Position numbers and translations under genes: made by a program. Of a stretch of 56,399 bases of DNA, positions 1-56,399 are shown in pieces. The notes under the pieces were generated by a model that worked only from the letters and a program-made list of their open reading frames with translations, made no database searches and was not told the origin of the DNA. The stretch covers positions 1-56,399 of the forward strand of contig JANQLQ010000038.1 of assembly GCA_028280565.1 (NCBI GenBank). The letters are read 5' to 3'. The stretch comes from Fulvivirga sp. (GTDB lineage: Bacteria; Bacteroidota; Bacteroidia; Cytophagales; Cyclobacteriaceae). Positions within the stretch are counted from its first letter, which is position 1, and each line of letters starts with the position of its first letter.

Positions 1-61
1 AGGAACAGCGTTGCCCATTTGAGGGGAAAATGGGCTTTGTTGCTGGCGCCTTTTTCTTTTG

Positions 62-97
62 GTTCGTTTTCTTTTGGGCGTGCAAAAGAAAATGAAC
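62..97. repeat. Imperfect inverted repeat in upstream gap
   Basis: The arms 62-76 and 83-97 pair over 15 bases with one G-T mismatch around a 6-base spacer (GGCGTG). The core is TTTTCTTTTG and CAAAAGAAAA. It has the look of a dispersed Bacteroidota intergenic hairpin. No gene is visible in 1-639. The rest of that stretch is AT-rich and I recognise nothing else in it. Confidence 0.5.
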
Positions 98-639
98 ACG
101 GACTTAGAACCACAAAATGCCGCTTAAACCGCTCATTTTGTGGCTCGCACTACCCGAAACATCTTAAAAATGTCACTTAATTTGCCAAAAAACAGACGTT
201 GATTAGCAAATCTAATTTCCAGGGATGTCCTACATAAAGTGAGCAAGTAAAGGGACCGTATGTCCTTAGAACACTTTAACTCACTTGATGTCTGGCACTA
301 TCCTGTAACATGTGAGATTTTCCAGGGTTAAAAAAAGCTGGCTTTTTCTAAGCAGTTTTTTTAACTCTACATCTCTTTCCTTTTGACCCGGTTTAACAGA
401 AACTTCGTACAACAGGTCGAGTTTCTCATCATACACCCTGTAGAGGTTTGAATCATTCATGATTTTGAGTTTTTGAATGTTGTTATTAAGTTCTGACCTT
501 CAAAAATGATTCAAAAAAACACCTCGAGAGGATTATTACGTAAATAACCCTTTCAATTAGTGATATTTACGAATATAACGAAAAATGGTTCTTTAAACTG
601 CCAGAGGCAGAAGGACTGGGACATAACAACAGGCTAAAG

Positions 640-1599
640 ATGGTAAGATATTCATTATCAAGAGATCCCGGGACAGGTACCGACTACCACGCCCATTCCA
701 AGCGGGTGATCAATAAGGATGGATCGTTTAATGTGAAAAAGGCAGGTTTAGGTCCCAATACACGGAATGCCTACCAATCGCTGGTAAAAATGAGCTGGGC
801 ACGCTTTTTTTTAGTGTCATTTATCTTTCTATTCATCGTTAACGGTGTTTTTGCCCTGTTATATACATGGGTGGGCATTGAAAAACTCGGGGAGGTCGAA
901 GAAAAAGGCTGGTTTAACGAGTTCATGTACGCTTACTACTTTAGTTTTCAAACATTCACTACCGTGGGATATGGTATTTACCATCCTATAGGACATTTGG
1001 CCAATGTGATCTCGACCATTGAAAGCATAATCGGGTGGATGTGTTTTGCGTTGGTTACCGGTATACTTTATGGTCGCTTCTCAAAACCCTCTGCGCGCTT
1101 GATGTACAGCGAAAAGGCCTTAGTAGCTCCTTACGGAAATGGACGTAATAGCTTGCAGTTCAGGGTCGCCAATATGCGGAATAGTATGTTGATGGAAATG
1201 GAAGCTACGGTTTTACTGTCTTTTGTAGACAAATCTCGGCAAAATTGGAAACGTGAATTCACCCCTCTCCTATTGGAACGTGATCACATCCTGTTCTTCC
1301 CATTAACATGGACCATCGTCCATCCCATTGATGAAAACAGCCCATTTTACAACAAAGCCAAGGAAGACATAGAAACAATGGATGCTGAATTACTCATACG
1401 CATTAAAGGATATGATGACACTTTCGCGCAGACCGTCCACTCTCGTTTTAGTTATAGGTGCGACGAAATGGTGTGGGGTGCCCAATACCACCCCGCATTT
1501 GATATTGATAGTAACGGTGACATCCACCTATTTTTTGATCGTATACACCACTACGACAAACTGGACACTAGTACTGCTTTCTCGGACTCAAGCAATTGA
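640..1599 (+). CDS. Inward-rectifier potassium channel (KirBac type)
   Basis: A 319-residue K+ channel of the inner membrane. The layout is that of prokaryotic Kir channels: an N-terminal amphipathic stretch, TM1 at about 55-78, a pore loop with the selectivity filter TTVGYG at residues 107-112, TM2 at about 122-146, and a cytoplasmic beta-rich domain of about 150 residues. The C-terminal domain has the Kir features (a stretch beginning FRVANMRNS at about 177 and the LTWTIVHPID segment), which separates it from simple two-TM channels. It stands alone on the plus strand, with the next gene convergent. The family conducts K+ for membrane potential or osmotic balance and is usually gated by lipid or pH. 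I see nothing in the sequence about its regulation. Confidence 0.95.
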   Translation: MVRYSLSRDPGTGTDYHAHSKRVINKDGSFNVKKAGLGPNTRNAYQSLVKMSWARFFLVSFIFLFIVNGVFALLYTWVGIEKLGEVEEKGWFNEFMYAYYFSFQTFTTVGYGIYHPIGHLANVISTIESIIGWMCFALVTGILYGRFSKPSARLMYSEKALVAPYGNGRNSLQFRVANMRNSMLMEMEATVLLSFVDKSRQNWKREFTPLLLERDHILFFPLTWTIVHPIDENSPFYNKAKEDIETMDAELLIRIKGYDDTFAQTVHSRFSYRCDEMVWGAQYHPAFDIDSNGDIHLFFDRIHHYDKLDTSTAFSDSSN

Positions 1600-1742
1600 T
1601 CGTTAGGTTTATAGTTTTAAACCTGGTGCCAGCAAGCTACAAAGGATGAGTGATCAACATCTTATTCTAAATCCATCCAAAACCCATACATAGTACCGTC
1701 ATTCCTTACTTTCTAACCTCGTCATTCTTACTTTCCAACATC

Positions 1743-1900
1743 GTCATTCCTGCCGGCCTTGCAGGGCGAGCGATGCGCGAGAGAAGGAATCTGCTGTATC
1801 GTTGAACGTGAACCTTTTTTTGGGTGTATTGGGTTTTCGTTTCACGACTTCACAGATTCCTTGTCACGCCTGGCCCAACGCACGGGCTGGCAGGAATGAC
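1743..1900. repeat. MITE-like dispersed repeat with nested inverted repeats
   Basis: Outer arms GTCATTCCTGCC (1743-1754) and GGCAGGAATGAC (1889-1900) are a perfect 12-bp inverted repeat. Inner arms AAGGAATCTG (1784-1793) and CAGATTCCTT (1853-1862) are a perfect 10-bp pair. A related copy lies at 44799-45182: 27 bases at 44840-44866 match the reverse complement of about 1832-1858 with two differences. There is no coding capacity. It fills most of the 360-bp gap between the convergent genes. Confidence 0.7.
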
Positions 1901-1959
1901 GATAAAGAAGTTTTTTTCGTCTTTGAGGCTTGATACAACACTATACTACTGGCTGTGTA

Positions 1960-3333
1960 TTAGAAGATATCAGGCGTATCCAAGTTTGCAATAAGCTGGC
2001 TTACCTCTTCCTCGCTAAGCTCATGTTTTACGATCTTTCCTTCGAAATAATCCTCGTAGGCTTTCATATCGAAATTGCCATGACCACATAAGTTGAACAG
2101 GATGGTCTTAGATAATCCTTCTTCTTTACATTGGTTGGCCTCCCTAATGGCGGTCGCAATACCGTGTGTAGCTTCCGGGGCCGGGATGATCCCTTCGGTT
2201 TTAGCAAATAACACACCTGCTTCAAAGACCTCGAGGTTATCATGCGCCTGTGCCTCTATCAGCTTATCTTTTAACAATTGGCTCACGATCACACCGGCCC
2301 CGTGATAACGCAGGCCACCGGCGTGGATGGGGGCGGGCACAAAGTTATGCCCAAGGGTGTACATAGGCAAAAGCGGCGTCATACCTACCGTATCTCCAAA
2401 ATCATATTTGAATACCCCTCGTGTGAGTTTGGGACATGATGAAGGCTCACTGGCTATGCAACGAATATTTTTACCCTCTTCCAGGTTAAAACGTAAGAAG
2501 GGGAAAGCCAGCCCGGCGAAGTTAGACCCTCCACCAAAAGGGGCGATCACGATATCGGGCATATCCCCGGCCTTTTGCATTTGTACTACAGCTTCTTGCC
2601 CGATAATGGTTTGGTGCAACTTGACATGGTTCAATACACTGCCTAGTGCGTACTTGGTATCTTCATTGGTAGCGGCTCTTTCTACGGCTTCGGAAATGGC
2701 TATGCCTAACGAGCCCGTCGTATTGGGATCTTCGGCCAATATTTTTCTGCCGGCTTCTGTGGCTTCGGAAGGAGATGGGAAAACTTTCGCTCCCCAGGTA
2801 TTCATCATCACCTTACGGTAAGGTTTGTGATCGTACGACAGCCGTACCATGTACACTTCACATTCGATGCCGAAAAGGTTACAGGCAAAGCTCAACGCGC
2901 TTCCCCACTGCCCTGCTCCAGTCTCTGTAGTGATACGCTTGATGCCTTCCTGCTTGTTGTAGTAGGCCTGTGCTACGGCAGTATTCGGTTTGTGCGATCC
3001 TGCCGGGCTTGTGCCCTCGTACTTATAGTAGATCTTAGCCGGAGTGTCCAGGGCCTTTTCCAAGCCATATGCCCGGTATAGTGGGGTGGGGCGCCATAGT
3101 GTATACACATCGCGCACCTCATCGGGGACCTGGATCCATTTCTCCCCAGTCACTTCCTGTTCGATGAGTGCTGTGGGGAATAAAGGCGCTAAGGCTTCCG
3201 GGCCTATGGGTTCCTTAGTTCCGGGGTGAAGTGGTGGCAGGGGTTTGTTGGGCATATCTGCGATGATATTATACCATTTCTCCGGGATCTCGTTTTCTTC
3301 TAAGGTGATTTTGCGATATTTCATTCCAGCCAT
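1960..3333 (-). CDS. trpB: Tryptophan synthase beta chain, TrpB2 type
   Basis: A 457-residue PLP-dependent enzyme that condenses indole and serine to tryptophan. It is the longer TrpB2 class, with extra N-terminal sequence (residues 1-70) absent from the usual 400-residue TrpB1. Visible features are the PLP lysine K115 in GSHKPN, the catalytic glutamate E137 in TETGAGQWG, and the phosphate-binding loop GGGSN at 267-271. There is no trpA or other trp gene nearby, which is typical of TrpB2. These stand-alone enzymes are thought to salvage indole or to partner a separate TrpA. A second Met at residue 4 (MKYRK) is an equally possible start. It is transcribed on its own and convergently with the K+ channel. 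Confidence 0.93.
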   Translation of the reverse strand: MAGMKYRKITLEENEIPEKWYNIIADMPNKPLPPLHPGTKEPIGPEALAPLFPTALIEQEVTGEKWIQVPDEVRDVYTLWRPTPLYRAYGLEKALDTPAKIYYKYEGTSPAGSHKPNTAVAQAYYNKQEGIKRITTETGAGQWGSALSFACNLFGIECEVYMVRLSYDHKPYRKVMMNTWGAKVFPSPSEATEAGRKILAEDPNTTGSLGIAISEAVERAATNEDTKYALGSVLNHVKLHQTIIGQEAVVQMQKAGDMPDIVIAPFGGGSNFAGLAFPFLRFNLEEGKNIRCIASEPSSCPKLTRGVFKYDFGDTVGMTPLLPMYTLGHNFVPAPIHAGGLRYHGAGVIVSQLLKDKLIEAQAHDNLEVFEAGVLFAKTEGIIPAPEATHGIATAIREANQCKEEGLSKTILFNLCGHGNFDMKAYEDYFEGKIVKHELSEEEVSQLIANLDTPDIF

Positions 3334-3470
3334 TCTTTGGTTGATATTTTCATGTAGTAAAAGATCAGAAATAAACAGGTCTTTTACAATGGAATGAATA
3401 TAAAGCTTATTATTTTATTGATAATCAAAAGATTATACTTCACCTATGGAAGTTGAACTAAGCAAATACA

Positions 3471-3500
3471 AAAAAGCCGTCCTTTAGCGGGACGGCCTTT
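3471..3500 (-). terminator. Rho-independent terminator of the 3525-4607 gene
   Basis: The perfect 7-bp GC-rich stem GCCGTCC (3476-3482) and GGACGGC (3490-3496) has a 7-base loop. Read on the minus strand it is followed by six Ts (3475 down to 3470). It begins 28 bases after the stop codon of the lipoprotein gene. Confidence 0.9.
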
Positions 3501-3524
3501 GTTATATGGAAACTTGTTAGCTCT

Positions 3525-4607
3525 CTATCTCCTTCTAAAAATTTCCTTATACATCACTTCTATCCCGTCTTCGATTTCGGTTTCCATGATTACAAGCTCG
3601 CCGTTGATCACCTCAACCGTTACCCCCTCCAAGTACACAGATCCTTCTTCATATTCAAAGCTGTCTCCATCCACGTTATCGATGCTCTCAAAATCCACAA
3701 CTGTTAACGTCTCGGCCTCTTCATTGTAAGCCCAAAAACCAAGGTACTTATCATCTTCTGTTACTTGAGCTTCTTCATACACCGGGCTACAGTTAGCGGC
3801 AGTCTGCTCTTCGTCAAGCGGTTCTTCTTCTACAAAATACTGTTCGTAATAAGAGCCGTCAGCATTTAGTACAAAGATCCAATCGTTTTGCAATTCCTTG
3901 GTTTCAGGAACCTCTTCGAGGGTCTGACCACTATCGCAATTTATGGTTAAAAGATCTATTTCGTTTTCATTTATGGGCTCCGACCTTACAAATACCCACT
4001 CTCCTACAATTTCTGCATTGCCTCCCCAAGCTTCTACTTCTACACATACTTCCTGTGGGGCACTGATGTTGCCGGCTTCGTCGTATACGCAGATCTCGTA
4101 ACAAAACTGCCCGGGAAGAACGGCAGTGCTAAAATCAACCTCTATCGAAAGGCTGCCTTCTGCTTTTCTTTTACCAAAAGGTGACGGTTTGATCGGTCCG
4201 TTCTTAACACTCCTTCTCCTTCCATTGGCGTTTATGGAGGTAGCAGGTATATCGAAATAACCTTCTGCATTGTTTCCATCTACGTCTTTTAGTTGCACGT
4301 ATGCCCCGGCTATCTCCGTAGAAGTAGTGAATTCAATATCAAACCCTGTAGCTTGAAAAGCTTCTTGGGAATTGGACTCCACCTGGAAGGCTAAATTACC
4401 GGTAGGGGCTGGGGCAGTCCCGGTCTCTTTCGAAGCGCCGAAAATTTCAACGCCTTGTGAAAGTTCGGAGGTCGTGATGGATCGCTCTTCGGTTAAATTC
4501 TGGTTATTGGCAATCTCAATATTAGGATCCACCCCGGGGTCATCATCACTACAGCTCGCAAAAAAAATGACAGAAGCACAAGCCATAGCGTAAGATAATC
4601 TCTTCAT
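3525..4607 (-). CDS. Lipoprotein with C-terminal lipocalin-like domain
   Basis: A 360-residue hypothetical lipoprotein. The signal peptide ends in the lipobox FASC, with Cys19 as the lipidated residue, followed by acidic Ser-Asp residues. Residues 60-195 look like a beta-sandwich region. Residues 200-360 begin with GEWVFVRSE and contain alternating strands and a large excess of Asp/Glu, as in the lipocalin-like domains of Bacteroidota lipoproteins. A Cys pair in FCYEICVY may form a disulfide. It is a single-gene unit with its own terminator. No specific function can be assigned. Confidence 0.8.
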   Translation of the reverse strand: MKRLSYAMACASVIFFASCSDDDPGVDPNIEIANNQNLTEERSITTSELSQGVEIFGASKETGTAPAPTGNLAFQVESNSQEAFQATGFDIEFTTSTEIAGAYVQLKDVDGNNAEGYFDIPATSINANGRRRSVKNGPIKPSPFGKRKAEGSLSIEVDFSTAVLPGQFCYEICVYDEAGNISAPQEVCVEVEAWGGNAEIVGEWVFVRSEPINENEIDLLTINCDSGQTLEEVPETKELQNDWIFVLNADGSYYEQYFVEEEPLDEEQTAANCSPVYEEAQVTEDDKYLGFWAYNEEAETLTVVDFESIDNVDGDSFEYEEGSVYLEGVTVEVINGELVIMETEIEDGIEVMYKEIFRRR

Positions 4608-4745
4608 AGTTAAAAAAATTTTAGTTTATAGTTTAGTAAGCTCCTGTTAATCAGAAGTCTGTGTAAAAAGTAACCTGGGAACTCGAAAAATGTATGAATT
4701 AGTAGATCACCGGTAGAAGTTCCTTGATCCATGAAGATTTTTGGA

Positions 4746-5015
4746 GAGATGGACGGACCTTTCCACGGGTCATACAGGTTTATGACCGATTGGCTTTTAT
4801 CGGCTTAACTCTTAATTCCTTGTGTTTGGCCGTCAACCTCTACCGCAGACGGGATTATACATGATGCTCTACATGTGATCGGTAATGCCTTCGTACCGGT
4901 TCTGGAGGTTTGTCGTTTTGATTTCAGGATTCGTTGGATACCCGCATTACAAATGCTGGCGTCGGTGCCTTGTATTACTCGGTGGGTACGCGTTGCAAAC
5001 GCGTACCAGTTTGAG
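4746..5015. repeat. 270-bp tandem repeat, unit 1
   Basis: First of two directly abutting 270-bp units, about 97% identical (I count seven substitutions and no indels). The unit contains GCATT-ACA-AATGC and, at 4985-5007, a palindrome with perfect 10-bp arms GGTACGCGTT and AACGCGTACC around GCA. The final 90 bases have a diverged relative at 44476-44567. Small ORFs inside are repeat shadows. It resembles REP/BIME-type intergenic elements. Confidence 0.9.
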
Positions 5016-5285
5016 GAGATGGACGGACCTTTCCACGGGTCATACAGGTTTATGACCGATTGGCTTTTATCGGCTTAACTCTTAATTCCTGGTGTTTGGC
5101 TGTCAACCTCTACCGTAGACGGCATTATACATGATGCTCTACATGTGATCGGTAATGCCTTCGTACCGGTTCTGGAGGTTTGTCGTTTTGATTGCAGGAT
5201 TCGTTGGATACCCGCATTACAAATGCTGGCGTTGGTGCCCTGTATTACTCGGTGGGTACGCGTTGCAAACGCGTACCAGTTTGAG
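5016..5285. repeat. 270-bp tandem repeat, unit 2
   Basis: Second unit, starting at the base after unit 1. Its palindrome is at 5255-5277. The match ends at 5285, and unique sequence of 100 bp follows before the end of the ROK kinase gene. With unit 1 it fills most of the 778-bp gap 4608-5385. I see no gene in that gap. Confidence 0.9.
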
Positions 5286-5385
5286 AATCCCGAAGAGATC
5301 TTCCTCAAATGTAAAAATTTCTTTCCCCGGAATATCAACCCAAAAACCTTCCAATCATCGGCCTGGTCTGTTTTGCCCAGTCCCG

Positions 5386-6297
5386 TCAAGCCACTAAAAA
5401 AGCAGCTCCAAATACTCCTGCGCTATCGCCGAGTTTAGGACGAACGATTTGGGTATCGAAACGGGCGTTGAAAATATGTTTTGCTACCTCTTCCACCCCT
5501 CGGGTATACAAAATATCAAGGTTACTCACACCCCCTCCTAATACAATCACATGAGGGTCTAAGATATTGATCACCACGGATATGGCTTTTCCGAAAAACT
5601 CTGCCAGCCGATCCATGGTTTTTTTCGCGTATACGTCACCCTTAGCTTCCAGGTCTACGATCTCCTTGAGCGTCTTTTGCTGGCCGGATATTTCATGGTA
5701 ATACCGCTGCAGGGCCGGTCCCGATATCACTCTCTCTACACATCCCACCTTGCCACAGTAACACTTGCCCCCGGAGGCATCCAAAAAATTATGTCCCCAT
5801 TCCCCTCCTATTCCCTGGCTGCCATTGATCACCTGCCCGTTTATGACCACTCCTCCGCCTACCCCTGTACCCATGATGACCCCGAAAACTACCTCTGCTT
5901 CCGGGTTGACATCCTGTACCGCACCCATTCTAGCTTCGGCTAGCGCAAAGCAATTGGCATCATTGGCCATTTTAAGGGGAATACCCAGCGCAGTTTGCAG
6001 GTCTCGTTTGAAAGGCTGTCCATTTAAAGCTGTAGAATTGCTATTTTTATGCAGCCCCGTATGAGGATCAAACGTTCCGGGTGTACCTATCCCTAACGTA
6101 GCAGGGCTATGGCCTACTTCATCCGCAACAAGATCTACAAGGGTTTTGATTTGGTGAATGATGTGTTCGTATCCTTTATGGGCTTCGGTAGGGATACGTT
6201 TCCTAGAAAGGATTTCGTGATCATTTTTTGACTTGAGTACTGCGCATTCTACTTTTGTGCCGCCTAAGTCAATGCCCCAGATGGTGTCATGTGTCAT
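5386..6297 (-). CDS. ROK-family sugar kinase, fructokinase (Mak)-like
   Basis: A 303-residue cytoplasmic ROK kinase that phosphorylates a hexose with ATP. Visible features are the phosphate-binding DLGGTK at 10-15, catalytic Asp113 in NDAN, glycine loop GTGVGGG at 143-149, and the zinc site H169 with Cys179, Cys181 and Cys186 (CYCGKVGC). The wording GGEWGHN...CYCGK.GC.E.ISG is closer to E. coli fructokinase Mak than to NagK or glucokinase, from memory of those families. It is the last gene of the symporter/GlpK/GlpD/GH13 run, 59 bp after the GH13_31 gene. Next to a sucrose-cleaving GH13_4 enzyme, a fructokinase role is attractive. Glucokinase activity cannot be excluded. Confidence 0.9.
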   Translation of the reverse strand: MTHDTIWGIDLGGTKVECAVLKSKNDHEILSRKRIPTEAHKGYEHIIHQIKTLVDLVADEVGHSPATLGIGTPGTFDPHTGLHKNSNSTALNGQPFKRDLQTALGIPLKMANDANCFALAEARMGAVQDVNPEAEVVFGVIMGTGVGGGVVINGQVINGSQGIGGEWGHNFLDASGGKCYCGKVGCVERVISGPALQRYYHEISGQQKTLKEIVDLEAKGDVYAKKTMDRLAEFFGKAISVVINILDPHVIVLGGGVSNLDILYTRGVEEVAKHIFNARFDTQIVRPKLGDSAGVFGAAFLVA

Positions 6298-6356
6298 GTA
6301 TTTCTCTATAACCGTTGTGTTTATACCTTCACCCCACCTAGTTTGAAAGCAAAACG

Positions 6357-8009
6357 TTATACTTGCTTAAAGATCTTTGCCTCCCAGGGGCGCATGGCGT
6401 TAGATTTATTTGTTTCCTTGTAATTTCCTATTCGCAAATCCCATTCTCCATCCCCGGGCAATTCAACCGTTACGTCATGGTCACTCATATTCAAAGCGAT
6501 CAAAAACCTATGCTGATCGTCCCAGCGCTCGTAAATATACATGTTAGGATCGTTTTCCATAACACATTGATAATCTCCGTAGATAAGGGTAGGATTTTCT
6601 TTCCTGTAACGGATCATTTGACGGTAATAATTAAGAATAGAGCCAGGATCATTCTCTTGCGAAGCTACGTTAATTTGCTGATAGTTAGGGTTAGTTTTGA
6701 TCCAAGGTTCAACATTAGAGAAGCCACCGTGTTCGTCACCTGACCACTGCATGGGGGTGCGGGCATTGTCACGGCTTTGCGAGTGAACAAGCGTCAAAAA
6801 ATGCTCCATATCTTTTCCCTCTTCTTCCGCAGCTTTCCAGCTTTGTAACGTCTCCACATCCTGGTAGTCTTCAATACGGTCAAAGGCCACATTGGTCATT
6901 CCCAACTCATCACCTTGATAGATATAGGGAGTACCGCGTAAGGAAAGTAGGATTGTGGCTAGAAGTTTGGCGGATTGGGCATGATAGCGGCTGTCATTAC
7001 CAAAACGTGAAACCATCCTGGAAAAATCGTGGTTCCCCAAGAAAATACTGTTCCAGCCCCTACCCTTTAGTTTTTCATCCCATTCTGAAAATATACGTTT
7101 AAATCGTACCCGGTCGTACGGGATGGGGTCATACTTTCCGCCAGGGCCATTATCAATGAACATGTGGTCAAAATGAAAGATCATGTTCAATTCGCGACGG
7201 TCTTCGGCCACGTAGTCCAGTGCATTCCCCAGGTGTATGCCAGGTCCTTCGCCTACCGTCATAATGTCGTATTTACTTAATACCTCGGCGTTCATCTCCT
7301 GCAAGTATTCATGGATACGGGGGCCATTAGCGTACTGGTTTTCAATGATCTTTGCGTAATTAGCTGTATCTACATCGTTGAATTCCAACCTTTTGGATAT
7401 CAGGGAGATCACATCCATCCTAAAGCCATCCACACCTTTATCGAACCAAAATTTGATGATATCGTAGATCTCTTTCCTTACCTGGGGGTTTTCCCAGTTC
7501 AAGTCGGGCTGTTTCTTTGTAAAAAGATGTAAATAATAATCTTGGGTGGCTTCATTGAATTCCCAGGTACTTCCACCAAAAAAGGACTGCCAGTTGGTAG
7601 GCGGTGTACCGTTCGGGCTGGGCTTCCAAAAATAGTAATCCCGGTAAGGGTTATGTTTTGACTTACGAGCTTCTTGGAACCAGGTGTGTTCATCAGAAGA
7701 ATGATTGGCGACAAGATCCATCAAAATGCGCATTCCCCGGGCGTGTATACCTTCTAAAAGCCGGTCAAAGTCTTGCATCACCCCGAATTCATCCATGATA
7801 TCACGATAATCGCTAACATCATACCCGTTATCATCGTTGGGAGATTTATAAATAGGACATACCCAGATGATGTCCACACCAAGTGATTTTATGTAGTCAA
7901 GTTTTGATACCAGTCCTTGTAGATCACCAATACCATCGTTATTACTGTCTTTAAAACTGCGTGGGTACACTTGGTATACCACACCTTCTTTCCACCACGT
8001 TCTATTCAT
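6357..8009 (-). CDS. Oligo-1,6-glucosidase / alpha-glucosidase (GH13_31)
   Basis: A 550-residue cytoplasmic GH13 enzyme with no signal peptide. The three catalytic residues are in place: nucleophile Asp199 (GFRMDVIS), acid Glu254 (TVGEGPG) and Asp328 (GNHD). The QPDLNW motif at 167-172 marks subfamily 31. Val200 directly after the nucleophile is, in characterised members, typical of alpha-1,6-active enzymes (isomaltase, dextran glucosidase, trehalose-6-phosphate hydrolase), whereas Thr is typical of maltases. It probably releases glucose from isomalto-oligosaccharides or isomaltulose-type disaccharides. It follows the amylosucrase-like gene by 19 bp and is surely co-transcribed with it. Confidence 0.93.
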   Translation of the reverse strand: MNRTWWKEGVVYQVYPRSFKDSNNDGIGDLQGLVSKLDYIKSLGVDIIWVCPIYKSPNDDNGYDVSDYRDIMDEFGVMQDFDRLLEGIHARGMRILMDLVANHSSDEHTWFQEARKSKHNPYRDYYFWKPSPNGTPPTNWQSFFGGSTWEFNEATQDYYLHLFTKKQPDLNWENPQVRKEIYDIIKFWFDKGVDGFRMDVISLISKRLEFNDVDTANYAKIIENQYANGPRIHEYLQEMNAEVLSKYDIMTVGEGPGIHLGNALDYVAEDRRELNMIFHFDHMFIDNGPGGKYDPIPYDRVRFKRIFSEWDEKLKGRGWNSIFLGNHDFSRMVSRFGNDSRYHAQSAKLLATILLSLRGTPYIYQGDELGMTNVAFDRIEDYQDVETLQSWKAAEEEGKDMEHFLTLVHSQSRDNARTPMQWSGDEHGGFSNVEPWIKTNPNYQQINVASQENDPGSILNYYRQMIRYRKENPTLIYGDYQCVMENDPNMYIYERWDDQHRFLIALNMSDHDVTVELPGDGEWDLRIGNYKETNKSNAMRPWEAKIFKQV

Positions 8010-8028
8010 TTCTTGTAGGTTATGATCT

Positions 8029-9990
8029 CTATGAATTCACAGGGAGCTTGGGGTTTTTATTCGTCAGCCAAAGGAACTTATACGGCGACAGGTGCAGGTT
8101 CCCTCCTTTGAAAGTGACTTTGCGGCCGGAGTATTTATCCCAAAGGTGATCTAAAGGAAAGTTTTGATCTGCTACCCAATTAGCACTGATGATTTGGGTT
8201 TTATCCTTGAAGTTGGCTATCATCAAAGTAGAAGCGTTCGTTCCTAACCGTGTGAAGGCAAAGAGGTATTCGTTCCCTGTTTCAATGACCTGTGTGTTGT
8301 TTTGATCTGCCCACTCCTCAGTGTTACTCCTTATTTTTATCATTCGCTTTAACGCACTAAAAACGGCATGTTCGGGTGTCCCTCTCTTTTTACGCTGTTC
8401 CGCTCTTCCCCAATCTATTTTTGGTCGATGTACCCAACGGTTATCATCTTGCCGTTCTTCTTCTTTAAAAAAGGTGTAGTCATTAAGAGTGGCCAGTTCA
8501 TCGCCATAATAGAGCATGGGAATGCCCCCGTACGACAGCATAATGGCATGCAGGAGGATGATCCTGCGGATCGCAAACTCCACCTGCTGTTCATCCTTTT
8601 CTTCCAGGGCATATTCAAGCCCTGCCAGCGACGCCAATGATCCGGAAATACGAGCATCTCCATTTTTTGGATTGAACATGAAGGTAAGCCCCTTGGCAAA
8701 AGAGTCTTTGAACCTACCGGTAAGAAAATCAAGGATAAATTTACGATGATCATACGGGGTGTAACCCGCGGTGTGAATGTCCTGGTCCGTATACCCAAGA
8801 CCAATATCATCATGACAGCGGGCGTAATTGATCCAAGTAGTCCCCTTAGGCTTTACTGCCATCGCACGTAGGCCAGCATGTAAGACTTTGGTATTGTGTG
8901 TGGCGACGGAATCCCACAACAGGGCCATCATGGTGGCATTATAGGCCATATCACACTCATTGCTGCACGTAGTTGTATTTCCGAAATATTTGACTATTTC
9001 CCCCGGGGCTACAATAGCTTCTGCCAAAAGCGCCACCCCGGGTGCTACCACTTGAACACACAATTTATACAATTGCAATATACAATGGGCTTGCGGAAGG
9101 TTTTGACTAAGGGTATCTAACTGTTTCCAAATAAATGCTACCGCATCGAGCCTGAAAATGTCTATCCCCCAATTGGCCTGGGAAAGTAAAACATCTACCA
9201 TTTCAATGAGCACGGTTGGGTTCGTATAATTCAAGTCCCACTGGTAATCATGGAAAACGGTCATTACCCATCGGTTCATTTCTTTGCTAAAAGTAAAATT
9301 ACCGGGAGAGCTTGTAGGGAAAATTTCCGGCATCGACCTTTCAAACAGGTCCGGTACTGTACGTTCTTTAAAGGTATAATAGTATCCTTGGTATTGGCGA
9401 TCCCCCTTGCGGGCTTGTTGTGCCCAAAGATGTTCTGAAGAGGTATGATTGATCACCAGGTCCGTCATCACCAGCATATTGTGCTGATGCAGATGCGCTA
9501 CCACTTTCAGCAGGTCCTCGTTTGTACCATACCGGCTATCGATCTTCCGGTAATCACTGACCGCATAACCTCCATCATTTTTATCCCTGGGGCTTTGTAA
9601 GAGCGGCATTAAATGCACTAAACTGATCCCCAGCTCTTGCAAGTACGGTATTTTGGGCACAAAACCGGCCAGGTCATCGCTGAACCTATCCACGTACAGC
9701 ATCATCCCCGTTATATTTTCAGAAAGGAACCAGCCCGGGTGTTCTTCCCTATCACGATCCCTGCTCTTTAACTCTGCCGGTCTTGCTTCATATTTTCGAA
9801 GTAAAACCCGGATCAAATCCTGCAGGGACTCTTCAAAACCCGGCACCCCCCCGTAGAGTTTCTCAAAACGATAGTAAAGGTCATGGAAGTTGGCCACCAA
9901 CCGTAACCAAAAGTCATCCTCCCTATCGATGGAATAGGACGTGTCTGACAGGATCTTTTTTAAAAGAATATGAGCCCTAGGGTCGTACAT
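8029..9990 (-). CDS. Amylosucrase / sucrose hydrolase (GH13_4)
   Basis: A 653-residue cytoplasmic enzyme that matches Neisseria amylosucrase along its length: an N-terminal helical region (1-90), then a GH13 barrel with nucleophile Asp282 (FRLDAVAFIWK), acid Glu324 (AEAIV) and Asp394 (CHDDIG). Residues Asp139 (KNDGGYAV) and Arg518 (DDNRWVHRP) correspond to the Asp-Arg salt bridge that closes the sucrose pocket in amylosucrase, so sucrose is the likely substrate. The outcome is either alpha-glucan plus fructose (amylosucrase) or glucose plus fructose (sucrose hydrolase); this cannot be settled by eye. It lies 3 bp from glpD, tightly inside the operon. Fructose would go to the ROK kinase two genes on. 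Confidence 0.92.
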   Translation of the reverse strand: MYDPRAHILLKKILSDTSYSIDREDDFWLRLVANFHDLYYRFEKLYGGVPGFEESLQDLIRVLLRKYEARPAELKSRDRDREEHPGWFLSENITGMMLYVDRFSDDLAGFVPKIPYLQELGISLVHLMPLLQSPRDKNDGGYAVSDYRKIDSRYGTNEDLLKVVAHLHQHNMLVMTDLVINHTSSEHLWAQQARKGDRQYQGYYYTFKERTVPDLFERSMPEIFPTSSPGNFTFSKEMNRWVMTVFHDYQWDLNYTNPTVLIEMVDVLLSQANWGIDIFRLDAVAFIWKQLDTLSQNLPQAHCILQLYKLCVQVVAPGVALLAEAIVAPGEIVKYFGNTTTCSNECDMAYNATMMALLWDSVATHNTKVLHAGLRAMAVKPKGTTWINYARCHDDIGLGYTDQDIHTAGYTPYDHRKFILDFLTGRFKDSFAKGLTFMFNPKNGDARISGSLASLAGLEYALEEKDEQQVEFAIRRIILLHAIMLSYGGIPMLYYGDELATLNDYTFFKEEERQDDNRWVHRPKIDWGRAEQRKKRGTPEHAVFSALKRMIKIRSNTEEWADQNNTQVIETGNEYLFAFTRLGTNASTLMIANFKDKTQIISANWVADQNFPLDHLWDKYSGRKVTFKGGNLHLSPYKFLWLTNKNPKLPVNS

Positions 9991-9993
9991 GGA

Positions 9994-11643
9994 TCATTTA
10001 AAGGTGGACACCTCCTGTATTTCCCGCTCCAGTTCTTTCAGCTCATCGGCCAGCCTTTTTTCATCCCAATCAAAGATGTTTTTCATGTATTCACCAATAG
10101 GTTTTCCGTATTTTCGTACACTATCTATATCAAAGTAAAGCCGTCCTGTTCGCCGGATAAAGAAATCCCTTGGGTTTATGACCAGTTCATTCTCAACGCA
10201 GAAGCGACATTCGGCTTTGACCAATTTAAGGTAGATATCTTTATCTTCCATTTGAGTGAACAGGTCCATAATGGTGTCCACTTGCCTGCCGTAATTGCTG
10301 ACCAGGTAAAAGGAGGTATGTTCATCAAACCCTAATGTGTGTAATCGCTGTTGTAGAGAAGTTTGGAATACCTTTACTTCCTCGGCACTTGAAAACACCC
10401 CGCCTTTCAGTGGGATCTTATCCGTTTTACAGGCTTCCAGTTGAAAGTCCGGGTCTTCTTTGTTATTTTTTTTCACAACAACATCTACGATGCGCTGGGC
10501 CATTTTCCTAAACCCGGTAAGCTTACCGCCGGCAATAGAAAGCAACCCCGTACTGGATTCGAAGATCTCATCTTTTCTCGATATTTCGGAAGAAGATTTT
10601 CCTTCCTCGTGTATGAGGGGCCTCACTCCTGCCCAGCTGGATACGACATCACCGGGTTTTAAATGGAGGGTAGAAAATGCAGCATTAGAAGCATCAAGCA
10701 AGTAAGTCACATCTTCTTTATTCGTTAAGATATGGTCTTTATCATCCGTATAGTCCGTATCGGTGGTACCTATGTAGGTGACTTTTCCACGGGGAATGGC
10801 AAAGATCATCCTGCCGTCCGGTACGTCAAAATAGATGGCTTGGCGCAATGGGAATTTTTCCTTGGGTACGACGATGTGCACCCCTTTGGTGAGGTGCAAA
10901 TGTTTCCCGGATAAGGATTGATCTTTTACTCTCAGGTCATCTACCCATGGCCCAGCGGCACTAACAATGTACTTGGCAGTAACTTCAAACTCTTCCCCGG
11001 TTAAAGTATCTTGTGCCTCGATGCCACAGACTTTGCTGTCTTGGTATAAAAAATCTGTGGCCATTACATAATTGACACACTCCGCATCGTATTGCCCGGC
11101 AGTCTTGATCACTTCTATGGTCAAACGGGCGTCATCGGTTCGGTATTCAGCGTAAATACCCGCTCCCTCGAGTGTTTCCTCGTTTAAAAGCGGTTCTTTT
11201 TTTAACGTTTCTTCTTTGGAAAGCATCTTACGCTGGTCAGCACTTTCTACTCCCGCCAGCACATCGTATACCATCAATCCTATGGAAGTGGCAAATTTGC
11301 CGTACGTACCTCCTTTGATCAATGGGAGCAGCATTTTTTCAGAGGGCACCAGGTGAGGTGCATTTTTGTGAACGATCGCCCGCTCCCTTCCCACTTCTCT
11401 TACCAGGGCGATCTCAAATTGCTTTAGGTATCTTAAACCTCCGTGGATCAGCTTGGTAGAGCGACTACTGGTGCCCGAGGCAAAGTCATTCTTTTCTACC
11501 AAGACCGTCTTTAACCCGCGTGAAGCAGCATCCAGGGCTATACCAGCCCCGGTGATGCCTCCTCCTATGACGAGCAGGTCATATTTTGTTCTTTTAAGTA
11601 CGTCCAATAGATCTTGACGTTCCAGCGCCGATAACTTGTTCAT
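9994..11643 (-). CDS. glpD: Aerobic glycerol-3-phosphate dehydrogenase
   Basis: A 549-residue FAD flavoprotein of the cytoplasmic membrane that oxidises sn-glycerol-3-phosphate to dihydroxyacetone phosphate and passes electrons to quinone. The FAD-binding GGGITGAG is at 27-34, followed by the family signature SGTSSRSTKLIHGGLRYL at about 56-73. The length is normal. The C-terminal ~110 residues form the usual DAO_C-type helical domain. It lies 7 bp downstream of glpK and 3 bp upstream of the GH13_4 gene. There is no glpF nearby. The coupling to disaccharide enzymes rather than to a glycerol facilitator suggests that glycerol is produced from a sugar-glycerol conjugate. Confidence 0.96.
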   Translation of the reverse strand: MNKLSALERQDLLDVLKRTKYDLLVIGGGITGAGIALDAASRGLKTVLVEKNDFASGTSSRSTKLIHGGLRYLKQFEIALVREVGRERAIVHKNAPHLVPSEKMLLPLIKGGTYGKFATSIGLMVYDVLAGVESADQRKMLSKEETLKKEPLLNEETLEGAGIYAEYRTDDARLTIEVIKTAGQYDAECVNYVMATDFLYQDSKVCGIEAQDTLTGEEFEVTAKYIVSAAGPWVDDLRVKDQSLSGKHLHLTKGVHIVVPKEKFPLRQAIYFDVPDGRMIFAIPRGKVTYIGTTDTDYTDDKDHILTNKEDVTYLLDASNAAFSTLHLKPGDVVSSWAGVRPLIHEEGKSSSEISRKDEIFESSTGLLSIAGGKLTGFRKMAQRIVDVVVKKNNKEDPDFQLEACKTDKIPLKGGVFSSAEEVKVFQTSLQQRLHTLGFDEHTSFYLVSNYGRQVDTIMDLFTQMEDKDIYLKLVKAECRFCVENELVINPRDFFIRRTGRLYFDIDSVRKYGKPIGEYMKNIFDWDEKRLADELKELEREIQEVSTFK

Positions 11644-11650
11644 ATCCTCT

Positions 11651-13135
11651 TTAGTTTTCCAACCAATTCATGGTCCGTTGAACGGCCTTCTTCCAGCGTG
11701 TGTAAAGCTTTTCCCGGTCTACTTGGGAGAGCCCGGGCTCGAAAGTGCGATCTATCTGCTGCACTTCTGTTAAGTCTTTCATTTTCCATATCCCTGCCCC
11801 GATCCCGGCCAGGTAAGCTGCCCCTTGGGCCGTGGATTCAATGATCCCGGGCCTCAACACTGGCACTCCCAAAATATCGGCTTGGAATTGCATCAAGTAA
11901 TCATTGGCTACGGCGCCGCCATCCACCTTTAGGGATTGCAGCTCTATGCCTGCATCTTTTTCCATAGCCTGTAGGATATCCCGTGTTTGGTAGGCCAAAG
12001 AATCTAAGGTGGCCTTTGCTAAATGCCGCCGATCGGTATCCCGCGTCAGGCCGAAAATGGCACCACGCGCATACATGTCCCAATAAGGAGCCCCCAGGCC
12101 AACAAAGGCCGGGACAACGACCACATCGTCAGAGTTTTGTACTTCCTTGGCCATCTGTTCCGTTTCTGCCGCATCTTTAATGATCTCTAATCCATCCCTG
12201 AGCCATTGCACAGCGGCGCCCGCCACGAAAATACTGCCTTCCAGGGCATAGTAGACTTTATCTTCAAGGCCAAAGGCTATGGTAGATAGTAACCCATTTT
12301 CCGAAAGTTGGGGAGTTTCACCGGTATTCATTAACATAAAACACCCTGTACCATATGTATTCTTAGCGGTACCTTTTTCAAAGCATGTCTGCCCAAATAG
12401 GGCTGCCTGCTGATCCCCCGCAATGCCATGAATGGGAATGCTCACTCCCTCGAATTCCCAATCTCCAAAATGGCTGACCGAAGGCTTTACGCTTGGAAGC
12501 AGCTCCGCCGGAATATCCAATACATCCAACATTTCCGTGTCCCAACCCAGTTTGTTGATATCAAAGAGCATGGTCCGGGAGGCATTCGTGAGATCCGTTA
12601 AATGCTCTTTGCCTTGGGTAAGTTTATAGACCAGCCATGTATCAACCGTACCAAATGCCAAGGTGCCATCCTTTGCTTTTTCACGCCCCGGGTCAATTTC
12701 GTCCAATATCCATTTCACCTTGGTGCCGGAGAAATAGGCATCTATGACCAGGCCGGTTGTATCACGCACGTGCTTTTCATACCCCGCTTTTTTTAGGTGG
12801 TTACAAATACCGCTGGTCCGCTTATCCTGCCAAACAATAGCGTTGTAGACAGGTTTTCCTGTTTCTTTGTCCCATACAATGGCGGTTTCACGCTGGTTGG
12901 TGATCCCCAAGGCAATGATCTCATTAGCCTGTACGTGGTTGTTTTCAATTAATGCCAACAACACATCCTGTTGTGAGGACCATATTTCATCGGCATCATG
13001 CTCCACCCACCCCGGTTTTGGGAAATGCTGCGTGAATTCCTTCTGCTCGATCGCCAATAAAGCTCCTTCACGGTCAAACAGTACGGCCCTAGAACTTGTT
13101 GTTCCCTGGTCTAAAGCAATTATGTATTTCCCCAT
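11651..13135 (-). CDS. glpK: Glycerol kinase
   Basis: A 494-residue FGGY-family kinase making sn-glycerol-3-phosphate from glycerol and ATP. The N-terminal [11 protein letters not shown] (residues 7-17), RETAIVWDK, the WQDKRT substrate loop and catalytic Asp241 in [11 protein letters not shown] are all present. Length is normal for GlpK. It stands between the symporter (47-bp gap) and glpD (7-bp gap) on the same strand. No operator-like site is evident directly upstream, so it is likely transcribed from the symporter promoter. Confidence 0.97.
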
Positions 13136-13182
13136 AGGCTATTCATTTAAGGCCTCACCACAGCATGTGTTGCGTCGCGGGC

Positions 13183-14877
13183 TTACCAATACCAGCCAAC
13201 AATTAACGCTGTCAGCACGAGCAGGAGTATTGAAAGTACCCTGTAATTTTTATACCAAGGCAGACCTTGTAATTCTTTAGTTTCTGCCACATAAATAGAC
13301 TTTGTCCAGATCAGGCCCTTAATTTTCTCAGCAGGAGGCGCCGAGGTGAGATTGCTGATCAAAAGATTGGTCAATACGCAGATCACCATCAATATCGGCA
13401 CCTGTAATAGGAAATGAATGTTGGTCCATTCCGGGGCAGGGTCCATTATGTATTTGAAATATACAAAAATAATCACTAAACCGTAACCTACCAGGAAGCT
13501 ATAAAACGCCCCGTTGGCATTGGCCCTGCGGTAGAAAAGTCCTACCAAGAAGGCGCCTACAATGGGAGGAGAAATGTAGCCGAGCACCACCTGCAGGTAT
13601 TCCCATAGGGAGGCAAACGATTCGATCAAAGGCGCCCAAGCCGCTGCTAAGATCACAAGGATCACCGTAGCGACCTGGCCGGCGCGAACTAAGGCTTTGC
13701 TGCTCATATTAGGATTGATCTTAGATACAAAATCCATGGTAATGAGTGTAGAGGCCGAGTTGAGCGTCGCTGAAATACTGGAGGACATAGCCGCCAGTAA
13801 CCCGGCAATCACTAACCCCAAGATCCCTGTAGGCAGTAGTTTATAAATCAGGACGGGGTAAGTCATATTCGGGCAGTCATCCAGGTTTGTGCATAGCACC
13901 TGCTCCCCATCTTTTTCAAAGGAATAGTTGATGAACGAGATATCGAGATCCGCAAACAGCACAATAGCTACTACACCGGGCAACACCATAAAAAACAGCA
14001 CGGGCAGCTTTAATAACCCGGCAAAAAGGGCGCCCCAGCGTCCATGGTCGAGGTTTTTAGCCGATAGCACGCGCTGGACCATGAATTGGTTATTCGCCCA
14101 AAAATAGAATCCTAATAGTGGCACTCCAAGCACCAAGCCTGTCCATGGCAACCGGTCGTCATCCGCCGGCCGCACCAGGCTCATGATCTCATCGGGGGTT
14201 TTCGCGATCTGCCCTCCTTCTCGCATCGCATTGAGGCCGTCGATCATACCGCTCCAGCCTCCTACCTCTTGGAAACAGAAATAGGTAAGCAACATGGAGC
14301 CTAGTAACAACAGCATAGCTTGGATCACCTCGGTGTGTACCACCGAAGAAAGCCCCCCGGGTATGGTATAAGCCGCAGCAGCCATGGCTAGGAAGGATAT
14401 AATGATCCAGGACTCCACCTCGGGAAAAATGATCTTAAGGATCAAATTACCGGCATATAGCCCCGAAGCTGTATCGATGATCACATTGCCAATGATCGTA
14501 ATACCAGAAAACAGGTACCGAGAGCGGGAATCGTATCGCCTTTCCATGAACTCAGGCATGGTATAGACTTTAGAACGTAAGTAAAAAGGCAAAAAGAAAA
14601 TGGCAAAGAAAACCAGCACCACCGCTGCCATCCACTCATAGTTGTAAACTGCCACATTGGTTTGGTAGGCATCAGAAGTGAGGCCGATCAGTGTGTTACT
14701 CCCGATATTTGCAGCAAATAACGATATTCCCACAATAGGCCAGGTCATGTTACGCCCGGCGAGGAAATAATCTTCGGAACTTTGCTGCTTTCCTTTGGAA
14801 ATGCCATACCAAACGATCCCAATGAGATATACAATTATAATGACGAAGTCAATAGTGTTGAGCCCGATACTCTCCAT
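13183..14877 (-). CDS. Sodium:solute symporter (SSS family, SGLT-like)
   Basis: A 564-residue inner-membrane transporter with about 13-14 hydrophobic segments. The N-terminus (DFVIIIVYLIGIVWYG) and the family phrase EDYFLAGRNMTWPIVG mark the SSS family. SLFAANIGSNTLIGL in the next helix is the Na+/substrate region of SGLT-like sugar transporters. It probably brings a sugar or sugar-glycoside into the cytoplasm with Na+. It is the first gene of the run that ends with the ROK kinase. The 305-bp gap upstream is where the promoter should lie. The cytoplasmic GH13 enzymes downstream imply uptake of an intact disaccharide. Confidence 0.93.
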   Translation of the reverse strand: MESIGLNTIDFVIIIVYLIGIVWYGISKGKQQSSEDYFLAGRNMTWPIVGISLFAANIGSNTLIGLTSDAYQTNVAVYNYEWMAAVVLVFFAIFFLPFYLRSKVYTMPEFMERRYDSRSRYLFSGITIIGNVIIDTASGLYAGNLILKIIFPEVESWIIISFLAMAAAAYTIPGGLSSVVHTEVIQAMLLLLGSMLLTYFCFQEVGGWSGMIDGLNAMREGGQIAKTPDEIMSLVRPADDDRLPWTGLVLGVPLLGFYFWANNQFMVQRVLSAKNLDHGRWGALFAGLLKLPVLFFMVLPGVVAIVLFADLDISFINYSFEKDGEQVLCTNLDDCPNMTYPVLIYKLLPTGILGLVIAGLLAAMSSSISATLNSASTLITMDFVSKINPNMSSKALVRAGQVATVILVILAAAWAPLIESFASLWEYLQVVLGYISPPIVGAFLVGLFYRRANANGAFYSFLVGYGLVIIFVYFKYIMDPAPEWTNIHFLLQVPILMVICVLTNLLISNLTSAPPAEKIKGLIWTKSIYVAETKELQGLPWYKNYRVLSILLLVLTALIVGWYW

Positions 14878-15147
14878 ATAGATTAGGTTAATTGATTAAT
14901 GATAAATGTGGGGTTAGCATAATGTGCTGGAAGCATTCATATAGTGCTTTATGATTTAATCCCGGTCATTTTTAGGTAGAACTTTTTTGGGATGGACATT
15001 CACCGATAGAGCGGATCAGTGGCATTAAGGATCTTAAAGCGCCATGAACTTAACAACTCAATCGCTCAATAATTTCCATCCTTTAATGTTAGCAAGAATG
15101 AGCTGTTTTTCATAGTCTTATCTCTGCATTTGATGGCCCAGGGACGA

Positions 15148-15161
15148 TGTAAACGATTGCA
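15148..15161. promoter_or_regulatory. Weak LacI-type operator candidate
   Basis: TGTAAACGATTGCA differs at two positions from the TGCAAACGTTTGCA palindrome form found before the susC genes. It lies in the 305-bp gap between the trehalase and the symporter, 271 bp upstream of the symporter start. The distance is long and the match imperfect, so this is only a candidate. I see nothing else in 14878-15182. Confidence 0.3.
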
Positions 15162-15182
15162 TCTCATGAAGTACTCTCAGCG

Positions 15183-16799
15183 TCACGGGTTAGTTTGCAT
15201 CATCTCCTCCACAAGGGCCTTTTCCCGGAGGATCTCTAGGAAGGCCAGGGCCACACCATTGGTCCAACCGAATCCATCCTGGAGTGGGTATTCTCCTCCC
15301 CCAGCCAGTAAGGATGTGTTCACCACGTCATATTTCTCCATCATTTTACCCGTACTTTTGTAGACCTCTTCGTTGCGATTGAGCCATCGTTCCATGGCTT
15401 CTAGCCCTTCTTTATGATAATTGTAGTTAAAAAGGCCGTTGACCGTGATCCATTGGAGCGGCGCCCAGCCGTTAGGAGCGTCCCATTGCTGGCCCGTTTC
15501 GTTCAAAGTGGTCACAAACCCACCATCTTTTAAAAAATCGCGTATTAACCGGTCAATTGCCGGCTTTGCCTGGGCCTTGGTAGCCAGGTTAAAATACAAA
15601 GGATAAGCTCCTGCCAGTGACAGCACACCGGTTTTTTTCTTTTTAAAAAAATCATAGTCAATAAAGAATTGGTCTTCCTCGTCCCAGAGATATTTCAAGA
15701 TCCCCTTTTTCCTAATCCCAGCTTTGTCCAGGAACAACTGGGCGGAATCTAATTGTCCTTTCCAGTTATACCCTTGGGCTATCTTTAGTTCCAAATGATA
15801 TAGTAGACTATTGAGGTCTACCGGGATAATGTCGGTAGTATGAATGGTCGATAGATTTTGGTGGTCTTCAAACCACCTGCTGCTGTAGTCCCACCCTGAC
15901 TCGGCCCCGGCACGCAGATCGGTGTAGGCTTTACCCGGTAATACGCTTTTGACAGCTACCAGTGTAGCGTCTTCTTTGTAGGATTCTGGCCTAGGCCCAG
16001 CCAGGTCATCCCAATACCGGTTCAATACCACACCATCGTCCATCATTACTGTCCTTTGATTGGAGGGTAAGGTGTTCGACAGCTGATCTTCTCCTTTCAT
16101 CCAGAACCGGTACTCGGTAAGCAAATAAGGAAGATAACCCACGAAAAGATCACGATCATTTCCTGCTAAACGGTCCACCATTAAGGAAAAGAATGGAGGC
16201 TGGGACCGTCCAAGATAATATTCCCGGTTGCCGTTCGGTATGAAACCTAGGGTATCGACGAGGAAGGAGAAGTTATCTACCATATTCTTAGCCATAGTTT
16301 GCTGACCAGAGACCATGAGCCCTTCTAGGGTAAAATAACTATCCCAGTAGTAGATCTCCCGGAATCGTCCACCCGGAACTATGTATTCATTAGGCAAGGC
16401 GATAAGGGAAGAATAAGGGTGGTATTGGTCAGGCTTCCGGGTGAGGACAGGCCACAAGGTTTTTATGTGTTGTCCCATAGTTTTGGTAGTGTCAGTAATG
16501 AACCCGGTATCGTCGACGCTCGGCAGCTCGAAATGTGCCAAAACAAATGTTTTTAAATCAAATTCCGGCGCTTCTCGTTGTGTTAAGTAAAGGGATTGGA
16601 TCTCTTGTAGGTTTTGTTTTGGCACACAATCCACAAAGGTTTTGGAGTCTTCAAATAAGCCTGCCAGTTGTACCTGTTTAAAGAGTTCCGAGGAATAGAA
16701 ATCGTGAACAGGTTCTTCTCGGTTTTGGCACGAGGCCAGCAACAAGAAGGCTAAAAACAGTATGTTCCCAATCTTTGTAGAAGTTTTACTCCAAGGCAT
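15183..16799 (-). CDS. Trehalase lipoprotein (GH37)
   Basis: A 538-residue inverting alpha,alpha-trehalase that splits trehalose into two glucoses. The signal peptide ends in LASC with Cys24, so it is lipid-anchored in the periplasm or outer membrane. Both family signatures are present: PGGRFREIYYWDSY at 142-155 and QWDAPNGWAPLQ at 438-449. The catalytic acid Asp304 sits in ESGWDYSSR and the base Glu503 in GGEYPLQ. It follows the haloperoxidase-like gene by 54 bp and ends the upstream transcription block before the symporter. The glucose released would be available to the symporter. Confidence 0.96.
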   Translation of the reverse strand: MPWSKTSTKIGNILFLAFLLLASCQNREEPVHDFYSSELFKQVQLAGLFEDSKTFVDCVPKQNLQEIQSLYLTQREAPEFDLKTFVLAHFELPSVDDTGFITDTTKTMGQHIKTLWPVLTRKPDQYHPYSSLIALPNEYIVPGGRFREIYYWDSYFTLEGLMVSGQQTMAKNMVDNFSFLVDTLGFIPNGNREYYLGRSQPPFFSLMVDRLAGNDRDLFVGYLPYLLTEYRFWMKGEDQLSNTLPSNQRTVMMDDGVVLNRYWDDLAGPRPESYKEDATLVAVKSVLPGKAYTDLRAGAESGWDYSSRWFEDHQNLSTIHTTDIIPVDLNSLLYHLELKIAQGYNWKGQLDSAQLFLDKAGIRKKGILKYLWDEEDQFFIDYDFFKKKKTGVLSLAGAYPLYFNLATKAQAKPAIDRLIRDFLKDGGFVTTLNETGQQWDAPNGWAPLQWITVNGLFNYNYHKEGLEAMERWLNRNEEVYKSTGKMMEKYDVVNTSLLAGGGEYPLQDGFGWTNGVALAFLEILREKALVEEMMQTNP

Positions 16800-16853
16800 A
16801 GGCAGTTTTGTCCAGGTAAATTTAGGTTAATAAGAGGTACTGGCTTGGGTGTA

Positions 16854-18203
16854 TCATTCGGTACTGGACACCTGGTCCTCATTTCGTTTATCCCCGGTCA
16901 TGTTGATATTTTCAACGACGAACCTTCCAAGGGCACGCCCTTGTGTCACCCCGTTTTCAATCGCCGGCATATAGTGGATCCCTCCATAAAGCCTGCTAAT
17001 GGCGGCCTCATCCGATGCATCGGTAAACGAGTCGAATTCACGGGGCGGAAGGCCGTATCGCACTTCGGTGCTATCTACAAAGTGGAAAGGTTCTCCAAAA
17101 ATTGACGTGAGCGCCACACCGGCAGCCCCGGAAATAACACTATGCCCACTGGTGTATTCGGGAAAGGGCGGGGTTTGTAAAAAAGGAAGCCATTCTTCGT
17201 CGAGGTATTTGTTGATCACAGTTTCAGGCCGAATGAGGTTACTCCGGTATTTTTCATCCCAGCAACTGATAAAGGCATCAGCGAGGGCTATGGAAGCCAG
17301 GGTATAGGCCTGTGCGCTTTTGGCCAGGTCGGCATTGGTTTTGTAGCAGGCGATTTTCGTGATCCCGATCCAATGCCCTCCCGGTGTGATCTTTTTAGTA
17401 GCAAACATGACGTGACCGTGGACATTCATCACGTAAGGATTACAATCCCAAAAGCTGGCGATCTCCTTTTCTTCTTCGTCGAGGCCCTTTACTACCTCGT
17501 ACACTTGCATTACCTCTTGATAAAACGGGCTGTCTTCGGCCATGTCAAAATCCGTGGGGGGAGTAGGGACGAATTGTGTAGCGGAGTCTATTACGAACGG
17601 CCTTATTTTATTCCAATGAGGTTCAATGGCTTCCATGTACCCCGGGGGGGTCGGCTGCCATTTCGCCGGGTCGTCGGTGATCGTGTACTTTTGAAAAGTG
17701 CGGGTCTGTTTGTAGTTATCTTTATCCGCCCAGGCCATGATATGATCGTGCACTTTTTGGGCATATTCCATGGAATTGTTTAAGATCTTTTTGCTAAGAC
17801 CTCGATCTAAAACGTGCTGATGCCAGTTTTGGCGGTATTCCTCGATCCTGTTTTCGGAAAAGATCAGTGCCTTGCCTAATAGCAGGAAGGCATCCACCGC
17901 GGCTACATCATGATCGATCTCGATTGCAGGTGCAGGAATACTTTCGAAACCCCTGAGTTGACCGGCCAAGGATCGATAGGTGGAATCATTGAGAGCTAGT
18001 ATTTCGTATGCTGCAATGCTGGGATAAGCGTAAATACGGCTGGCCACGGGTGGGGAGAATATATCGTGAACGATCACGTCGGTCAGCTTTTGCATGGCAT
18101 CATGTAATTCGTTAGCGGAGACTTCGATATCTTTTTTGGCCTCTTTGCAGCTTAAAAGGGCAAAGAGAGAGAGAATTATTAGACTGTTTTTGTAGTTTTT
18201 CAT
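16854..18203 (-). CDS. Vanadium haloperoxidase / PAP2-like lipoprotein
   Basis: A 449-residue secreted protein with lipobox LLSC (Cys19). The helical C-terminal half carries the vanadate/phosphate site shared by haloperoxidases and PAP2 phosphatases: Lys318-x6-Arg325-Pro326, Ser352-Gly353-His354 (PEYTSGH) and Ser403-Arg404-x5-His410 (SRLYGGIH). The Asp three residues after the final His in many PAP2 enzymes is absent (Ala414). Known Bacteroidota relatives are annotated as vanadium-dependent haloperoxidases, but few have been tested. A phosphatase role is equally possible. It sits between a GxxExxY cassette and the trehalase in a sugar operon, where its role is unexplained. Confidence 0.88.
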   Translation of the reverse strand: MKNYKNSLIILSLFALLSCKEAKKDIEVSANELHDAMQKLTDVIVHDIFSPPVASRIYAYPSIAAYEILALNDSTYRSLAGQLRGFESIPAPAIEIDHDVAAVDAFLLLGKALIFSENRIEEYRQNWHQHVLDRGLSKKILNNSMEYAQKVHDHIMAWADKDNYKQTRTFQKYTITDDPAKWQPTPPGYMEAIEPHWNKIRPFVIDSATQFVPTPPTDFDMAEDSPFYQEVMQVYEVVKGLDEEEKEIASFWDCNPYVMNVHGHVMFATKKITPGGHWIGITKIACYKTNADLAKSAQAYTLASIALADAFISCWDEKYRSNLIRPETVINKYLDEEWLPFLQTPPFPEYTSGHSVISGAAGVALTSIFGEPFHFVDSTEVRYGLPPREFDSFTDASDEAAISRLYGGIHYMPAIENGVTQGRALGRFVVENINMTGDKRNEDQVSSTE

Positions 18204-18216
18204 TGCATTTATTTTT

Positions 18217-18252
18217 TAACCGCAGAGGTAACGGAGGTCTACGCAGAGGGCC
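18217..18252. repeat. Left arm of 36-bp inverted repeat around GxxExxY gene
   Basis: A perfect 36-bp inverted repeat with 18653-18688. It contains CCGCAGAGGTAACGG and GGTCTACGCAGAGGG. The stop codon of the GxxExxY gene (TAG, 18241-18239 on the minus strand) lies inside this arm. Confidence 0.95.
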
Positions 18253-18640
18253 ACGGAGATTTGTAGTATTTATTGATTACCCTCCTTAAGCCGTCGGTTA
18301 GTTTTACTTCGTTAAAGTTTATGAGTAGGCCAATTCTATTGTTGCCCAGCTTTAAATAGGTTAAAATCTGTGCAAGGTGTATGTCATTAAGGCTTTCAAC
18401 TGCTTTTATTTCGACGATGATTTTATTTTCCACTAGCAAATCTACTCGATAACCGCATTCTAGTTTCACCTCGTCGTAGACGAGGGGTAGAGGCTTTTCC
18501 TTTTCAACGTATAGTTCATCTTTTATAAGCTGGTAGTATAAACATTCCTTGTAAGCGGATTCTAACAACCCGGGGCCTAAGTCTTTATGCACTTTTATAG
18601 CCACCCCTATAATTTTTTGTGTAATTAAGTTTTCTTCCAT
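18239..18640 (-). CDS. GxxExxY protein (PD-(D/E)XK nuclease-like)
   Basis: A 133-residue protein with the defining GLLESAYKECL motif (G-x-x-E-x-x-Y, Gly24 to Tyr30) and a nuclease-like core: Glu53, Asp67 in YRVDLLVENK, and the EIKAVE stretch at about 77-82. The last residues (SPWPSA) and the stop codon are encoded by the flanking inverted repeat. The family is found in many copies in Bacteroidota and related phyla and is regularly flanked by this kind of repeat, from memory. The gene and its repeats appear inserted between the GH65 and haloperoxidase-like genes, in the same orientation. Function is unproven. Confidence 0.9.
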   Translation of the reverse strand: MEENLITQKIIGVAIKVHKDLGPGLLESAYKECLYYQLIKDELYVEKEKPLPLVYDEVKLECGYRVDLLVENKIIVEIKAVESLNDIHLAQILTYLKLGNNRIGLLINFNEVKLTDGLRRVINKYYKSPWPSA

Positions 18641-18652
18641 AACTATCTCGAC

Positions 18653-18688
18653 GGCCCTCTGCGTAGACCTCCGTTACCTCTGCGGTTA
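18653..18688. repeat. Right arm of 36-bp inverted repeat around GxxExxY gene
   Basis: Exact reverse complement of 18217-18252. It lies 12 bp upstream of the GxxExxY start codon and 5 bp before the stop of the GH65 gene. The whole cassette, 18217-18688, is 472 bp. Confidence 0.95.
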
Positions 18689-18693
18689 TCACA

Positions 18694-20700
18694 TCACTCC
18701 CACCCCCTAATTTCCAAAGATTTCCACTTTTTTGGTAACTTCACCTCGTTTTGTTTGATCCCATCGTTAGTTATTTCCATTCCTCCAAAGCCGTAGAGCA
18801 CCGTTTGCAACATCCCTCCCGCCCCGGTAGCGAAATAGGGATTAGTACCTCCCGCCGTCTCTGACAGTACATTGAACGGCGGCACCTGGTTGGGCCGATA
18901 GCTTTTCACAAAGATCTCATAAGCTTTATTTGTTTCCCCTAACTTACTGTAAAGAGTCGCCAAAACACAAAATCCCATCGCCGGGCCGCGCGGATCCATC
19001 ACTTTTTCATAATATGCCAAGTCTTTCCGGACCTGTGCCTCATCGGTAATAATGTCCAGGGGATGGGCCAACAGGTTTACATCCGCCTGCTTGATCACGG
19101 CACCATTGTAAGTGGCATTTTCACGCGTGGTGCCGTCGGTAAACTTTAAAATTGGGATGTTGTCTGCTACATGGGTCCAGCCAGGGTTAGGGGTTATGCC
19201 GAGTTCTTTCGCGGCCTGGTCTGCATAGCGCAGTACGGTAATGGCAATGCCATTGGTGAACGCGTTGTTATCGATATTTTCTTCATATTCATTGGCGCCT
19301 ACCACGTTCTTGATGTCATACCTCCCCGGGCCATTGCGCTCTACGCGGCTGGCCCAGAAGTCAGCCACCTCCTTTAGCACAGGATATCCCCTGGTACGAA
19401 GCCATTCTTTATCTCCCGTCACTTGGTAATACTTCCAAAACGCCCAGCCGACACAGCCGGTGATGTGATGTTCAAACGGGCCGGTCAGTGCCCATACTGG
19501 AGTATCTTCTGACCCGTCGTCAGCCGACTCCCAGGGAAACATGGCCCCTTTGTAGCCGTGAGCAAAAGCATTTTGCTTCGCGGCGGCCAATCTTTCAAAT
19601 CTATACTCAAGTAAACTTTTTGCTATTTCGGGCTGTAACATTAATAAAGGCGGGTACATCCACATTTCGGTGTCCCAGAAAACATGGCCGTTATACCCTA
19701 AGCCGGACAAGCCCATAGGCGATAAACTGTAAGCTGTGCCTTCCCGGGCGAAAGAATAGAGATGATACAGCGCCGAACGCACCTCCTTCTGCACCTGGGG
19801 ATCCCCTTCAATGATAATATCCGAGTTCCATAGCTCCTCCCAAGCCTGTTGATGCCTGGCCCTCAACCGGTCCACACCTTCCAGCCGGGCATAGATCGTT
19901 AACCTTTCCGCTTCGTTCTGCGGGTCGGAGAAATGCTCCGTTGAAAGTGTAGAGCCCACTACGGCAAATTCATAGGTCTCCCCGGCCTTTAGTGTTTTAG
20001 TGAACTTAGCCCAATGCCGGTTGAAGTCCCAATCTTGGTGGATCACTACCGGTTCGTGGCCATGTTCTTCAGTAAAGATAAACGTGCTCGATGCGGCTAC
20101 TTTATGCTGACCCGAAGGACTTTGGGCCACTGAAGTCATTAACGGGAACGAAACATGGGGGCGATCGATTTGGGAGTAGAACTGCCGAACATCGCGAAGA
20201 TGGTCGGGCGCTTCCATCACGCTTATGGGGGTGATCTCTACGTCCTTTTTGGCCTTTATTTTCACATTCACCAAAGCAGTGAACGGCAGGTGTCTTAGTG
20301 ACATCACTTCATGGGTCACACTGATCTTATCGGTTACATCGAAGGAGGTCGTCAATATCGCCCGTTTCATGTCCAACACCTGGCTGTAACCCGATATCAT
20401 CGAGCGCCTTACCCTTATTTTGTCCACGTCGAGGTCAAGGTTTACGTGGTTGAAGGTTTTCAGGATATTTGATACCCTGCCGCGTTGGTAGTTATCGTAG
20501 ATGCCGTTCAGTACTACGTCTTTCATTTTCATCGGCTCCGGCGAGGAGATGAGTCCTACCATGCCGTTAGCTACGGTGATGCCGTAGTAGTTATTGGGGT
20601 TGATGTTTTCGGCTTGGATGTGCCAAGGGGATGTAGCAAGTTCTTGCGATATGCAGTGCCCCGATAATAGGACCAGTAGTACAAGTAAATTGTTTTTCAT
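18694..20700 (-). CDS. Secreted GH65 alpha-glycosidase, probably a hydrolase
   Basis: A 668-residue protein. I take the start at the fifth residue of the longer frame because MKNNLLVLLVLLSG is a clean signal peptide start; the upstream ATG at 20712 is possible. An N-terminal beta-sandwich (about 25-285) is followed by an (alpha/alpha)6 barrel with the GH65 block GYNGHVFWDTEMW (335-347) and acid Glu471 in ANEYEEN. Glu614 in VLSETAGG sits about 143 residues later, the spacing I recall for acid and base in inverting GH65 hydrolases such as kojibiose hydrolase. Phosphorylases lack this base and use a phosphate site instead. The likely action is hydrolysis of a periplasmic alpha-glucoside (kojibiose, trehalose or a glucosylglycerol-type compound). 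It follows the FG-GAP genes by 56 bp. Confidence 0.88.
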   Translation of the reverse strand: MKNNLLVLLVLLSGHCISQELATSPWHIQAENINPNNYYGITVANGMVGLISSPEPMKMKDVVLNGIYDNYQRGRVSNILKTFNHVNLDLDVDKIRVRRSMISGYSQVLDMKRAILTTSFDVTDKISVTHEVMSLRHLPFTALVNVKIKAKKDVEITPISVMEAPDHLRDVRQFYSQIDRPHVSFPLMTSVAQSPSGQHKVAASSTFIFTEEHGHEPVVIHQDWDFNRHWAKFTKTLKAGETYEFAVVGSTLSTEHFSDPQNEAERLTIYARLEGVDRLRARHQQAWEELWNSDIIIEGDPQVQKEVRSALYHLYSFAREGTAYSLSPMGLSGLGYNGHVFWDTEMWMYPPLLMLQPEIAKSLLEYRFERLAAAKQNAFAHGYKGAMFPWESADDGSEDTPVWALTGPFEHHITGCVGWAFWKYYQVTGDKEWLRTRGYPVLKEVADFWASRVERNGPGRYDIKNVVGANEYEENIDNNAFTNGIAITVLRYADQAAKELGITPNPGWTHVADNIPILKFTDGTTRENATYNGAVIKQADVNLLAHPLDIITDEAQVRKDLAYYEKVMDPRGPAMGFCVLATLYSKLGETNKAYEIFVKSYRPNQVPPFNVLSETAGGTNPYFATGAGGMLQTVLYGFGGMEITNDGIKQNEVKLPKKWKSLEIRGWE

Positions 20701-20756
20701 TGCATAGTGCATATATCTAAAGAAGTAGTTATCAAGTGTTTTGACATTAGCGGGAG

Positions 20757-23700
20757 CTATTTTGCCTCCAGGTAAAGAACCTGGGCCCTATCGTTGTTTT
20801 TAGCAATGATTAGGCAGTTTTTACCATTGATTGTGATGCTTTCAACTCTTTTTACCTGCCCCTTTATTTTCATCTCGCCAAGGTTCCACACCTTCATGTC
20901 TTTAGCACCGTTGATCTCCAATACATTACCATAATTGGCGTCATACGTTCCCATTTCAATATTGTTATCCTTAAAATTCCCCGCAAGGAACACTTCGTAC
21001 ATACCATCGTTGTCCAAGTCCTTTACCAGCCCGTTTTGAAGTTGAGAAAGCTGTAATGCACCTGGTAAAGCGTGCCCCTGGAATTTTAAACCTCCCAAGT
21101 TCTCAAAAAACATGCTTTTCGCATTCTGCACCTCAAGCTTGAACGACTTTGAGAGTTTATCTCGCCCAAAAAGATCTTCTAACGAAGCGTTGGCCATATC
21201 TTTAGCATACAGGTAATCCTTTTTTAATGACACCAACCGTTTGGTGAGCTCTGCATGAGTGGCGAAAGGGATCTCTTTGCCCGCTACCTCATAGGTCAAT
21301 ATTTGTTCTTTTAGCCCATCATCATCAAAGTCATTGAGGTATATTTTCACAGGAGCTGCCATACTCGGTTTAAACCTGCTGTTCATGCCTGTATTGCCAG
21401 CTATAATATCCAAGTCACCATCTTGGTCGAAATCATGTGTGAGAACAAAGTTCCACCACCCATTCGTGGCAGAGATATCTACTGGCTCGAATTCTTGACC
21501 GGTATTTTGCAAAAGCTTCACACGTCCCCAGTCCAGCGCTAAAATCAAATCTTGATCGCCTTCTTGATCAAGGTCCACCCATATCCCATTTTGTACCATT
21601 CCCAACTTTCCTGATCCTGGAAGCTTGGTGTTGGTCACGTCTTCAAACGTACCATCACCCAAGTTCCTGAATAAATAAGACGTAGGGGTTTCGCCAAAAA
21701 CTTTGGGTACAGCCCTTGCGCCAAAAAATAAGTCGACCAGGCCATCCTGGTCAAAATCAGCTGGCAGAACACAAGAAGCCGTCAAATAGGCGTTGTCAAA
21801 AGCAGGTGTTCTTTGAAAATTTCCTTGGCCATCGTTTAAATAGAGCCTCGATTTCCTGTAATCACTCTCACCCCTGTACTCATTTCCACCGGAGGCTACT
21901 ACAAGATCAAGATCACCATCGTTTTCTACATCGACTAGAACAGCGTCTACATCTTCATAGGTGCTATCGATCCCAAGTGATTTCTGCTCATGTAACTGGA
22001 AAGTTCCCTGTGAGTTTTGAAGAAAAAAAGCCGCTCTTTTTCGCTTGGCCCCTCCTATGAAGACATCATCCAAACCATCACCATTAATGTCTCCCACAGC
22101 TAGTGCTGGGCCTTCTGAAGACACCATGTAGGGGATCAGTGGTTCCCTATTAAATTCCACAAAAGAATTTTCTTGATGAGTAAAGTCCAGCTTTACGGAA
22201 TCCGTGATGTCAAGGAAGTTATATTTATTTTCTCTCTTTTCCCTATACTTCTCAAAATCAAAAAAGGGCAGTTTTTGACTCCACTGCGCGGTCATGGGTT
22301 TATTATAAATTGGTTTTTTTATTTCCTGGCACGAACGATCCGGCCAAACTATATAGACATTCTCAACGTCTGCCGTATCTCCCACTCCTACATGTAGGCC
22401 CACATTTGAGCTTGACATAAACCCCCTAACAGGGAAATTTTCTTTAACGAGCAATTCATCTTTTTTTACCACCACAATGCGTGCCCCTACCGCGTTGATG
22501 TTCCCGGTAGGTCCTTGTAAATTTATGTGCAGGTAATTACCTGTTTTCCCATTTTCTACGGCCAGGTTCTTATAGATAAAGGGATGATAATCAATGTTAT
22601 TCACAACTATATCCAGGTCCCCGTCATTATCCAGGTCCGCATAATGGGCACCATTAGAATAGGAAGCCTTGTTGTTGAATATGAGATCTTCTTTGTCTTC
22701 GAATTTCAAAGTGCCGGTATTGCTGAAAAAACGGTTGGGGATCTTGATTTGAGGCATTTTTTCGATAATCTTCAAATCTTTTTCATCCACGACACCAGAA
22801 AGCGTTTTCTGTTTTTGTTCTTCACTTGAAAACTGGAAATTGGCGTAATCAATGTCATTCATTCTTCGCGGGATCCCATTACTTACAAATAGATCGTTGT
22901 AACCATTGTTATCAAAATCCATGAATAAAGGAGCCCAGGACCAATCTGTAGCATAAATCCCGGAAAATAACCCGATCTCACTGTAGGTGTTATCCCCGTG
23001 ATTCAACTGGAGATTATTGCGTGCAAATTGGTCATTGTACCCAAAACTTTTTTTGAATTTAAATACGTCATAACCATCTTCTCCAAGTGAGCTTTTTAGT
23101 ATATAAGGATCGTAGGGTAGCATATCTAATGAGATCACTTCCGGGTTACCATCGTTATTAATGTCGCCGATGTCCGTTCCCATAGAAAACCTGCTCGTGT
23201 GCATAATTTGTTTGGTCAGGACTTCACTGAATGTACCATCCGTATTGTTCAGGTACAGGTAGTCATTTTCATGGAAATCATTCCCGATGTAGATGTCAGG
23301 CCAGCCGTCGAAATTGAGATCACCAATGCTTAAACCCAGCCCATATCCAATAACGGTACTTTTAATACCAACAGCTCCAGTTACATCCTTGAATACCCCA
23401 TCTTGATTCTCCAAATATTTGTCACCCGCAGTCGGGTGCATTTTACCTTCAAAAGAATCCCTAGGTCCAAAGGTTCCGTTTTGGTGCAGTGAATGATTAA
23501 GCTGGTACATATCCAAGTCACCGTCAAGATCAAAGTCCACGAAAGCTGCCTGGGTACCGAAGCCTACTAAGTCCAGTCCATAGTCCACCGCTTGATCTTC
23601 ATACCTTGGAATACCATCTTCTATACCAAGACATACATAAAGCTGGTTGACCCCGGTAAGCACATCATAATCCCCTACAACGTTCACATAGATATCTAGC

Positions 23701-24080
23701 AGGCCATCATTGTTAATATCGATTACGGATATACCGGTGGACCAAGCATCCGTACCTTGTACACCTGCTTCTTGTGTTACATCCTTAAACCTCAAATCCC
23801 CCTCGTTCAAAAACATTTTATTGGACTCCATATTAGCGCTAAAGTAAAGGTCAATGAGTCCATTATTGTTGAAATCTCCAATTCCTACGCCACCGCCATT
23901 AAAAAAATACATGTAATCAAATACATTGAAGCTTGTAGTCTGTTCTAATGAATTCGAAAAATTGAGGCGAGTGTGATCAACCTCTAACAATTGAAACCAA
24001 TCATCCGCACCCGGTTTTGGGGTACAATTTGTGATGAGCAATAGGTAAAATAAAAGGGTAAAATATTTAGAATTCTTCAC
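20757..24080 (-). CDS. FG-GAP/VCBS repeat lipoprotein with UnbV/ASPIC domain (copy 2)
   Basis: A 1107-residue surface or periplasmic lipoprotein (lipobox ITNC, Cys19) of the CRTAC1 type. It is a series of integrin-alpha-like FG-GAP/VCBS blades with Ca2+-binding D-x-D/N-x-D-G loops, for example DFNNNGLIDLY near 78, DLDNDGDLDIVVNN near 490 and DFDQDGDLDIIAGN near 900. An ASPIC/UnbV segment (RGFMSSSNVGLHVGVG, then VYIVWPD) lies at about 560-600. It is clearly a paralogue of the gene directly upstream, 3 bp away, along the full length. Such proteins often accompany SusC/SusD pairs in Bacteroidota, perhaps as substrate-binding or surface scaffolds. No enzymatic motif is visible. Confidence 0.9.
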   Translation of the reverse strand: MKNSKYFTLLFYLLLITNCTPKPGADDWFQLLEVDHTRLNFSNSLEQTTSFNVFDYMYFFNGGGVGIGDFNNNGLIDLYFSANMESNKMFLNEGDLRFKDVTQEAGVQGTDAWSTGISVIDINNDGLLDIYVNVVGDYDVLTGVNQLYVCLGIEDGIPRYEDQAVDYGLDLVGFGTQAAFVDFDLDGDLDMYQLNHSLHQNGTFGPRDSFEGKMHPTAGDKYLENQDGVFKDVTGAVGIKSTVIGYGLGLSIGDLNFDGWPDIYIGNDFHENDYLYLNNTDGTFSEVLTKQIMHTSRFSMGTDIGDINNDGNPEVISLDMLPYDPYILKSSLGEDGYDVFKFKKSFGYNDQFARNNLQLNHGDNTYSEIGLFSGIYATDWSWAPLFMDFDNNGYNDLFVSNGIPRRMNDIDYANFQFSSEEQKQKTLSGVVDEKDLKIIEKMPQIKIPNRFFSNTGTLKFEDKEDLIFNNKASYSNGAHYADLDNDGDLDIVVNNIDYHPFIYKNLAVENGKTGNYLHINLQGPTGNINAVGARIVVVKKDELLVKENFPVRGFMSSSNVGLHVGVGDTADVENVYIVWPDRSCQEIKKPIYNKPMTAQWSQKLPFFDFEKYREKRENKYNFLDITDSVKLDFTHQENSFVEFNREPLIPYMVSSEGPALAVGDINGDGLDDVFIGGAKRKRAAFFLQNSQGTFQLHEQKSLGIDSTYEDVDAVLVDVENDGDLDLVVASGGNEYRGESDYRKSRLYLNDGQGNFQRTPAFDNAYLTASCVLPADFDQDGLVDLFFGARAVPKVFGETPTSYLFRNLGDGTFEDVTNTKLPGSGKLGMVQNGIWVDLDQEGDQDLILALDWGRVKLLQNTGQEFEPVDISATNGWWNFVLTHDFDQDGDLDIIAGNTGMNSRFKPSMAAPVKIYLNDFDDDGLKEQILTYEVAGKEIPFATHAELTKRLVSLKKDYLYAKDMANASLEDLFGRDKLSKSFKLEVQNAKSMFFENLGGLKFQGHALPGALQLSQLQNGLVKDLDNDGMYEVFLAGNFKDNNIEMGTYDANYGNVLEINGAKDMKVWNLGEMKIKGQVKRVESITINGKNCLIIAKNNDRAQVLYLEAK

Positions 24081-24083
24081 AGT

Positions 24084-27000
24084 CTACAATTCCAACCTAT
24101 AGTCCTGGTCATTCGTTTTAAAAAGTAGGGGTTTGCGATCATTTAAAAGTACTAGGAGATGCCGATGATCACGGATACCCACAGAAAGCACCTGTTTAAT
24201 TTCTCCATGGATTTTGACACCTGACTGCACGGAAGGAATAGAGACAAAATCCCCATTCCCATCCCCTAAGAGCACTAGTCCAAAACTTGCATCTAGCTTA
24301 GAATATTGCGGTGTAAAGCCGGAGTCATTACCTCCTATGATCATATCCATATTTCCATCTCCATCGACATCCCCCGTAAATATGGCGTTGACATTGGAGA
24401 ACTGTGCTCGTTCGGGTAGCGGTTTCAATAAAAACTTTCCATTTCCTTCATTGAGGGCCAATGCGCTTTTAAAATATACAGCTTCTTTAACCGTAGCTTG
24501 GGATATAATGCCCTCACTAAAAAGATCGTGTATAGACTTTGTGGCATACTCCGAATGTGTCAAAACTTGTTTTTTGAGACTCGGTATTTGATCGGTGAGT
24601 TCTCGTTTGAGGGTTAGTGGCATATCCCTGCCGTCAATGTTACGGGTCATGAGTTTTTCAACGGTACCATTCTTATCAAAATCCTGTAACCAAAGTTTCG
24701 CAGGGCGAGAGGTATCCGCGGTAAAATAAAAATTTTCACCTCGATTACCCAGGATCAAATCCATGTCCCCGTCGTTGTCAATGTCACTGGAATGAACTGC
24801 ATACCACCATCCGCTATAGTTAGATAAGTTGATATCAAAAGGTATGAGACGTTTTTGAATTTTGAAAGCTGTAGGAGCCATCCATTCTCCTACTATCACC
24901 AGTTCCTGCAGCTTATCTCCATCCAGGTCGATCAAAAGAGCATCGGTTACCATGCCTAATGTCTTTAATTCCCTCGCTCTTCTTACTGTAACATCAGTAA
25001 ACGCACCTGAACCATCATTTTCATATAAAAAACTTCGAGGAGATGATCCATAATTACCGGGAATGCTCCTGCTCCCAACAAACAGGTCCAGGTCATCATC
25101 TTGATCATAATCAAATGCCAACGCCACGGAGGTGTTCATTCCATGGTTACCTAACGCCCCGGGTCTCATCGCAAAGTTACCCTTACCATCATTCAAATAA
25201 ATGCGATCCCTCATTTGCATATCACCAGCAGGCCGATGATTCCCCCCGGAGCCAATGAAGAGATCCATATCGCCATCACCATCCATGTCAAAGACAGTCA
25301 TGGCTGTATCTTCAAAGGCTTCACTTCCCGGAAGTTGCTTTTCGCCCTGCTTTTTAAAACCCACGGGACTTTGAAAATATACCTTTGTTGTTTGTCCATA
25401 TGCCCCGCCAATGGCCACATCATCAAGTCCATCTCCATTGAAATCTGCGACCACTCCTACGGGCCCTTCCCTGGATACCTTCTTGGTAATGAGACCCTCA
25501 GGGTAAAAGTCCACGTGCTGATCTTCTTGGTGTGGTTCAAAAGGGTTTTGAACTTGTACCAGTAGTGGTTGAAAGTTTTCGGCCTGCGTCCTTTGATCGA
25601 ATTTATCAACATTTTTATAGCTTAATACCAGGAGAGTGTCCACCGGGGGCTGTTTTATGATAGACTTCTTTAGATCGGGCCAGGTTATCTCAATCGAATC
25701 CAGCCTAGTAGAACTTCCAAGTCCAAAAGTCATTTTATACTCTACTGACGATTGGAACCCTCGAGTGGGAATTAGTTGAAAACTTAGCCTTTCCTCGCCC
25801 CTGTGTAACAATACCTTGGCCCCTACAGCAAAAGTATTCTTTTCGGCACCTTCGAGCTTTATGGAAAGATAATGATTGCCATACTGTTCACTATTATTTT
25901 TAAACAAAAAGGATTCTTGGTTTAGGTTGTTTACCACTAAGTCCTGGTCACCATCATTATCCAAGTCACCGTAGGCCGCACCGTTAGAAAAAGAGGCTAT
26001 ATTCAATCCAAAATCCTCTTCAGCAGGTCTGAACGACAGGTTGTTTTGGTTATGAAAAAACTTATTTGCCAAGGGTTGGGAGGGCATTCGTCCCAGTACC
26101 GTTTCCATTTTCTCCTTTACCCCGGTCAAGACCATACTTTGAACCACGTCATTGGCAAAAAAGTCTACAAAATCTTGATCGGTTACGTCTTGGTAAACAC
26201 CGTTACAGACATAGATATCTTTATGACCATCGTTATCCGCATCAAAAACTAGCGCCCCCCAACTCCAGTCGGAGGCCGCCACACCACTGTACCAAGCTAT
26301 CTCGCTGAATGAACCGTCACCATTGTTCAGTTGAAGCGTATTGTGCATGTATTGATGATAAAAGTCCCGTCCTAGTTTCAGTTGATAAACATTGTAGCTA
26401 TCAAATAGACTTTTTCGTTTGATCTCCTCATCCGTTCCCGGGAGCATTTCCGTAACAAATATCTCGGGGTATCCATCATTGTTGATGTCTGCCATATCCG
26501 CACCCATCGAAGCTAGGCTAAGGTGTTGCATGGTGCCTTTTATTTTTTCTTGAAAAGTGCCGTCACCATTATTGAAATACAAATAGTCATGCTCGAAAAA
26601 ATCATTTGATACATAGATGTCCGGGAGATGATCATTGTTCAAATCACCTACCGTTACGCCCAGGCCAAAACCAATAAGACTGCCATAGATCCCTGCTTCT
26701 TTGGTCACATCGATGAACCTCCCATTATCATTACGAAGCAGTTTATCCCCTCCTCCTTTAAGGAATTCCTTTACGTTCCAGTCCTCGGCATATAGTTCAC
26801 GTTTATTAGAATAGTTTAACGTATTAACCGGTATGAAACTATTGTTTAAAATGTAAGCATCTAGGTCACCATCCAGGTCATAATCAAAAAACGCTGCATG
26901 GGTGGTATAACCATCTTCATCCAGGTTGTACATGGAAGCACTTTCTGTAAATGTTAAGTCCCCATTATTGATAAATAGTTCATTTTTTTGATCGGTACCT

Positions 27001-27419
27001 TCTACATACCCAGCGTTAGAAACATAAATATCCAAAAAACCATCGGCATTGATATCGACCATTGTCACCCCTGTACTCCAGCCTTTCGTTCCTCCAACAC
27101 CAGCGGAGCTTGTTATATCTTCAAAACGGAAATCACCTTTATTCAAGTAAAGCCGATTCTCCTTTTCATTGCCGGTGAAATAAATGTCAGGGAGATTATC
27201 ATTGTTGATATCGCCTATTCCTACCCCTCCGCCATTGTAAAAATTACGATAGGTGAATATATTGAACTTGTCCCTATTCGTGACAGAGTTTACAAAGTCA
27301 ATCCCAGAAATGCCGGGGGGAATAAGCTCAAAAACCCCTTTCTCCTGCCCATGTTCAAATGTCTCTGGCTGGCATGCAAATGCACTAAATATGACTAAAA
27401 AAAATTGTAAGGGTCTCAT
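24084..27419 (-). CDS. FG-GAP/VCBS repeat lipoprotein with UnbV/ASPIC domain (copy 1)
   Basis: A 1111-residue lipoprotein (FACQ, Cys16) with the same order of parts as its downstream neighbour. It starts with a matching blade (FYNGGGVGIGDINNDNLPDIY), has repeated Ca2+-loop blades such as DYDLDGDLDAYIL and DLDNDGDQDLVVNN, the UnbV segment (RGFQSSVEYKMTFGLG, then IEITWPD), and further blades to the C-terminus. The two genes are 3 bp apart and arose by tandem duplication. The gene begins 118 bp after a terminator that follows susD, so this pair may be read from a separate promoter or by read-through. Confidence 0.9.
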   Translation of the reverse strand: MRPLQFFLVIFSAFACQPETFEHGQEKGVFELIPPGISGIDFVNSVTNRDKFNIFTYRNFYNGGGVGIGDINNDNLPDIYFTGNEKENRLYLNKGDFRFEDITSSAGVGGTKGWSTGVTMVDINADGFLDIYVSNAGYVEGTDQKNELFINNGDLTFTESASMYNLDEDGYTTHAAFFDYDLDGDLDAYILNNSFIPVNTLNYSNKRELYAEDWNVKEFLKGGGDKLLRNDNGRFIDVTKEAGIYGSLIGFGLGVTVGDLNNDHLPDIYVSNDFFEHDYLYFNNGDGTFQEKIKGTMQHLSLASMGADMADINNDGYPEIFVTEMLPGTDEEIKRKSLFDSYNVYQLKLGRDFYHQYMHNTLQLNNGDGSFSEIAWYSGVAASDWSWGALVFDADNDGHKDIYVCNGVYQDVTDQDFVDFFANDVVQSMVLTGVKEKMETVLGRMPSQPLANKFFHNQNNLSFRPAEEDFGLNIASFSNGAAYGDLDNDGDQDLVVNNLNQESFLFKNNSEQYGNHYLSIKLEGAEKNTFAVGAKVLLHRGEERLSFQLIPTRGFQSSVEYKMTFGLGSSTRLDSIEITWPDLKKSIIKQPPVDTLLVLSYKNVDKFDQRTQAENFQPLLVQVQNPFEPHQEDQHVDFYPEGLITKKVSREGPVGVVADFNGDGLDDVAIGGAYGQTTKVYFQSPVGFKKQGEKQLPGSEAFEDTAMTVFDMDGDGDMDLFIGSGGNHRPAGDMQMRDRIYLNDGKGNFAMRPGALGNHGMNTSVALAFDYDQDDDLDLFVGSRSIPGNYGSSPRSFLYENDGSGAFTDVTVRRARELKTLGMVTDALLIDLDGDKLQELVIVGEWMAPTAFKIQKRLIPFDINLSNYSGWWYAVHSSDIDNDGDMDLILGNRGENFYFTADTSRPAKLWLQDFDKNGTVEKLMTRNIDGRDMPLTLKRELTDQIPSLKKQVLTHSEYATKSIHDLFSEGIISQATVKEAVYFKSALALNEGNGKFLLKPLPERAQFSNVNAIFTGDVDGDGNMDMIIGGNDSGFTPQYSKLDASFGLVLLGDGNGDFVSIPSVQSGVKIHGEIKQVLSVGIRDHRHLLVLLNDRKPLLFKTNDQDYRLEL

Positions 27420-27536
27420 TTAAAGAAAATTGTAGGCATAGATCGGTTTCCAATAAGGCTCATAACCTACTATGATTACGTCCAGTCATCATTAAGGACT
27501 ATGGAGTCTCTTTCTTTACACATCAATAAATAAAGA

Positions 27537-27564
27537 GAAGGGTAACCTCGTTTGATTACCCTTC
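27537..27564 (-). terminator. Terminator after the first susD
   Basis: Perfect 9-bp stem GAAGGGTAA (27537-27545) and TTACCCTTC (27556-27564) with a 10-base loop. On the minus strand it is followed by a T-rich run. It lies 44 bp past the susD stop codon and separates susCD from the FG-GAP genes. Confidence 0.85.
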
Positions 27565-27607
27565 TTCCTAGTTTAAATTAATGGATATATGGAAGAATCT
27601 TTAAATT

Positions 27608-29116
27608 TTAATAGCCTGGGTTCTGCTCCAAGTTTGGATTAGAATCAAGAGCAATTTGAGGGATTGGATATAATAATCTGAAAGCGTCAGAATTAGTTTT
27701 GCCTTCCCAAGGATCGTCAAACGTACCAAACCGGACCTGGTCATTTCGTCTCCAACCTTCCCAATAGAGCTCCCGCCCTCTTTCATTGAGTATTTCATCT
27801 AAAGTGGCAGGGATCGATTCAACACCTCTCACATTTCGCAGGTTATCTAACATGCTTTGTGCCGTTTCTCCCCCGGTAGGCGCCCCGCCTCTCAATATCG
27901 CTTCTATCTTCATTAAATACGCATCAGCATATCGTAATAGTACTAGGTTTAGAAAATCCGAAGGGTGATACTTGAGTACCCTAATGCCGGCACGTTCATT
28001 GTTACCTGCCAGCCCTACTTCAGGAGTAAATACTAGTGGGTTACCGCCCCTATCTTGAAGCACTTCTCCATCTACCCCAAATTGTTGTCCTTCTAAAAAT
28101 CCAAAACCTATACCATTCTCTGCCGTACCGCCCCTTCTAATGTCGTCCTCTTCAAAAAGACCATAAAAATCGGCTAAGGTAGCAAAACCATTCCATCCTC
28201 CTCCCTCTACTTCAGGGTTAAACTGGTTGTAATGGATCGTCATTCTCCAGCGAGTTTCAGAACTACCTACGTCCGTTTGTGTTGCAAATATGATCTCATT
28301 GGAACCATTGGAATCGAAGTTGCCAAAATACTCTGGCTCCAACGCATAACCGGCCGCGGTGATCTCATCGACCAATCCTATCACCTGGTCCATATCCTGT
28401 GTATTAAATGAAAAAGCACCGGGACCTTCGGCTGTGACCTCTACGCTATAAACTGCCCGGTTTAAATATACTTTGGCTAGCAAAGCTTGAGCGGCAGCCT
28501 TATTCGCAATACCGGCGTCTGTTCCTGGTCCACCATCGGCTAAGCCGGGTATGGCCGCTTCCAAATCTGTGATCACAAAGTTAAGAGCTTCCACACGGGT
28601 CAATACCCTAGGGTCGATCTCTGATCCTTCATTCACTTCTCTAAAGGGTACTTGGCCAAAAAAGTCCACTAAGTAGAACATATTAAATGCCCTTAGAAAC
28701 CTTGCTTGGGCGGCTTGAGCAGCATCAGGATTTGAAGCTAAGGCCTGGTTAGCTAAGAAAACATTAGAATGCAGTGCGTTCCAAGCATCCAGCATGAATT
28801 GATGGTCAGGGGACCATTGATGATTATGAAGCTGTCGCCAAACCCCGTTGTCTCCCCAATCCGTGCCCCTTGTCGGTCCGATCAGCTCATCCGTGGTATG
28901 TTCGGTCAGCGAATAGATGTTATTTTGAGCTGTAAAATCTTCCAACCCTCGATATACACTATTCAATAATTCTTCGGGATCTCCTTGAAATCCGCCATCA
29001 CCCGTCTCAATTACAACTGAATCTGTTATAGACGGCTCTAAATCAGTACACCCCAGTGCCAACAGCGCCAGAATCATAAGCGATAGGATGTTTATAGTGT
29101 TCAATTTCCGAATCAT
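27608..29116 (-). CDS. SusD/RagB-family nutrient-binding lipoprotein
   Basis: A 502-residue outer-membrane lipoprotein. The lipobox LGCT gives Cys23. The N-terminal half has the helical TPR-like pattern of SusD (ARFLRAFNMFYLVDFFGQVPF near 195) and the C-terminal part ends with the family-typical NERGRELYWEGWRRNDQVRFGTF stretch, in pieces, followed by YPIPQIALDSNPNLEQNPGY. It forms the lid of the SusC channel and selects the glycan or oligosaccharide. It begins 20 bp after the susC stop and is followed by a terminator. Confidence 0.95.
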   Translation of the reverse strand: MIRKLNTINILSLMILALLALGCTDLEPSITDSVVIETGDGGFQGDPEELLNSVYRGLEDFTAQNNIYSLTEHTTDELIGPTRGTDWGDNGVWRQLHNHQWSPDHQFMLDAWNALHSNVFLANQALASNPDAAQAAQARFLRAFNMFYLVDFFGQVPFREVNEGSEIDPRVLTRVEALNFVITDLEAAIPGLADGGPGTDAGIANKAAAQALLAKVYLNRAVYSVEVTAEGPGAFSFNTQDMDQVIGLVDEITAAGYALEPEYFGNFDSNGSNEIIFATQTDVGSSETRWRMTIHYNQFNPEVEGGGWNGFATLADFYGLFEEDDIRRGGTAENGIGFGFLEGQQFGVDGEVLQDRGGNPLVFTPEVGLAGNNERAGIRVLKYHPSDFLNLVLLRYADAYLMKIEAILRGGAPTGGETAQSMLDNLRNVRGVESIPATLDEILNERGRELYWEGWRRNDQVRFGTFDDPWEGKTNSDAFRLLYPIPQIALDSNPNLEQNPGY

Positions 29117-29136
29117 AACTTAATTGTTTATATCTT

Positions 29137-32124
29137 TTAAAATGATGCTGAAACACCAAATGTAAATGTTCTTGCTCTCGGGTAGGCCGAGTAATCGATA
29201 CCAAAAGAAGGTACCTCATCGATGGCTCCGTCTACGTTTACCTCGGGATCTAAACCACTATAATCTGTAAATAGCAGCAAGTTTTGACCAGTGGCAAAAA
29301 GCCTTAAAGAGGATATAAAGTCCCAATTGGAAGTATCAAAGCTATATCCTAACGTAACATTCTGAAGCCTTACAAAGGAACCATTTTCTAAAAATCGCGT
29401 GGAGGCATCGGGCGCATTTAGGTTAGACTCACCATTTCCCGGCACATCGTCCGTCACATTCCGGCCATTTCCTAAAGCTCCTGCTGTAAATAGTGCGTTG
29501 GCCGTGTTGTTATAAATTTCTTGGCCAAACTGCCCGGTAAAAAAGAAGCTGAAATCAAGAGATTTATAGTTAAACCTGTTCGTCACACCCGCGATCACGT
29601 CTGGAAGTGGACTGTCCCCGGTGAATTGCTGGATATCGCCGTCCCTGTAAATGGACTCACCGTTCTCATTGAAACCTTCGAATATCCTAATGAAGTACGC
29701 GTAAAGTGGTTGACCACCCGCTATCCTTTGGGCAAACACGTTAGAAAGCCCTTGGCCATTGATCTCACCGGTATTGACCACCCGATCAAAGTTTTCCACT
29801 CGGTTACTATTGTAGCTCACGTTGGCAGATATATCCCAGGAGAAGTCAGTATTATCAATCGCGTCCACCTCAACCGAAAGCTCAACTCCTTCGTTTATTA
29901 CATCTGCATCCAAGTTTTCCCATGCGAATTCATTAGGAGCTGGCTGGGCACTAGGCAATCGGAAAAGGAGGTCGTTGGTGTTCTTCCTGTAATATTCAAG
30001 CGATCCTCGAACCCTGTTATCTAAGAATCCATAATCGAGCCCGATGTTGATCTGTTCGGTAGATTCCCACTGGATATCTGGATTTTCAAAGGTTACGTTG
30101 GTAAGGGCACCATCCGCCACATTGGCGTTATCAAACCTGAAATCCTGGAACCTCTGTCTCGTTTGGAATAAGTTGTTCGGTATCTCTTGATTCCCTGTGA
30201 TCCCATACCCTACTCTTAATTTTAGGTCTGAAAAAACTTCCGGAACAAATATTTCATCCGATAGTCTCCAAGCCAATGCTAATGACGGAAAATAGCCATA
30301 CCGGTTATCATCCCCGAATCGAGTGGAACCGTCTGCTCTTACAGTGGCTGTGATCAAATATTTGTCATTGATATTCAAATTTGCCCGGGTAAAAAAGGAT
30401 TGTATCTCGTCTTCCGTAAGTGAGCTATTACCAATCATATCTCCCCCTTCACCATCGACTGTACTAAAATCAAATGATGACAAGTTATTGATCATCAAAT
30501 TCACATCGTTAGTCCTAAACCCCTGGGCCAAGATGGTCCTGGAAGAATTTTCAAAGCGCTGGTAGGAATGCCCCAAAAGTGCATCTAGTTTAACTGAACT
30601 GCTTAGCTCCTTGCTGTAATTGAAGTAGTTCTCTACTAAACGGTTATTGATTTGAATATCCGCAAACGATGCCCTTCCCACACCCTCAATGTTTGCCGCT
30701 ACCAGGTCAGACGAAAAAGCTTGTGCCCTTGACGACAAGGACCGGTCAAAACCTAAAACTGTTTTGAAAGAAAGATCTTCCGTGATATCAAAATTCACAG
30801 AGAAATTCGCCAATGTTCTAAGTGTATTGGTATTATCTTCACCAAAAGCGAGCATCGCCATTGGATTGAGTTGATCATTCCCGATCTGGTTAAACGTGCC
30901 ATCAGGATTGCGAACCGGCCTTGTAGGATTTGCTGTCCACGCGGAAATTAACAAGTCCCCGGCAAAGCCCGCATTATTCGTTATAGGTGCAATTTCATCA
31001 TCTACATCTGCTACAGTCATTTGTGTTGAGACTGTCAGGCGATCATCTAAAAACCGGTAAGATCCATTAAAACGAGCTGTTCTTCTTTCCACACCACTCT
31101 CCTCTATGATTCCTTGTTGATCTAATAGTCCTAATGAAACCCTAAAATCACCGTTATCATTCCCTCCGCCAAAGGATAAATTATGGCTATGTGTAACTGC
31201 CGTTCTAAATATTTCATCTTGCCAGTCCGTGTTACTACCGAAATCTAGTTCAGACCTGTTCCCTCCTAATTCTTCTGCTGAATCTAGGAATGCTTCTCGG
31301 CCTAACAGGTCAAACTCATTAGCGGCATTGGCTATACTTATGGACGACGTATATTGTAAACTCCCTGCTCCAGCACCTTTTCCGCTTTTTGTTGTGATGA
31401 TCACAACACCATTTGCTCCCCTTGAACCATAAATTGCTGCCGCAGAAGCATCTTTTAATATACTTATGCTCTCGATATCATTAGGATTGATAAAGTTTAG
31501 TGGGTTCCTAGCCGATGAACCTCCAAAACTCAGGTCGGACCCTTCACCCGAAGTCTCACCTCCACCCAGTGGCACGCCATCCACTACGAATAACGGGTTA
31601 TTATCACTGCGAACAGAAGAGGTACCCCTGATCCTAATGCTAATTCCTGCGCCTGGCTCACCACTATTTTCGGTAATTTGAACACCAGCAGTTCTACCTT
31701 GTATCAATTGTTCAGGTGATGCAATAACCCCTTGGTTAAAGTCTTCGGCTGAAACAGTAGCGACCGCACCCGTAGCGTCCCTTTCTTCTACTTCACCGTA
31801 ACCTATCACCACCACTTCAGATAGTTGCTGTACATCGGTTGTCAAGTTAATATTGATCGTTGATCGACCCGCTACAAGCGTTTCTTGGGTTACATACCCC
31901 ACAAAAGAAAAAACGATAGAAGCACCCTCGGCTACCGAAAGAGTATAATTCCCATCAAAATCACTGACTGTGCCATTGGTGGTGCCTTTCTCTACAATGT
32001 TCACCCCCGGGATAGGACTCCCGTCCGCAGCATCTGTCACTCTCCCGGAAACTGTAACTTGTGCTAGTGCGCCATGGCAAAAAAGCAGCAATAGCATTAC
32101 TTTTAAAAGTAAAAACTTCTTCAT
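29137..32124 (-). CDS. SusC-type TonB-dependent outer-membrane transporter
   Basis: A 995-residue receptor. Parts in order: signal peptide (1-21, ending ALAQ), carboxypeptidase-regulatory-like domain (about 23-97), plug domain with the SusC signature ASAAAIYGSRGANGV near 227-241, and a large beta-barrel ending in the aromatic-terminated strand TFGVSASF. It imports oligosaccharides with energy from TonB/ExbBD. A LacI-type palindrome lies 117 bp upstream. Together with the next gene it forms the uptake pair of the sugar/osmolyte cluster. Confidence 0.96.
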   Translation of the reverse strand: MKKFLLLKVMLLLLFCHGALAQVTVSGRVTDAADGSPIPGVNIVEKGTTNGTVSDFDGNYTLSVAEGASIVFSFVGYVTQETLVAGRSTININLTTDVQQLSEVVVIGYGEVEERDATGAVATVSAEDFNQGVIASPEQLIQGRTAGVQITENSGEPGAGISIRIRGTSSVRSDNNPLFVVDGVPLGGGETSGEGSDLSFGGSSARNPLNFINPNDIESISILKDASAAAIYGSRGANGVVIITTKSGKGAGAGSLQYTSSISIANAANEFDLLGREAFLDSAEELGGNRSELDFGSNTDWQDEIFRTAVTHSHNLSFGGGNDNGDFRVSLGLLDQQGIIEESGVERRTARFNGSYRFLDDRLTVSTQMTVADVDDEIAPITNNAGFAGDLLISAWTANPTRPVRNPDGTFNQIGNDQLNPMAMLAFGEDNTNTLRTLANFSVNFDITEDLSFKTVLGFDRSLSSRAQAFSSDLVAANIEGVGRASFADIQINNRLVENYFNYSKELSSSVKLDALLGHSYQRFENSSRTILAQGFRTNDVNLMINNLSSFDFSTVDGEGGDMIGNSSLTEDEIQSFFTRANLNINDKYLITATVRADGSTRFGDDNRYGYFPSLALAWRLSDEIFVPEVFSDLKLRVGYGITGNQEIPNNLFQTRQRFQDFRFDNANVADGALTNVTFENPDIQWESTEQINIGLDYGFLDNRVRGSLEYYRKNTNDLLFRLPSAQPAPNEFAWENLDADVINEGVELSVEVDAIDNTDFSWDISANVSYNSNRVENFDRVVNTGEINGQGLSNVFAQRIAGGQPLYAYFIRIFEGFNENGESIYRDGDIQQFTGDSPLPDVIAGVTNRFNYKSLDFSFFFTGQFGQEIYNNTANALFTAGALGNGRNVTDDVPGNGESNLNAPDASTRFLENGSFVRLQNVTLGYSFDTSNWDFISSLRLFATGQNLLLFTDYSGLDPEVNVDGAIDEVPSFGIDYSAYPRARTFTFGVSASF

Positions 32125-32240
32125 AAAGGTTGATTTGGTTAGTAATACGATTAAAAAGTGTCTGCTTCGACCTAATTAATATACCTCGAATTATCCTATT
32201 ATCACAGGGTTTTCCAACAAAAATGAGGTGTAAACGGTTT

Positions 32241-32254
32241 CGCAAACGTTTGCA
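32241..32254. promoter_or_regulatory. LacI-family operator upstream of susC
   Basis: CGCAAACGTTTGCA contains the perfect 12-bp palindrome GCAAACGTTTGC (32242-32253) with the central CG typical of LacI-family sites. It is 117 bp upstream of the susC start. The same 12-bp core occurs before the other susC and next to the LacI regulator gene. Confidence 0.75.
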
Positions 32255-32404
32255 TAGATACAAAAAAAATCTTACAGTAGGGGTATCATTTTTCGATCAA
32301 ACCATAGAATCGAATTGGAAACCCACTAGAAAAGTGAATGGAAATTTTTGATTATCAGCGTATTGTTCTGTCGTTGGGTGCGATGATCGTCAATCGCATT
32401 TAGC

Positions 32405-32453
32405 CGATGGTCCATGGTCGATGGCTGTTGTGCCAAGTGACCATGGACTATCG
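32405..32453. repeat. Inverted repeat with perfect 10-bp core arms
   Basis: GTCCATGGTC (32410-32419) and GACCATGGAC (32439-32448) pair perfectly. Flanking CGATG/TATCG extends the stem with one mismatch. It is 42 bp beyond the amylase stop codon. It has no strong T run on the minus strand, so it is more likely a dispersed hairpin than a classical terminator, though it could still stop transcription. Confidence 0.7.
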
Positions 32454-32494
32454 ACTTTTCGCCTCTTACTTGGGGTGGTCAGTCAGTAGGAGGC

Positions 32495-35400
32495 TCAATT
32501 CTTCACCAGCCGCGACACCTTCCTCCCTGCACTGGATTCAATGACTACAAAATAGACCCCTCCTTTTAAGCCCTGGAGGTTTTCACGATGTGAGCCGTGA
32601 AGGTCATTTCTTTGTATTAAGATATGACCGGCCAGGTCCATAACTGCAAGGGTATAGTTTTCTTCGGGCCCAAGGATTTCTATTTGCCCGGTAGTAGGAT
32701 TAGGGTACATTTCAAAACCTGTCTCTACCCCATTTTCGATGGACGTTACTACATCAGGTATAATTACCTCCGGTATAGCAATCTCAAGGGTATTCGATTC
32801 TGCGGTACCCGAAGGATTGAAAGCTACGATCTTGTAAGTGTGAGTTTCACCGGGTTGCACGGTTCTATCCAAGAAAGTGGTGGTATTGGCCGGTAGGCCT
32901 TCTACTTGGTCAAAAGTGGTGCCATCGTTAGAGCGCATGACCCGGTAAATGCTTTCTACCATCGTGTTGTCTCTCCAATCTACTTGGACCGCGCCGTTGC
33001 TCGGTTCTTCTGTGACTGCTAATAATGTTGGCGCTTGTGGGGGCACGTAGTCCGTAAGCTCAGCTTCCGGGCTTGCCAGGGCTATGTCCGTATACAACCG
33101 GAACTCCCCGGGCTGAAGATCTAACGTTTGCACAGCATTGCTGAGCTGGAGTGAATCGACCGGGACAAAATAGTTGTACCAAGTACCGGCATGCGGGAAC
33201 TCGGTATCCACCTGCTGCGAAGTGACGTTGAAGTTCGCAACCACAAGCACATTCATTTCATCCGTACCTGCAGGCTCCGCGGTGTAAGGAGTATTTTTCA
33301 AAGTGATCTGTTTCACCAGTGCCTGGCTTTCGTCCAGTGTAAAATCCCTGGTATTGAAAACGTCGTAGGTAGTTTTCAACTTGATCAGTTCCGCCGTCAC
33401 TTGATTGAGCCTGGAACGGTCTTCATCCGTATCATAATTAAGGTTGTCATTTGAGCCTTCCCAAGGGATCGGCTTGTTGCCCGTCCGGCCGTTTTGATCG
33501 ATGCTGATGTCATAGCCCAGTTCACCAAACTGCCACAGCATACGCGGCCCGGGTATGACATAGTACAAAGCTGAAGCAGCTTTTACCCTTTCTAAGGCAA
33601 TGGCCAATGTTCTTGTATTATGTCCACCCCTCGTGTTGTTGCCTTCAGTAAGATTCCGGAAGACCAACCGCTCCTCATCATGGCTCTCCATATAGGAGAT
33701 CAGGTTGGGATCGTCCCAATTCCGTGTGCCATGGTAAGCCCAGTCAATGTTAGACCCGTCGTCGAAGCCCATGGTAAGCTGGTTGAAGTTATGGTTCATA
33801 TTCCCCCAGAGCATAATCCCGTGGTTGGCCAGTACGGTCTCTTCATCATTATCGCCGAGGTGTTCAAAGATCACGTAGGCCTCCGGGTGGTGCTCCCATA
33901 TTTTATCGGTCATTCGTTTTAAGATATCCACGCGAGACTGGTCGTACACATTCCAGGCACCTACATCAGCGGAAACTCTTTGGGTAAATCCCTTGGATAG
34001 ATCAAACCGGTACCCATCAAAGCGATATTCTTCCAGCCAGTAGTAGTTGACCGTATCTACAAAATGCTGGGTAGCTGCCGTTTCATGGTTAAAATCGAAG
34101 AACACATTAAAAGGGTGAGTCGCCTCTTGGTTCAGCCAAGGACTGTCTGCCGATGGTCGAAAATTGGCCTCATCCCAGTAAAGCTGGGCAATGGGATTGC
34201 GTTCATGGGTATGGTTCAATACCATGTCCAGGATCACGGCCATACCACGCGTATGGCATTCGTCAATAAAAGTCTTCAAATCATTTTTTGTCCCGTAATA
34301 CTTATCCGGGGCAAAGAAATAAACAGGGTTATATCCCCAGCTCAAGTTCCCGCTAAACTCCATGATCGGCATCAACTGGATGGCATTGACACCCAACGCC
34401 TCCAGGTAATCTAGCCTGTTGATCACCGCTTGATAGCTATGAGCTTCATCGAAATCCCTCACCAACAATTCATAGATCACTAATTCCTCTTTGGGCGGGG
34501 CTACAAAATCGTTGACTCTCCATTCAAAAGGAATTTGCCCGGTCTGCATGACGGACACCCATCCGTCTGCGATGTCATTATCCGGGTAGTCTTTTAGGTT
34601 CGGGTAGGTTTGACCACCGATGGATGGGTCTTCGTCAGGATCTAAAATCTTATCGGTGTAGGGATCACCCGTAAATATTGTTTCATCCACTAGGTATTGA
34701 AAGGCATACTCTTCCCCTGCCGTCAAGCCGTTCACTGTGATCCAGAAATAATCTCCATCCTTGGACATTAGGTAATCCGTGGAGGGCAGCCAATCATTAA
34801 AATCACCCAACAGGTACACGGAAGACTTACCAGGGGCAAATAGGCAGAAGGTGGCTATGGTGGAGTCTGTTTCGTAGTTGATGCCTTGGATGACATTTTG
34901 AGGTTTTGAAGCTTCAGGGCTCGTTTGCCTAACGATAAAAACAAATTCATCGGTAGCAACCTCCGTCCCGGTTTGAGCCTCGATCTGTACCGTTATGGTG
35001 CCACTTTCGGTAACTGTATGTTCGTAGTTTAGTTGACTGGCAGTAAGCTCAACTTCTACTTGGTTATTGATCAAAAGGGTCAACTCTGCGGATGCAGACG
35101 CCACGGCCGTAATGTCGATCGTACCCCCTGGGTTTACAAAAAGAAAGGGACGGGAAGGCGAAGAGAAGTTGACTTGTAACCCTGCGTCAAAAATATCAAT
35201 AAACCGGTTTGTATCCGTTTGCCGGCCATCGCTCCAATCCACACTTTTCAGCTTAAACCCGATACGGGTAATATCTTCTGCAGATCTATTGAAAAAAGTG
35301 GTCGGGGTAAAGGTAATGCTGTACACATTCGGGTCAGAACCCGATCGTGTCGCCTTAGCCGCATCCTGGGCCGAAGTGGCAGGGTTTACGTTAGTAGGTG

Positions 35401-35599
35401 CATTAAAATCGGGGTTCAGGTCGGGTAGCCAGGCCCATATCCAAACGTCTCCCGTGTAGTTTTCGAGGCTGGTCCCTGTTACGTTTACCGTGAGCGTTAA
35501 GGATTGGTCTGCGATTGGGAAGGCCGGGTCTGTAGAAAAAGTTTGGGCAGATAAACTCCCGCAAACAAAGATAAGAAAACAGCTATATAGATATTTCAT
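32495..35599 (-). CDS. Secreted multidomain GH13 alpha-amylase with T9SS sorting domain
   Basis: A 1034-residue secreted enzyme. Parts in order: signal peptide (1-19), a beta module (about 20-150) that is homologous to the protein at 37271-38083, an Ig-like region (155-225), a CBM48/E-set-like module (240-335, with the VYLLGDFNDW phrase of that fold), GH13 barrel (about 370-790) with Asp533 (GYRFDLSKG), Glu579 (VIFEHLG) and Asp641 (ESHDEER), a fibronectin type III domain (about 865-950) and a type IX secretion sorting domain at the end (YPNPTTGQIEI through SRLVKN). It should act at the cell surface on starch-like glucans and feed the adjacent SusCD. It follows the SusE/F-like gene after a terminator, so it may have its own promoter in 35600-35780. 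Confidence 0.94.
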   Translation of the reverse strand: MKYLYSCFLIFVCGSLSAQTFSTDPAFPIADQSLTLTVNVTGTSLENYTGDVWIWAWLPDLNPDFNAPTNVNPATSAQDAAKATRSGSDPNVYSITFTPTTFFNRSAEDITRIGFKLKSVDWSDGRQTDTNRFIDIFDAGLQVNFSSPSRPFLFVNPGGTIDITAVASASAELTLLINNQVEVELTASQLNYEHTVTESGTITVQIEAQTGTEVATDEFVFIVRQTSPEASKPQNVIQGINYETDSTIATFCLFAPGKSSVYLLGDFNDWLPSTDYLMSKDGDYFWITVNGLTAGEEYAFQYLVDETIFTGDPYTDKILDPDEDPSIGGQTYPNLKDYPDNDIADGWVSVMQTGQIPFEWRVNDFVAPPKEELVIYELLVRDFDEAHSYQAVINRLDYLEALGVNAIQLMPIMEFSGNLSWGYNPVYFFAPDKYYGTKNDLKTFIDECHTRGMAVILDMVLNHTHERNPIAQLYWDEANFRPSADSPWLNQEATHPFNVFFDFNHETAATQHFVDTVNYYWLEEYRFDGYRFDLSKGFTQRVSADVGAWNVYDQSRVDILKRMTDKIWEHHPEAYVIFEHLGDNDEETVLANHGIMLWGNMNHNFNQLTMGFDDGSNIDWAYHGTRNWDDPNLISYMESHDEERLVFRNLTEGNNTRGGHNTRTLAIALERVKAASALYYVIPGPRMLWQFGELGYDISIDQNGRTGNKPIPWEGSNDNLNYDTDEDRSRLNQVTAELIKLKTTYDVFNTRDFTLDESQALVKQITLKNTPYTAEPAGTDEMNVLVVANFNVTSQQVDTEFPHAGTWYNYFVPVDSLQLSNAVQTLDLQPGEFRLYTDIALASPEAELTDYVPPQAPTLLAVTEEPSNGAVQVDWRDNTMVESIYRVMRSNDGTTFDQVEGLPANTTTFLDRTVQPGETHTYKIVAFNPSGTAESNTLEIAIPEVIIPDVVTSIENGVETGFEMYPNPTTGQIEILGPEENYTLAVMDLAGHILIQRNDLHGSHRENLQGLKGGVYFVVIESSAGRKVSRLVKN

Positions 35600-35786
35600 A
35601 TCTAGTGTGATGAATAAACAGAAAATGTCTTAAAAAGCGAACTGCCTAAAAACAGTCAAAAATTATGTGTGATTAGTTGTAGCTTTCTCTATTCGTTATT
35701 CTAAACAGTTTGAGCGGCTAAAAAACACAGCATAAATAGGAAGGTGTCGAGTCGAATCTAAAACAAAACAATTTTTGATAAAATAA

Positions 35787-35816
35787 GAGGCTGAACCTTG
35801 AATGAAGGACAGCCTC
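35787..35816 (-). terminator. Terminator after the SusE/F-like gene
   Basis: Stem GAGGCTG (35787-35793) and CAGCCTC (35810-35816), extended with a mismatch by AATA/TATT flanks. The minus-strand side ends in a T-rich stretch. It is 24 bp past the stop codon of the gene at 35840. The rest of 35600-35780 holds no gene I can see. Confidence 0.75.
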
Positions 35817-35839
35817 CTATTCTTTTTACAAAAACTATA

Positions 35840-37264
35840 TCACATCGTTATTGAATAGGCATAACCATTAACAGGATCAAGAGTGAGGGTAATAGTCACA
35901 TCATTCCCTGAAGATACCGGAATGTTTGCTCCATTTATTTCTAAAGATCCGTCATTTCCATCATCTCCAAAATTGACTTCCCATGAATCATTTGCTCTAA
36001 ATTTCATGTCTCCATCGGTTAGATTCGTGGTAACGGTCCAAGAATAATCACCTTTCCCTCCGTTGAAAGTCATATCTGTATCTGCAGATTCGTCCCATCC
36101 GTTGGGTGTTGCTGAACCAATGATAGCCCACTGAAACCTATCAAGAGAGTAGGTCAAATCATTGTAATTCACAGATAACCTATAAAAGCCGTTTTCCGAA
36201 ACCTCAAAGTTAACTTCACCTTCTTGCACCAGCTGACCAGCATCTGAGCCAGCACCCCAATCACCGTCATAACCATCTTGGCTTTCAAGAATCTTAAATC
36301 CATCTCCATCAACTTCTATGTAGGCATAAATCTCAAACATACCTTCACCAGTTTGCACAAATGGAATAGATGTAGGCGGGTTCCAACCTGCCGAGGTAGA
36401 TCCACCAACCAAGAAAATCGCTGTTGGAGGTGTAAAAAATCTCTTGATCGTTACGGTAAAGATGCTAGAAGACATTTCTAAGCCAGCTCCCGTTGCTATA
36501 ACCTTCCAATCTATTGTGGTCGCTTGCCCCTCAGCTACACCTAACGTGGCCAAGGCATCTTCCAAGGCTTGGTTTGTTACAGTCAACTGATGGTCAATTC
36601 CTCCGTTGTCAGATACATACTCAAGCAACGGATCCGTAAAGTCGCCACCTTCCTCATCCGCTAACCAAGTATATGAGACTTCACCACCAAACCCTATGAA
36701 AGTACTATCCCAATCAATGATAATTTCTGCCGTAGGATTATCAATATCCAAGTTTACCGTAGATTGGTTTTCCGGGGTTATTGGGCTAAAAGGAGCTATA
36801 GCATTAACATACCTTCTTAGCGTGATAACCGCAGAATCCGCTACTTGGATGATATCGCCATTGGTAGCAGAAACCGTCCATACTGCCTCTAACTCTTCTC
36901 CAATATCAAGCCCTCGACCTTCTAAAAAATCATCTAATTGTTCATTAGTGAAAGTGATCGTTGTCGCTGAACCGTCATTATCAGAAAGACTACTGATCAA
37001 TGGATCGGAGAAATCTCCGTTCGGCTCATCCAGCATCCAAGTATAGGTAACTGGTGAATCAAACCCCGATCGCGCCTGGCTCCAGCTTATAACCAATTCA
37101 CCCTGCCGATCCACTGAACTCAGGTTAATCCTTGCACCTGGTACAGGAGTGAGTGTAAATTCTCTTAGGCTTTCCAGTCCTGTTCCTGTAAATTCTTCTT
37201 GTTCACAAGCACTGGCTATGAGTAGTATTGCCAGTGTTTTAATTAAAATATTTTTAAAACTCAT
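35840..37264 (-). CDS. SusE/SusF-like starch-binding lipoprotein
   Basis: A 474-residue outer-membrane lipoprotein (lipobox SACE, Cys20). Two tandem SusE-type Ig-like domains are visible (about 35-155 and 160-275), each with a YTWxxDE(x)xGDFxDPL phrase. Two C-terminal starch-binding-like modules follow (about 280-375 and 380-474), with IFLVGGSTSAGWNPPTSIP and WAIIGSATPNGWDES openings typical of SusE/SusF. It probably holds alpha-glucans at the cell surface. It begins 6 bp after the stop of the gene upstream and is the last gene before a terminator. Confidence 0.9.
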   Translation of the reverse strand: MSFKNILIKTLAILLIASACEQEEFTGTGLESLREFTLTPVPGARINLSSVDRQGELVISWSQARSGFDSPVTYTWMLDEPNGDFSDPLISSLSDNDGSATTITFTNEQLDDFLEGRGLDIGEELEAVWTVSATNGDIIQVADSAVITLRRYVNAIAPFSPITPENQSTVNLDIDNPTAEIIIDWDSTFIGFGGEVSYTWLADEEGGDFTDPLLEYVSDNGGIDHQLTVTNQALEDALATLGVAEGQATTIDWKVIATGAGLEMSSSIFTVTIKRFFTPPTAIFLVGGSTSAGWNPPTSIPFVQTGEGMFEIYAYIEVDGDGFKILESQDGYDGDWGAGSDAGQLVQEGEVNFEVSENGFYRLSVNYNDLTYSLDRFQWAIIGSATPNGWDESADTDMTFNGGKGDYSWTVTTNLTDGDMKFRANDSWEVNFGDDGNDGSLEINGANIPVSSGNDVTITLTLDPVNGYAYSITM

Positions 37265-37270
37265 GCTACA

Positions 37271-38083
37271 TTAGTTTAAAATCGTCACAAAAGCTTCACC
37301 AATTGATCCTTCGACATCACCGGCTGCATTTCTAAAAATGTAGCCTATCCTGATAAGCTGCTCTCCTGCTTCTAGCTCAAAAAGGTCCGTCGGAAGAATT
37401 GAAAGCGAAAACCATCCATTACCCTGATCTGTTGCTTTCAGTTCCTCTGAAGAACCTACGTTATCCCAGGCGGTATAAGGAATATCTGTGTCAACCGTCC
37501 CATCAACCCTTCTTACTGTGTAGAACAAGTAAACATAAAGTTCATCTTGACTTGCAACTGCCGCATTAGACGCTAAAGATTGATCGTAGTTAAGCGTCAC
37601 AATGTCATCTTGGGTAAACTTCACCGGGAAGTTTCGATTTTCGGTAGGGACAAATATTAAGGGTTGAACCGGAAGTAGAATATTACTGGTTTGCCCATCG
37701 CCCCAATCTCTACCCTTCAGTATTATACCCAGTTCTATGAAATCTGCCGGGTCCTTGCCAAGGAATGCTGTAGGCACCATGGTAAAGGTATAGACGTTAG
37801 GATTTTCCGAGTTCCTAGTGACCAATGCAGCTGACTGATCATCGGTAGCTGGATTGACGTTTGTAGGAGCATCCCCTTCTGGCTCAGGTAAGTTTGCAAC
37901 CCAAGTCCATATCCAAACCTCTGCGGTGTAACCCTCAAGGTCAGTACCAGTGACATCTATTGTAAATGTAACTTCATCCTCTGCAGTGAAAACGGCCGGT
38001 GAGGTGGTCACCTGTTGAGATAAAACCGGTCGTCCAATGCATAAAATGATCAAAAGAAATACTATATTTTTTATTGCTCTCAT
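37271..38083 (-). CDS. Secreted PUL protein sharing a module with the amylase N-terminus (DUF4961-like)
   Basis: A 270-residue protein with a type I signal peptide (ends VLSQQ) and no lipobox Cys. Residues 25-145 align by eye with residues 20-135 of the amylase: both contain EVWIWTW or DVWIWAW, then APTNVNPAT, then NPNVY or DPNVY, and DWxDGxQT. The second half repeats a related beta pattern. The family name DUF4961 is from memory. It overlaps the upstream lipoprotein gene by 4 bp (ATGA-type junction), so the two are translationally coupled. It is probably a carbohydrate-binding accessory; no catalytic motif is seen. Confidence 0.8.
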   Translation of the reverse strand: MRAIKNIVFLLIILCIGRPVLSQQVTTSPAVFTAEDEVTFTIDVTGTDLEGYTAEVWIWTWVANLPEPEGDAPTNVNPATDDQSAALVTRNSENPNVYTFTMVPTAFLGKDPADFIELGIILKGRDWGDGQTSNILLPVQPLIFVPTENRNFPVKFTQDDIVTLNYDQSLASNAAVASQDELYVYLFYTVRRVDGTVDTDIPYTAWDNVGSSEELKATDQGNGWFSLSILPTDLFELEAGEQLIRIGYIFRNAAGDVEGSIGEAFVTILN

Positions 38084-38610
38084 TGCTTTACAAATTCATA
38101 CTCATAACTCAAAAAAGAGACCCGGTCACCATTAGATCTTGTCTCATACCTCACAAATTTCACCGTTAAGGCGCCTTCTGTCAAACCAAGGTAAGTGGTC
38201 AACTCTATGGTATTCCCCCCCGCAAAATTGATCTCTGCAGGAGCCCCTAGGTCGTCTACCGACCAACTGCCGGATTCCGCACCAAAATAATTAGGCGCTC
38301 CTCCCGTGTTGACCTCAAAGGTAGAAGGGTTTCCTTCTTCATCCAGGTTCAGTGTCAAACTCACATCCGTAAAAGGATACAAATTGGTAATATCAACAGA
38401 TTGCACAAAAGCAGGAAATCCTTTTCTCACCGCATCTTCATCGTTTAGCGTCAACTTTTGTAACTCCCATGTACCAGCTAAATTTGATAGCCTGTCAAAA
38501 GGCTCCCCAATATCCGGGGCTTCGTCGATACATCCTTGTAAAGCGACCATAGTGATCACTAACGATAATGCAAGGGATTTATATTTATTCAATTTTTTCA
38601 TTGTTCTCAA
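38080..38610 (-). CDS. Small PUL lipoprotein, lipocalin-like (DUF5004-like)
   Basis: A 176-residue lipoprotein with lipobox LQGC (Cys27). The mature part starts with LAGTWELQKLTLND, the usual opening of Bacteroidota lipocalin-like domains, followed by a small beta-barrel pattern. The family assignment to DUF5004 is from memory. It lies 13 bp after susD and overlaps the next gene by 4 bp. Its position between SusD and SusE/F suggests a surface accessory for glucan binding. Met4 (38601) is an alternative start. Confidence 0.8.
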   Translation of the reverse strand: MRTMKKLNKYKSLALSLVITMVALQGCIDEAPDIGEPFDRLSNLAGTWELQKLTLNDEDAVRKGFPAFVQSVDITNLYPFTDVSLTLNLDEEGNPSTFEVNTGGAPNYFGAESGSWSVDDLGAPAEINFAGGNTIELTTYLGLTEGALTVKFVRYETRSNGDRVSFLSYEYEFVKQ

Positions 38611-38623
38611 CTTTTTATATTAT

Positions 38624-40051
38624 TTAACAGCCTCCTTCTGGGTTAGGTGTAAACACTTCTACCCCCCCTGCTCCGGCAATTTCTGAGTCCGGGAATTGAA
38701 CGGACATACCGGGACAATCCCAGGCCGAGCCTCGGATCAGCAGATTGTTTTCTCCATTGGCTCCTCGTCTCCTTAAATCATGGAATCGCTGCCCTTCTGC
38801 GACTAATTCTAGTCTTTTTTCTTCCCTTACATTGTCCAGGAGCACAGCGGCTGCAATGGTTCCAGAAAGTTCAGCTAAGCCGGCCCTACCCCGGATATCA
38901 TTAAGGTCCTGGACAGCCACGGCCAGTTCCGCAGCGCCACCGAGTTCCGCTCCAGCCTCTGCCCGGATGAACTTCAGCTCAGTTACATGCATTAAAGGCA
39001 AATTGAAGAAATCAATACTGTCAAACTTCGTAATAGAAATGGCTTGACTTCCCAGCCCTTCATTTTCAATGGTATACCAGCTTGCCCGTAGGTCATTGGG
39101 GTTGGAAGTTGCAATAGCATGGAATGCCGGGGCAATCCTTAACGTAGGGGGATCTTCCGCGTCAGATCGAAAATGAGTGGAAAACTGGGTGCCACGGTGG
39201 TCATTCACCCCAGTACTGATCATAAAAAATATGGATTCCCGGGAACCGGCCTCCGAGAAGCGTTCTGTATACTCATCTGCGCTGGTATTGAATTGATAAG
39301 GCCCTTGGGTCAGTACGTCATCGGCTAAGTCGAACGCTTGGCGAAAATCATGGCGGTGAAAATGCACCTTGGCCAAATAAGCCCTAGCCGCCCAAGTATC
39401 GGCATATACCCCGTTGGATTGCGGAAGCAGTCCAACGGCATCTTCAAGATCCTGGACAATTTGTGTGTATACTTCCGCCACGGTATTCCTGTCTCTTGAC
39501 TCGGCAGAAGCCTCTGTTCTCAGTACTACGCCTAAGTGTGAATTGTCCTGGGTAAAACCATACGGCTGTGCAAACAACCGGATCAATTCGAAATGGCAGA
39601 TCGCCCGTAAAAATTTAGCTTCTCCTTCTATTCGCCGGGCGTTATCAGACCCTGCCTCTAACACATCTAAGTTTTCCAGTAGCACATTAGCCCTGTAGAT
39701 AACGAAATAGGGCTCGTCGAACATGTTCTGTGTATAGCCTGTAAAAAATGAGGTGGTCTTATCGTAAAAAGATCGAAAATCCGCGTTATTTAAATTATTC
39801 AAGCTGCCATCGATATTATCCCCCATTACTTCAGAGATAGACTGGATACGCCCTCCTAAAAAGTCTCCTCCTTCACCTCTCAAGGCATCGTACGCTGAAT
39901 TCAGCAAGTCTTGCATATCTTGAGGGTTTTGTAAAGCCTCGTCAGCGATGATCTCCCCCTCGGGCTCAATCTCCAACAGGTCATCGCAAGCCACGGTGGC
40001 ACCCAAGAAGATCAAAAAGATATATTTATATAATTTCATTGTTTTTAACAT
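38624..40051 (-). CDS. SusD/RagB-family starch-oligosaccharide-binding lipoprotein
   Basis: A 475-residue lipoprotein with lipobox VACD (Cys22). The SusD-like N-terminal domain shows the AKFLRAICHFELIRLFAQPYGF helix motif (about 150-172, given in part), and the C-terminal part has NVREEKRLELVAEGQRFHDL (in pieces), the usual RagB ending. Its ATG directly abuts the susC stop codon; Met5 at 40039 is an alternative start with a 12-bp gap. It acts as the lid over the SusC channel of the amylase locus. Confidence 0.95.
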   Translation of the reverse strand: MLKTMKLYKYIFLIFLGATVACDDLLEIEPEGEIIADEALQNPQDMQDLLNSAYDALRGEGGDFLGGRIQSISEVMGDNIDGSLNNLNNADFRSFYDKTTSFFTGYTQNMFDEPYFVIYRANVLLENLDVLEAGSDNARRIEGEAKFLRAICHFELIRLFAQPYGFTQDNSHLGVVLRTEASAESRDRNTVAEVYTQIVQDLEDAVGLLPQSNGVYADTWAARAYLAKVHFHRHDFRQAFDLADDVLTQGPYQFNTSADEYTERFSEAGSRESIFFMISTGVNDHRGTQFSTHFRSDAEDPPTLRIAPAFHAIATSNPNDLRASWYTIENEGLGSQAISITKFDSIDFFNLPLMHVTELKFIRAEAGAELGGAAELAVAVQDLNDIRGRAGLAELSGTIAAAVLLDNVREEKRLELVAEGQRFHDLRRRGANGENNLLIRGSAWDCPGMSVQFPDSEIAGAGGVEVFTPNPEGGC

Positions 40052-43000
40052 TTAGAAGCCAATGTTTAATCCGATACTGAACGCACGCTCTTGCGGGGCG
40101 GTCAGGTAAGTTACATTAGGGCTTAGGTTCCTTCCTTGCCTTCCTTCGTGATCCCTTACTATTTCCGGGTCAGCACCGGGGAATTCCGTGAACGTTAATA
40201 AGTTAGTTCCATTGAAGAATACCCGTGCACTCCTAAGCTTCAGGCGATCCACCATTTCTGCAGGAAGGTTATATCCTAAAGTAAGGTTCCTTAACCTCGC
40301 AAAGGTGGCATCGTAAAGGAATTGAGTGGTATTCAAATTCCAGAAGCTGGGTAGACCACCGTAAGTTCTAGAGTCTGTTGTTAGCCTGGGAAATTTGGCA
40401 ATATCACCGGGTTGTCTCCATCGATCTTTAATCTCACTGCGCATGTTCCAGTCGGAAACTACTCCTAACTGGCGTTTGCCGGAATCATCGTAAATATTAC
40501 CGCCAATGGTGAACGTAAACAACACACTTAGGTCAAAATTCTTATAGCTAAAGGTATTGGTGATACCCCCGGTCCAGTCAGGAACTACACTTCCTACAGG
40601 CACCCTGTCTTCCAAATTAAACTCGTAGGTTTCGTTTCCGTCGATATCCAAGAAGACAGGCAGCCCATTGTCAGGATCTACATGGGAGAACCTATTGAGA
40701 AAGTTCACCCCTACGGGCATCCCTTCTACTACACGGGTATCCCCGGAACCGGCAATGGCATCAGGAGGGGTTGCCCCAATGTCGATCACCTCGTTGTCCA
40801 GGCGTGAAGCGTTGATCTCCGTGTTCCACTTAAAGTCACCTACTAGGTTGCGAGTCCTTAAACTAATTTCTATTCCCCGGTTATTGATCTCGGCGACATT
40901 CTCAAAAAATCGCTCGAAACCGGTAGAAACCTGTACTAAACGGTCTATCAATACGTCTGTGGAGTTCTTGTCAAAATAGGCGAATTCTGTGGTGATCCTG
41001 TCATCAAACAACCCTAACTCAAAACCAAAGTCATAAGTACGTTGCACCTCCCACTGTAAGTCGGGGTTTTCCAGGCGAACCGGGAAAATGATGGGCTCTT
41101 GGTTATAAGGATTACCGTCGTTACCTTCTCGTCGCTGGAAGGTTCCCCAGCGCTGGTAGTTAGGAATATCCGCATTTCCGGTGATCCCCCAGCTGGCCTT
41201 TATCTTTAAGAAGTTAACTACGTCAGAGGAAGGGAACCAATCTTCTTCGGTGATAACATATCCCGCTCCCAAGCTTGGGAAAAAACCATACCGGTTGTTA
41301 CTACCAAAGCGAGAAGAGCCATCCACCCTTGCCGAACCTTTCAGAAATATTTTGTCCTTATAATTGTAATTGACCCTGGAAAAGTAACTCATAAAAGTCC
41401 ATATCTGGTCGGGCGCCGTTGTATACACGGGATTATCGACTTGAACACTGTCTTCGCCACCATCAATTGACTGAAACCTATCCGGGATAAAAGGATCATC
41501 CCTGAGGGGACCGTCTACACCAAAGGCCTCAATACGATCCCAGCTTTCTGTTAACGATCGCTGGTACTCAGCCCCAACCAATACTTTGAAATTATGATCC
41601 TCTTGTATATTAAAATCGTAAGCCGCGGTGGCGTTAAGCGTATAGTTGGTTACCCATGTAGGGAATCTTCTTGCCACACTTTCGTTATTGGTCAATTCCG
41701 CCGGCTCGAATTGCTCATCTTGGATGTCCATATAATCCAAGCTCCCGGAAACATTGAGTTGGAGCCTGTCTATGGGCGTGTACGTAAAGGTTAACGTAGA
41801 CAGTGATCGGTTCTCCCGGGTACGCCAATCCAGCAAGTCCTGACGGCGTACGGGGTTATTACCGCCTGTAAAGTAACTTCCATCGTCATTTCTCACGGGG
41901 TAGATCACCAAGGCGTCTGACATGGCAGCACCTAGTCCCCCGTCCCAAGCACCACTTACACGGTTATTGATACCCTGGCTGAGGGAGGTGTTCAAGGATG
42001 CTTTTAAATTATCAAGGATGTTATAATCCAAATTCACCCTTCCACTGATCCGCTCGTAGCTGTTCCCAACTAAAAAGCTTTCATTGTCACTGTAGGATAC
42101 CCCTACATAGCTGGTCAGCTTGTCATTTCCTTGGGTCATGCTCAGGTTATACTCATGCCTGATCCCTGTTTGTGTGGTAAGGTCTATCCAATCCGTATCG
42201 TTGGCACGTGCTTCTTCCCAGGTAAGGAGTCCCGGCAGTTCTGCCAATCCTACATTCCCATCATTTTCCCAAGCTTCCTGACGCAGTTGCAACCATTCCT
42301 CGGAGTTGAGCAGGTCTACCTCACGGGCTGCTTGTGTGATCCCTACCCTGGTGCTGAAATTGAAAGTAGGTTTCCCGGTCTTTCCACGTTTTGTGGTGAT
42401 CAGGATCACCCCGTTGGCACCCCTGGAACCATAAATGGCCGCAGCAGAGGCATCCTTAAGGATCTCTACAGATTCAATATCGTTTGGGTTAATGGTAGCT
42501 AAGGGGTTGTTATTAAAAGCGCCCCGGTTATCATTGATAAAATAGTCTTGTGTAATGGGAATACCATCCACCACATATAACGGGTCACCCCCTGCACTCA
42601 GGGAAGCGATCCCACGTACGCGGATCATAGAACCTGCGCCTGCGGTACCACTGCCCTGGATCACCTGTACCCCTGCGGCTTTACCTTGGAGCGCCGCTTC
42701 AAAACTGGGCACAGCGATCGACTGGAGTTCCTCCCCTCCTACTTTGGAGATCGAACCTGTCACTTCTCTCTTGGATTGTACCCCATATCCCACTACGACA
42801 ATTTCTCCCAGTTGAGTAATATCTTGACCTAGCTGGATATTAATAATACTTTGTGTGCCTACCGATATTTCTTGAGACTGGAACCCCACGAAGGAGAAAA
42901 CCAGCACGGCATCATCTGTGACGTTTATTGCAAAGTTGCCATCGAAATCGGTTACGGATCCTGTAGATGTTCCTTTCACCAGGATGTTGACCCCAGGTAA

Positions 43001-43111
43001 GGGCATCCCGTCCGCTGCATCGGTCACTTTTCCCGTCACTGTCTTTTGAGCCAACAGTGCAGCAGGGAAAAGACTGCCGATGAGGATTAGAACGCGTAAA
43101 TTTTTCTTCAT
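40052..43111 (-). CDS. SusC-type TonB-dependent transporter of the amylase locus
   Basis: A 1019-residue receptor. I place the start at 43111 because MKKNLRVLILIGSLFPAALLAQ is a normal signal peptide; the open frame continues 16 residues upstream without one. Carboxypeptidase-regulatory-like domain (about 24-95), plug with ASAAAIYGSRGANGV, and a barrel ending in the typical AFSIGLNIGF. It imports malto-oligosaccharides released by the surface amylase. A perfect LacI-type palindrome lies 110 bp upstream and a divergent LacI-family gene follows it. Confidence 0.95.
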   Translation of the reverse strand: MKKNLRVLILIGSLFPAALLAQKTVTGKVTDAADGMPLPGVNILVKGTSTGSVTDFDGNFAINVTDDAVLVFSFVGFQSQEISVGTQSIINIQLGQDITQLGEIVVVGYGVQSKREVTGSISKVGGEELQSIAVPSFEAALQGKAAGVQVIQGSGTAGAGSMIRVRGIASLSAGGDPLYVVDGIPITQDYFINDNRGAFNNNPLATINPNDIESVEILKDASAAAIYGSRGANGVILITTKRGKTGKPTFNFSTRVGITQAAREVDLLNSEEWLQLRQEAWENDGNVGLAELPGLLTWEEARANDTDWIDLTTQTGIRHEYNLSMTQGNDKLTSYVGVSYSDNESFLVGNSYERISGRVNLDYNILDNLKASLNTSLSQGINNRVSGAWDGGLGAAMSDALVIYPVRNDDGSYFTGGNNPVRRQDLLDWRTRENRSLSTLTFTYTPIDRLQLNVSGSLDYMDIQDEQFEPAELTNNESVARRFPTWVTNYTLNATAAYDFNIQEDHNFKVLVGAEYQRSLTESWDRIEAFGVDGPLRDDPFIPDRFQSIDGGEDSVQVDNPVYTTAPDQIWTFMSYFSRVNYNYKDKIFLKGSARVDGSSRFGSNNRYGFFPSLGAGYVITEEDWFPSSDVVNFLKIKASWGITGNADIPNYQRWGTFQRREGNDGNPYNQEPIIFPVRLENPDLQWEVQRTYDFGFELGLFDDRITTEFAYFDKNSTDVLIDRLVQVSTGFERFFENVAEINNRGIEISLRTRNLVGDFKWNTEINASRLDNEVIDIGATPPDAIAGSGDTRVVEGMPVGVNFLNRFSHVDPDNGLPVFLDIDGNETYEFNLEDRVPVGSVVPDWTGGITNTFSYKNFDLSVLFTFTIGGNIYDDSGKRQLGVVSDWNMRSEIKDRWRQPGDIAKFPRLTTDSRTYGGLPSFWNLNTTQFLYDATFARLRNLTLGYNLPAEMVDRLKLRSARVFFNGTNLLTFTEFPGADPEIVRDHEGRQGRNLSPNVTYLTAPQERAFSIGLNIGF

Positions 43112-43156
43112 AAAACAAGTGCTTTTTAAAGGTTGAATTTGGACTTTAAAACCTAT

Positions 43157-43164
43157 CAAAATTA
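43157..43164 (-). promoter_or_regulatory. Possible Bacteroidota -7 box for susC
   Basis: On the minus strand this reads TAATTTTG, fitting the TAnnTTTG -7 consensus of Bacteroidota, 45 bp before the susC start and downstream of the operator. The spacing to a TTG -33 element (15 bases) is shorter than the usual 19-21, so this is tentative. Confidence 0.35.
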
Positions 43165-43221
43165 TGCACCTACCCTACTCAAAACCAGCGTTTTTTGCGA
43201 AAAATTAACGAAAACGAGATC

Positions 43222-43235
43222 GCAAACGTTTGCGG
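43222..43235. promoter_or_regulatory. LacI-family operator between susC and the regulator gene
   Basis: CGCAAACGTTTGCG is a perfect 14-bp palindrome with the central CG of LacI-family operators. It is 110 bp upstream of susC and 128 bp upstream of the regulator start, so it can serve both autoregulation and control of the locus. A short direct repeat, GAAAAATTAACG, lies on each side. Confidence 0.8.
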
Positions 43236-43363
43236 AAAAATTAACGTTTAATGTCTTTTTACGACTGTTAAACAAGGTTGTGCCTCAAGGAGATAGATCT
43301 GCGATAATTCTGCATGATGAGTATTTGGCTTATATTTGTTTTGATGTTGAATTCAACCCTATT

Positions 43364-44395
43364 ATGCGCAGCAGCCAAGTAACGATAAAAGATATAGCAA
43401 GAGAGCTGGGGATCTCCCCTTCTACAGTGTCCAGGGCCCTTAAAGACCACCCGGATATAAGCCCGGAAACGAAAAAGGCGGTGACCGAACTCGCAGAAAA
43501 GCTTAACTACCAACCCAATAGCATTGCCCTTAGCCTACGGCATAGCAAATCAAATACGATCGGGGTGATCATCCCGCAGATTGTACACTGGTTCTTTTCT
43601 ACCGTCATTAGCGGGATCGAAGATATTGCGTATAATGCCGGTTACAGCGTGATCGTAGCGCAATCCAATGAGTCTTATGAGCGTGAGGTCATGGATACAA
43701 AAGCCCTTTTCAATAACCGGGTGGACGGTATCCTCATTTCTATGTCAAAAGATACACTGAAGTATGACCATTTTGAGTCGTTGCACTCACGGGGTATCCC
43801 TATGGTGTTTTTCGACCGGGTATGTGAAAGCTTGAATACGAGCAAAGTGATCGTAGATGACTATGGGGCTGCCTACAGCGCTACGAAACACCTGATTGAG
43901 CAAGGGTTTACCAAGGTCGCACACCTAGCCGGGGCTAAGAATTTGGCCATCAGCCAACAACGTCTGAATGGGTACCGGGGGGCGCTGGAAGAAAGCAATT
44001 TGCCTTTTAACCGGGAGTACGTGGTATACGAAAATTTGGCCGATGATGAACGGCCTGCCAAAGCACTGACCACGAAGCTTCTCAATTTACCGGAGCCCCC
44101 TGATGCGGTTTTTGCCAGCAACGACATCTCTGCATTAGGCGCTATGCTGGCGGCCAAAGAAAAAGGCCTGCAGTTACCCAAAGAGTTCGGCGTGGTAGGC
44201 TTCAGCAATTGGCGCTTTACCGCGCTCACAGAACCCACTATGACCACTGTAGACCAGCCTGGTTTTGAAATGGGTCAAGAGGCTGCACGACTACTGATCA
44301 AAGAGATAGAAGCCGGTGAAGATGAGCTTATCCAACCGATCACCAAAACATTACAGACGAACTTGATCGTAAGAAGGTCTTCGATGAAGGTTTGA
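43364..44395 (+). CDS. LacI/GalR-family transcriptional regulator
   Basis: A 343-residue regulator. I start it at 43364 (MRSSQVTIKDIARELG), because the LacI helix-turn-helix should begin within a few residues of the N-terminus; the longer open frame from 43133 adds 77 residues of no known type. HTH at about 6-26 (TIKDIARELGISPSTVSRAL), hinge to residue 60, then a periplasmic-binding-protein-like sugar-sensing domain (from NTIGVIIP) to the end. It is divergent from the susC of the amylase locus, with a matching operator in between. A likely effector is a malto- or isomalto-oligosaccharide or another alpha-glucoside. Confidence 0.95.
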   Translation: MRSSQVTIKDIARELGISPSTVSRALKDHPDISPETKKAVTELAEKLNYQPNSIALSLRHSKSNTIGVIIPQIVHWFFSTVISGIEDIAYNAGYSVIVAQSNESYEREVMDTKALFNNRVDGILISMSKDTLKYDHFESLHSRGIPMVFFDRVCESLNTSKVIVDDYGAAYSATKHLIEQGFTKVAHLAGAKNLAISQQRLNGYRGALEESNLPFNREYVVYENLADDERPAKALTTKLLNLPEPPDAVFASNDISALGAMLAAKEKGLQLPKEFGVVGFSNWRFTALTEPTMTTVDQPGFEMGQEAARLLIKEIEAGEDELIQPITKTLQTNLIVRRSSMKV

Positions 44396-44475
44396 AAAAG
44401 CTTTTCGGCAGAGTTATGACAAGCATATTCTCGTGACTTACTGGGAGATGATAAGGGGAAGTTTCCAGTCTTGAT

Positions 44476-44567
44476 CACGGCGTGCGTTGGATGCCCACAT
44501 TACCAATGCTGGTATCAGTGCCCGGCAGTACCCAATGGTCCGCGTTGCAAACACTGACCAATTTAAG
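44476..44567. repeat. Diverged copy of the 270-bp repeat end
   Basis: This stretch matches the last 90 bases of the tandem units at 4746-5285 at roughly 70% by eye: GCGTTGGATGCCC, CATTACCAATGCTGG and CCGCGTTGCAAACACTGACCA follow in the same order and spacing. The palindrome is degraded. A further short relative (AGGATTTGTAATCC) is at about 44647-44660. It lies just after the LacI gene. Confidence 0.6.
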
Positions 44568-44798
44568 GGGTCGAACCTACTCATTTTTCACCCTAGTGAG
44601 CATTTAGCGTAGCGTATAGCGTAATGCGTACTGATCGTGGCAATAGGATTTGTAATCCGGGCGTTCTCGTTTACAACCAATGACCAAAATAAGGCTCCAC
44701 TAACCCTTCATGCAAGTCTCTAAAGAAGGCAGCAAAAACGGTTTACTACCGAATTCGCCGAGGATAGGAACGAATTATAAAAAAGTGCGCCCGCGGAA

Positions 44799-45182
44799 GT
44801 CATTCCTGTCAGCCTGCGGGAAGGTGCAAGAGAAAACAAGAATCTGCGAAGTCGCGAAACGAAAACTTAGTATACTTATCGTGAGTTTCAGATGTAACAA
44901 ACTCAAAAACAAATACTTATTATCACTACCAGCCATTTTTGCAGGCTAAGGGGTAGGAAAAGGCGCAACGGTCCCCCTATGTGAGGGGATTGCCGCGGCT
45001 TTTCAACTCCAAAACCCGCTCAAAAGCCTCTCAAAGACGTTTTTTTTCCTTTTTAGATACATTTTTACTATGCCTCAACCCGAAACTCCCGCTACAAATA
45101 CAAAAAGAACGGTTCGCGTACCACGGCCCAGCAGATTCCGGCTCTCCTAGAAATCCGCACCCATACCACCGGCCGGAATGAC
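44799..45182. repeat. Second copy of the MITE-like GTCATTCC repeat
   Basis: It starts GTCATTCCTGTC (44799-44810) and ends GGCCGGAATGAC (45171-45182). An internal stretch, 44840-44866, matches the reverse complement of 1832-1858. A second internal mark, CAGATTCCGG, is near 45132. It fills most of the 846-bp gap 44396-45241. Short open frames inside have no recognisable content. Confidence 0.6.
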
Positions 45183-45241
45183 GATCCATTTTTAATTTTT
45201 GGTTTTACCGGGCTAAAAAAAACTGATTTATGTTATCTCAC

Positions 45242-46213
45242 TTATATCCTGTTCCAAACCAGCTGATCTGCCTGTAGCTCATAAAGATCAGCAGGCATAC
45301 CGGAGCCTGTATTGTTTGACAGCTCTTGGAACTCTTTGGGAGAAAAGCCTTTTTTCTTTTTGAATAAGCGAGTAAAGTACGAAGGACTATTAAACCCACA
45401 TTGTAAGTACACTTCCTTGATCTTTACGTCCCGGTTATGTAGCAAGTGGGTAGCTAGCTTAATGCGTTCTTCATTAATAAAATCAATTGGCGATATGCCT
45501 AATTCATTCCTGAACGTCCTGTGGAAATTCGATTCGCTCATACAGGCCAGATCGCTCAGCTCTTTAATGGATATTGGCTTGTCAAGATTCTGCCGTATGT
45601 GCTCAATAATGTACCCAATACGATGATGAGTGCCGTTTTTCCCAGGCTCGCCTGTAAGGACTTTCCGGGTTTCGGCCTGTAAGATCCGGATGAGTAACTC
45701 GCGAAGCATTAGATCTGCAAAAACATCTTTGGAGGGATGATCTTCGGCAAAGATAAAAAGCAACCGCTGTACAATGCCATAGAGTGCCTTATCATCCGCA
45801 AAATGGAAACTGTGGCCGGTAAAGTTCCATTCGTCGCCTTCCACCTTGGGCATGGTCTCATTCAGTAATGCTAAGGTTTCATTGATCTTATCTTCACTTA
45901 CGGTCATCACCATACATCGTGTGGGAGCATCCATTTTGGCCCCGGGAAAATCAATGCACATGGGCTCATCGGCAGGTAATATGAGGGATTCTCCCGGTAA
46001 AAACGTAAATGACTCCTGGTCTTTGAGGTGCATTACTTTTTTTCCTTGCAGCATACTGGCAATCACAGGCCGATCAAATTTCAACAATACTTGTTCTGCA
46101 GGCGCCATAGTCTCGAATATGAACATCTCTGCATTATTTAAGGTGTAAGATGTCCGGTTTTCCACTAGGCTCTCAATCTTCTTATTATTCAACAACTTAC
46201 TAGGGAGACGCAT
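45242..46213 (-). CDS. AraC-family transcriptional regulator
   Basis: A 323-residue regulator with an AraC_N-type ligand domain (about 20-180) and a C-terminal double HTH (about 198-297) with KPISIKELSDLACMSESNFHR, split here, and the AraC signature CGFNSPSYFTRLFKKKKGFSPKEF, given for its key residues. It is divergent from the aldehyde dehydrogenase gene across a 247-bp region. Regulators of this subtype commonly sit beside alcohol or aldehyde dehydrogenases and activate them, so control of the 46461-50398 genes is likely. Confidence 0.92.
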   Translation of the reverse strand: MRLPSKLLNNKKIESLVENRTSYTLNNAEMFIFETMAPAEQVLLKFDRPVIASMLQGKKVMHLKDQESFTFLPGESLILPADEPMCIDFPGAKMDAPTRCMVMTVSEDKINETLALLNETMPKVEGDEWNFTGHSFHFADDKALYGIVQRLLFIFAEDHPSKDVFADLMLRELLIRILQAETRKVLTGEPGKNGTHHRIGYIIEHIRQNLDKPISIKELSDLACMSESNFHRTFRNELGISPIDFINEERIKLATHLLHNRDVKIKEVYLQCGFNSPSYFTRLFKKKKGFSPKEFQELSNNTGSGMPADLYELQADQLVWNRI

Positions 46214-46350
46214 ACAAAATATTTTATATAGTGTAAAATAATCAAAATAAATAACATATGAATTAAAAATTGAATATCAATACCTTCTACAAAACTCCCA
46301 CTTTCCAAAATTTGCAAGGATTGTACATAAGCTTGATAGTATTGAGCAAT

Positions 46351-46364
46351 CGCAATCGTTTGCA
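46351..46364. promoter_or_regulatory. LacI-type operator-like site before the aldehyde dehydrogenase
   Basis: CGCAATCGTTTGCA differs by a single base from the operator at 32241-32254. It is 96 bp upstream of the aldehyde dehydrogenase start in the divergent AraC/ALDH promoter region. It may be a LacI site or chance. Confidence 0.4.
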
Positions 46365-46460
46365 GTATTCTATCTTTAGCATCTCTTGTCCCAAGTAGAT
46401 TTTGAACAAGTCCATAACCGACAAGAAGAACAAAAGTATACAACCTAAAACTTACTAATT

Positions 46461-47984
46461 ATGAGCGAAGTATCAGCACCTGCCAGTTCGGCATTGACCA
46501 AACCCGTATTTAAAAACCAGTATGAAAACTACATAGGCGGTAAATGGACCGCCCCGGTCAAGGGTGAGTATTTTGAGAACACCTCGCCGGTGGATGGACA
46601 GGCATTCACTAAAGTGGCCCGGTCTACGGCCGAAGACGTGGAATTAGCCCTTGACGCAGCTTGGGCGGCGGCTCCACAATGGAATAACTCATCTGCAACG
46701 GAACGAAGCAACCTATTATTAAAAATTGCAGATGTCATGGAAGAAAACCTCGAAGTATTGGCACGCGCCGAAACTTGGGATAACGGTAAGGCGATCCGTG
46801 AAACGCTGGCCGCCGACCTTCCGTTAGCCATAGACCATTTTCGCTATTTTGCCGGGGTCATACGCGCAGAAGAAGGTACGGCTAGTGAATTAGATGCGTC
46901 TACGGTATCTATGAACATCATGGAGCCCCTGGGTGTGGTCGCCCAGATCATCCCTTGGAATTTCCCCATACTGATGGCCACATGGAAGGTAGCCCCCGCA
47001 CTGGCTGCCGGTAACTGTGTTGTACTAAAGCCCGCAGAACAAACTCCTGTAGGTATCCTTGTCTTAATGGAGCTTATCGAAGGGATCCTTCCTGCCGGTG
47101 TACTCAACATTATCAATGGATTCGGGCCTGAAGCCGGTAAACCTTTGGCTTCTAACGAACGGGTGAACAAAGTAGCTTTTACAGGAGAGACTACCACCGG
47201 CCAATTGATCATGCAATACGCCTCTAAGAACATCACCCCGGTCACGTTAGAGCTGGGTGGAAAGTCACCGAACGTATTCTTCGATAATATCATGGATGCA
47301 GACGACGCGTTTTTTGATAAGTGTTTGGAAGGCGCCGCTATGTTTGCTTTGAATCAAGGCGAAGTCTGTACTTGTCCTTCCAGGATACTCGTCCAAGAGA
47401 ACATCTATGAAAAATTTATCGAGCGCGTTATAGAGCGTGTAAATGCCATAAAACTGGGACATCCTATGGACCCTACCACCATGATGGGCGCCCAGGCCTC
47501 GAACGATCAATATGAAAAGGTATTGAATTACATTAACATAGGCAAAGAGGAAGGGTGTGAAGTGCTTACCGGTGGTGAATCCGCCTATATTGAAGGATTA
47601 GAAGGAGGTTATTACATTAAACCCACCCTGCTAAAGGGCAACAACAAGATGCGTGTATTCCAGGAAGAGATCTTCGGGCCCGTAGCCTGTGTCACTACTT
47701 TCAAGGATGAACAGGAAGCAATAGCCATTGCCAATGATACCTTATACGGACTTGGAGCAGGAGTATGGACACGAGATACTCACCAAGCCTACACGATCTC
47801 ACGGGCCATACAAGCTGGCAGGGTGTGGGTGAATTGCTACCATACCTACCCGGCACATGCCCCATTCGGTGGATACAAAAAGTCCGGCATCGGGCGTGAG
47901 ACCCATAAAATGATGTTGAATCATTATCGCCAAACCAAAAATATGTTGATCTCCTATGATAAGAATGCGCTAGGGTTCTTTTAG
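46461..47984 (+). CDS. NAD-dependent aldehyde dehydrogenase (ExaC/AldB-like)
   Basis: A 507-residue cytoplasmic enzyme that oxidises short-chain aldehydes to acids. Features: PWNFP (165-169), general base Glu264 in LELGGKSPN and catalytic Cys303 in [11 protein letters not shown], with a second Cys two residues later, as in acetaldehyde dehydrogenases of the ExaC/AldB type. The end, [12 protein letters not shown] then [14 protein letters not shown], is typical of that subgroup. Divergent from an AraC regulator and followed by prpE and a DUF779 gene, a common partner of this subgroup. Confidence 0.95.
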
Positions 47985-48002
47985 TCAATCATAATTAAAG
48001 CT

Positions 48003-48120
48003 GAAATCAGAAATAGGAAATTGGAGGGGGTGGAATATTGATTTTGGCAATTGAAGCCGCAAAAAATCGAATATTTTAATTTGATACTCCTCCCCTTTTC
48101 TATTCCTGGTTTCTGATTTC
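48003..48120. repeat. Inverted repeat in the ALDH-prpE gap
   Basis: GAAATCAGAAA (48003-48013) and TTTCTGATTTC (48110-48120) pair perfectly. Inside, AGGAAATTGGAGG and CCTCCCC...TATTCCT continue the pairing with mismatches. It may form a long hairpin about 20 bp past the ALDH stop codon and could attenuate read-through into prpE. Confidence 0.6.
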
Positions 48121-48144
48121 CTATTTCCTTTATAACCCCTTGAT

Positions 48145-50028
48145 ATGAATTACCTCGATATTTACGGGCATAGCATTCTACACCCTGCCGCATTTTGGAA
48201 AGAGCAATCTACCAAGCTGGACTGGTACAGCCCTCCGACAAATATTCTTTCGAAAGATGATTTTGGTTATCCCCAGTGGTTTGCCGATGGAAAGCTTAAC
48301 ATAAGCTATTTATGCATTGATAAACACGTGGAAGATGGGTTTGGAGAGCAAAATGCCATCATTTATGATTCACCTGTAACACAAGCCAAAGAATACATCA
48401 CCTTTCACCAGCTACAATCAGAAGTGGCTGAGCTTGCCGGGGGACTCTTAAAATTAGGCCTGGCCAAGGGAGATACTGCCATTATTTACATGCCCATGAT
48501 CCCACAGGCCTTATACGCCATGCTGGCTTGTGCGAGAATCGGTGTCATACATTCAGTGGTATTCGGCGGGTTTGCGCCCCATGAGCTGGCCATAAGGATT
48601 GACGACTGTAATCCCAAAGTGATCCTTACGGCCTCCCATGGCATAGAGATCGAAAAGATCATTCCCTACAAGCCTATGGTAGATTCGGCCATAGAAAGTG
48701 CGGCACATAAACCCAGCCACGTCGTTATTTTTGACCGTGGGGGTGTGGAAATTCCTTCCAAGCCGTATGATGTAGACTATACCGCCTTAAAATCTGCCGC
48801 CGAGCCTGCCAGTCCCGTGGAATTGGATTCTACCCATCCCCTGTACATACTTTATACCTCTGGTACTACGGGTACGCCTAAAGGGATCACCCGGGACACC
48901 GGGGGGTATGCTACGGCATTAAAATTCTCGATGAAATATGTTTATGGCGTAGATGAGGGCGACACCTTTTGGGCGGCAAGTGATGTAGGCTGGGTAGTAG
49001 GACATAGCTTTATCGCCTATGGCCCGCTGCTGAATAGAAATACAACCCTGCTTTTTGAAGGTAAGCCCATCAAAACCCCGGATGCTTCCACATTTTGGAG
49101 GGTAATCAGCGAGCACAGCGTAAAGGTAATGTTTACCGCTCCCACAGCGATACGAGCCATAAAAAAAGAAGACCCCGGGGGCGAGCTTTTAAAGAAATTT
49201 GATCTTTCATGCCTCAAGTACCAGTTCTTGGCCGGTGAGCGCTGCGATGTAGCTACTTTGAAGTGGGCAGAGGAAAAACTGGGCATACCCGTTATCGACC
49301 ACTGGTGGCAAACAGAATCAGGATGGCCTATGATCGCCAATATGGCCGGGGTAGGACTGCAAAAGGTAAAGCCCGGTTCATCTTCCCTCCCGGTATGCGG
49401 GTATGACATCCACATTTTGACGGGAAAAGGCCACCCGGCCGCTCCCGGGGAAGAAGGTTATGTGACCGTGAAGCTTCCGCTCCCTCCCGGTACACTCACC
49501 AGCCTTTGGGGAAATCCTGTCCGGTTTAAAAAAGGCTATTTGGAACGCTTCGAAGGGTATTATTTTTCCGGCGACGGCGGGTATAAAGACGAAGATGGAT
49601 ATATATTTATCACCGGGCGGGTCGATGATATCATTAATGTGGCCGGGCACAGGTTATCCACGGCTGAAATGGAAGAAATAGTGGCTTCACATGATTCGGT
49701 AGCAGAATGTGCCGTGTTTGGTGTTGCTGACGAGGTAAAGGGACAAAGACCTTTGGGGTTGATCGTATTAAAGTCCGGGCAAACGACCCGTGAAGAGCAA
49801 TTACAACAAGAAATTGTGCAGTCTATCCGGGATGAGATAGGTGCTGTAGCTTCTTTTAAAGAGGTAAAAGTAGTAAAACGATTGCCCAAGACCCGTTCGG
49901 GAAAGATCCTGAGGAAATTACTAAGAAACATTGCTGACGGTGTAGATTTTGACATTCCCTCTACGATCGATGACGTGGCAATTATCGATGAGATCAGAGA
50001 TGTAATGCAACAACGCGCTTTATCCTAA
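48145..50028 (+). CDS. prpE: Propionyl-CoA synthetase (PrpE-like acyl-CoA ligase)
   Basis: A 627-residue AMP-forming acyl-CoA synthetase. The P-loop-like YTSGTTGTPKG is at 237-247, followed by the PrpE-typical ASDVGWVVGHSFIAYGPLL and GKPIKTPDASTFWRVI, then HWWQTESGWP and the adenylation lysine Lys587 in TRSGKILRK. These phrases fit PrpE better than acetyl-CoA synthetase; activity on acetate or other short acids is possible. It would activate the acid made by the aldehyde dehydrogenase upstream (160-bp gap). Confidence 0.93.
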   Translation: MNYLDIYGHSILHPAAFWKEQSTKLDWYSPPTNILSKDDFGYPQWFADGKLNISYLCIDKHVEDGFGEQNAIIYDSPVTQAKEYITFHQLQSEVAELAGGLLKLGLAKGDTAIIYMPMIPQALYAMLACARIGVIHSVVFGGFAPHELAIRIDDCNPKVILTASHGIEIEKIIPYKPMVDSAIESAAHKPSHVVIFDRGGVEIPSKPYDVDYTALKSAAEPASPVELDSTHPLYILYTSGTTGTPKGITRDTGGYATALKFSMKYVYGVDEGDTFWAASDVGWVVGHSFIAYGPLLNRNTTLLFEGKPIKTPDASTFWRVISEHSVKVMFTAPTAIRAIKKEDPGGELLKKFDLSCLKYQFLAGERCDVATLKWAEEKLGIPVIDHWWQTESGWPMIANMAGVGLQKVKPGSSSLPVCGYDIHILTGKGHPAAPGEEGYVTVKLPLPPGTLTSLWGNPVRFKKGYLERFEGYYFSGDGGYKDEDGYIFITGRVDDIINVAGHRLSTAEMEEIVASHDSVAECAVFGVADEVKGQRPLGLIVLKSGQTTREEQLQQEIVQSIRDEIGAVASFKEVKVVKRLPKTRSGKILRKLLRNIADGVDFDIPSTIDDVAIIDEIRDVMQQRALS

Positions 50029-50038
50029 TTTATACGAT

Positions 50039-50398
50039 ATGAAAGCCGAAAGAGTAGCCATAACGGACCGGGCCATAGCGTTGGTCAAAAAACTACAGGA
50101 CAAACATGGAGAACTCATTTTCCATCAAAGCGGGGGCTGCTGTGACGGTTCCTCCCCCATGCTGCTGGAAAGAGAGGATATGTACTTAGACGAAAGTGAT
50201 GTTTTGCTCGGACAGTTGGCCGGGGTCAACTATTATATGAATAAAGCACAGTTTGACTATTGGAAGCACACCCATTTAACTGTCGACATCACCGAAGGAA
50301 GGGGCGCAAGTTTTTCATTGGAAATTCCCTTGGGCTACCGGTTTGTGATCAAGTCCCGGCTGCTCACAGAAGATGAAAGTCACGCCCTGGGCCTGTAA
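50039..50398 (+). CDS. DUF779 family protein
   Basis: A 119-residue protein with the family hallmark HQSGGCCDGSSPM at 29-41, a vicinal Cys pair that may bind metal or a cofactor. DUF779 proteins are regularly encoded next to ExaC/AldB-like aldehyde dehydrogenases, but their biochemical role is unknown to me. It begins 10 bp after prpE and completes the operon. Confidence 0.92.
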   Translation: MKAERVAITDRAIALVKKLQDKHGELIFHQSGGCCDGSSPMLLEREDMYLDESDVLLGQLAGVNYYMNKAQFDYWKHTHLTVDITEGRGASFSLEIPLGYRFVIKSRLLTEDESHALGL

Positions 50399-50562
50399 AT
50401 TCACAAAAACCATCTCTATGACACAGGCACTTTAGCGCTTTTCTCGGTTTAAATTTCTACCACGAAGAATGCAAAGCGCCCGTAAAGGTCAACTGCGGGA
50501 CCATACCCATAAAAAAGGCATCACCATACAAACTGCAAATTTAATTTAAGATGTATTCTAAA

Positions 50563-50574
50563 ATCGTATACGAT
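50563..50574. promoter_or_regulatory. Palindromic operator for the GntR regulator
   Basis: ATCGTATACGAT is a perfect 12-bp palindrome 16 bp upstream of the GntR start codon. GTATAC-centred palindromes are classic GntR/FCD binding sites, so autorepression is likely. The remainder of the gap 50399-50590 shows nothing else. Confidence 0.65.
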
Positions 50575-50590
50575 ATATTATATTTGATCC

Positions 50591-51214
50591 ATGATCATAA
50601 AAGTATCACTGCGCAACCAGGTGAAAGAATATTTGCAGGATCAAATGTTGAACGGTCGTATTTCTTTTGGAGAACGCTTATCACTCCCTACACTGGCCAA
50701 AGAGTTGGGGGTTAGCGTCACTCCTATTCGAGAGGCCCTGACACAATTGCAACAGGTCCATGTAGTAGAAGCCATTCCTAACAAAGGGTTCTTTCTCCCC
50801 CACCTGGATAAAGCCGAAGCGGCGGACATCTATCCCGTGATCGCCAATTTAGAACATTTAGCGGTGAGTATGTCACAGTATGATCCGCAAGATATCGAGC
50901 AATTGAAGCGTGTGCAGGCGAGCATCGCGAAAGCTTCTTCTGCCAAAGTGATCGTAACGAAAGATCTAAAATTTCACGACCTATTACTGGGCAAACATCG
51001 TAACGCAGTACTGGAGCAAGTATTAGCTGACTTAAAGATCCGGGTATTCTTATATGAATTCTACTATATGAAAAACAGCGAGCTATCGAAACTGTCCTCT
51101 TCCTATCATAACCGCATCATTCACGCCCTAGAGCATAATGATCCTTTACAGGCCGCAGACCTCGTCAAAGAAAGCTGGCTTACCAGTATTGACTTCATAA
51201 AAGATCAATTTTGA
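50591..51214 (+). CDS. GntR-family transcriptional regulator (FadR/FCD subfamily)
   Basis: A 207-residue regulator. Winged HTH at about 5-70 with LSLPTLAKELGVSVTPIREAL, and an all-helical FCD effector domain at about 80-200 containing the metal-site histidines typical of the subfamily (FHDLLLGKHRN and HNRIIHALEHND). FCD regulators sense small organic acids. Its last codons overlap the first possible start of the S41 peptidase gene by 4 bp. It may also act on the prpE operon 190 bp upstream. Confidence 0.92.
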   Translation: MIIKVSLRNQVKEYLQDQMLNGRISFGERLSLPTLAKELGVSVTPIREALTQLQQVHVVEAIPNKGFFLPHLDKAEAADIYPVIANLEHLAVSMSQYDPQDIEQLKRVQASIAKASSAKVIVTKDLKFHDLLLGKHRNAVLEQVLADLKIRVFLYEFYYMKNSELSKLSSSYHNRIIHALEHNDPLQAADLVKESWLTSIDFIKDQF

Positions 51215-51246
51215 ACTTCAACACCAACAAGGGTTTCTACAAGTGT

Positions 51247-52755
51247 ATGAAAAGCATCAGAAGGCTTTCCAAGGTATGCCTTCTCTTCGTCTTTGTATCT
51301 TTTAGTTTCTCGGCATTCGATTCGTATGCCCAGGACATGATCAACAAAGCATTTTTGCAAGAAGACCTTACCATTTTAAAAAGAAATTTGGAAACGCTGC
51401 ATGCTGGACTATATGTCTATGTCTCTGAAAATGAATTAGACCAGTGGTTTGAAAAAACAAGCCTAGCCTTGGAAGATTCCATGACATCCCTTGAATTTTT
51501 TAGAGCAGTAGCTCCACTGAATTCTACGATCAAAAACGGTCATACCAAAGTGCATTACCCAAAATTCGGCAACTCACACAGGATCTTTCCATTACAGATA
51601 TATAAATACAAAGACACGTTTCATGTAAGAGGATCTTTCTCAGCACAGTATGAACCTATGATAGGCCAGCAGATCGTTTCCATCGACGGCATACCTATGG
51701 CAAAAGTATTTGAAACGTTGCGCCCCTTCGTCACCCGGGACGGGAACAACCTCTCATTGCCCAACGAGGAGCTATCTTCTTATTTTGGCCTGGAACACTC
51801 ACTTTTTTACGGTCCGAAGGATCGTTATGAAGTCGTCTTGAAAGGTGAAGGCAAGCAAGAAAAAGTCAAGGTCAATAGCATTACCTTGGATGGGCAGATC
51901 GTACAATATTATACCTCCTTAGAAAACATCGAAGCCGTTAACGCTACGATCAACGAGGGGATCGGGATTTTAAAATTCCCGACTTTTGATACGAAGCAAT
52001 TAAAAAAAAAAGATTATAAAAGGCAATTAAACTCTTTTTTCAGCCGGTTGGCAAAGGAAAAGGTCAAGCACTTGATCGTAGATATTCGAGATAATGGCGG
52101 CGGTGAGCCCGTACCTACCCAAGAGCTTATCTCTTACCTGTATAATAAGGAATTTGTGATGTACAAAGAAGTATATACGATCGCAAACAAGATCAAGGAC
52201 AAAAAGTATTTTAAGAAACAGGGCGTGGGCTGGCTAAACCTAATGTCCTGGACGCGGGTGAAAAAGGAGAAAGAACATTATTACACACCAAGGAATGATG
52301 AAGGGCGGGATACCTACACTTCAAAGAAAAACGCTTTCCAGGGTCAGCTTTATATCTTAACAAATGGGAATTCTTTTTCTGCTGCGGGTGAGTTTGCCTC
52401 TTTTATGCGTCACGGTACAGGCGCTGTTTTTATTGGAGAAGAGGTGGGAGGCAACAAATTCCAAGCCACTGCGGGGGTATCCTACACCGTCATCCTCCCG
52501 CATTCCCAACAAAAAGTTTCCATCCCGCTCGTGGTGTACAAAATGAACGTAAACGCCGAAAATGACGGGCATGGTGTAAAACCCGATCATCGGGTACGAA
52601 ACACGATAGAGGATGAACTGGAAGGCAAGGATCGCGTCATGGATTACGCTATTGACTTAGCCAAAAGGTCTATGCAGGCCAGTAGCGCAGCCAAAGTCGC
52701 TCGACCGCCGAAAAAACCAAAACAGTCCCTTTCGCTTCGAAAGGGAGGACTCTGA
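51247..52755 (+). CDS. Secreted S41-family peptidase
   Basis: A 502-residue protease. I choose the Met at 51247 (MKSIRRLSKVCLLFVFVSF) because it gives a proper signal peptide ending near SYAQ; the open frame from 51211 adds 12 residues. A PDZ-like region (about 115-170) is followed by an S41 core: VDIRDNGGGEPVPTQEL near 280 and the catalytic serine in LTNGNSFSAAGEF near 380, then GEEVGGN. This is a tail-specific or tricorn-like serine protease acting in the periplasm. Its place directly after the GntR gene suggests co-transcription, but no functional link is clear. Confidence 0.9.
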   Translation: MKSIRRLSKVCLLFVFVSFSFSAFDSYAQDMINKAFLQEDLTILKRNLETLHAGLYVYVSENELDQWFEKTSLALEDSMTSLEFFRAVAPLNSTIKNGHTKVHYPKFGNSHRIFPLQIYKYKDTFHVRGSFSAQYEPMIGQQIVSIDGIPMAKVFETLRPFVTRDGNNLSLPNEELSSYFGLEHSLFYGPKDRYEVVLKGEGKQEKVKVNSITLDGQIVQYYTSLENIEAVNATINEGIGILKFPTFDTKQLKKKDYKRQLNSFFSRLAKEKVKHLIVDIRDNGGGEPVPTQELISYLYNKEFVMYKEVYTIANKIKDKKYFKKQGVGWLNLMSWTRVKKEKEHYYTPRNDEGRDTYTSKKNAFQGQLYILTNGNSFSAAGEFASFMRHGTGAVFIGEEVGGNKFQATAGVSYTVILPHSQQKVSIPLVVYKMNVNAENDGHGVKPDHRVRNTIEDELEGKDRVMDYAIDLAKRSMQASSAAKVARPPKKPKQSLSLRKGGL

Positions 52756-52949
52756 TCGGGACCACTGGCCGGCTTGCTGTACAAGTCAAAAGTGTGATCC
52801 TCTATCTCACACCGGGTCGAGAGGCCCTTGTAATAGCAGTCATCTTGGATTAGGCTTTATAGCCGTTCAGCTAATTGAGTTTTTAGTGCTAGCCTCACCC
52901 TCTAGCTACGAGGTAACTTTAAAAAGTTATTCAACCTTTACAGCTTAAC

Positions 52950-53324
52950 TCAATTCGGTACGCATCGCCATCGGTCCGTAACAACGGCAGTAGCATTTGG
53001 ACCGCAGGTTTCAAATGACAATCCACCACAGACGTCAAAGGCGAAACTACACTCCACGGTGCTTGTGCCACAACCCCCTTTACAGGTACAGGACCGCCCA
53101 CCACTTGCAAAGGAACTGCACGATGCTACAAATTCCCAAGACCCCCCAATACATTGTACGAGGGTGTTCCCGTCACAGTCATAGGCACCTTCGGGCGCCA
53201 TACTACTACAATTCCCATTCCATGGGCATCCCCCGGCACCAGCAGAAGTTTCGCCACTATCATCCCCGCAGCCGGAGTAAGTCATCACCAACAATAGAAT
53301 TAAAGTGAGCCTATACGTTTTCAT
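52950..53324 (-). CDS. Small Cys-rich lipoprotein
   Basis: A 124-residue secreted lipoprotein. The start at 53324 (MKTYRLTLILLLVMTYSGC) gives a clean lipobox with Cys19; the frame extends 33 residues further upstream without a signal. The mature part has about 13 cysteines in a short Gly/Ser-rich sequence (for example GGCPWNGNCSS, YDCDGNTLVQC and CTCKGGCG), so it is probably disulfide-stabilised. The style resembles Cys-rich repeats of predatory and gliding bacteria. Function unknown. It stands alone and convergent to the S41 gene. The gap 52756-52949 shows nothing else. Confidence 0.65.
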   Translation of the reverse strand: MKTYRLTLILLLVMTYSGCGDDSGETSAGAGGCPWNGNCSSMAPEGAYDCDGNTLVQCIGGSWEFVASCSSFASGGRSCTCKGGCGTSTVECSFAFDVCGGLSFETCGPNATAVVTDRWRCVPN

Positions 53325-53701
53325 ACTTTCATAGATTTTCGATGAATGAAACTTTTCATTTTTACTATGAAGGTATTGCCTGTTGAGCCTGGGCTTTGAC
53401 ACAGGTGATTCAATTGTTAACACTTATGGTCCATGGGGGTGGGAAGGTAGTAAATGGGTTGTGGAGTTCACTGGTTACGCAACTTTTGCACTCATCAGCC
53501 CGCAAAGCAAGCACACACTTTTCAACGGGGAGACCAACAGGGTGGTGGATTGCAGTTTTACGTTCAAGGGTAGTGCTAAGAAGTCTTTAGCATGACTGCC
53601 CTGGAAACCCATGTTTTTTGAGGTGTGTTTATTGGGATGTTTTTTGTATTTCAAATTGACGAGGGACGAGGTAGACCGGGCGGACGCCCTATCCGAAGAT
53701 A

Positions 53702-53733
53702 GGTCGTAGCATCACTGCGTTGATGCTACGACC
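53702..53733. repeat. REP-like hairpin with 13-bp perfect arms
   Basis: GGTCGTAGCATCA (53702-53714) and TGATGCTACGACC (53721-53733) form a perfect stem with loop CTGCGT. It is 21 bp past the stop of the immunity-like gene and has no T run on either side. The rest of the gap 53325-53754 has two short overlapping open frames (53383-53595) that I do not recognise and do not call. Confidence 0.85.
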
Positions 53734-53754
53734 AGAACGGTTAAATTTAGCCCC

Positions 53755-54312
53755 TCAGATCCGTTCTTCAATGTAGGGTTCCACCGTAAACTTATTTTCG
53801 GCTATTGAAAAGACATGGTAAAAAGCAAATGTCCAATCTGTCTCTGGCTTCGTTAAGGTTCCAAAAAACTTAATTTCATTCTTTTCTGAGTTGTAACTAT
53901 CTATCCAATAGTTTTTAAAAATAGAGTTGAGTATAAACTCTTTATCAACATGAGTGTCAAAACCGCTCTTACTAAATATTGTATCAACTAATTGCACATC
54001 ATTCTGAAAAACCGCCACCTGCTTATCAATGTCCTGATAGTAATCGGTTTTAGTTTTTTGATCATCGCTGTATGTTTGAGTAACATATGTATCTGAAGGA
54101 ACATTGGAAATGACCACCCTGAAAGAACTCTCTGAAAAAAGAGTGTCTTGTATAATCGTTTGGGTACTATCGACAGTATGGTAAGATTTTTCAACAAGGT
54201 TTTGAACCACCCCTTCCCCAGTTGCTTCTGATGCAATAGGCTGTTCCTCATTTTTAGTTTTAGCACAACCAAATACAACAAGAACTAGGACAATTATTAT
54301 AAATCTGTTCAT
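53755..54312 (-). CDS. Lipoprotein, candidate immunity protein for the Rhs-M23 toxin
   Basis: A 185-residue lipoprotein with lipobox FGCA (Cys16). The mature part is rich in Ser, Thr, Asp and Lys with a predicted beta character and no known motif. It begins 7 bp after the Rhs gene on the same strand, and both are AT-rich compared with the Rhs core, as usual for toxin-tip/immunity pairs. A periplasmic anchor would suit protection against a peptidoglycan-cutting M23 domain. This role is inferred from position only. Confidence 0.75.
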   Translation of the reverse strand: MNRFIIIVLVLVVFGCAKTKNEEQPIASEATGEGVVQNLVEKSYHTVDSTQTIIQDTLFSESSFRVVISNVPSDTYVTQTYSDDQKTKTDYYQDIDKQVAVFQNDVQLVDTIFSKSGFDTHVDKEFILNSIFKNYWIDSYNSEKNEIKFFGTLTKPETDWTFAFYHVFSIAENKFTVEPYIEERI

Positions 54313-54319
54313 TAGTATT

Positions 54320-56399
54320 TTATCTCAAAGATTTTAAAAAATCCAATACACTTTGTTTAAGGCTAAGCCAGTCCTTAGTCATTGACAATCTCGCTTCTAG
54401 GTTTTTAGTGCTCTTCCCTTGGCTTTCTCTCTCCGCTATTCTCTTTTCTAAACGACTAATCTTAGCGTTTGATTTATTTATTCCAGCTTCAAGGTTCATG
54501 ATTTTGACCTCTAATGGATTATCAATCCAGTTCTGTGGATCAATTAAATTGCCGTTGGAGTCTTGCGGATTTATGGAAACAAAATTACCATTTTCGTCCT
54601 TTTTCCGTATTTCGTAATGCAAATGTGCCTTATGTCCATCTCTTTTACCATATCCAGAACCCCCTAATGTTCCAATTTCTTGCCCTTCTTTAACTACATC
54701 ACCAACTTCAACTTTGGCTTCATCTAAGTGCATAAAAACTGTCCTAAAAGAGCCGTCTGGTGCCTGAATTTTAATATAGGTCCCAGCTGAATTATTATGA
54801 GTGGTGTATTTAGCAACTTCTACTACTTTACCCGAATGAGTAGCTAAAACAGGTGCCCCTCTATCAGTATCTCCACCGCCATCAAAATTCAAGTCAACAC
54901 CTGCATGCTTGTAATCTGCTGAATAACCTTGCCCTGTCCTAGGGTTTCCAAAATAATCATCTGGTGCAGATTTTCGATTATAGGTCTTATACTTTTTCCT
55001 TATTGGCCATGGTATGGCACCGTCAGGATCAATATAACTCAATGGATTATTGAAGGTGTAGTTATAAGGACTCCATTCTTGCATTAAATCTGCTGCCGGA
55101 TCAATCATACTCCATCTGGCAATCGAAGGATCAAACATCCTGACCCCGTAGTCATACCAACCTAAATCAAGATCATCCTGCAACTCCTTCCCATTATACA
55201 GGAACTTGTTTTTCAGGCTGGTCACCCTGTTAAATCCCCCATCATGTTGAAGTCCAAAAGGATAGTAATCATCCCGTTGCACTACCGGGTGCTCCACTAC
55301 CGTCACCTCGAAATCATCCCAAAACACGCGACCTGTAGCACTTTCCATCGATACAAAACAGTATATAAAACCCGGTTCTTCGATCACAATATCATCCGGG
55401 AAAGTTACGTATTCTTTACTAAAATTGGCAGAGCTGCTGACCTGTTTGAACCCCGACCTTTTGTAAGTCATGTTCTGATCAAAATAGATGTAGTTCAGGT
55501 ACGCTGCTGGTATGGTATCAGCGTCTGTCCCTTGCAACCCGATGATCCCATATGTATTGTCAAACAGGTTAAAGGTTGCCTGCTCGGCAGGTACACCACT
55601 GCCATTGATCCCACCAAAGGCTCCCGCCACTGCCGCTACGAAAGCAGGCAGGTTTCCCGGGTCGCTGTAACCCGTGCCTCCTTCGAAGAACGCATACCCC
55701 TCGATCTGTACCGTATCCCCGGCTCCTACTGCCAGGCTGATCGCCGGGCCTACCGGGTTCTGCTCATCCAACCGGGCCACCTTGTTGGGGCTGTAGGAAG
55801 CAGCTGCGAACTTCACCCGCGTTTCGGACAGGTTGCTGAAAAGGGCTTCTTCATCAGCCGCTGCCTCGCTTTCCATCGTTGCCGTGAAGTGGGTCGTTTT
55901 AGGGTTTGTTGTAAATACCACCCTTGTATTCCCTAAATGGTCCTTTAAGTAGTATTCATAATCGTATCCATCCCCCACAGGGTTGGGTACGATGCGACCC
56001 TCTTCGTGGTGGATGAAGGCTAGCTCCGTACCGGGGGTACCCGCTGATTCGTAGATGAATTCTCCTACGTACTCGGTCTTTTTGACCAGCTCATGCGAGG
56101 TATTGTACACCGCTTGGGCCAGTTTTATCCCTGCAGCATCATAGAGGTACGTAATGTAGCTCCCATCCGCCTTGAGCACGGTATCCGGAAGGTTCAAGTG
56201 GTTATAGGTGATCCGTGTGATCTCTTTGTTCAAGTCTTGGATCATGTTGCCGTTATCGTCGTAAGCATAGTCTGCCCCGGTACCCCGGTCGGCAAAGCCC
56301 GACCAGCCTGCCGAGTCGGTTACCGAAAGTAGTTGGTTGCCGTTGGTGTAGCTGTACGATAAAGCATCGATGGTCTTTGGATCCGCCTCCAAGGCTTGG
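54320..56399 (-). CDS. Rhs-repeat protein with C-terminal M23 (LytM) peptidase tip, 5' end outside the window
   Basis: At least 692 residues are visible; the frame is open to the window edge, so the N-terminus is missing. The visible part has YD-type repeats (DNGNMIQDLNKEITRITYN and GSYITYLYDAAG), then the Rhs-associated core (KELQDDLDLGWYDYGVRMFDPSIARW, split, and NNPLSYIDPDG at about 447-458 counting from the first internal TTG at 56392). The tip after DPDG is an M23 peptidase with zinc ligands HAGVD (His496, Asp500) and HLH (590-592), then a coiled coil (about 635-690). It probably cleaves peptidoglycan in rival cells. The AT content rises sharply after the core at about 55010. Confidence 0.9.
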   Translation of the reverse strand, partial: QALEADPKTIDALSYSYTNGNQLLSVTDSAGWSGFADRGTGADYAYDDNGNMIQDLNKEITRITYNHLNLPDTVLKADGSYITYLYDAAGIKLAQAVYNTSHELVKKTEYVGEFIYESAGTPGTELAFIHHEEGRIVPNPVGDGYDYEYYLKDHLGNTRVVFTTNPKTTHFTATMESEAAADEEALFSNLSETRVKFAAASYSPNKVARLDEQNPVGPAISLAVGAGDTVQIEGYAFFEGGTGYSDPGNLPAFVAAVAGAFGGINGSGVPAEQATFNLFDNTYGIIGLQGTDADTIPAAYLNYIYFDQNMTYKRSGFKQVSSSANFSKEYVTFPDDIVIEEPGFIYCFVSMESATGRVFWDDFEVTVVEHPVVQRDDYYPFGLQHDGGFNRVTSLKNKFLYNGKELQDDLDLGWYDYGVRMFDPSIARWSMIDPAADLMQEWSPYNYTFNNPLSYIDPDGAIPWPIRKKYKTYNRKSAPDDYFGNPRTGQGYSADYKHAGVDLNFDGGGDTDRGAPVLATHSGKVVEVAKYTTHNNSAGTYIKIQAPDGSFRTVFMHLDEAKVEVGDVVKEGQEIGTLGGSGYGKRDGHKAHLHYEIRKKDENGNFVSINPQDSNGNLIDPQNWIDNPLEVKIMNLEAGINKSNAKISRLEKRIAERESQGKSTKNLEARLSMTKDWLSLKQSVLDFLKSLR

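Follow-up and report, generated by a model that had tools for sequence, protein, structure and literature searches.

A probable LacI-controlled alpha-glucoside utilisation locus with linked glycerol catabolism in Fulvivirga sp.

Polysaccharide utilisation loci (PULs) are commonly taken to be units for the breakdown of polymers. The described systems closest to the locus presented here are FjDexUL of Flavobacterium johnsoniae, a branched-dextran PUL that includes GH66, GH31 and GH97 genes (PMC10316084), the Sus-type starch PULs, and the glucosylglycerol recycling system of Synechocystis, in which glpK adjoins the glucosylglycerol hydrolase gene (PMC5002435).

The window, i.e. the whole analysed stretch of 56,399 nucleotides from a Fulvivirga sp. 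contig, contains a block of minus-strand genes at 5386-43159 (Table 1), in which adjacent susC and susD genes occur together with genes for carbohydrate-active enzymes, beside a regulator gene, as in a PUL. A sequence-only reading had described 5386-32254 as an osmolyte-scavenging locus in PUL format. All genes that it named are present in this span, on the minus strand and in the order given, but its list was incomplete, as it left out four genes inside (the peroxidase-like gene, the GxxExxY gene and two FG-GAP/ASPIC genes), and its upper limit, 32254, is not the end of the block. Beyond 32254 the same strand runs on to SusC2 through a second, maltodextrin-type SusCD set, which has a divergent LacI gene beside it. 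The start of this gene is probably at about 43364, as the helix-turn-helix begins near residue 82 and homologues in relatives have 342-362 amino acids. Terminator-like patterns show no excess over the whole region (19 versus 18.4 in shuffled sequences).

Table 1. Features of the Fulvivirga locus, in window coordinates
Feature	Position	Strand	Basis
ROK-family sugar kinase	5386..6297	-	PF00480; NCBIfam fructokinase model below cut-off
GH13_31-type oligo-1,6-glucosidase-like alpha-glucosidase	6357..8009	-	best PDB relatives; signal peptide none by eye
GH13_4-type amylosucrase/sucrose hydrolase	8029..9990	-	best PDB relatives; signal peptide none by eye
GlpD-type FAD glycerol-3-phosphate dehydrogenase	9994..11643	-	DAO + DAO_C
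GlpK glycerol kinase	11651..13135	-	TIGR01311
SSS-family Na+ symporter, SGLT-like	13183..14877	-	PF00474; PDB relatives
Weak operator-like site TGCAATCGTTTACA upstream of symporter	15148..15161	-	read by eye
GH37 trehalase, lipoprotein-type signal	15183..16799	-	PRK13270; lipobox-like LASC
Vanadium-iodoperoxidase-like (PAP2 superfamily) lipoprotein	16854..18203	-	alignment to 4cit; lipobox-like LLSC
GxxExxY / PDDEXK_3 small protein	18239..18640	-	TIGR04256
GH65 kojibiose-hydrolase-type alpha-1,2-glucosidase, signal peptide	18694..20712	-	NF053734; FjGH65A alignment
FG-GAP repeat + ASPIC/UnbV protein 1, lipoprotein-type signal	20757..24080	-	PF13517, PF07593
FG-GAP repeat + ASPIC/UnbV protein 2, lipoprotein-type signal	24084..27419	-	PF13517, PF07593
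Terminator-like hairpin, SusD1/ASPIC gap	27536..27565	-	12-pair stem, T-rich tail; pattern only
SusD homologue 1	27608..29116	-	PF07980
SusC homologue 1	29137..32124	-	TIGR04056 748 bits, cut-off 368
LacI-type operator CGCAAACGTTTGCA, 117 bp upstream of SusC1	32241..32254	+	palindrome match
GH13 amylase-like protein, type IX secretion tail	32495..35599	-	PF00128, CBM_48, Por_Secre_tail
SusE, DUF4961, DUF5004, SusD2 (maltodextrin-type set)	35840..40051	-	Pfam matches
SusC homologue 2	40052..43159	-	TIGR04056 843 bits
LacI-family regulator	43133..44395	+	PF00356/PF00532
Perfect palindromic operator CGCAAACGTTTGCG, between SusC2 and probable LacI start	43221..43234	.	sequence match

Judged from its sequence, the whole block 5386-43159 is probably a LacI-controlled superlocus for the utilisation of alpha-glucans and alpha-glucosides, with glycerol catabolism built in. 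Maltodextrins and small alpha-glucosides would cross the outer membrane, GH37 and GH65 would cleave trehalose and alpha-1,2-linked glucosides before these reach the cytoplasm, and glucose would be imported via the symporter. Sucrose- and isomaltose-type sugars would be split in the cytoplasm, and glycerol would be phosphorylated and then oxidised to DHAP. The LacI protein may sense an alpha-glucoside or a product thereof and release operators of the CGCAAACGTTTGCG form. Export signals are present on GH37 and GH65 and absent from the GH13_4-type, GH13_31-type and ROK proteins. The window's genome has the same genus label as Fulvivirga kasyanovii, for which trehalose and sucrose were scored positive (PMC10113389) and growth on glycerol was modest (PMC12565237).

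By its residues, the GH65 protein is a kojibiose-hydrolase-type alpha-1,2-glucosidase. It scores 1107 bits against a cut-off of 800 for the NCBIfam kojibiose hydrolase model NF053734 and shares 346 of 644 residues with FjGH65A. Nine of the ten FjGH65A active-site positions taken from PMC8626586 are the same, the sole change being the +2 residue Trp473, which is replaced by Tyr; the general acid Glu472, the general base Glu616 and the -1/+1 residues (FjGH65A numbering) are kept. As judged by Glu616, the mark of a hydrolase, the active site is not of the phosphorylase type; among the PDB matches, FjGH65A scores 790 bits and 4ktp, a glucosylglycerol phosphorylase (PMC8626586), 132 bits. Glucosylglycerol was not one of the nine alpha-glucosides on which MmGH was screened (PMC8537180), and the FjGH65A assay lists in the accessible parts of PMC8626586 do not name it. 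A GH65 signature specific to glycerol-linked clusters was sought in the letters before the catalytic Glu and rejected: they vary (GANE versus AADE, among others) and are not diagnostic, because clusters with ASPIC and peroxidase-like genes show both forms (L014 and L149 versus the window).

The remaining sugar proteins are assigned with varying precision. GH37 exceeds the cut-off of the trehalase model PRK13270 (569 versus 512 bits). The two GH13 enzymes without a signal peptide, presumably of subfamilies GH13_4 and GH13_31, have amylosucrases, with sucrose hydrolase further down the list, and oligo-1,6-glucosidases, respectively, as closest PDB relatives. With the sucrose phosphorylase model TIGR03852 (GH13_18 type), the GH13_4-type protein stays below the cut-off (54.8 versus 334.4), and for the GH13_31-type protein this model is absent among the best 25 of 37. 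The symporter belongs to the SSS family, and its top PDB relatives are SGLT1 and a bacterial sodium/glucose cotransporter. The kinase had been called fructokinase-like; its ROK family stands, but its substrate is unsettled, because the fructokinase model is below cut-off (273 versus 443 bits) and the top PDB matches are N-acetylglucosamine kinases.

GlpK is well above the TIGR01311 cut-off (724 versus 590 bits), while GlpD, with its DAO and DAO_C domains, is below the cut-off of each of the best 25 of 41 NCBIfam models. A peroxide-making GlpO that feeds the peroxidase was considered, because type 1 GlpO is the top NCBIfam match of GlpD, but was not built upon: the score of 484 bits is far below the cut-off of 840, and the protein has 549 amino acids versus 607 model positions. 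The lack of a glycerol facilitator, from which glycerol release from a glucoside had been argued, holds for the window, which contains no GlpF, and a MIP search of its own genome matched only C37 and C165. As GlpF is found inside the clusters of many relatives, however, this argument is local.

The sequence-only reading had called for a search of other genomes and had named the absence of linkage between glpKD and the glycosidase genes in relatives as one of its refuting conditions. This refutation did not occur: the gene order is kept in the window's genus and recurs in other genera, so that the grouping is more than chance, and the linkage was found. Of 37 genomes that have both glpK and the GH37 gene, 10 have them no more than 20 kb apart. 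For glpK and GH65 this holds in 8 of 21 genomes (including G003, where GH65 is a remnant only), and for glpK and the peroxidase-like gene in 14 of 50, which cover eight genera besides the window's own. These counts leave out iodoperoxidase-like matches of up to 273 bits, GH37 matches of up to 204 bits except an end fragment in G010, and, apart from the G003 remnant, GH65 matches below the cut-off. In the class-wide sample, at most five or three candidates were scored per genome, so counts may be low; it yielded at least 32 iodoperoxidase-like matches, with neighbourhoods read for 20 and G000 and G031 mapped separately. Outside the order, glycerol linkage refers to the stretches read.

Few neighbours are as well conserved as the peroxidase-like and ASPIC genes, whereas of the clusters mapped only those of the window and G010 have the GxxExxY gene at this position. 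Vanadium haloperoxidases are characterised by the vanadate-site motifs K-x6-RP, SGH and a C-terminal R...H. The peroxidase-like protein contains these motifs in a form identical to the Zobellia enzyme 4cit, with which it shares 257 of 433 aligned residues (59%) over nearly its whole length. We propose that the peroxidase-like and ASPIC lipoproteins assist SusCD as a conserved module; a surface-binding role of the ASPIC pair is a guess, and the peroxidase-like protein is assigned no firm activity. That the alpha-glucan reading has no role for such well-conserved genes counts against it.

The operator motif was derived from the window itself. With up to two mismatches, it is present within 400 bp upstream of 10 of 14 ASPIC-linked SusC genes for which start and upstream sequence were read, and upstream of both SusC2 genes (2/2), versus none of six other SusC-like genes; in G029, G038, G055 and G084 it was not found upstream of SusC at this stringency and distance. 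With at most one mismatch, 13 matches contrast with a mean of 0.35 (maximum 2) over 20 permuted palindromes. The operator also precedes the symporter gene in G001, G009 and G014 and glpF in G002, and this sharing of sites suggests that, in relatives, the regulon extends to the glycerol genes. The window's symporter has no good operator upstream, only the degenerate TGCAATCGTTTACA, which is two letters off the G002 and G009 sites at the corresponding place and not significant alone. The window's own genome has 11 operator places at up to one mismatch and none for the reversed control pattern. Among them are a run of three GH13 genes, an amylase gene with GH31 after it, and pfkA with GH15 after it. 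Some places may be under other regulators, as two lie close to genes of GntR type and one close to another LacI gene. The presence of the operator at starch-enzyme and glycolysis genes points to alpha-glucans as a class rather than specifically to osmolytes. The glpK linkage and the operators uphold a PUL-format locus for small alpha-glucosides with linked glycerol catabolism, but the osmolyte specificity originally proposed is weakened.

Osmolyte scavenging in the strict sense is a possible, rather unlikely, reading. The cognate substrate would be 2-O-alpha-glucosylglycerol, besides trehalose and sucrose; GH65 would release glucose and glycerol outside the cytoplasm, GlpF, GlpK and GlpD would use the glycerol, and the symporter would take up the glucose. 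The closest relative, G010, is a metagenome-assembled genome titled 'BBD 1991-12', which we take to stand for black band disease, a mat of cyanobacteria on corals. GH65 enzymes of this type cut alpha-glucose from a C2 hydroxyl, their family includes a glucosylglycerol phosphorylase (PMC8537180), relatives have glpF/glpK/glpD in linkage with GH65 and under the shared operator, and the Synechocystis gene pair offers a parallel. On the other hand, the +1 glucose-site residues of kojibiose hydrolase are kept and starch-enzyme genes carry the operator too. In the G023, G029 and G084 clusters, moreover, glpF/glpK/glpD persist with the peroxidase-like gene without GH65 or GH37, and in G111, G309 and G325, GH65 adjoins the peroxidase-like gene and the 20 kb read in each contain no glp gene. 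An unlikely extension is that SusC, SusD, the ASPIC pair, GH65 and the iodoperoxidase-like lipoprotein constitute a dedicated Bacteroidota outer-membrane machine for small alpha-1,2-glucosides of photosynthetic cells, which in one Cytophagales family would be wired to glpFKD under a LacI alpha-glucan regulon as a PUL that breaks down glucosylglycerol, and in which the vanadium enzyme, as phosphatase or peroxidase, would process the substrate directly.

The proximity of glpK and the peroxidase-like gene in these 14 of 50 genomes would also fit a phosphorylated substrate, with phosphatase activity of the PAP2-type protein towards glycerol phosphate, glycerophosphodiesters or polymers of glycerol phosphate bearing alpha-glucose or kojibiose, and GlpF/GlpK/GlpD taking the glycerol. 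In G084, a glycerophosphodiester phosphodiesterase gene lies beside glpF in the same cluster. Against this reading, such a gene was identified in that one cluster only, among the minority of clusters whose unassigned genes were scanned, the protein shares 59% of aligned residues with a structurally solved vanadium haloperoxidase, and trehalase and the sucrose enzymes would be left unexplained; we regard it as quite improbable. A branched-dextran PUL of the FjDexUL kind, in line with the FjGH65A-type GH65, the oligo-1,6-glucosidase-like gene and the modest to low growth of F. kasyanovii on dextran (PMC12565237), was rejected as very improbable: none of the GH66, GH31 and GH97 genes of FjDexUL has a counterpart among the block proteins scanned with Pfam.

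A search of titles and abstract starts, with most subscription papers outside it, found no paper on this gene set among those listed, and the literature searched gave no description of a role for ASPIC or iodoperoxidase-like proteins in such loci. If one operator governs outer-membrane uptake together with disaccharidases and glycerol catabolism, the locus would show how small solutes of cells are acquired by marine Bacteroidota, and the recurrent linkage of kojibiose hydrolase and ASPIC genes to an iodoperoxidase-like gene places two protein groups in a specific context that can be tested. As carriers include the named strains F. kasyanovii and F. marina, induction and enzyme tests are feasible.

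Compared with the known systems, the locus shares with FjDexUL the combination of SusCD and a GH65 kojibiose hydrolase with signal peptide; it lacks GH66, GH31 and GH97 and instead has GH37, two other GH13 types, glycerol genes, the ASPIC pair and the peroxidase-like gene. It resembles Sus-type starch PULs in the SusC2-SusD2-SusE-GH13 arrangement beside a regulator, and its operator is common to other starch-enzyme genes of the genome, but it adds a second SusCD set, disaccharidases, a symporter and glpK/glpD, and its regulator is LacI rather than SusR. As in Synechocystis (slr1670 with glpK), glpK is found beside a glycosidase gene; the glycosidases are GH65, GH37, GH13_4 and GH13_31, in contrast to Synechocystis GHL5 and the Marinobacter GH13_18 phosphorylase, and outer-membrane uptake is added. 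The peroxidase-like protein has active-site blocks identical to those of the vanadium haloperoxidase/iodoperoxidase of Zobellia galactanivorans (4cit/4usz), whereas its gene is embedded in a SusCD/GH65/glycerol locus.

The window is contig C141 in full, from a draft genome of 9.05 Mb, and gene calls together with domain and profile matches placed in it every gene named by the sequence-only reading. In the direction of transcription, the minus-strand block begins with a maltodextrin-type set (SusC2, SusD2, DUF5004, DUF4961, SusE and a GH13 with a secretion tail), continues with SusC1, SusD1, ASPIC 2, ASPIC 1, GH65, GxxExxY, an iodoperoxidase-like gene and GH37, and ends with a symporter, GlpK, GlpD, GH13_4, GH13_31 and ROK; a LacI gene is divergent from SusC2. 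Judged by eye and with a simple pattern, the N-termini of the iodoperoxidase-like protein, GH37, both ASPIC proteins and SusD1 are lipobox-like and that of GH65 is signal-peptide-like; the same inspection found no export signal in the two distal GH13 proteins, ROK, GlpK or GlpD. The locus is real, conserved and apparently co-regulated, and is a PUL variant in which each enzyme is ordinary and the combination unusual. A predicted 360-aa lipoprotein downstream of ROK has a 62% identical counterpart in the closest relative, G010, and no Pfam or NCBIfam model matched it at the search thresholds.

Features of the locus and of compared genomes (G, genome; C, contig; L, fetched stretch of a relative)
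Feature	Position	Context
Iodoperoxidase-like gene	16854-18203 (-)	Weak Pfam label only (PAP2)
ASPIC/FG-GAP genes	20757-27419 (-)	Two genes, between SusD1 and GH65
Predicted lipoprotein gene	3525-4607	Downstream of ROK
Perfect palindrome CGCAAACGTTTGCG	43221	Between SusC2 and LacI; pattern search
Operator-like site CGCAAACGTTTGCA	32241	117 bp upstream of SusC1; pattern search
Operator-like CGCAATCGTTTGCA	46351-46364	1 mismatch to the searched pattern
Own-genome site	C185	GH13 run, SusG-like gene first
Own-genome site	C255	Amylase gene, then GH31
Own-genome site	C210	pfkA, then GH15/trehalase-like gene
Own-genome sites	C201, C323	SusCD sets
Own-genome site	C49	Near LacI paralogue
Own-genome sites	C117, C212	Near GntR/FCD-type regulators (C212 gene: N-terminus only)
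SusC1 with upstream site	G000, G001, G002, G004, G009, G010, G013, G014, G023, G031	
GH65 remnant	G003:C50:28180-28605 (L076)	158-aa open frame
GNAT acetyltransferase gene	L109:11180-11638	G010, between GlpK and symporter
DUF3179 protein	L043:7057-8244	G038 cluster, near ROK
DUF3179 protein	L130:6991-8178	G111 cluster, near ROK

Conservation was followed in 98 genomes (the window's own and others of its genus, family and order), 22 of which exceeded the cut-off of the GH65 model. Neighbourhood maps show that the order SusC-SusD-ASPIC-ASPIC-GH65-peroxidase-like-GH37-...-GlpK-GlpD-GH13-ROK is conserved: it recurs in other genera as well as in the window's own, though with gaps and losses. Within 20 kb on the same contig, and among genomes with both genes, GlpK was linked to GH37 in 10/37, to GH65 in 8/21, to the peroxidase-like gene in 14/50 and to GlpF in 34/55, and the peroxidase-like gene to GH65 in 13/21 and to GH37 in 14/35, counts that are lower bounds because the drafts are fragmented and that come from genomes related to each other. 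In G010, for instance, GH37 is broken across the ends of two contigs, and the glycerol half of the cluster is on the other of the two. The 14 GlpK/peroxidase-like cases cover eight genera besides the window's, and by our own arithmetic uniform placement would give less than one case per 50 genomes. The cluster of G003 is otherwise well kept around a GH65 remnant that matches only both ends of the model. The GNAT gene of G010 is absent from the window, and the clusters bearing DUF3179 contain a PfkB gene (G038) or an MFS gene (G111).

The lack of a glycerol facilitator, which the sequence-only reading had tentatively explained by release of glycerol from glucosylglycerol, holds for the block itself but is only local, since GlpF sits within the cluster or next to its members in G001, G002, G003, G008, G009, G014, G023, G029, G031, G038, G057 and G084, and some 7 kb past GlpK in G055. 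Two MIP genes occur elsewhere in the own genome, one on C37 (with a lactate permease gene about 2.4 kb away) and one on C165. Glycerol genes also occur in clusters with fewer glycosidases: G023 keeps ASPIC, peroxidase-like, symporter, GlpF, GlpK, GlpD, GH13_31 and ROK, without GH65 and GH37; G029 keeps ASPIC, peroxidase-like, GlpF, GlpK, GlpD and ROK, with GH13 matches in the stretches read only in the upstream maltodextrin set (46% against the secreted GH13 and 22% against GH13_31); and in G084, which keeps SusCD, ASPIC, peroxidase-like, GlpK, GlpD and GlpF, the stretches read gave no glycosidase match. In this 1.6 Mb genome, glpF has genes for a glycerophosphodiester phosphodiesterase and a PfkB kinase next to it (L098, G084:C1). 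Conversely, stretches read around GH65 in G062, G081, G082, G096 and G097 gave no match to SusCD, peroxidase-like, GH37 or glycerol genes; those of G082 and G097 carry a distant GH13, and that of G082 also a partial FG-GAP gene on the opposite strand.

The iodoperoxidase-like gene, which the sequence-only reading did not name, encodes a product that shares 257 of 433 aligned residues (59% identity) with the vanadium-dependent haloperoxidase 4cit/4usz, and the catalytic blocks of the two are identical in the alignment; 4USZ_A is the vanadium iodoperoxidase of Zobellia galactanivorans (PMC5064120). Strong matches occur in at least 28 of 295 genomes sampled across the class (at least 32 matches). 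In 14 of 20 class-wide stretches fetched, an ASPIC/FG-GAP gene adjoins the peroxidase-like gene on the same strand, directly or with one small gene between; these pairs are often accompanied by SusCD. ASPIC-domain genes are not rare (139/295 genomes, 17 in the own genome), and at that frequency, by our own arithmetic, chance would place one within 10 kb in no more than a few per cent of stretches. GH65 was present in 3 of the 20 (G111, G309, G325) and, from comparison of two class-wide match sets, beside the peroxidase-like gene in G297 and G241; glpK was found in none of the 20. The ASPIC/peroxidase-like association is thus widespread and the GH65 link less so, and no case of the glycerol link was seen outside the order. 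The 20 kb read of G044 (L111) contain such a cassette and gave no match to the glycosidase or glycerol genes of the window.

The operator-like site is a 14-bp LacI-type palindrome. With up to two mismatches the window holds six strand-matches (shuffles: mean 0.58, six reached in 0/100), and with up to one mismatch the window and 95 fetched stretches hold 13 (20 permuted palindromes: mean 0.35, maximum 2). Ten of 14 ASPIC-linked SusC1 genes have a site within 400 bp upstream at up to two mismatches, counting genes for which the stretches cover both the start and the sequence before it and excluding G008 (no upstream sequence) and end-cut SusC genes such as that of G044; by this measure it is absent in G029, G038, G055 and G084, with an exact site one gene farther upstream in G038. 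Both SusC2 genes have an upstream site, and none of six other SusC-like genes has one. Sites also lie 184-198 bp upstream of the symporter preceding glpF-glpK-glpD in G001, G009 and G014, and 552 bp upstream of glpF in G002, 197 bp from a divergent gene. The divergent neighbour in G014 is a mutarotase (Pfam), and genes of similar length and N-terminus occupy that place in G002 and G009. Some two-mismatch hits fall within genes, as chance would predict: unrelated ones in L066, L071 and L142, and an ASPIC gene in L136. The own genome has 11 places that match with one mismatch at most, three of them in the window, and a reversed control pattern gave none. CGCAATCGTTTGCA separates an AraC gene from a run of genes for aldehyde dehydrogenase, acetyl-CoA synthetase and DUF779.

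This distribution in the own genome and in relatives points to a candidate α-glucan/α-glucoside regulon as the economical reading of the sites. Osmolyte scavenging (trehalose, sucrose and glucosylglycerol) is plausible as one of several readings. A published table scores F. kasyanovii positive for trehalose and sucrose, and F. sediminis and F. imtechensis negative for the two sugars (PMC10113389). In another study, 31 of 34 carbon sources supported growth of F. kasyanovii, which was modest to low on glycerol and dextran; the panel included starch, which is not one of the three failures, and did not include trehalose (PMC12565237).

The osmolyte idea rests on a putative step, the splitting of glucosylglycerol by GH65, which the evidence found does not contradict. 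Of the active-site positions aligned with the kojibiose hydrolase FjGH65A, the general acid, the general base and those at −1 and +1 are preserved in the window GH65, and only the +2 residue Trp473 differs, being Tyr as in several relatives. The related MmGH was kojibiose-specific on nine α-glucosides, with weak nigerose activity (PMC8537180), and glucosylglycerol is not among the FjGH65A assay substrates seen in the enzyme's description (PMC8626586). In Synechocystis, glpK is known to lie beside a gene for a glucosylglycerol hydrolase (PMC5002435), so the linkage of glpK to a glycosidase gene has precedent in itself.
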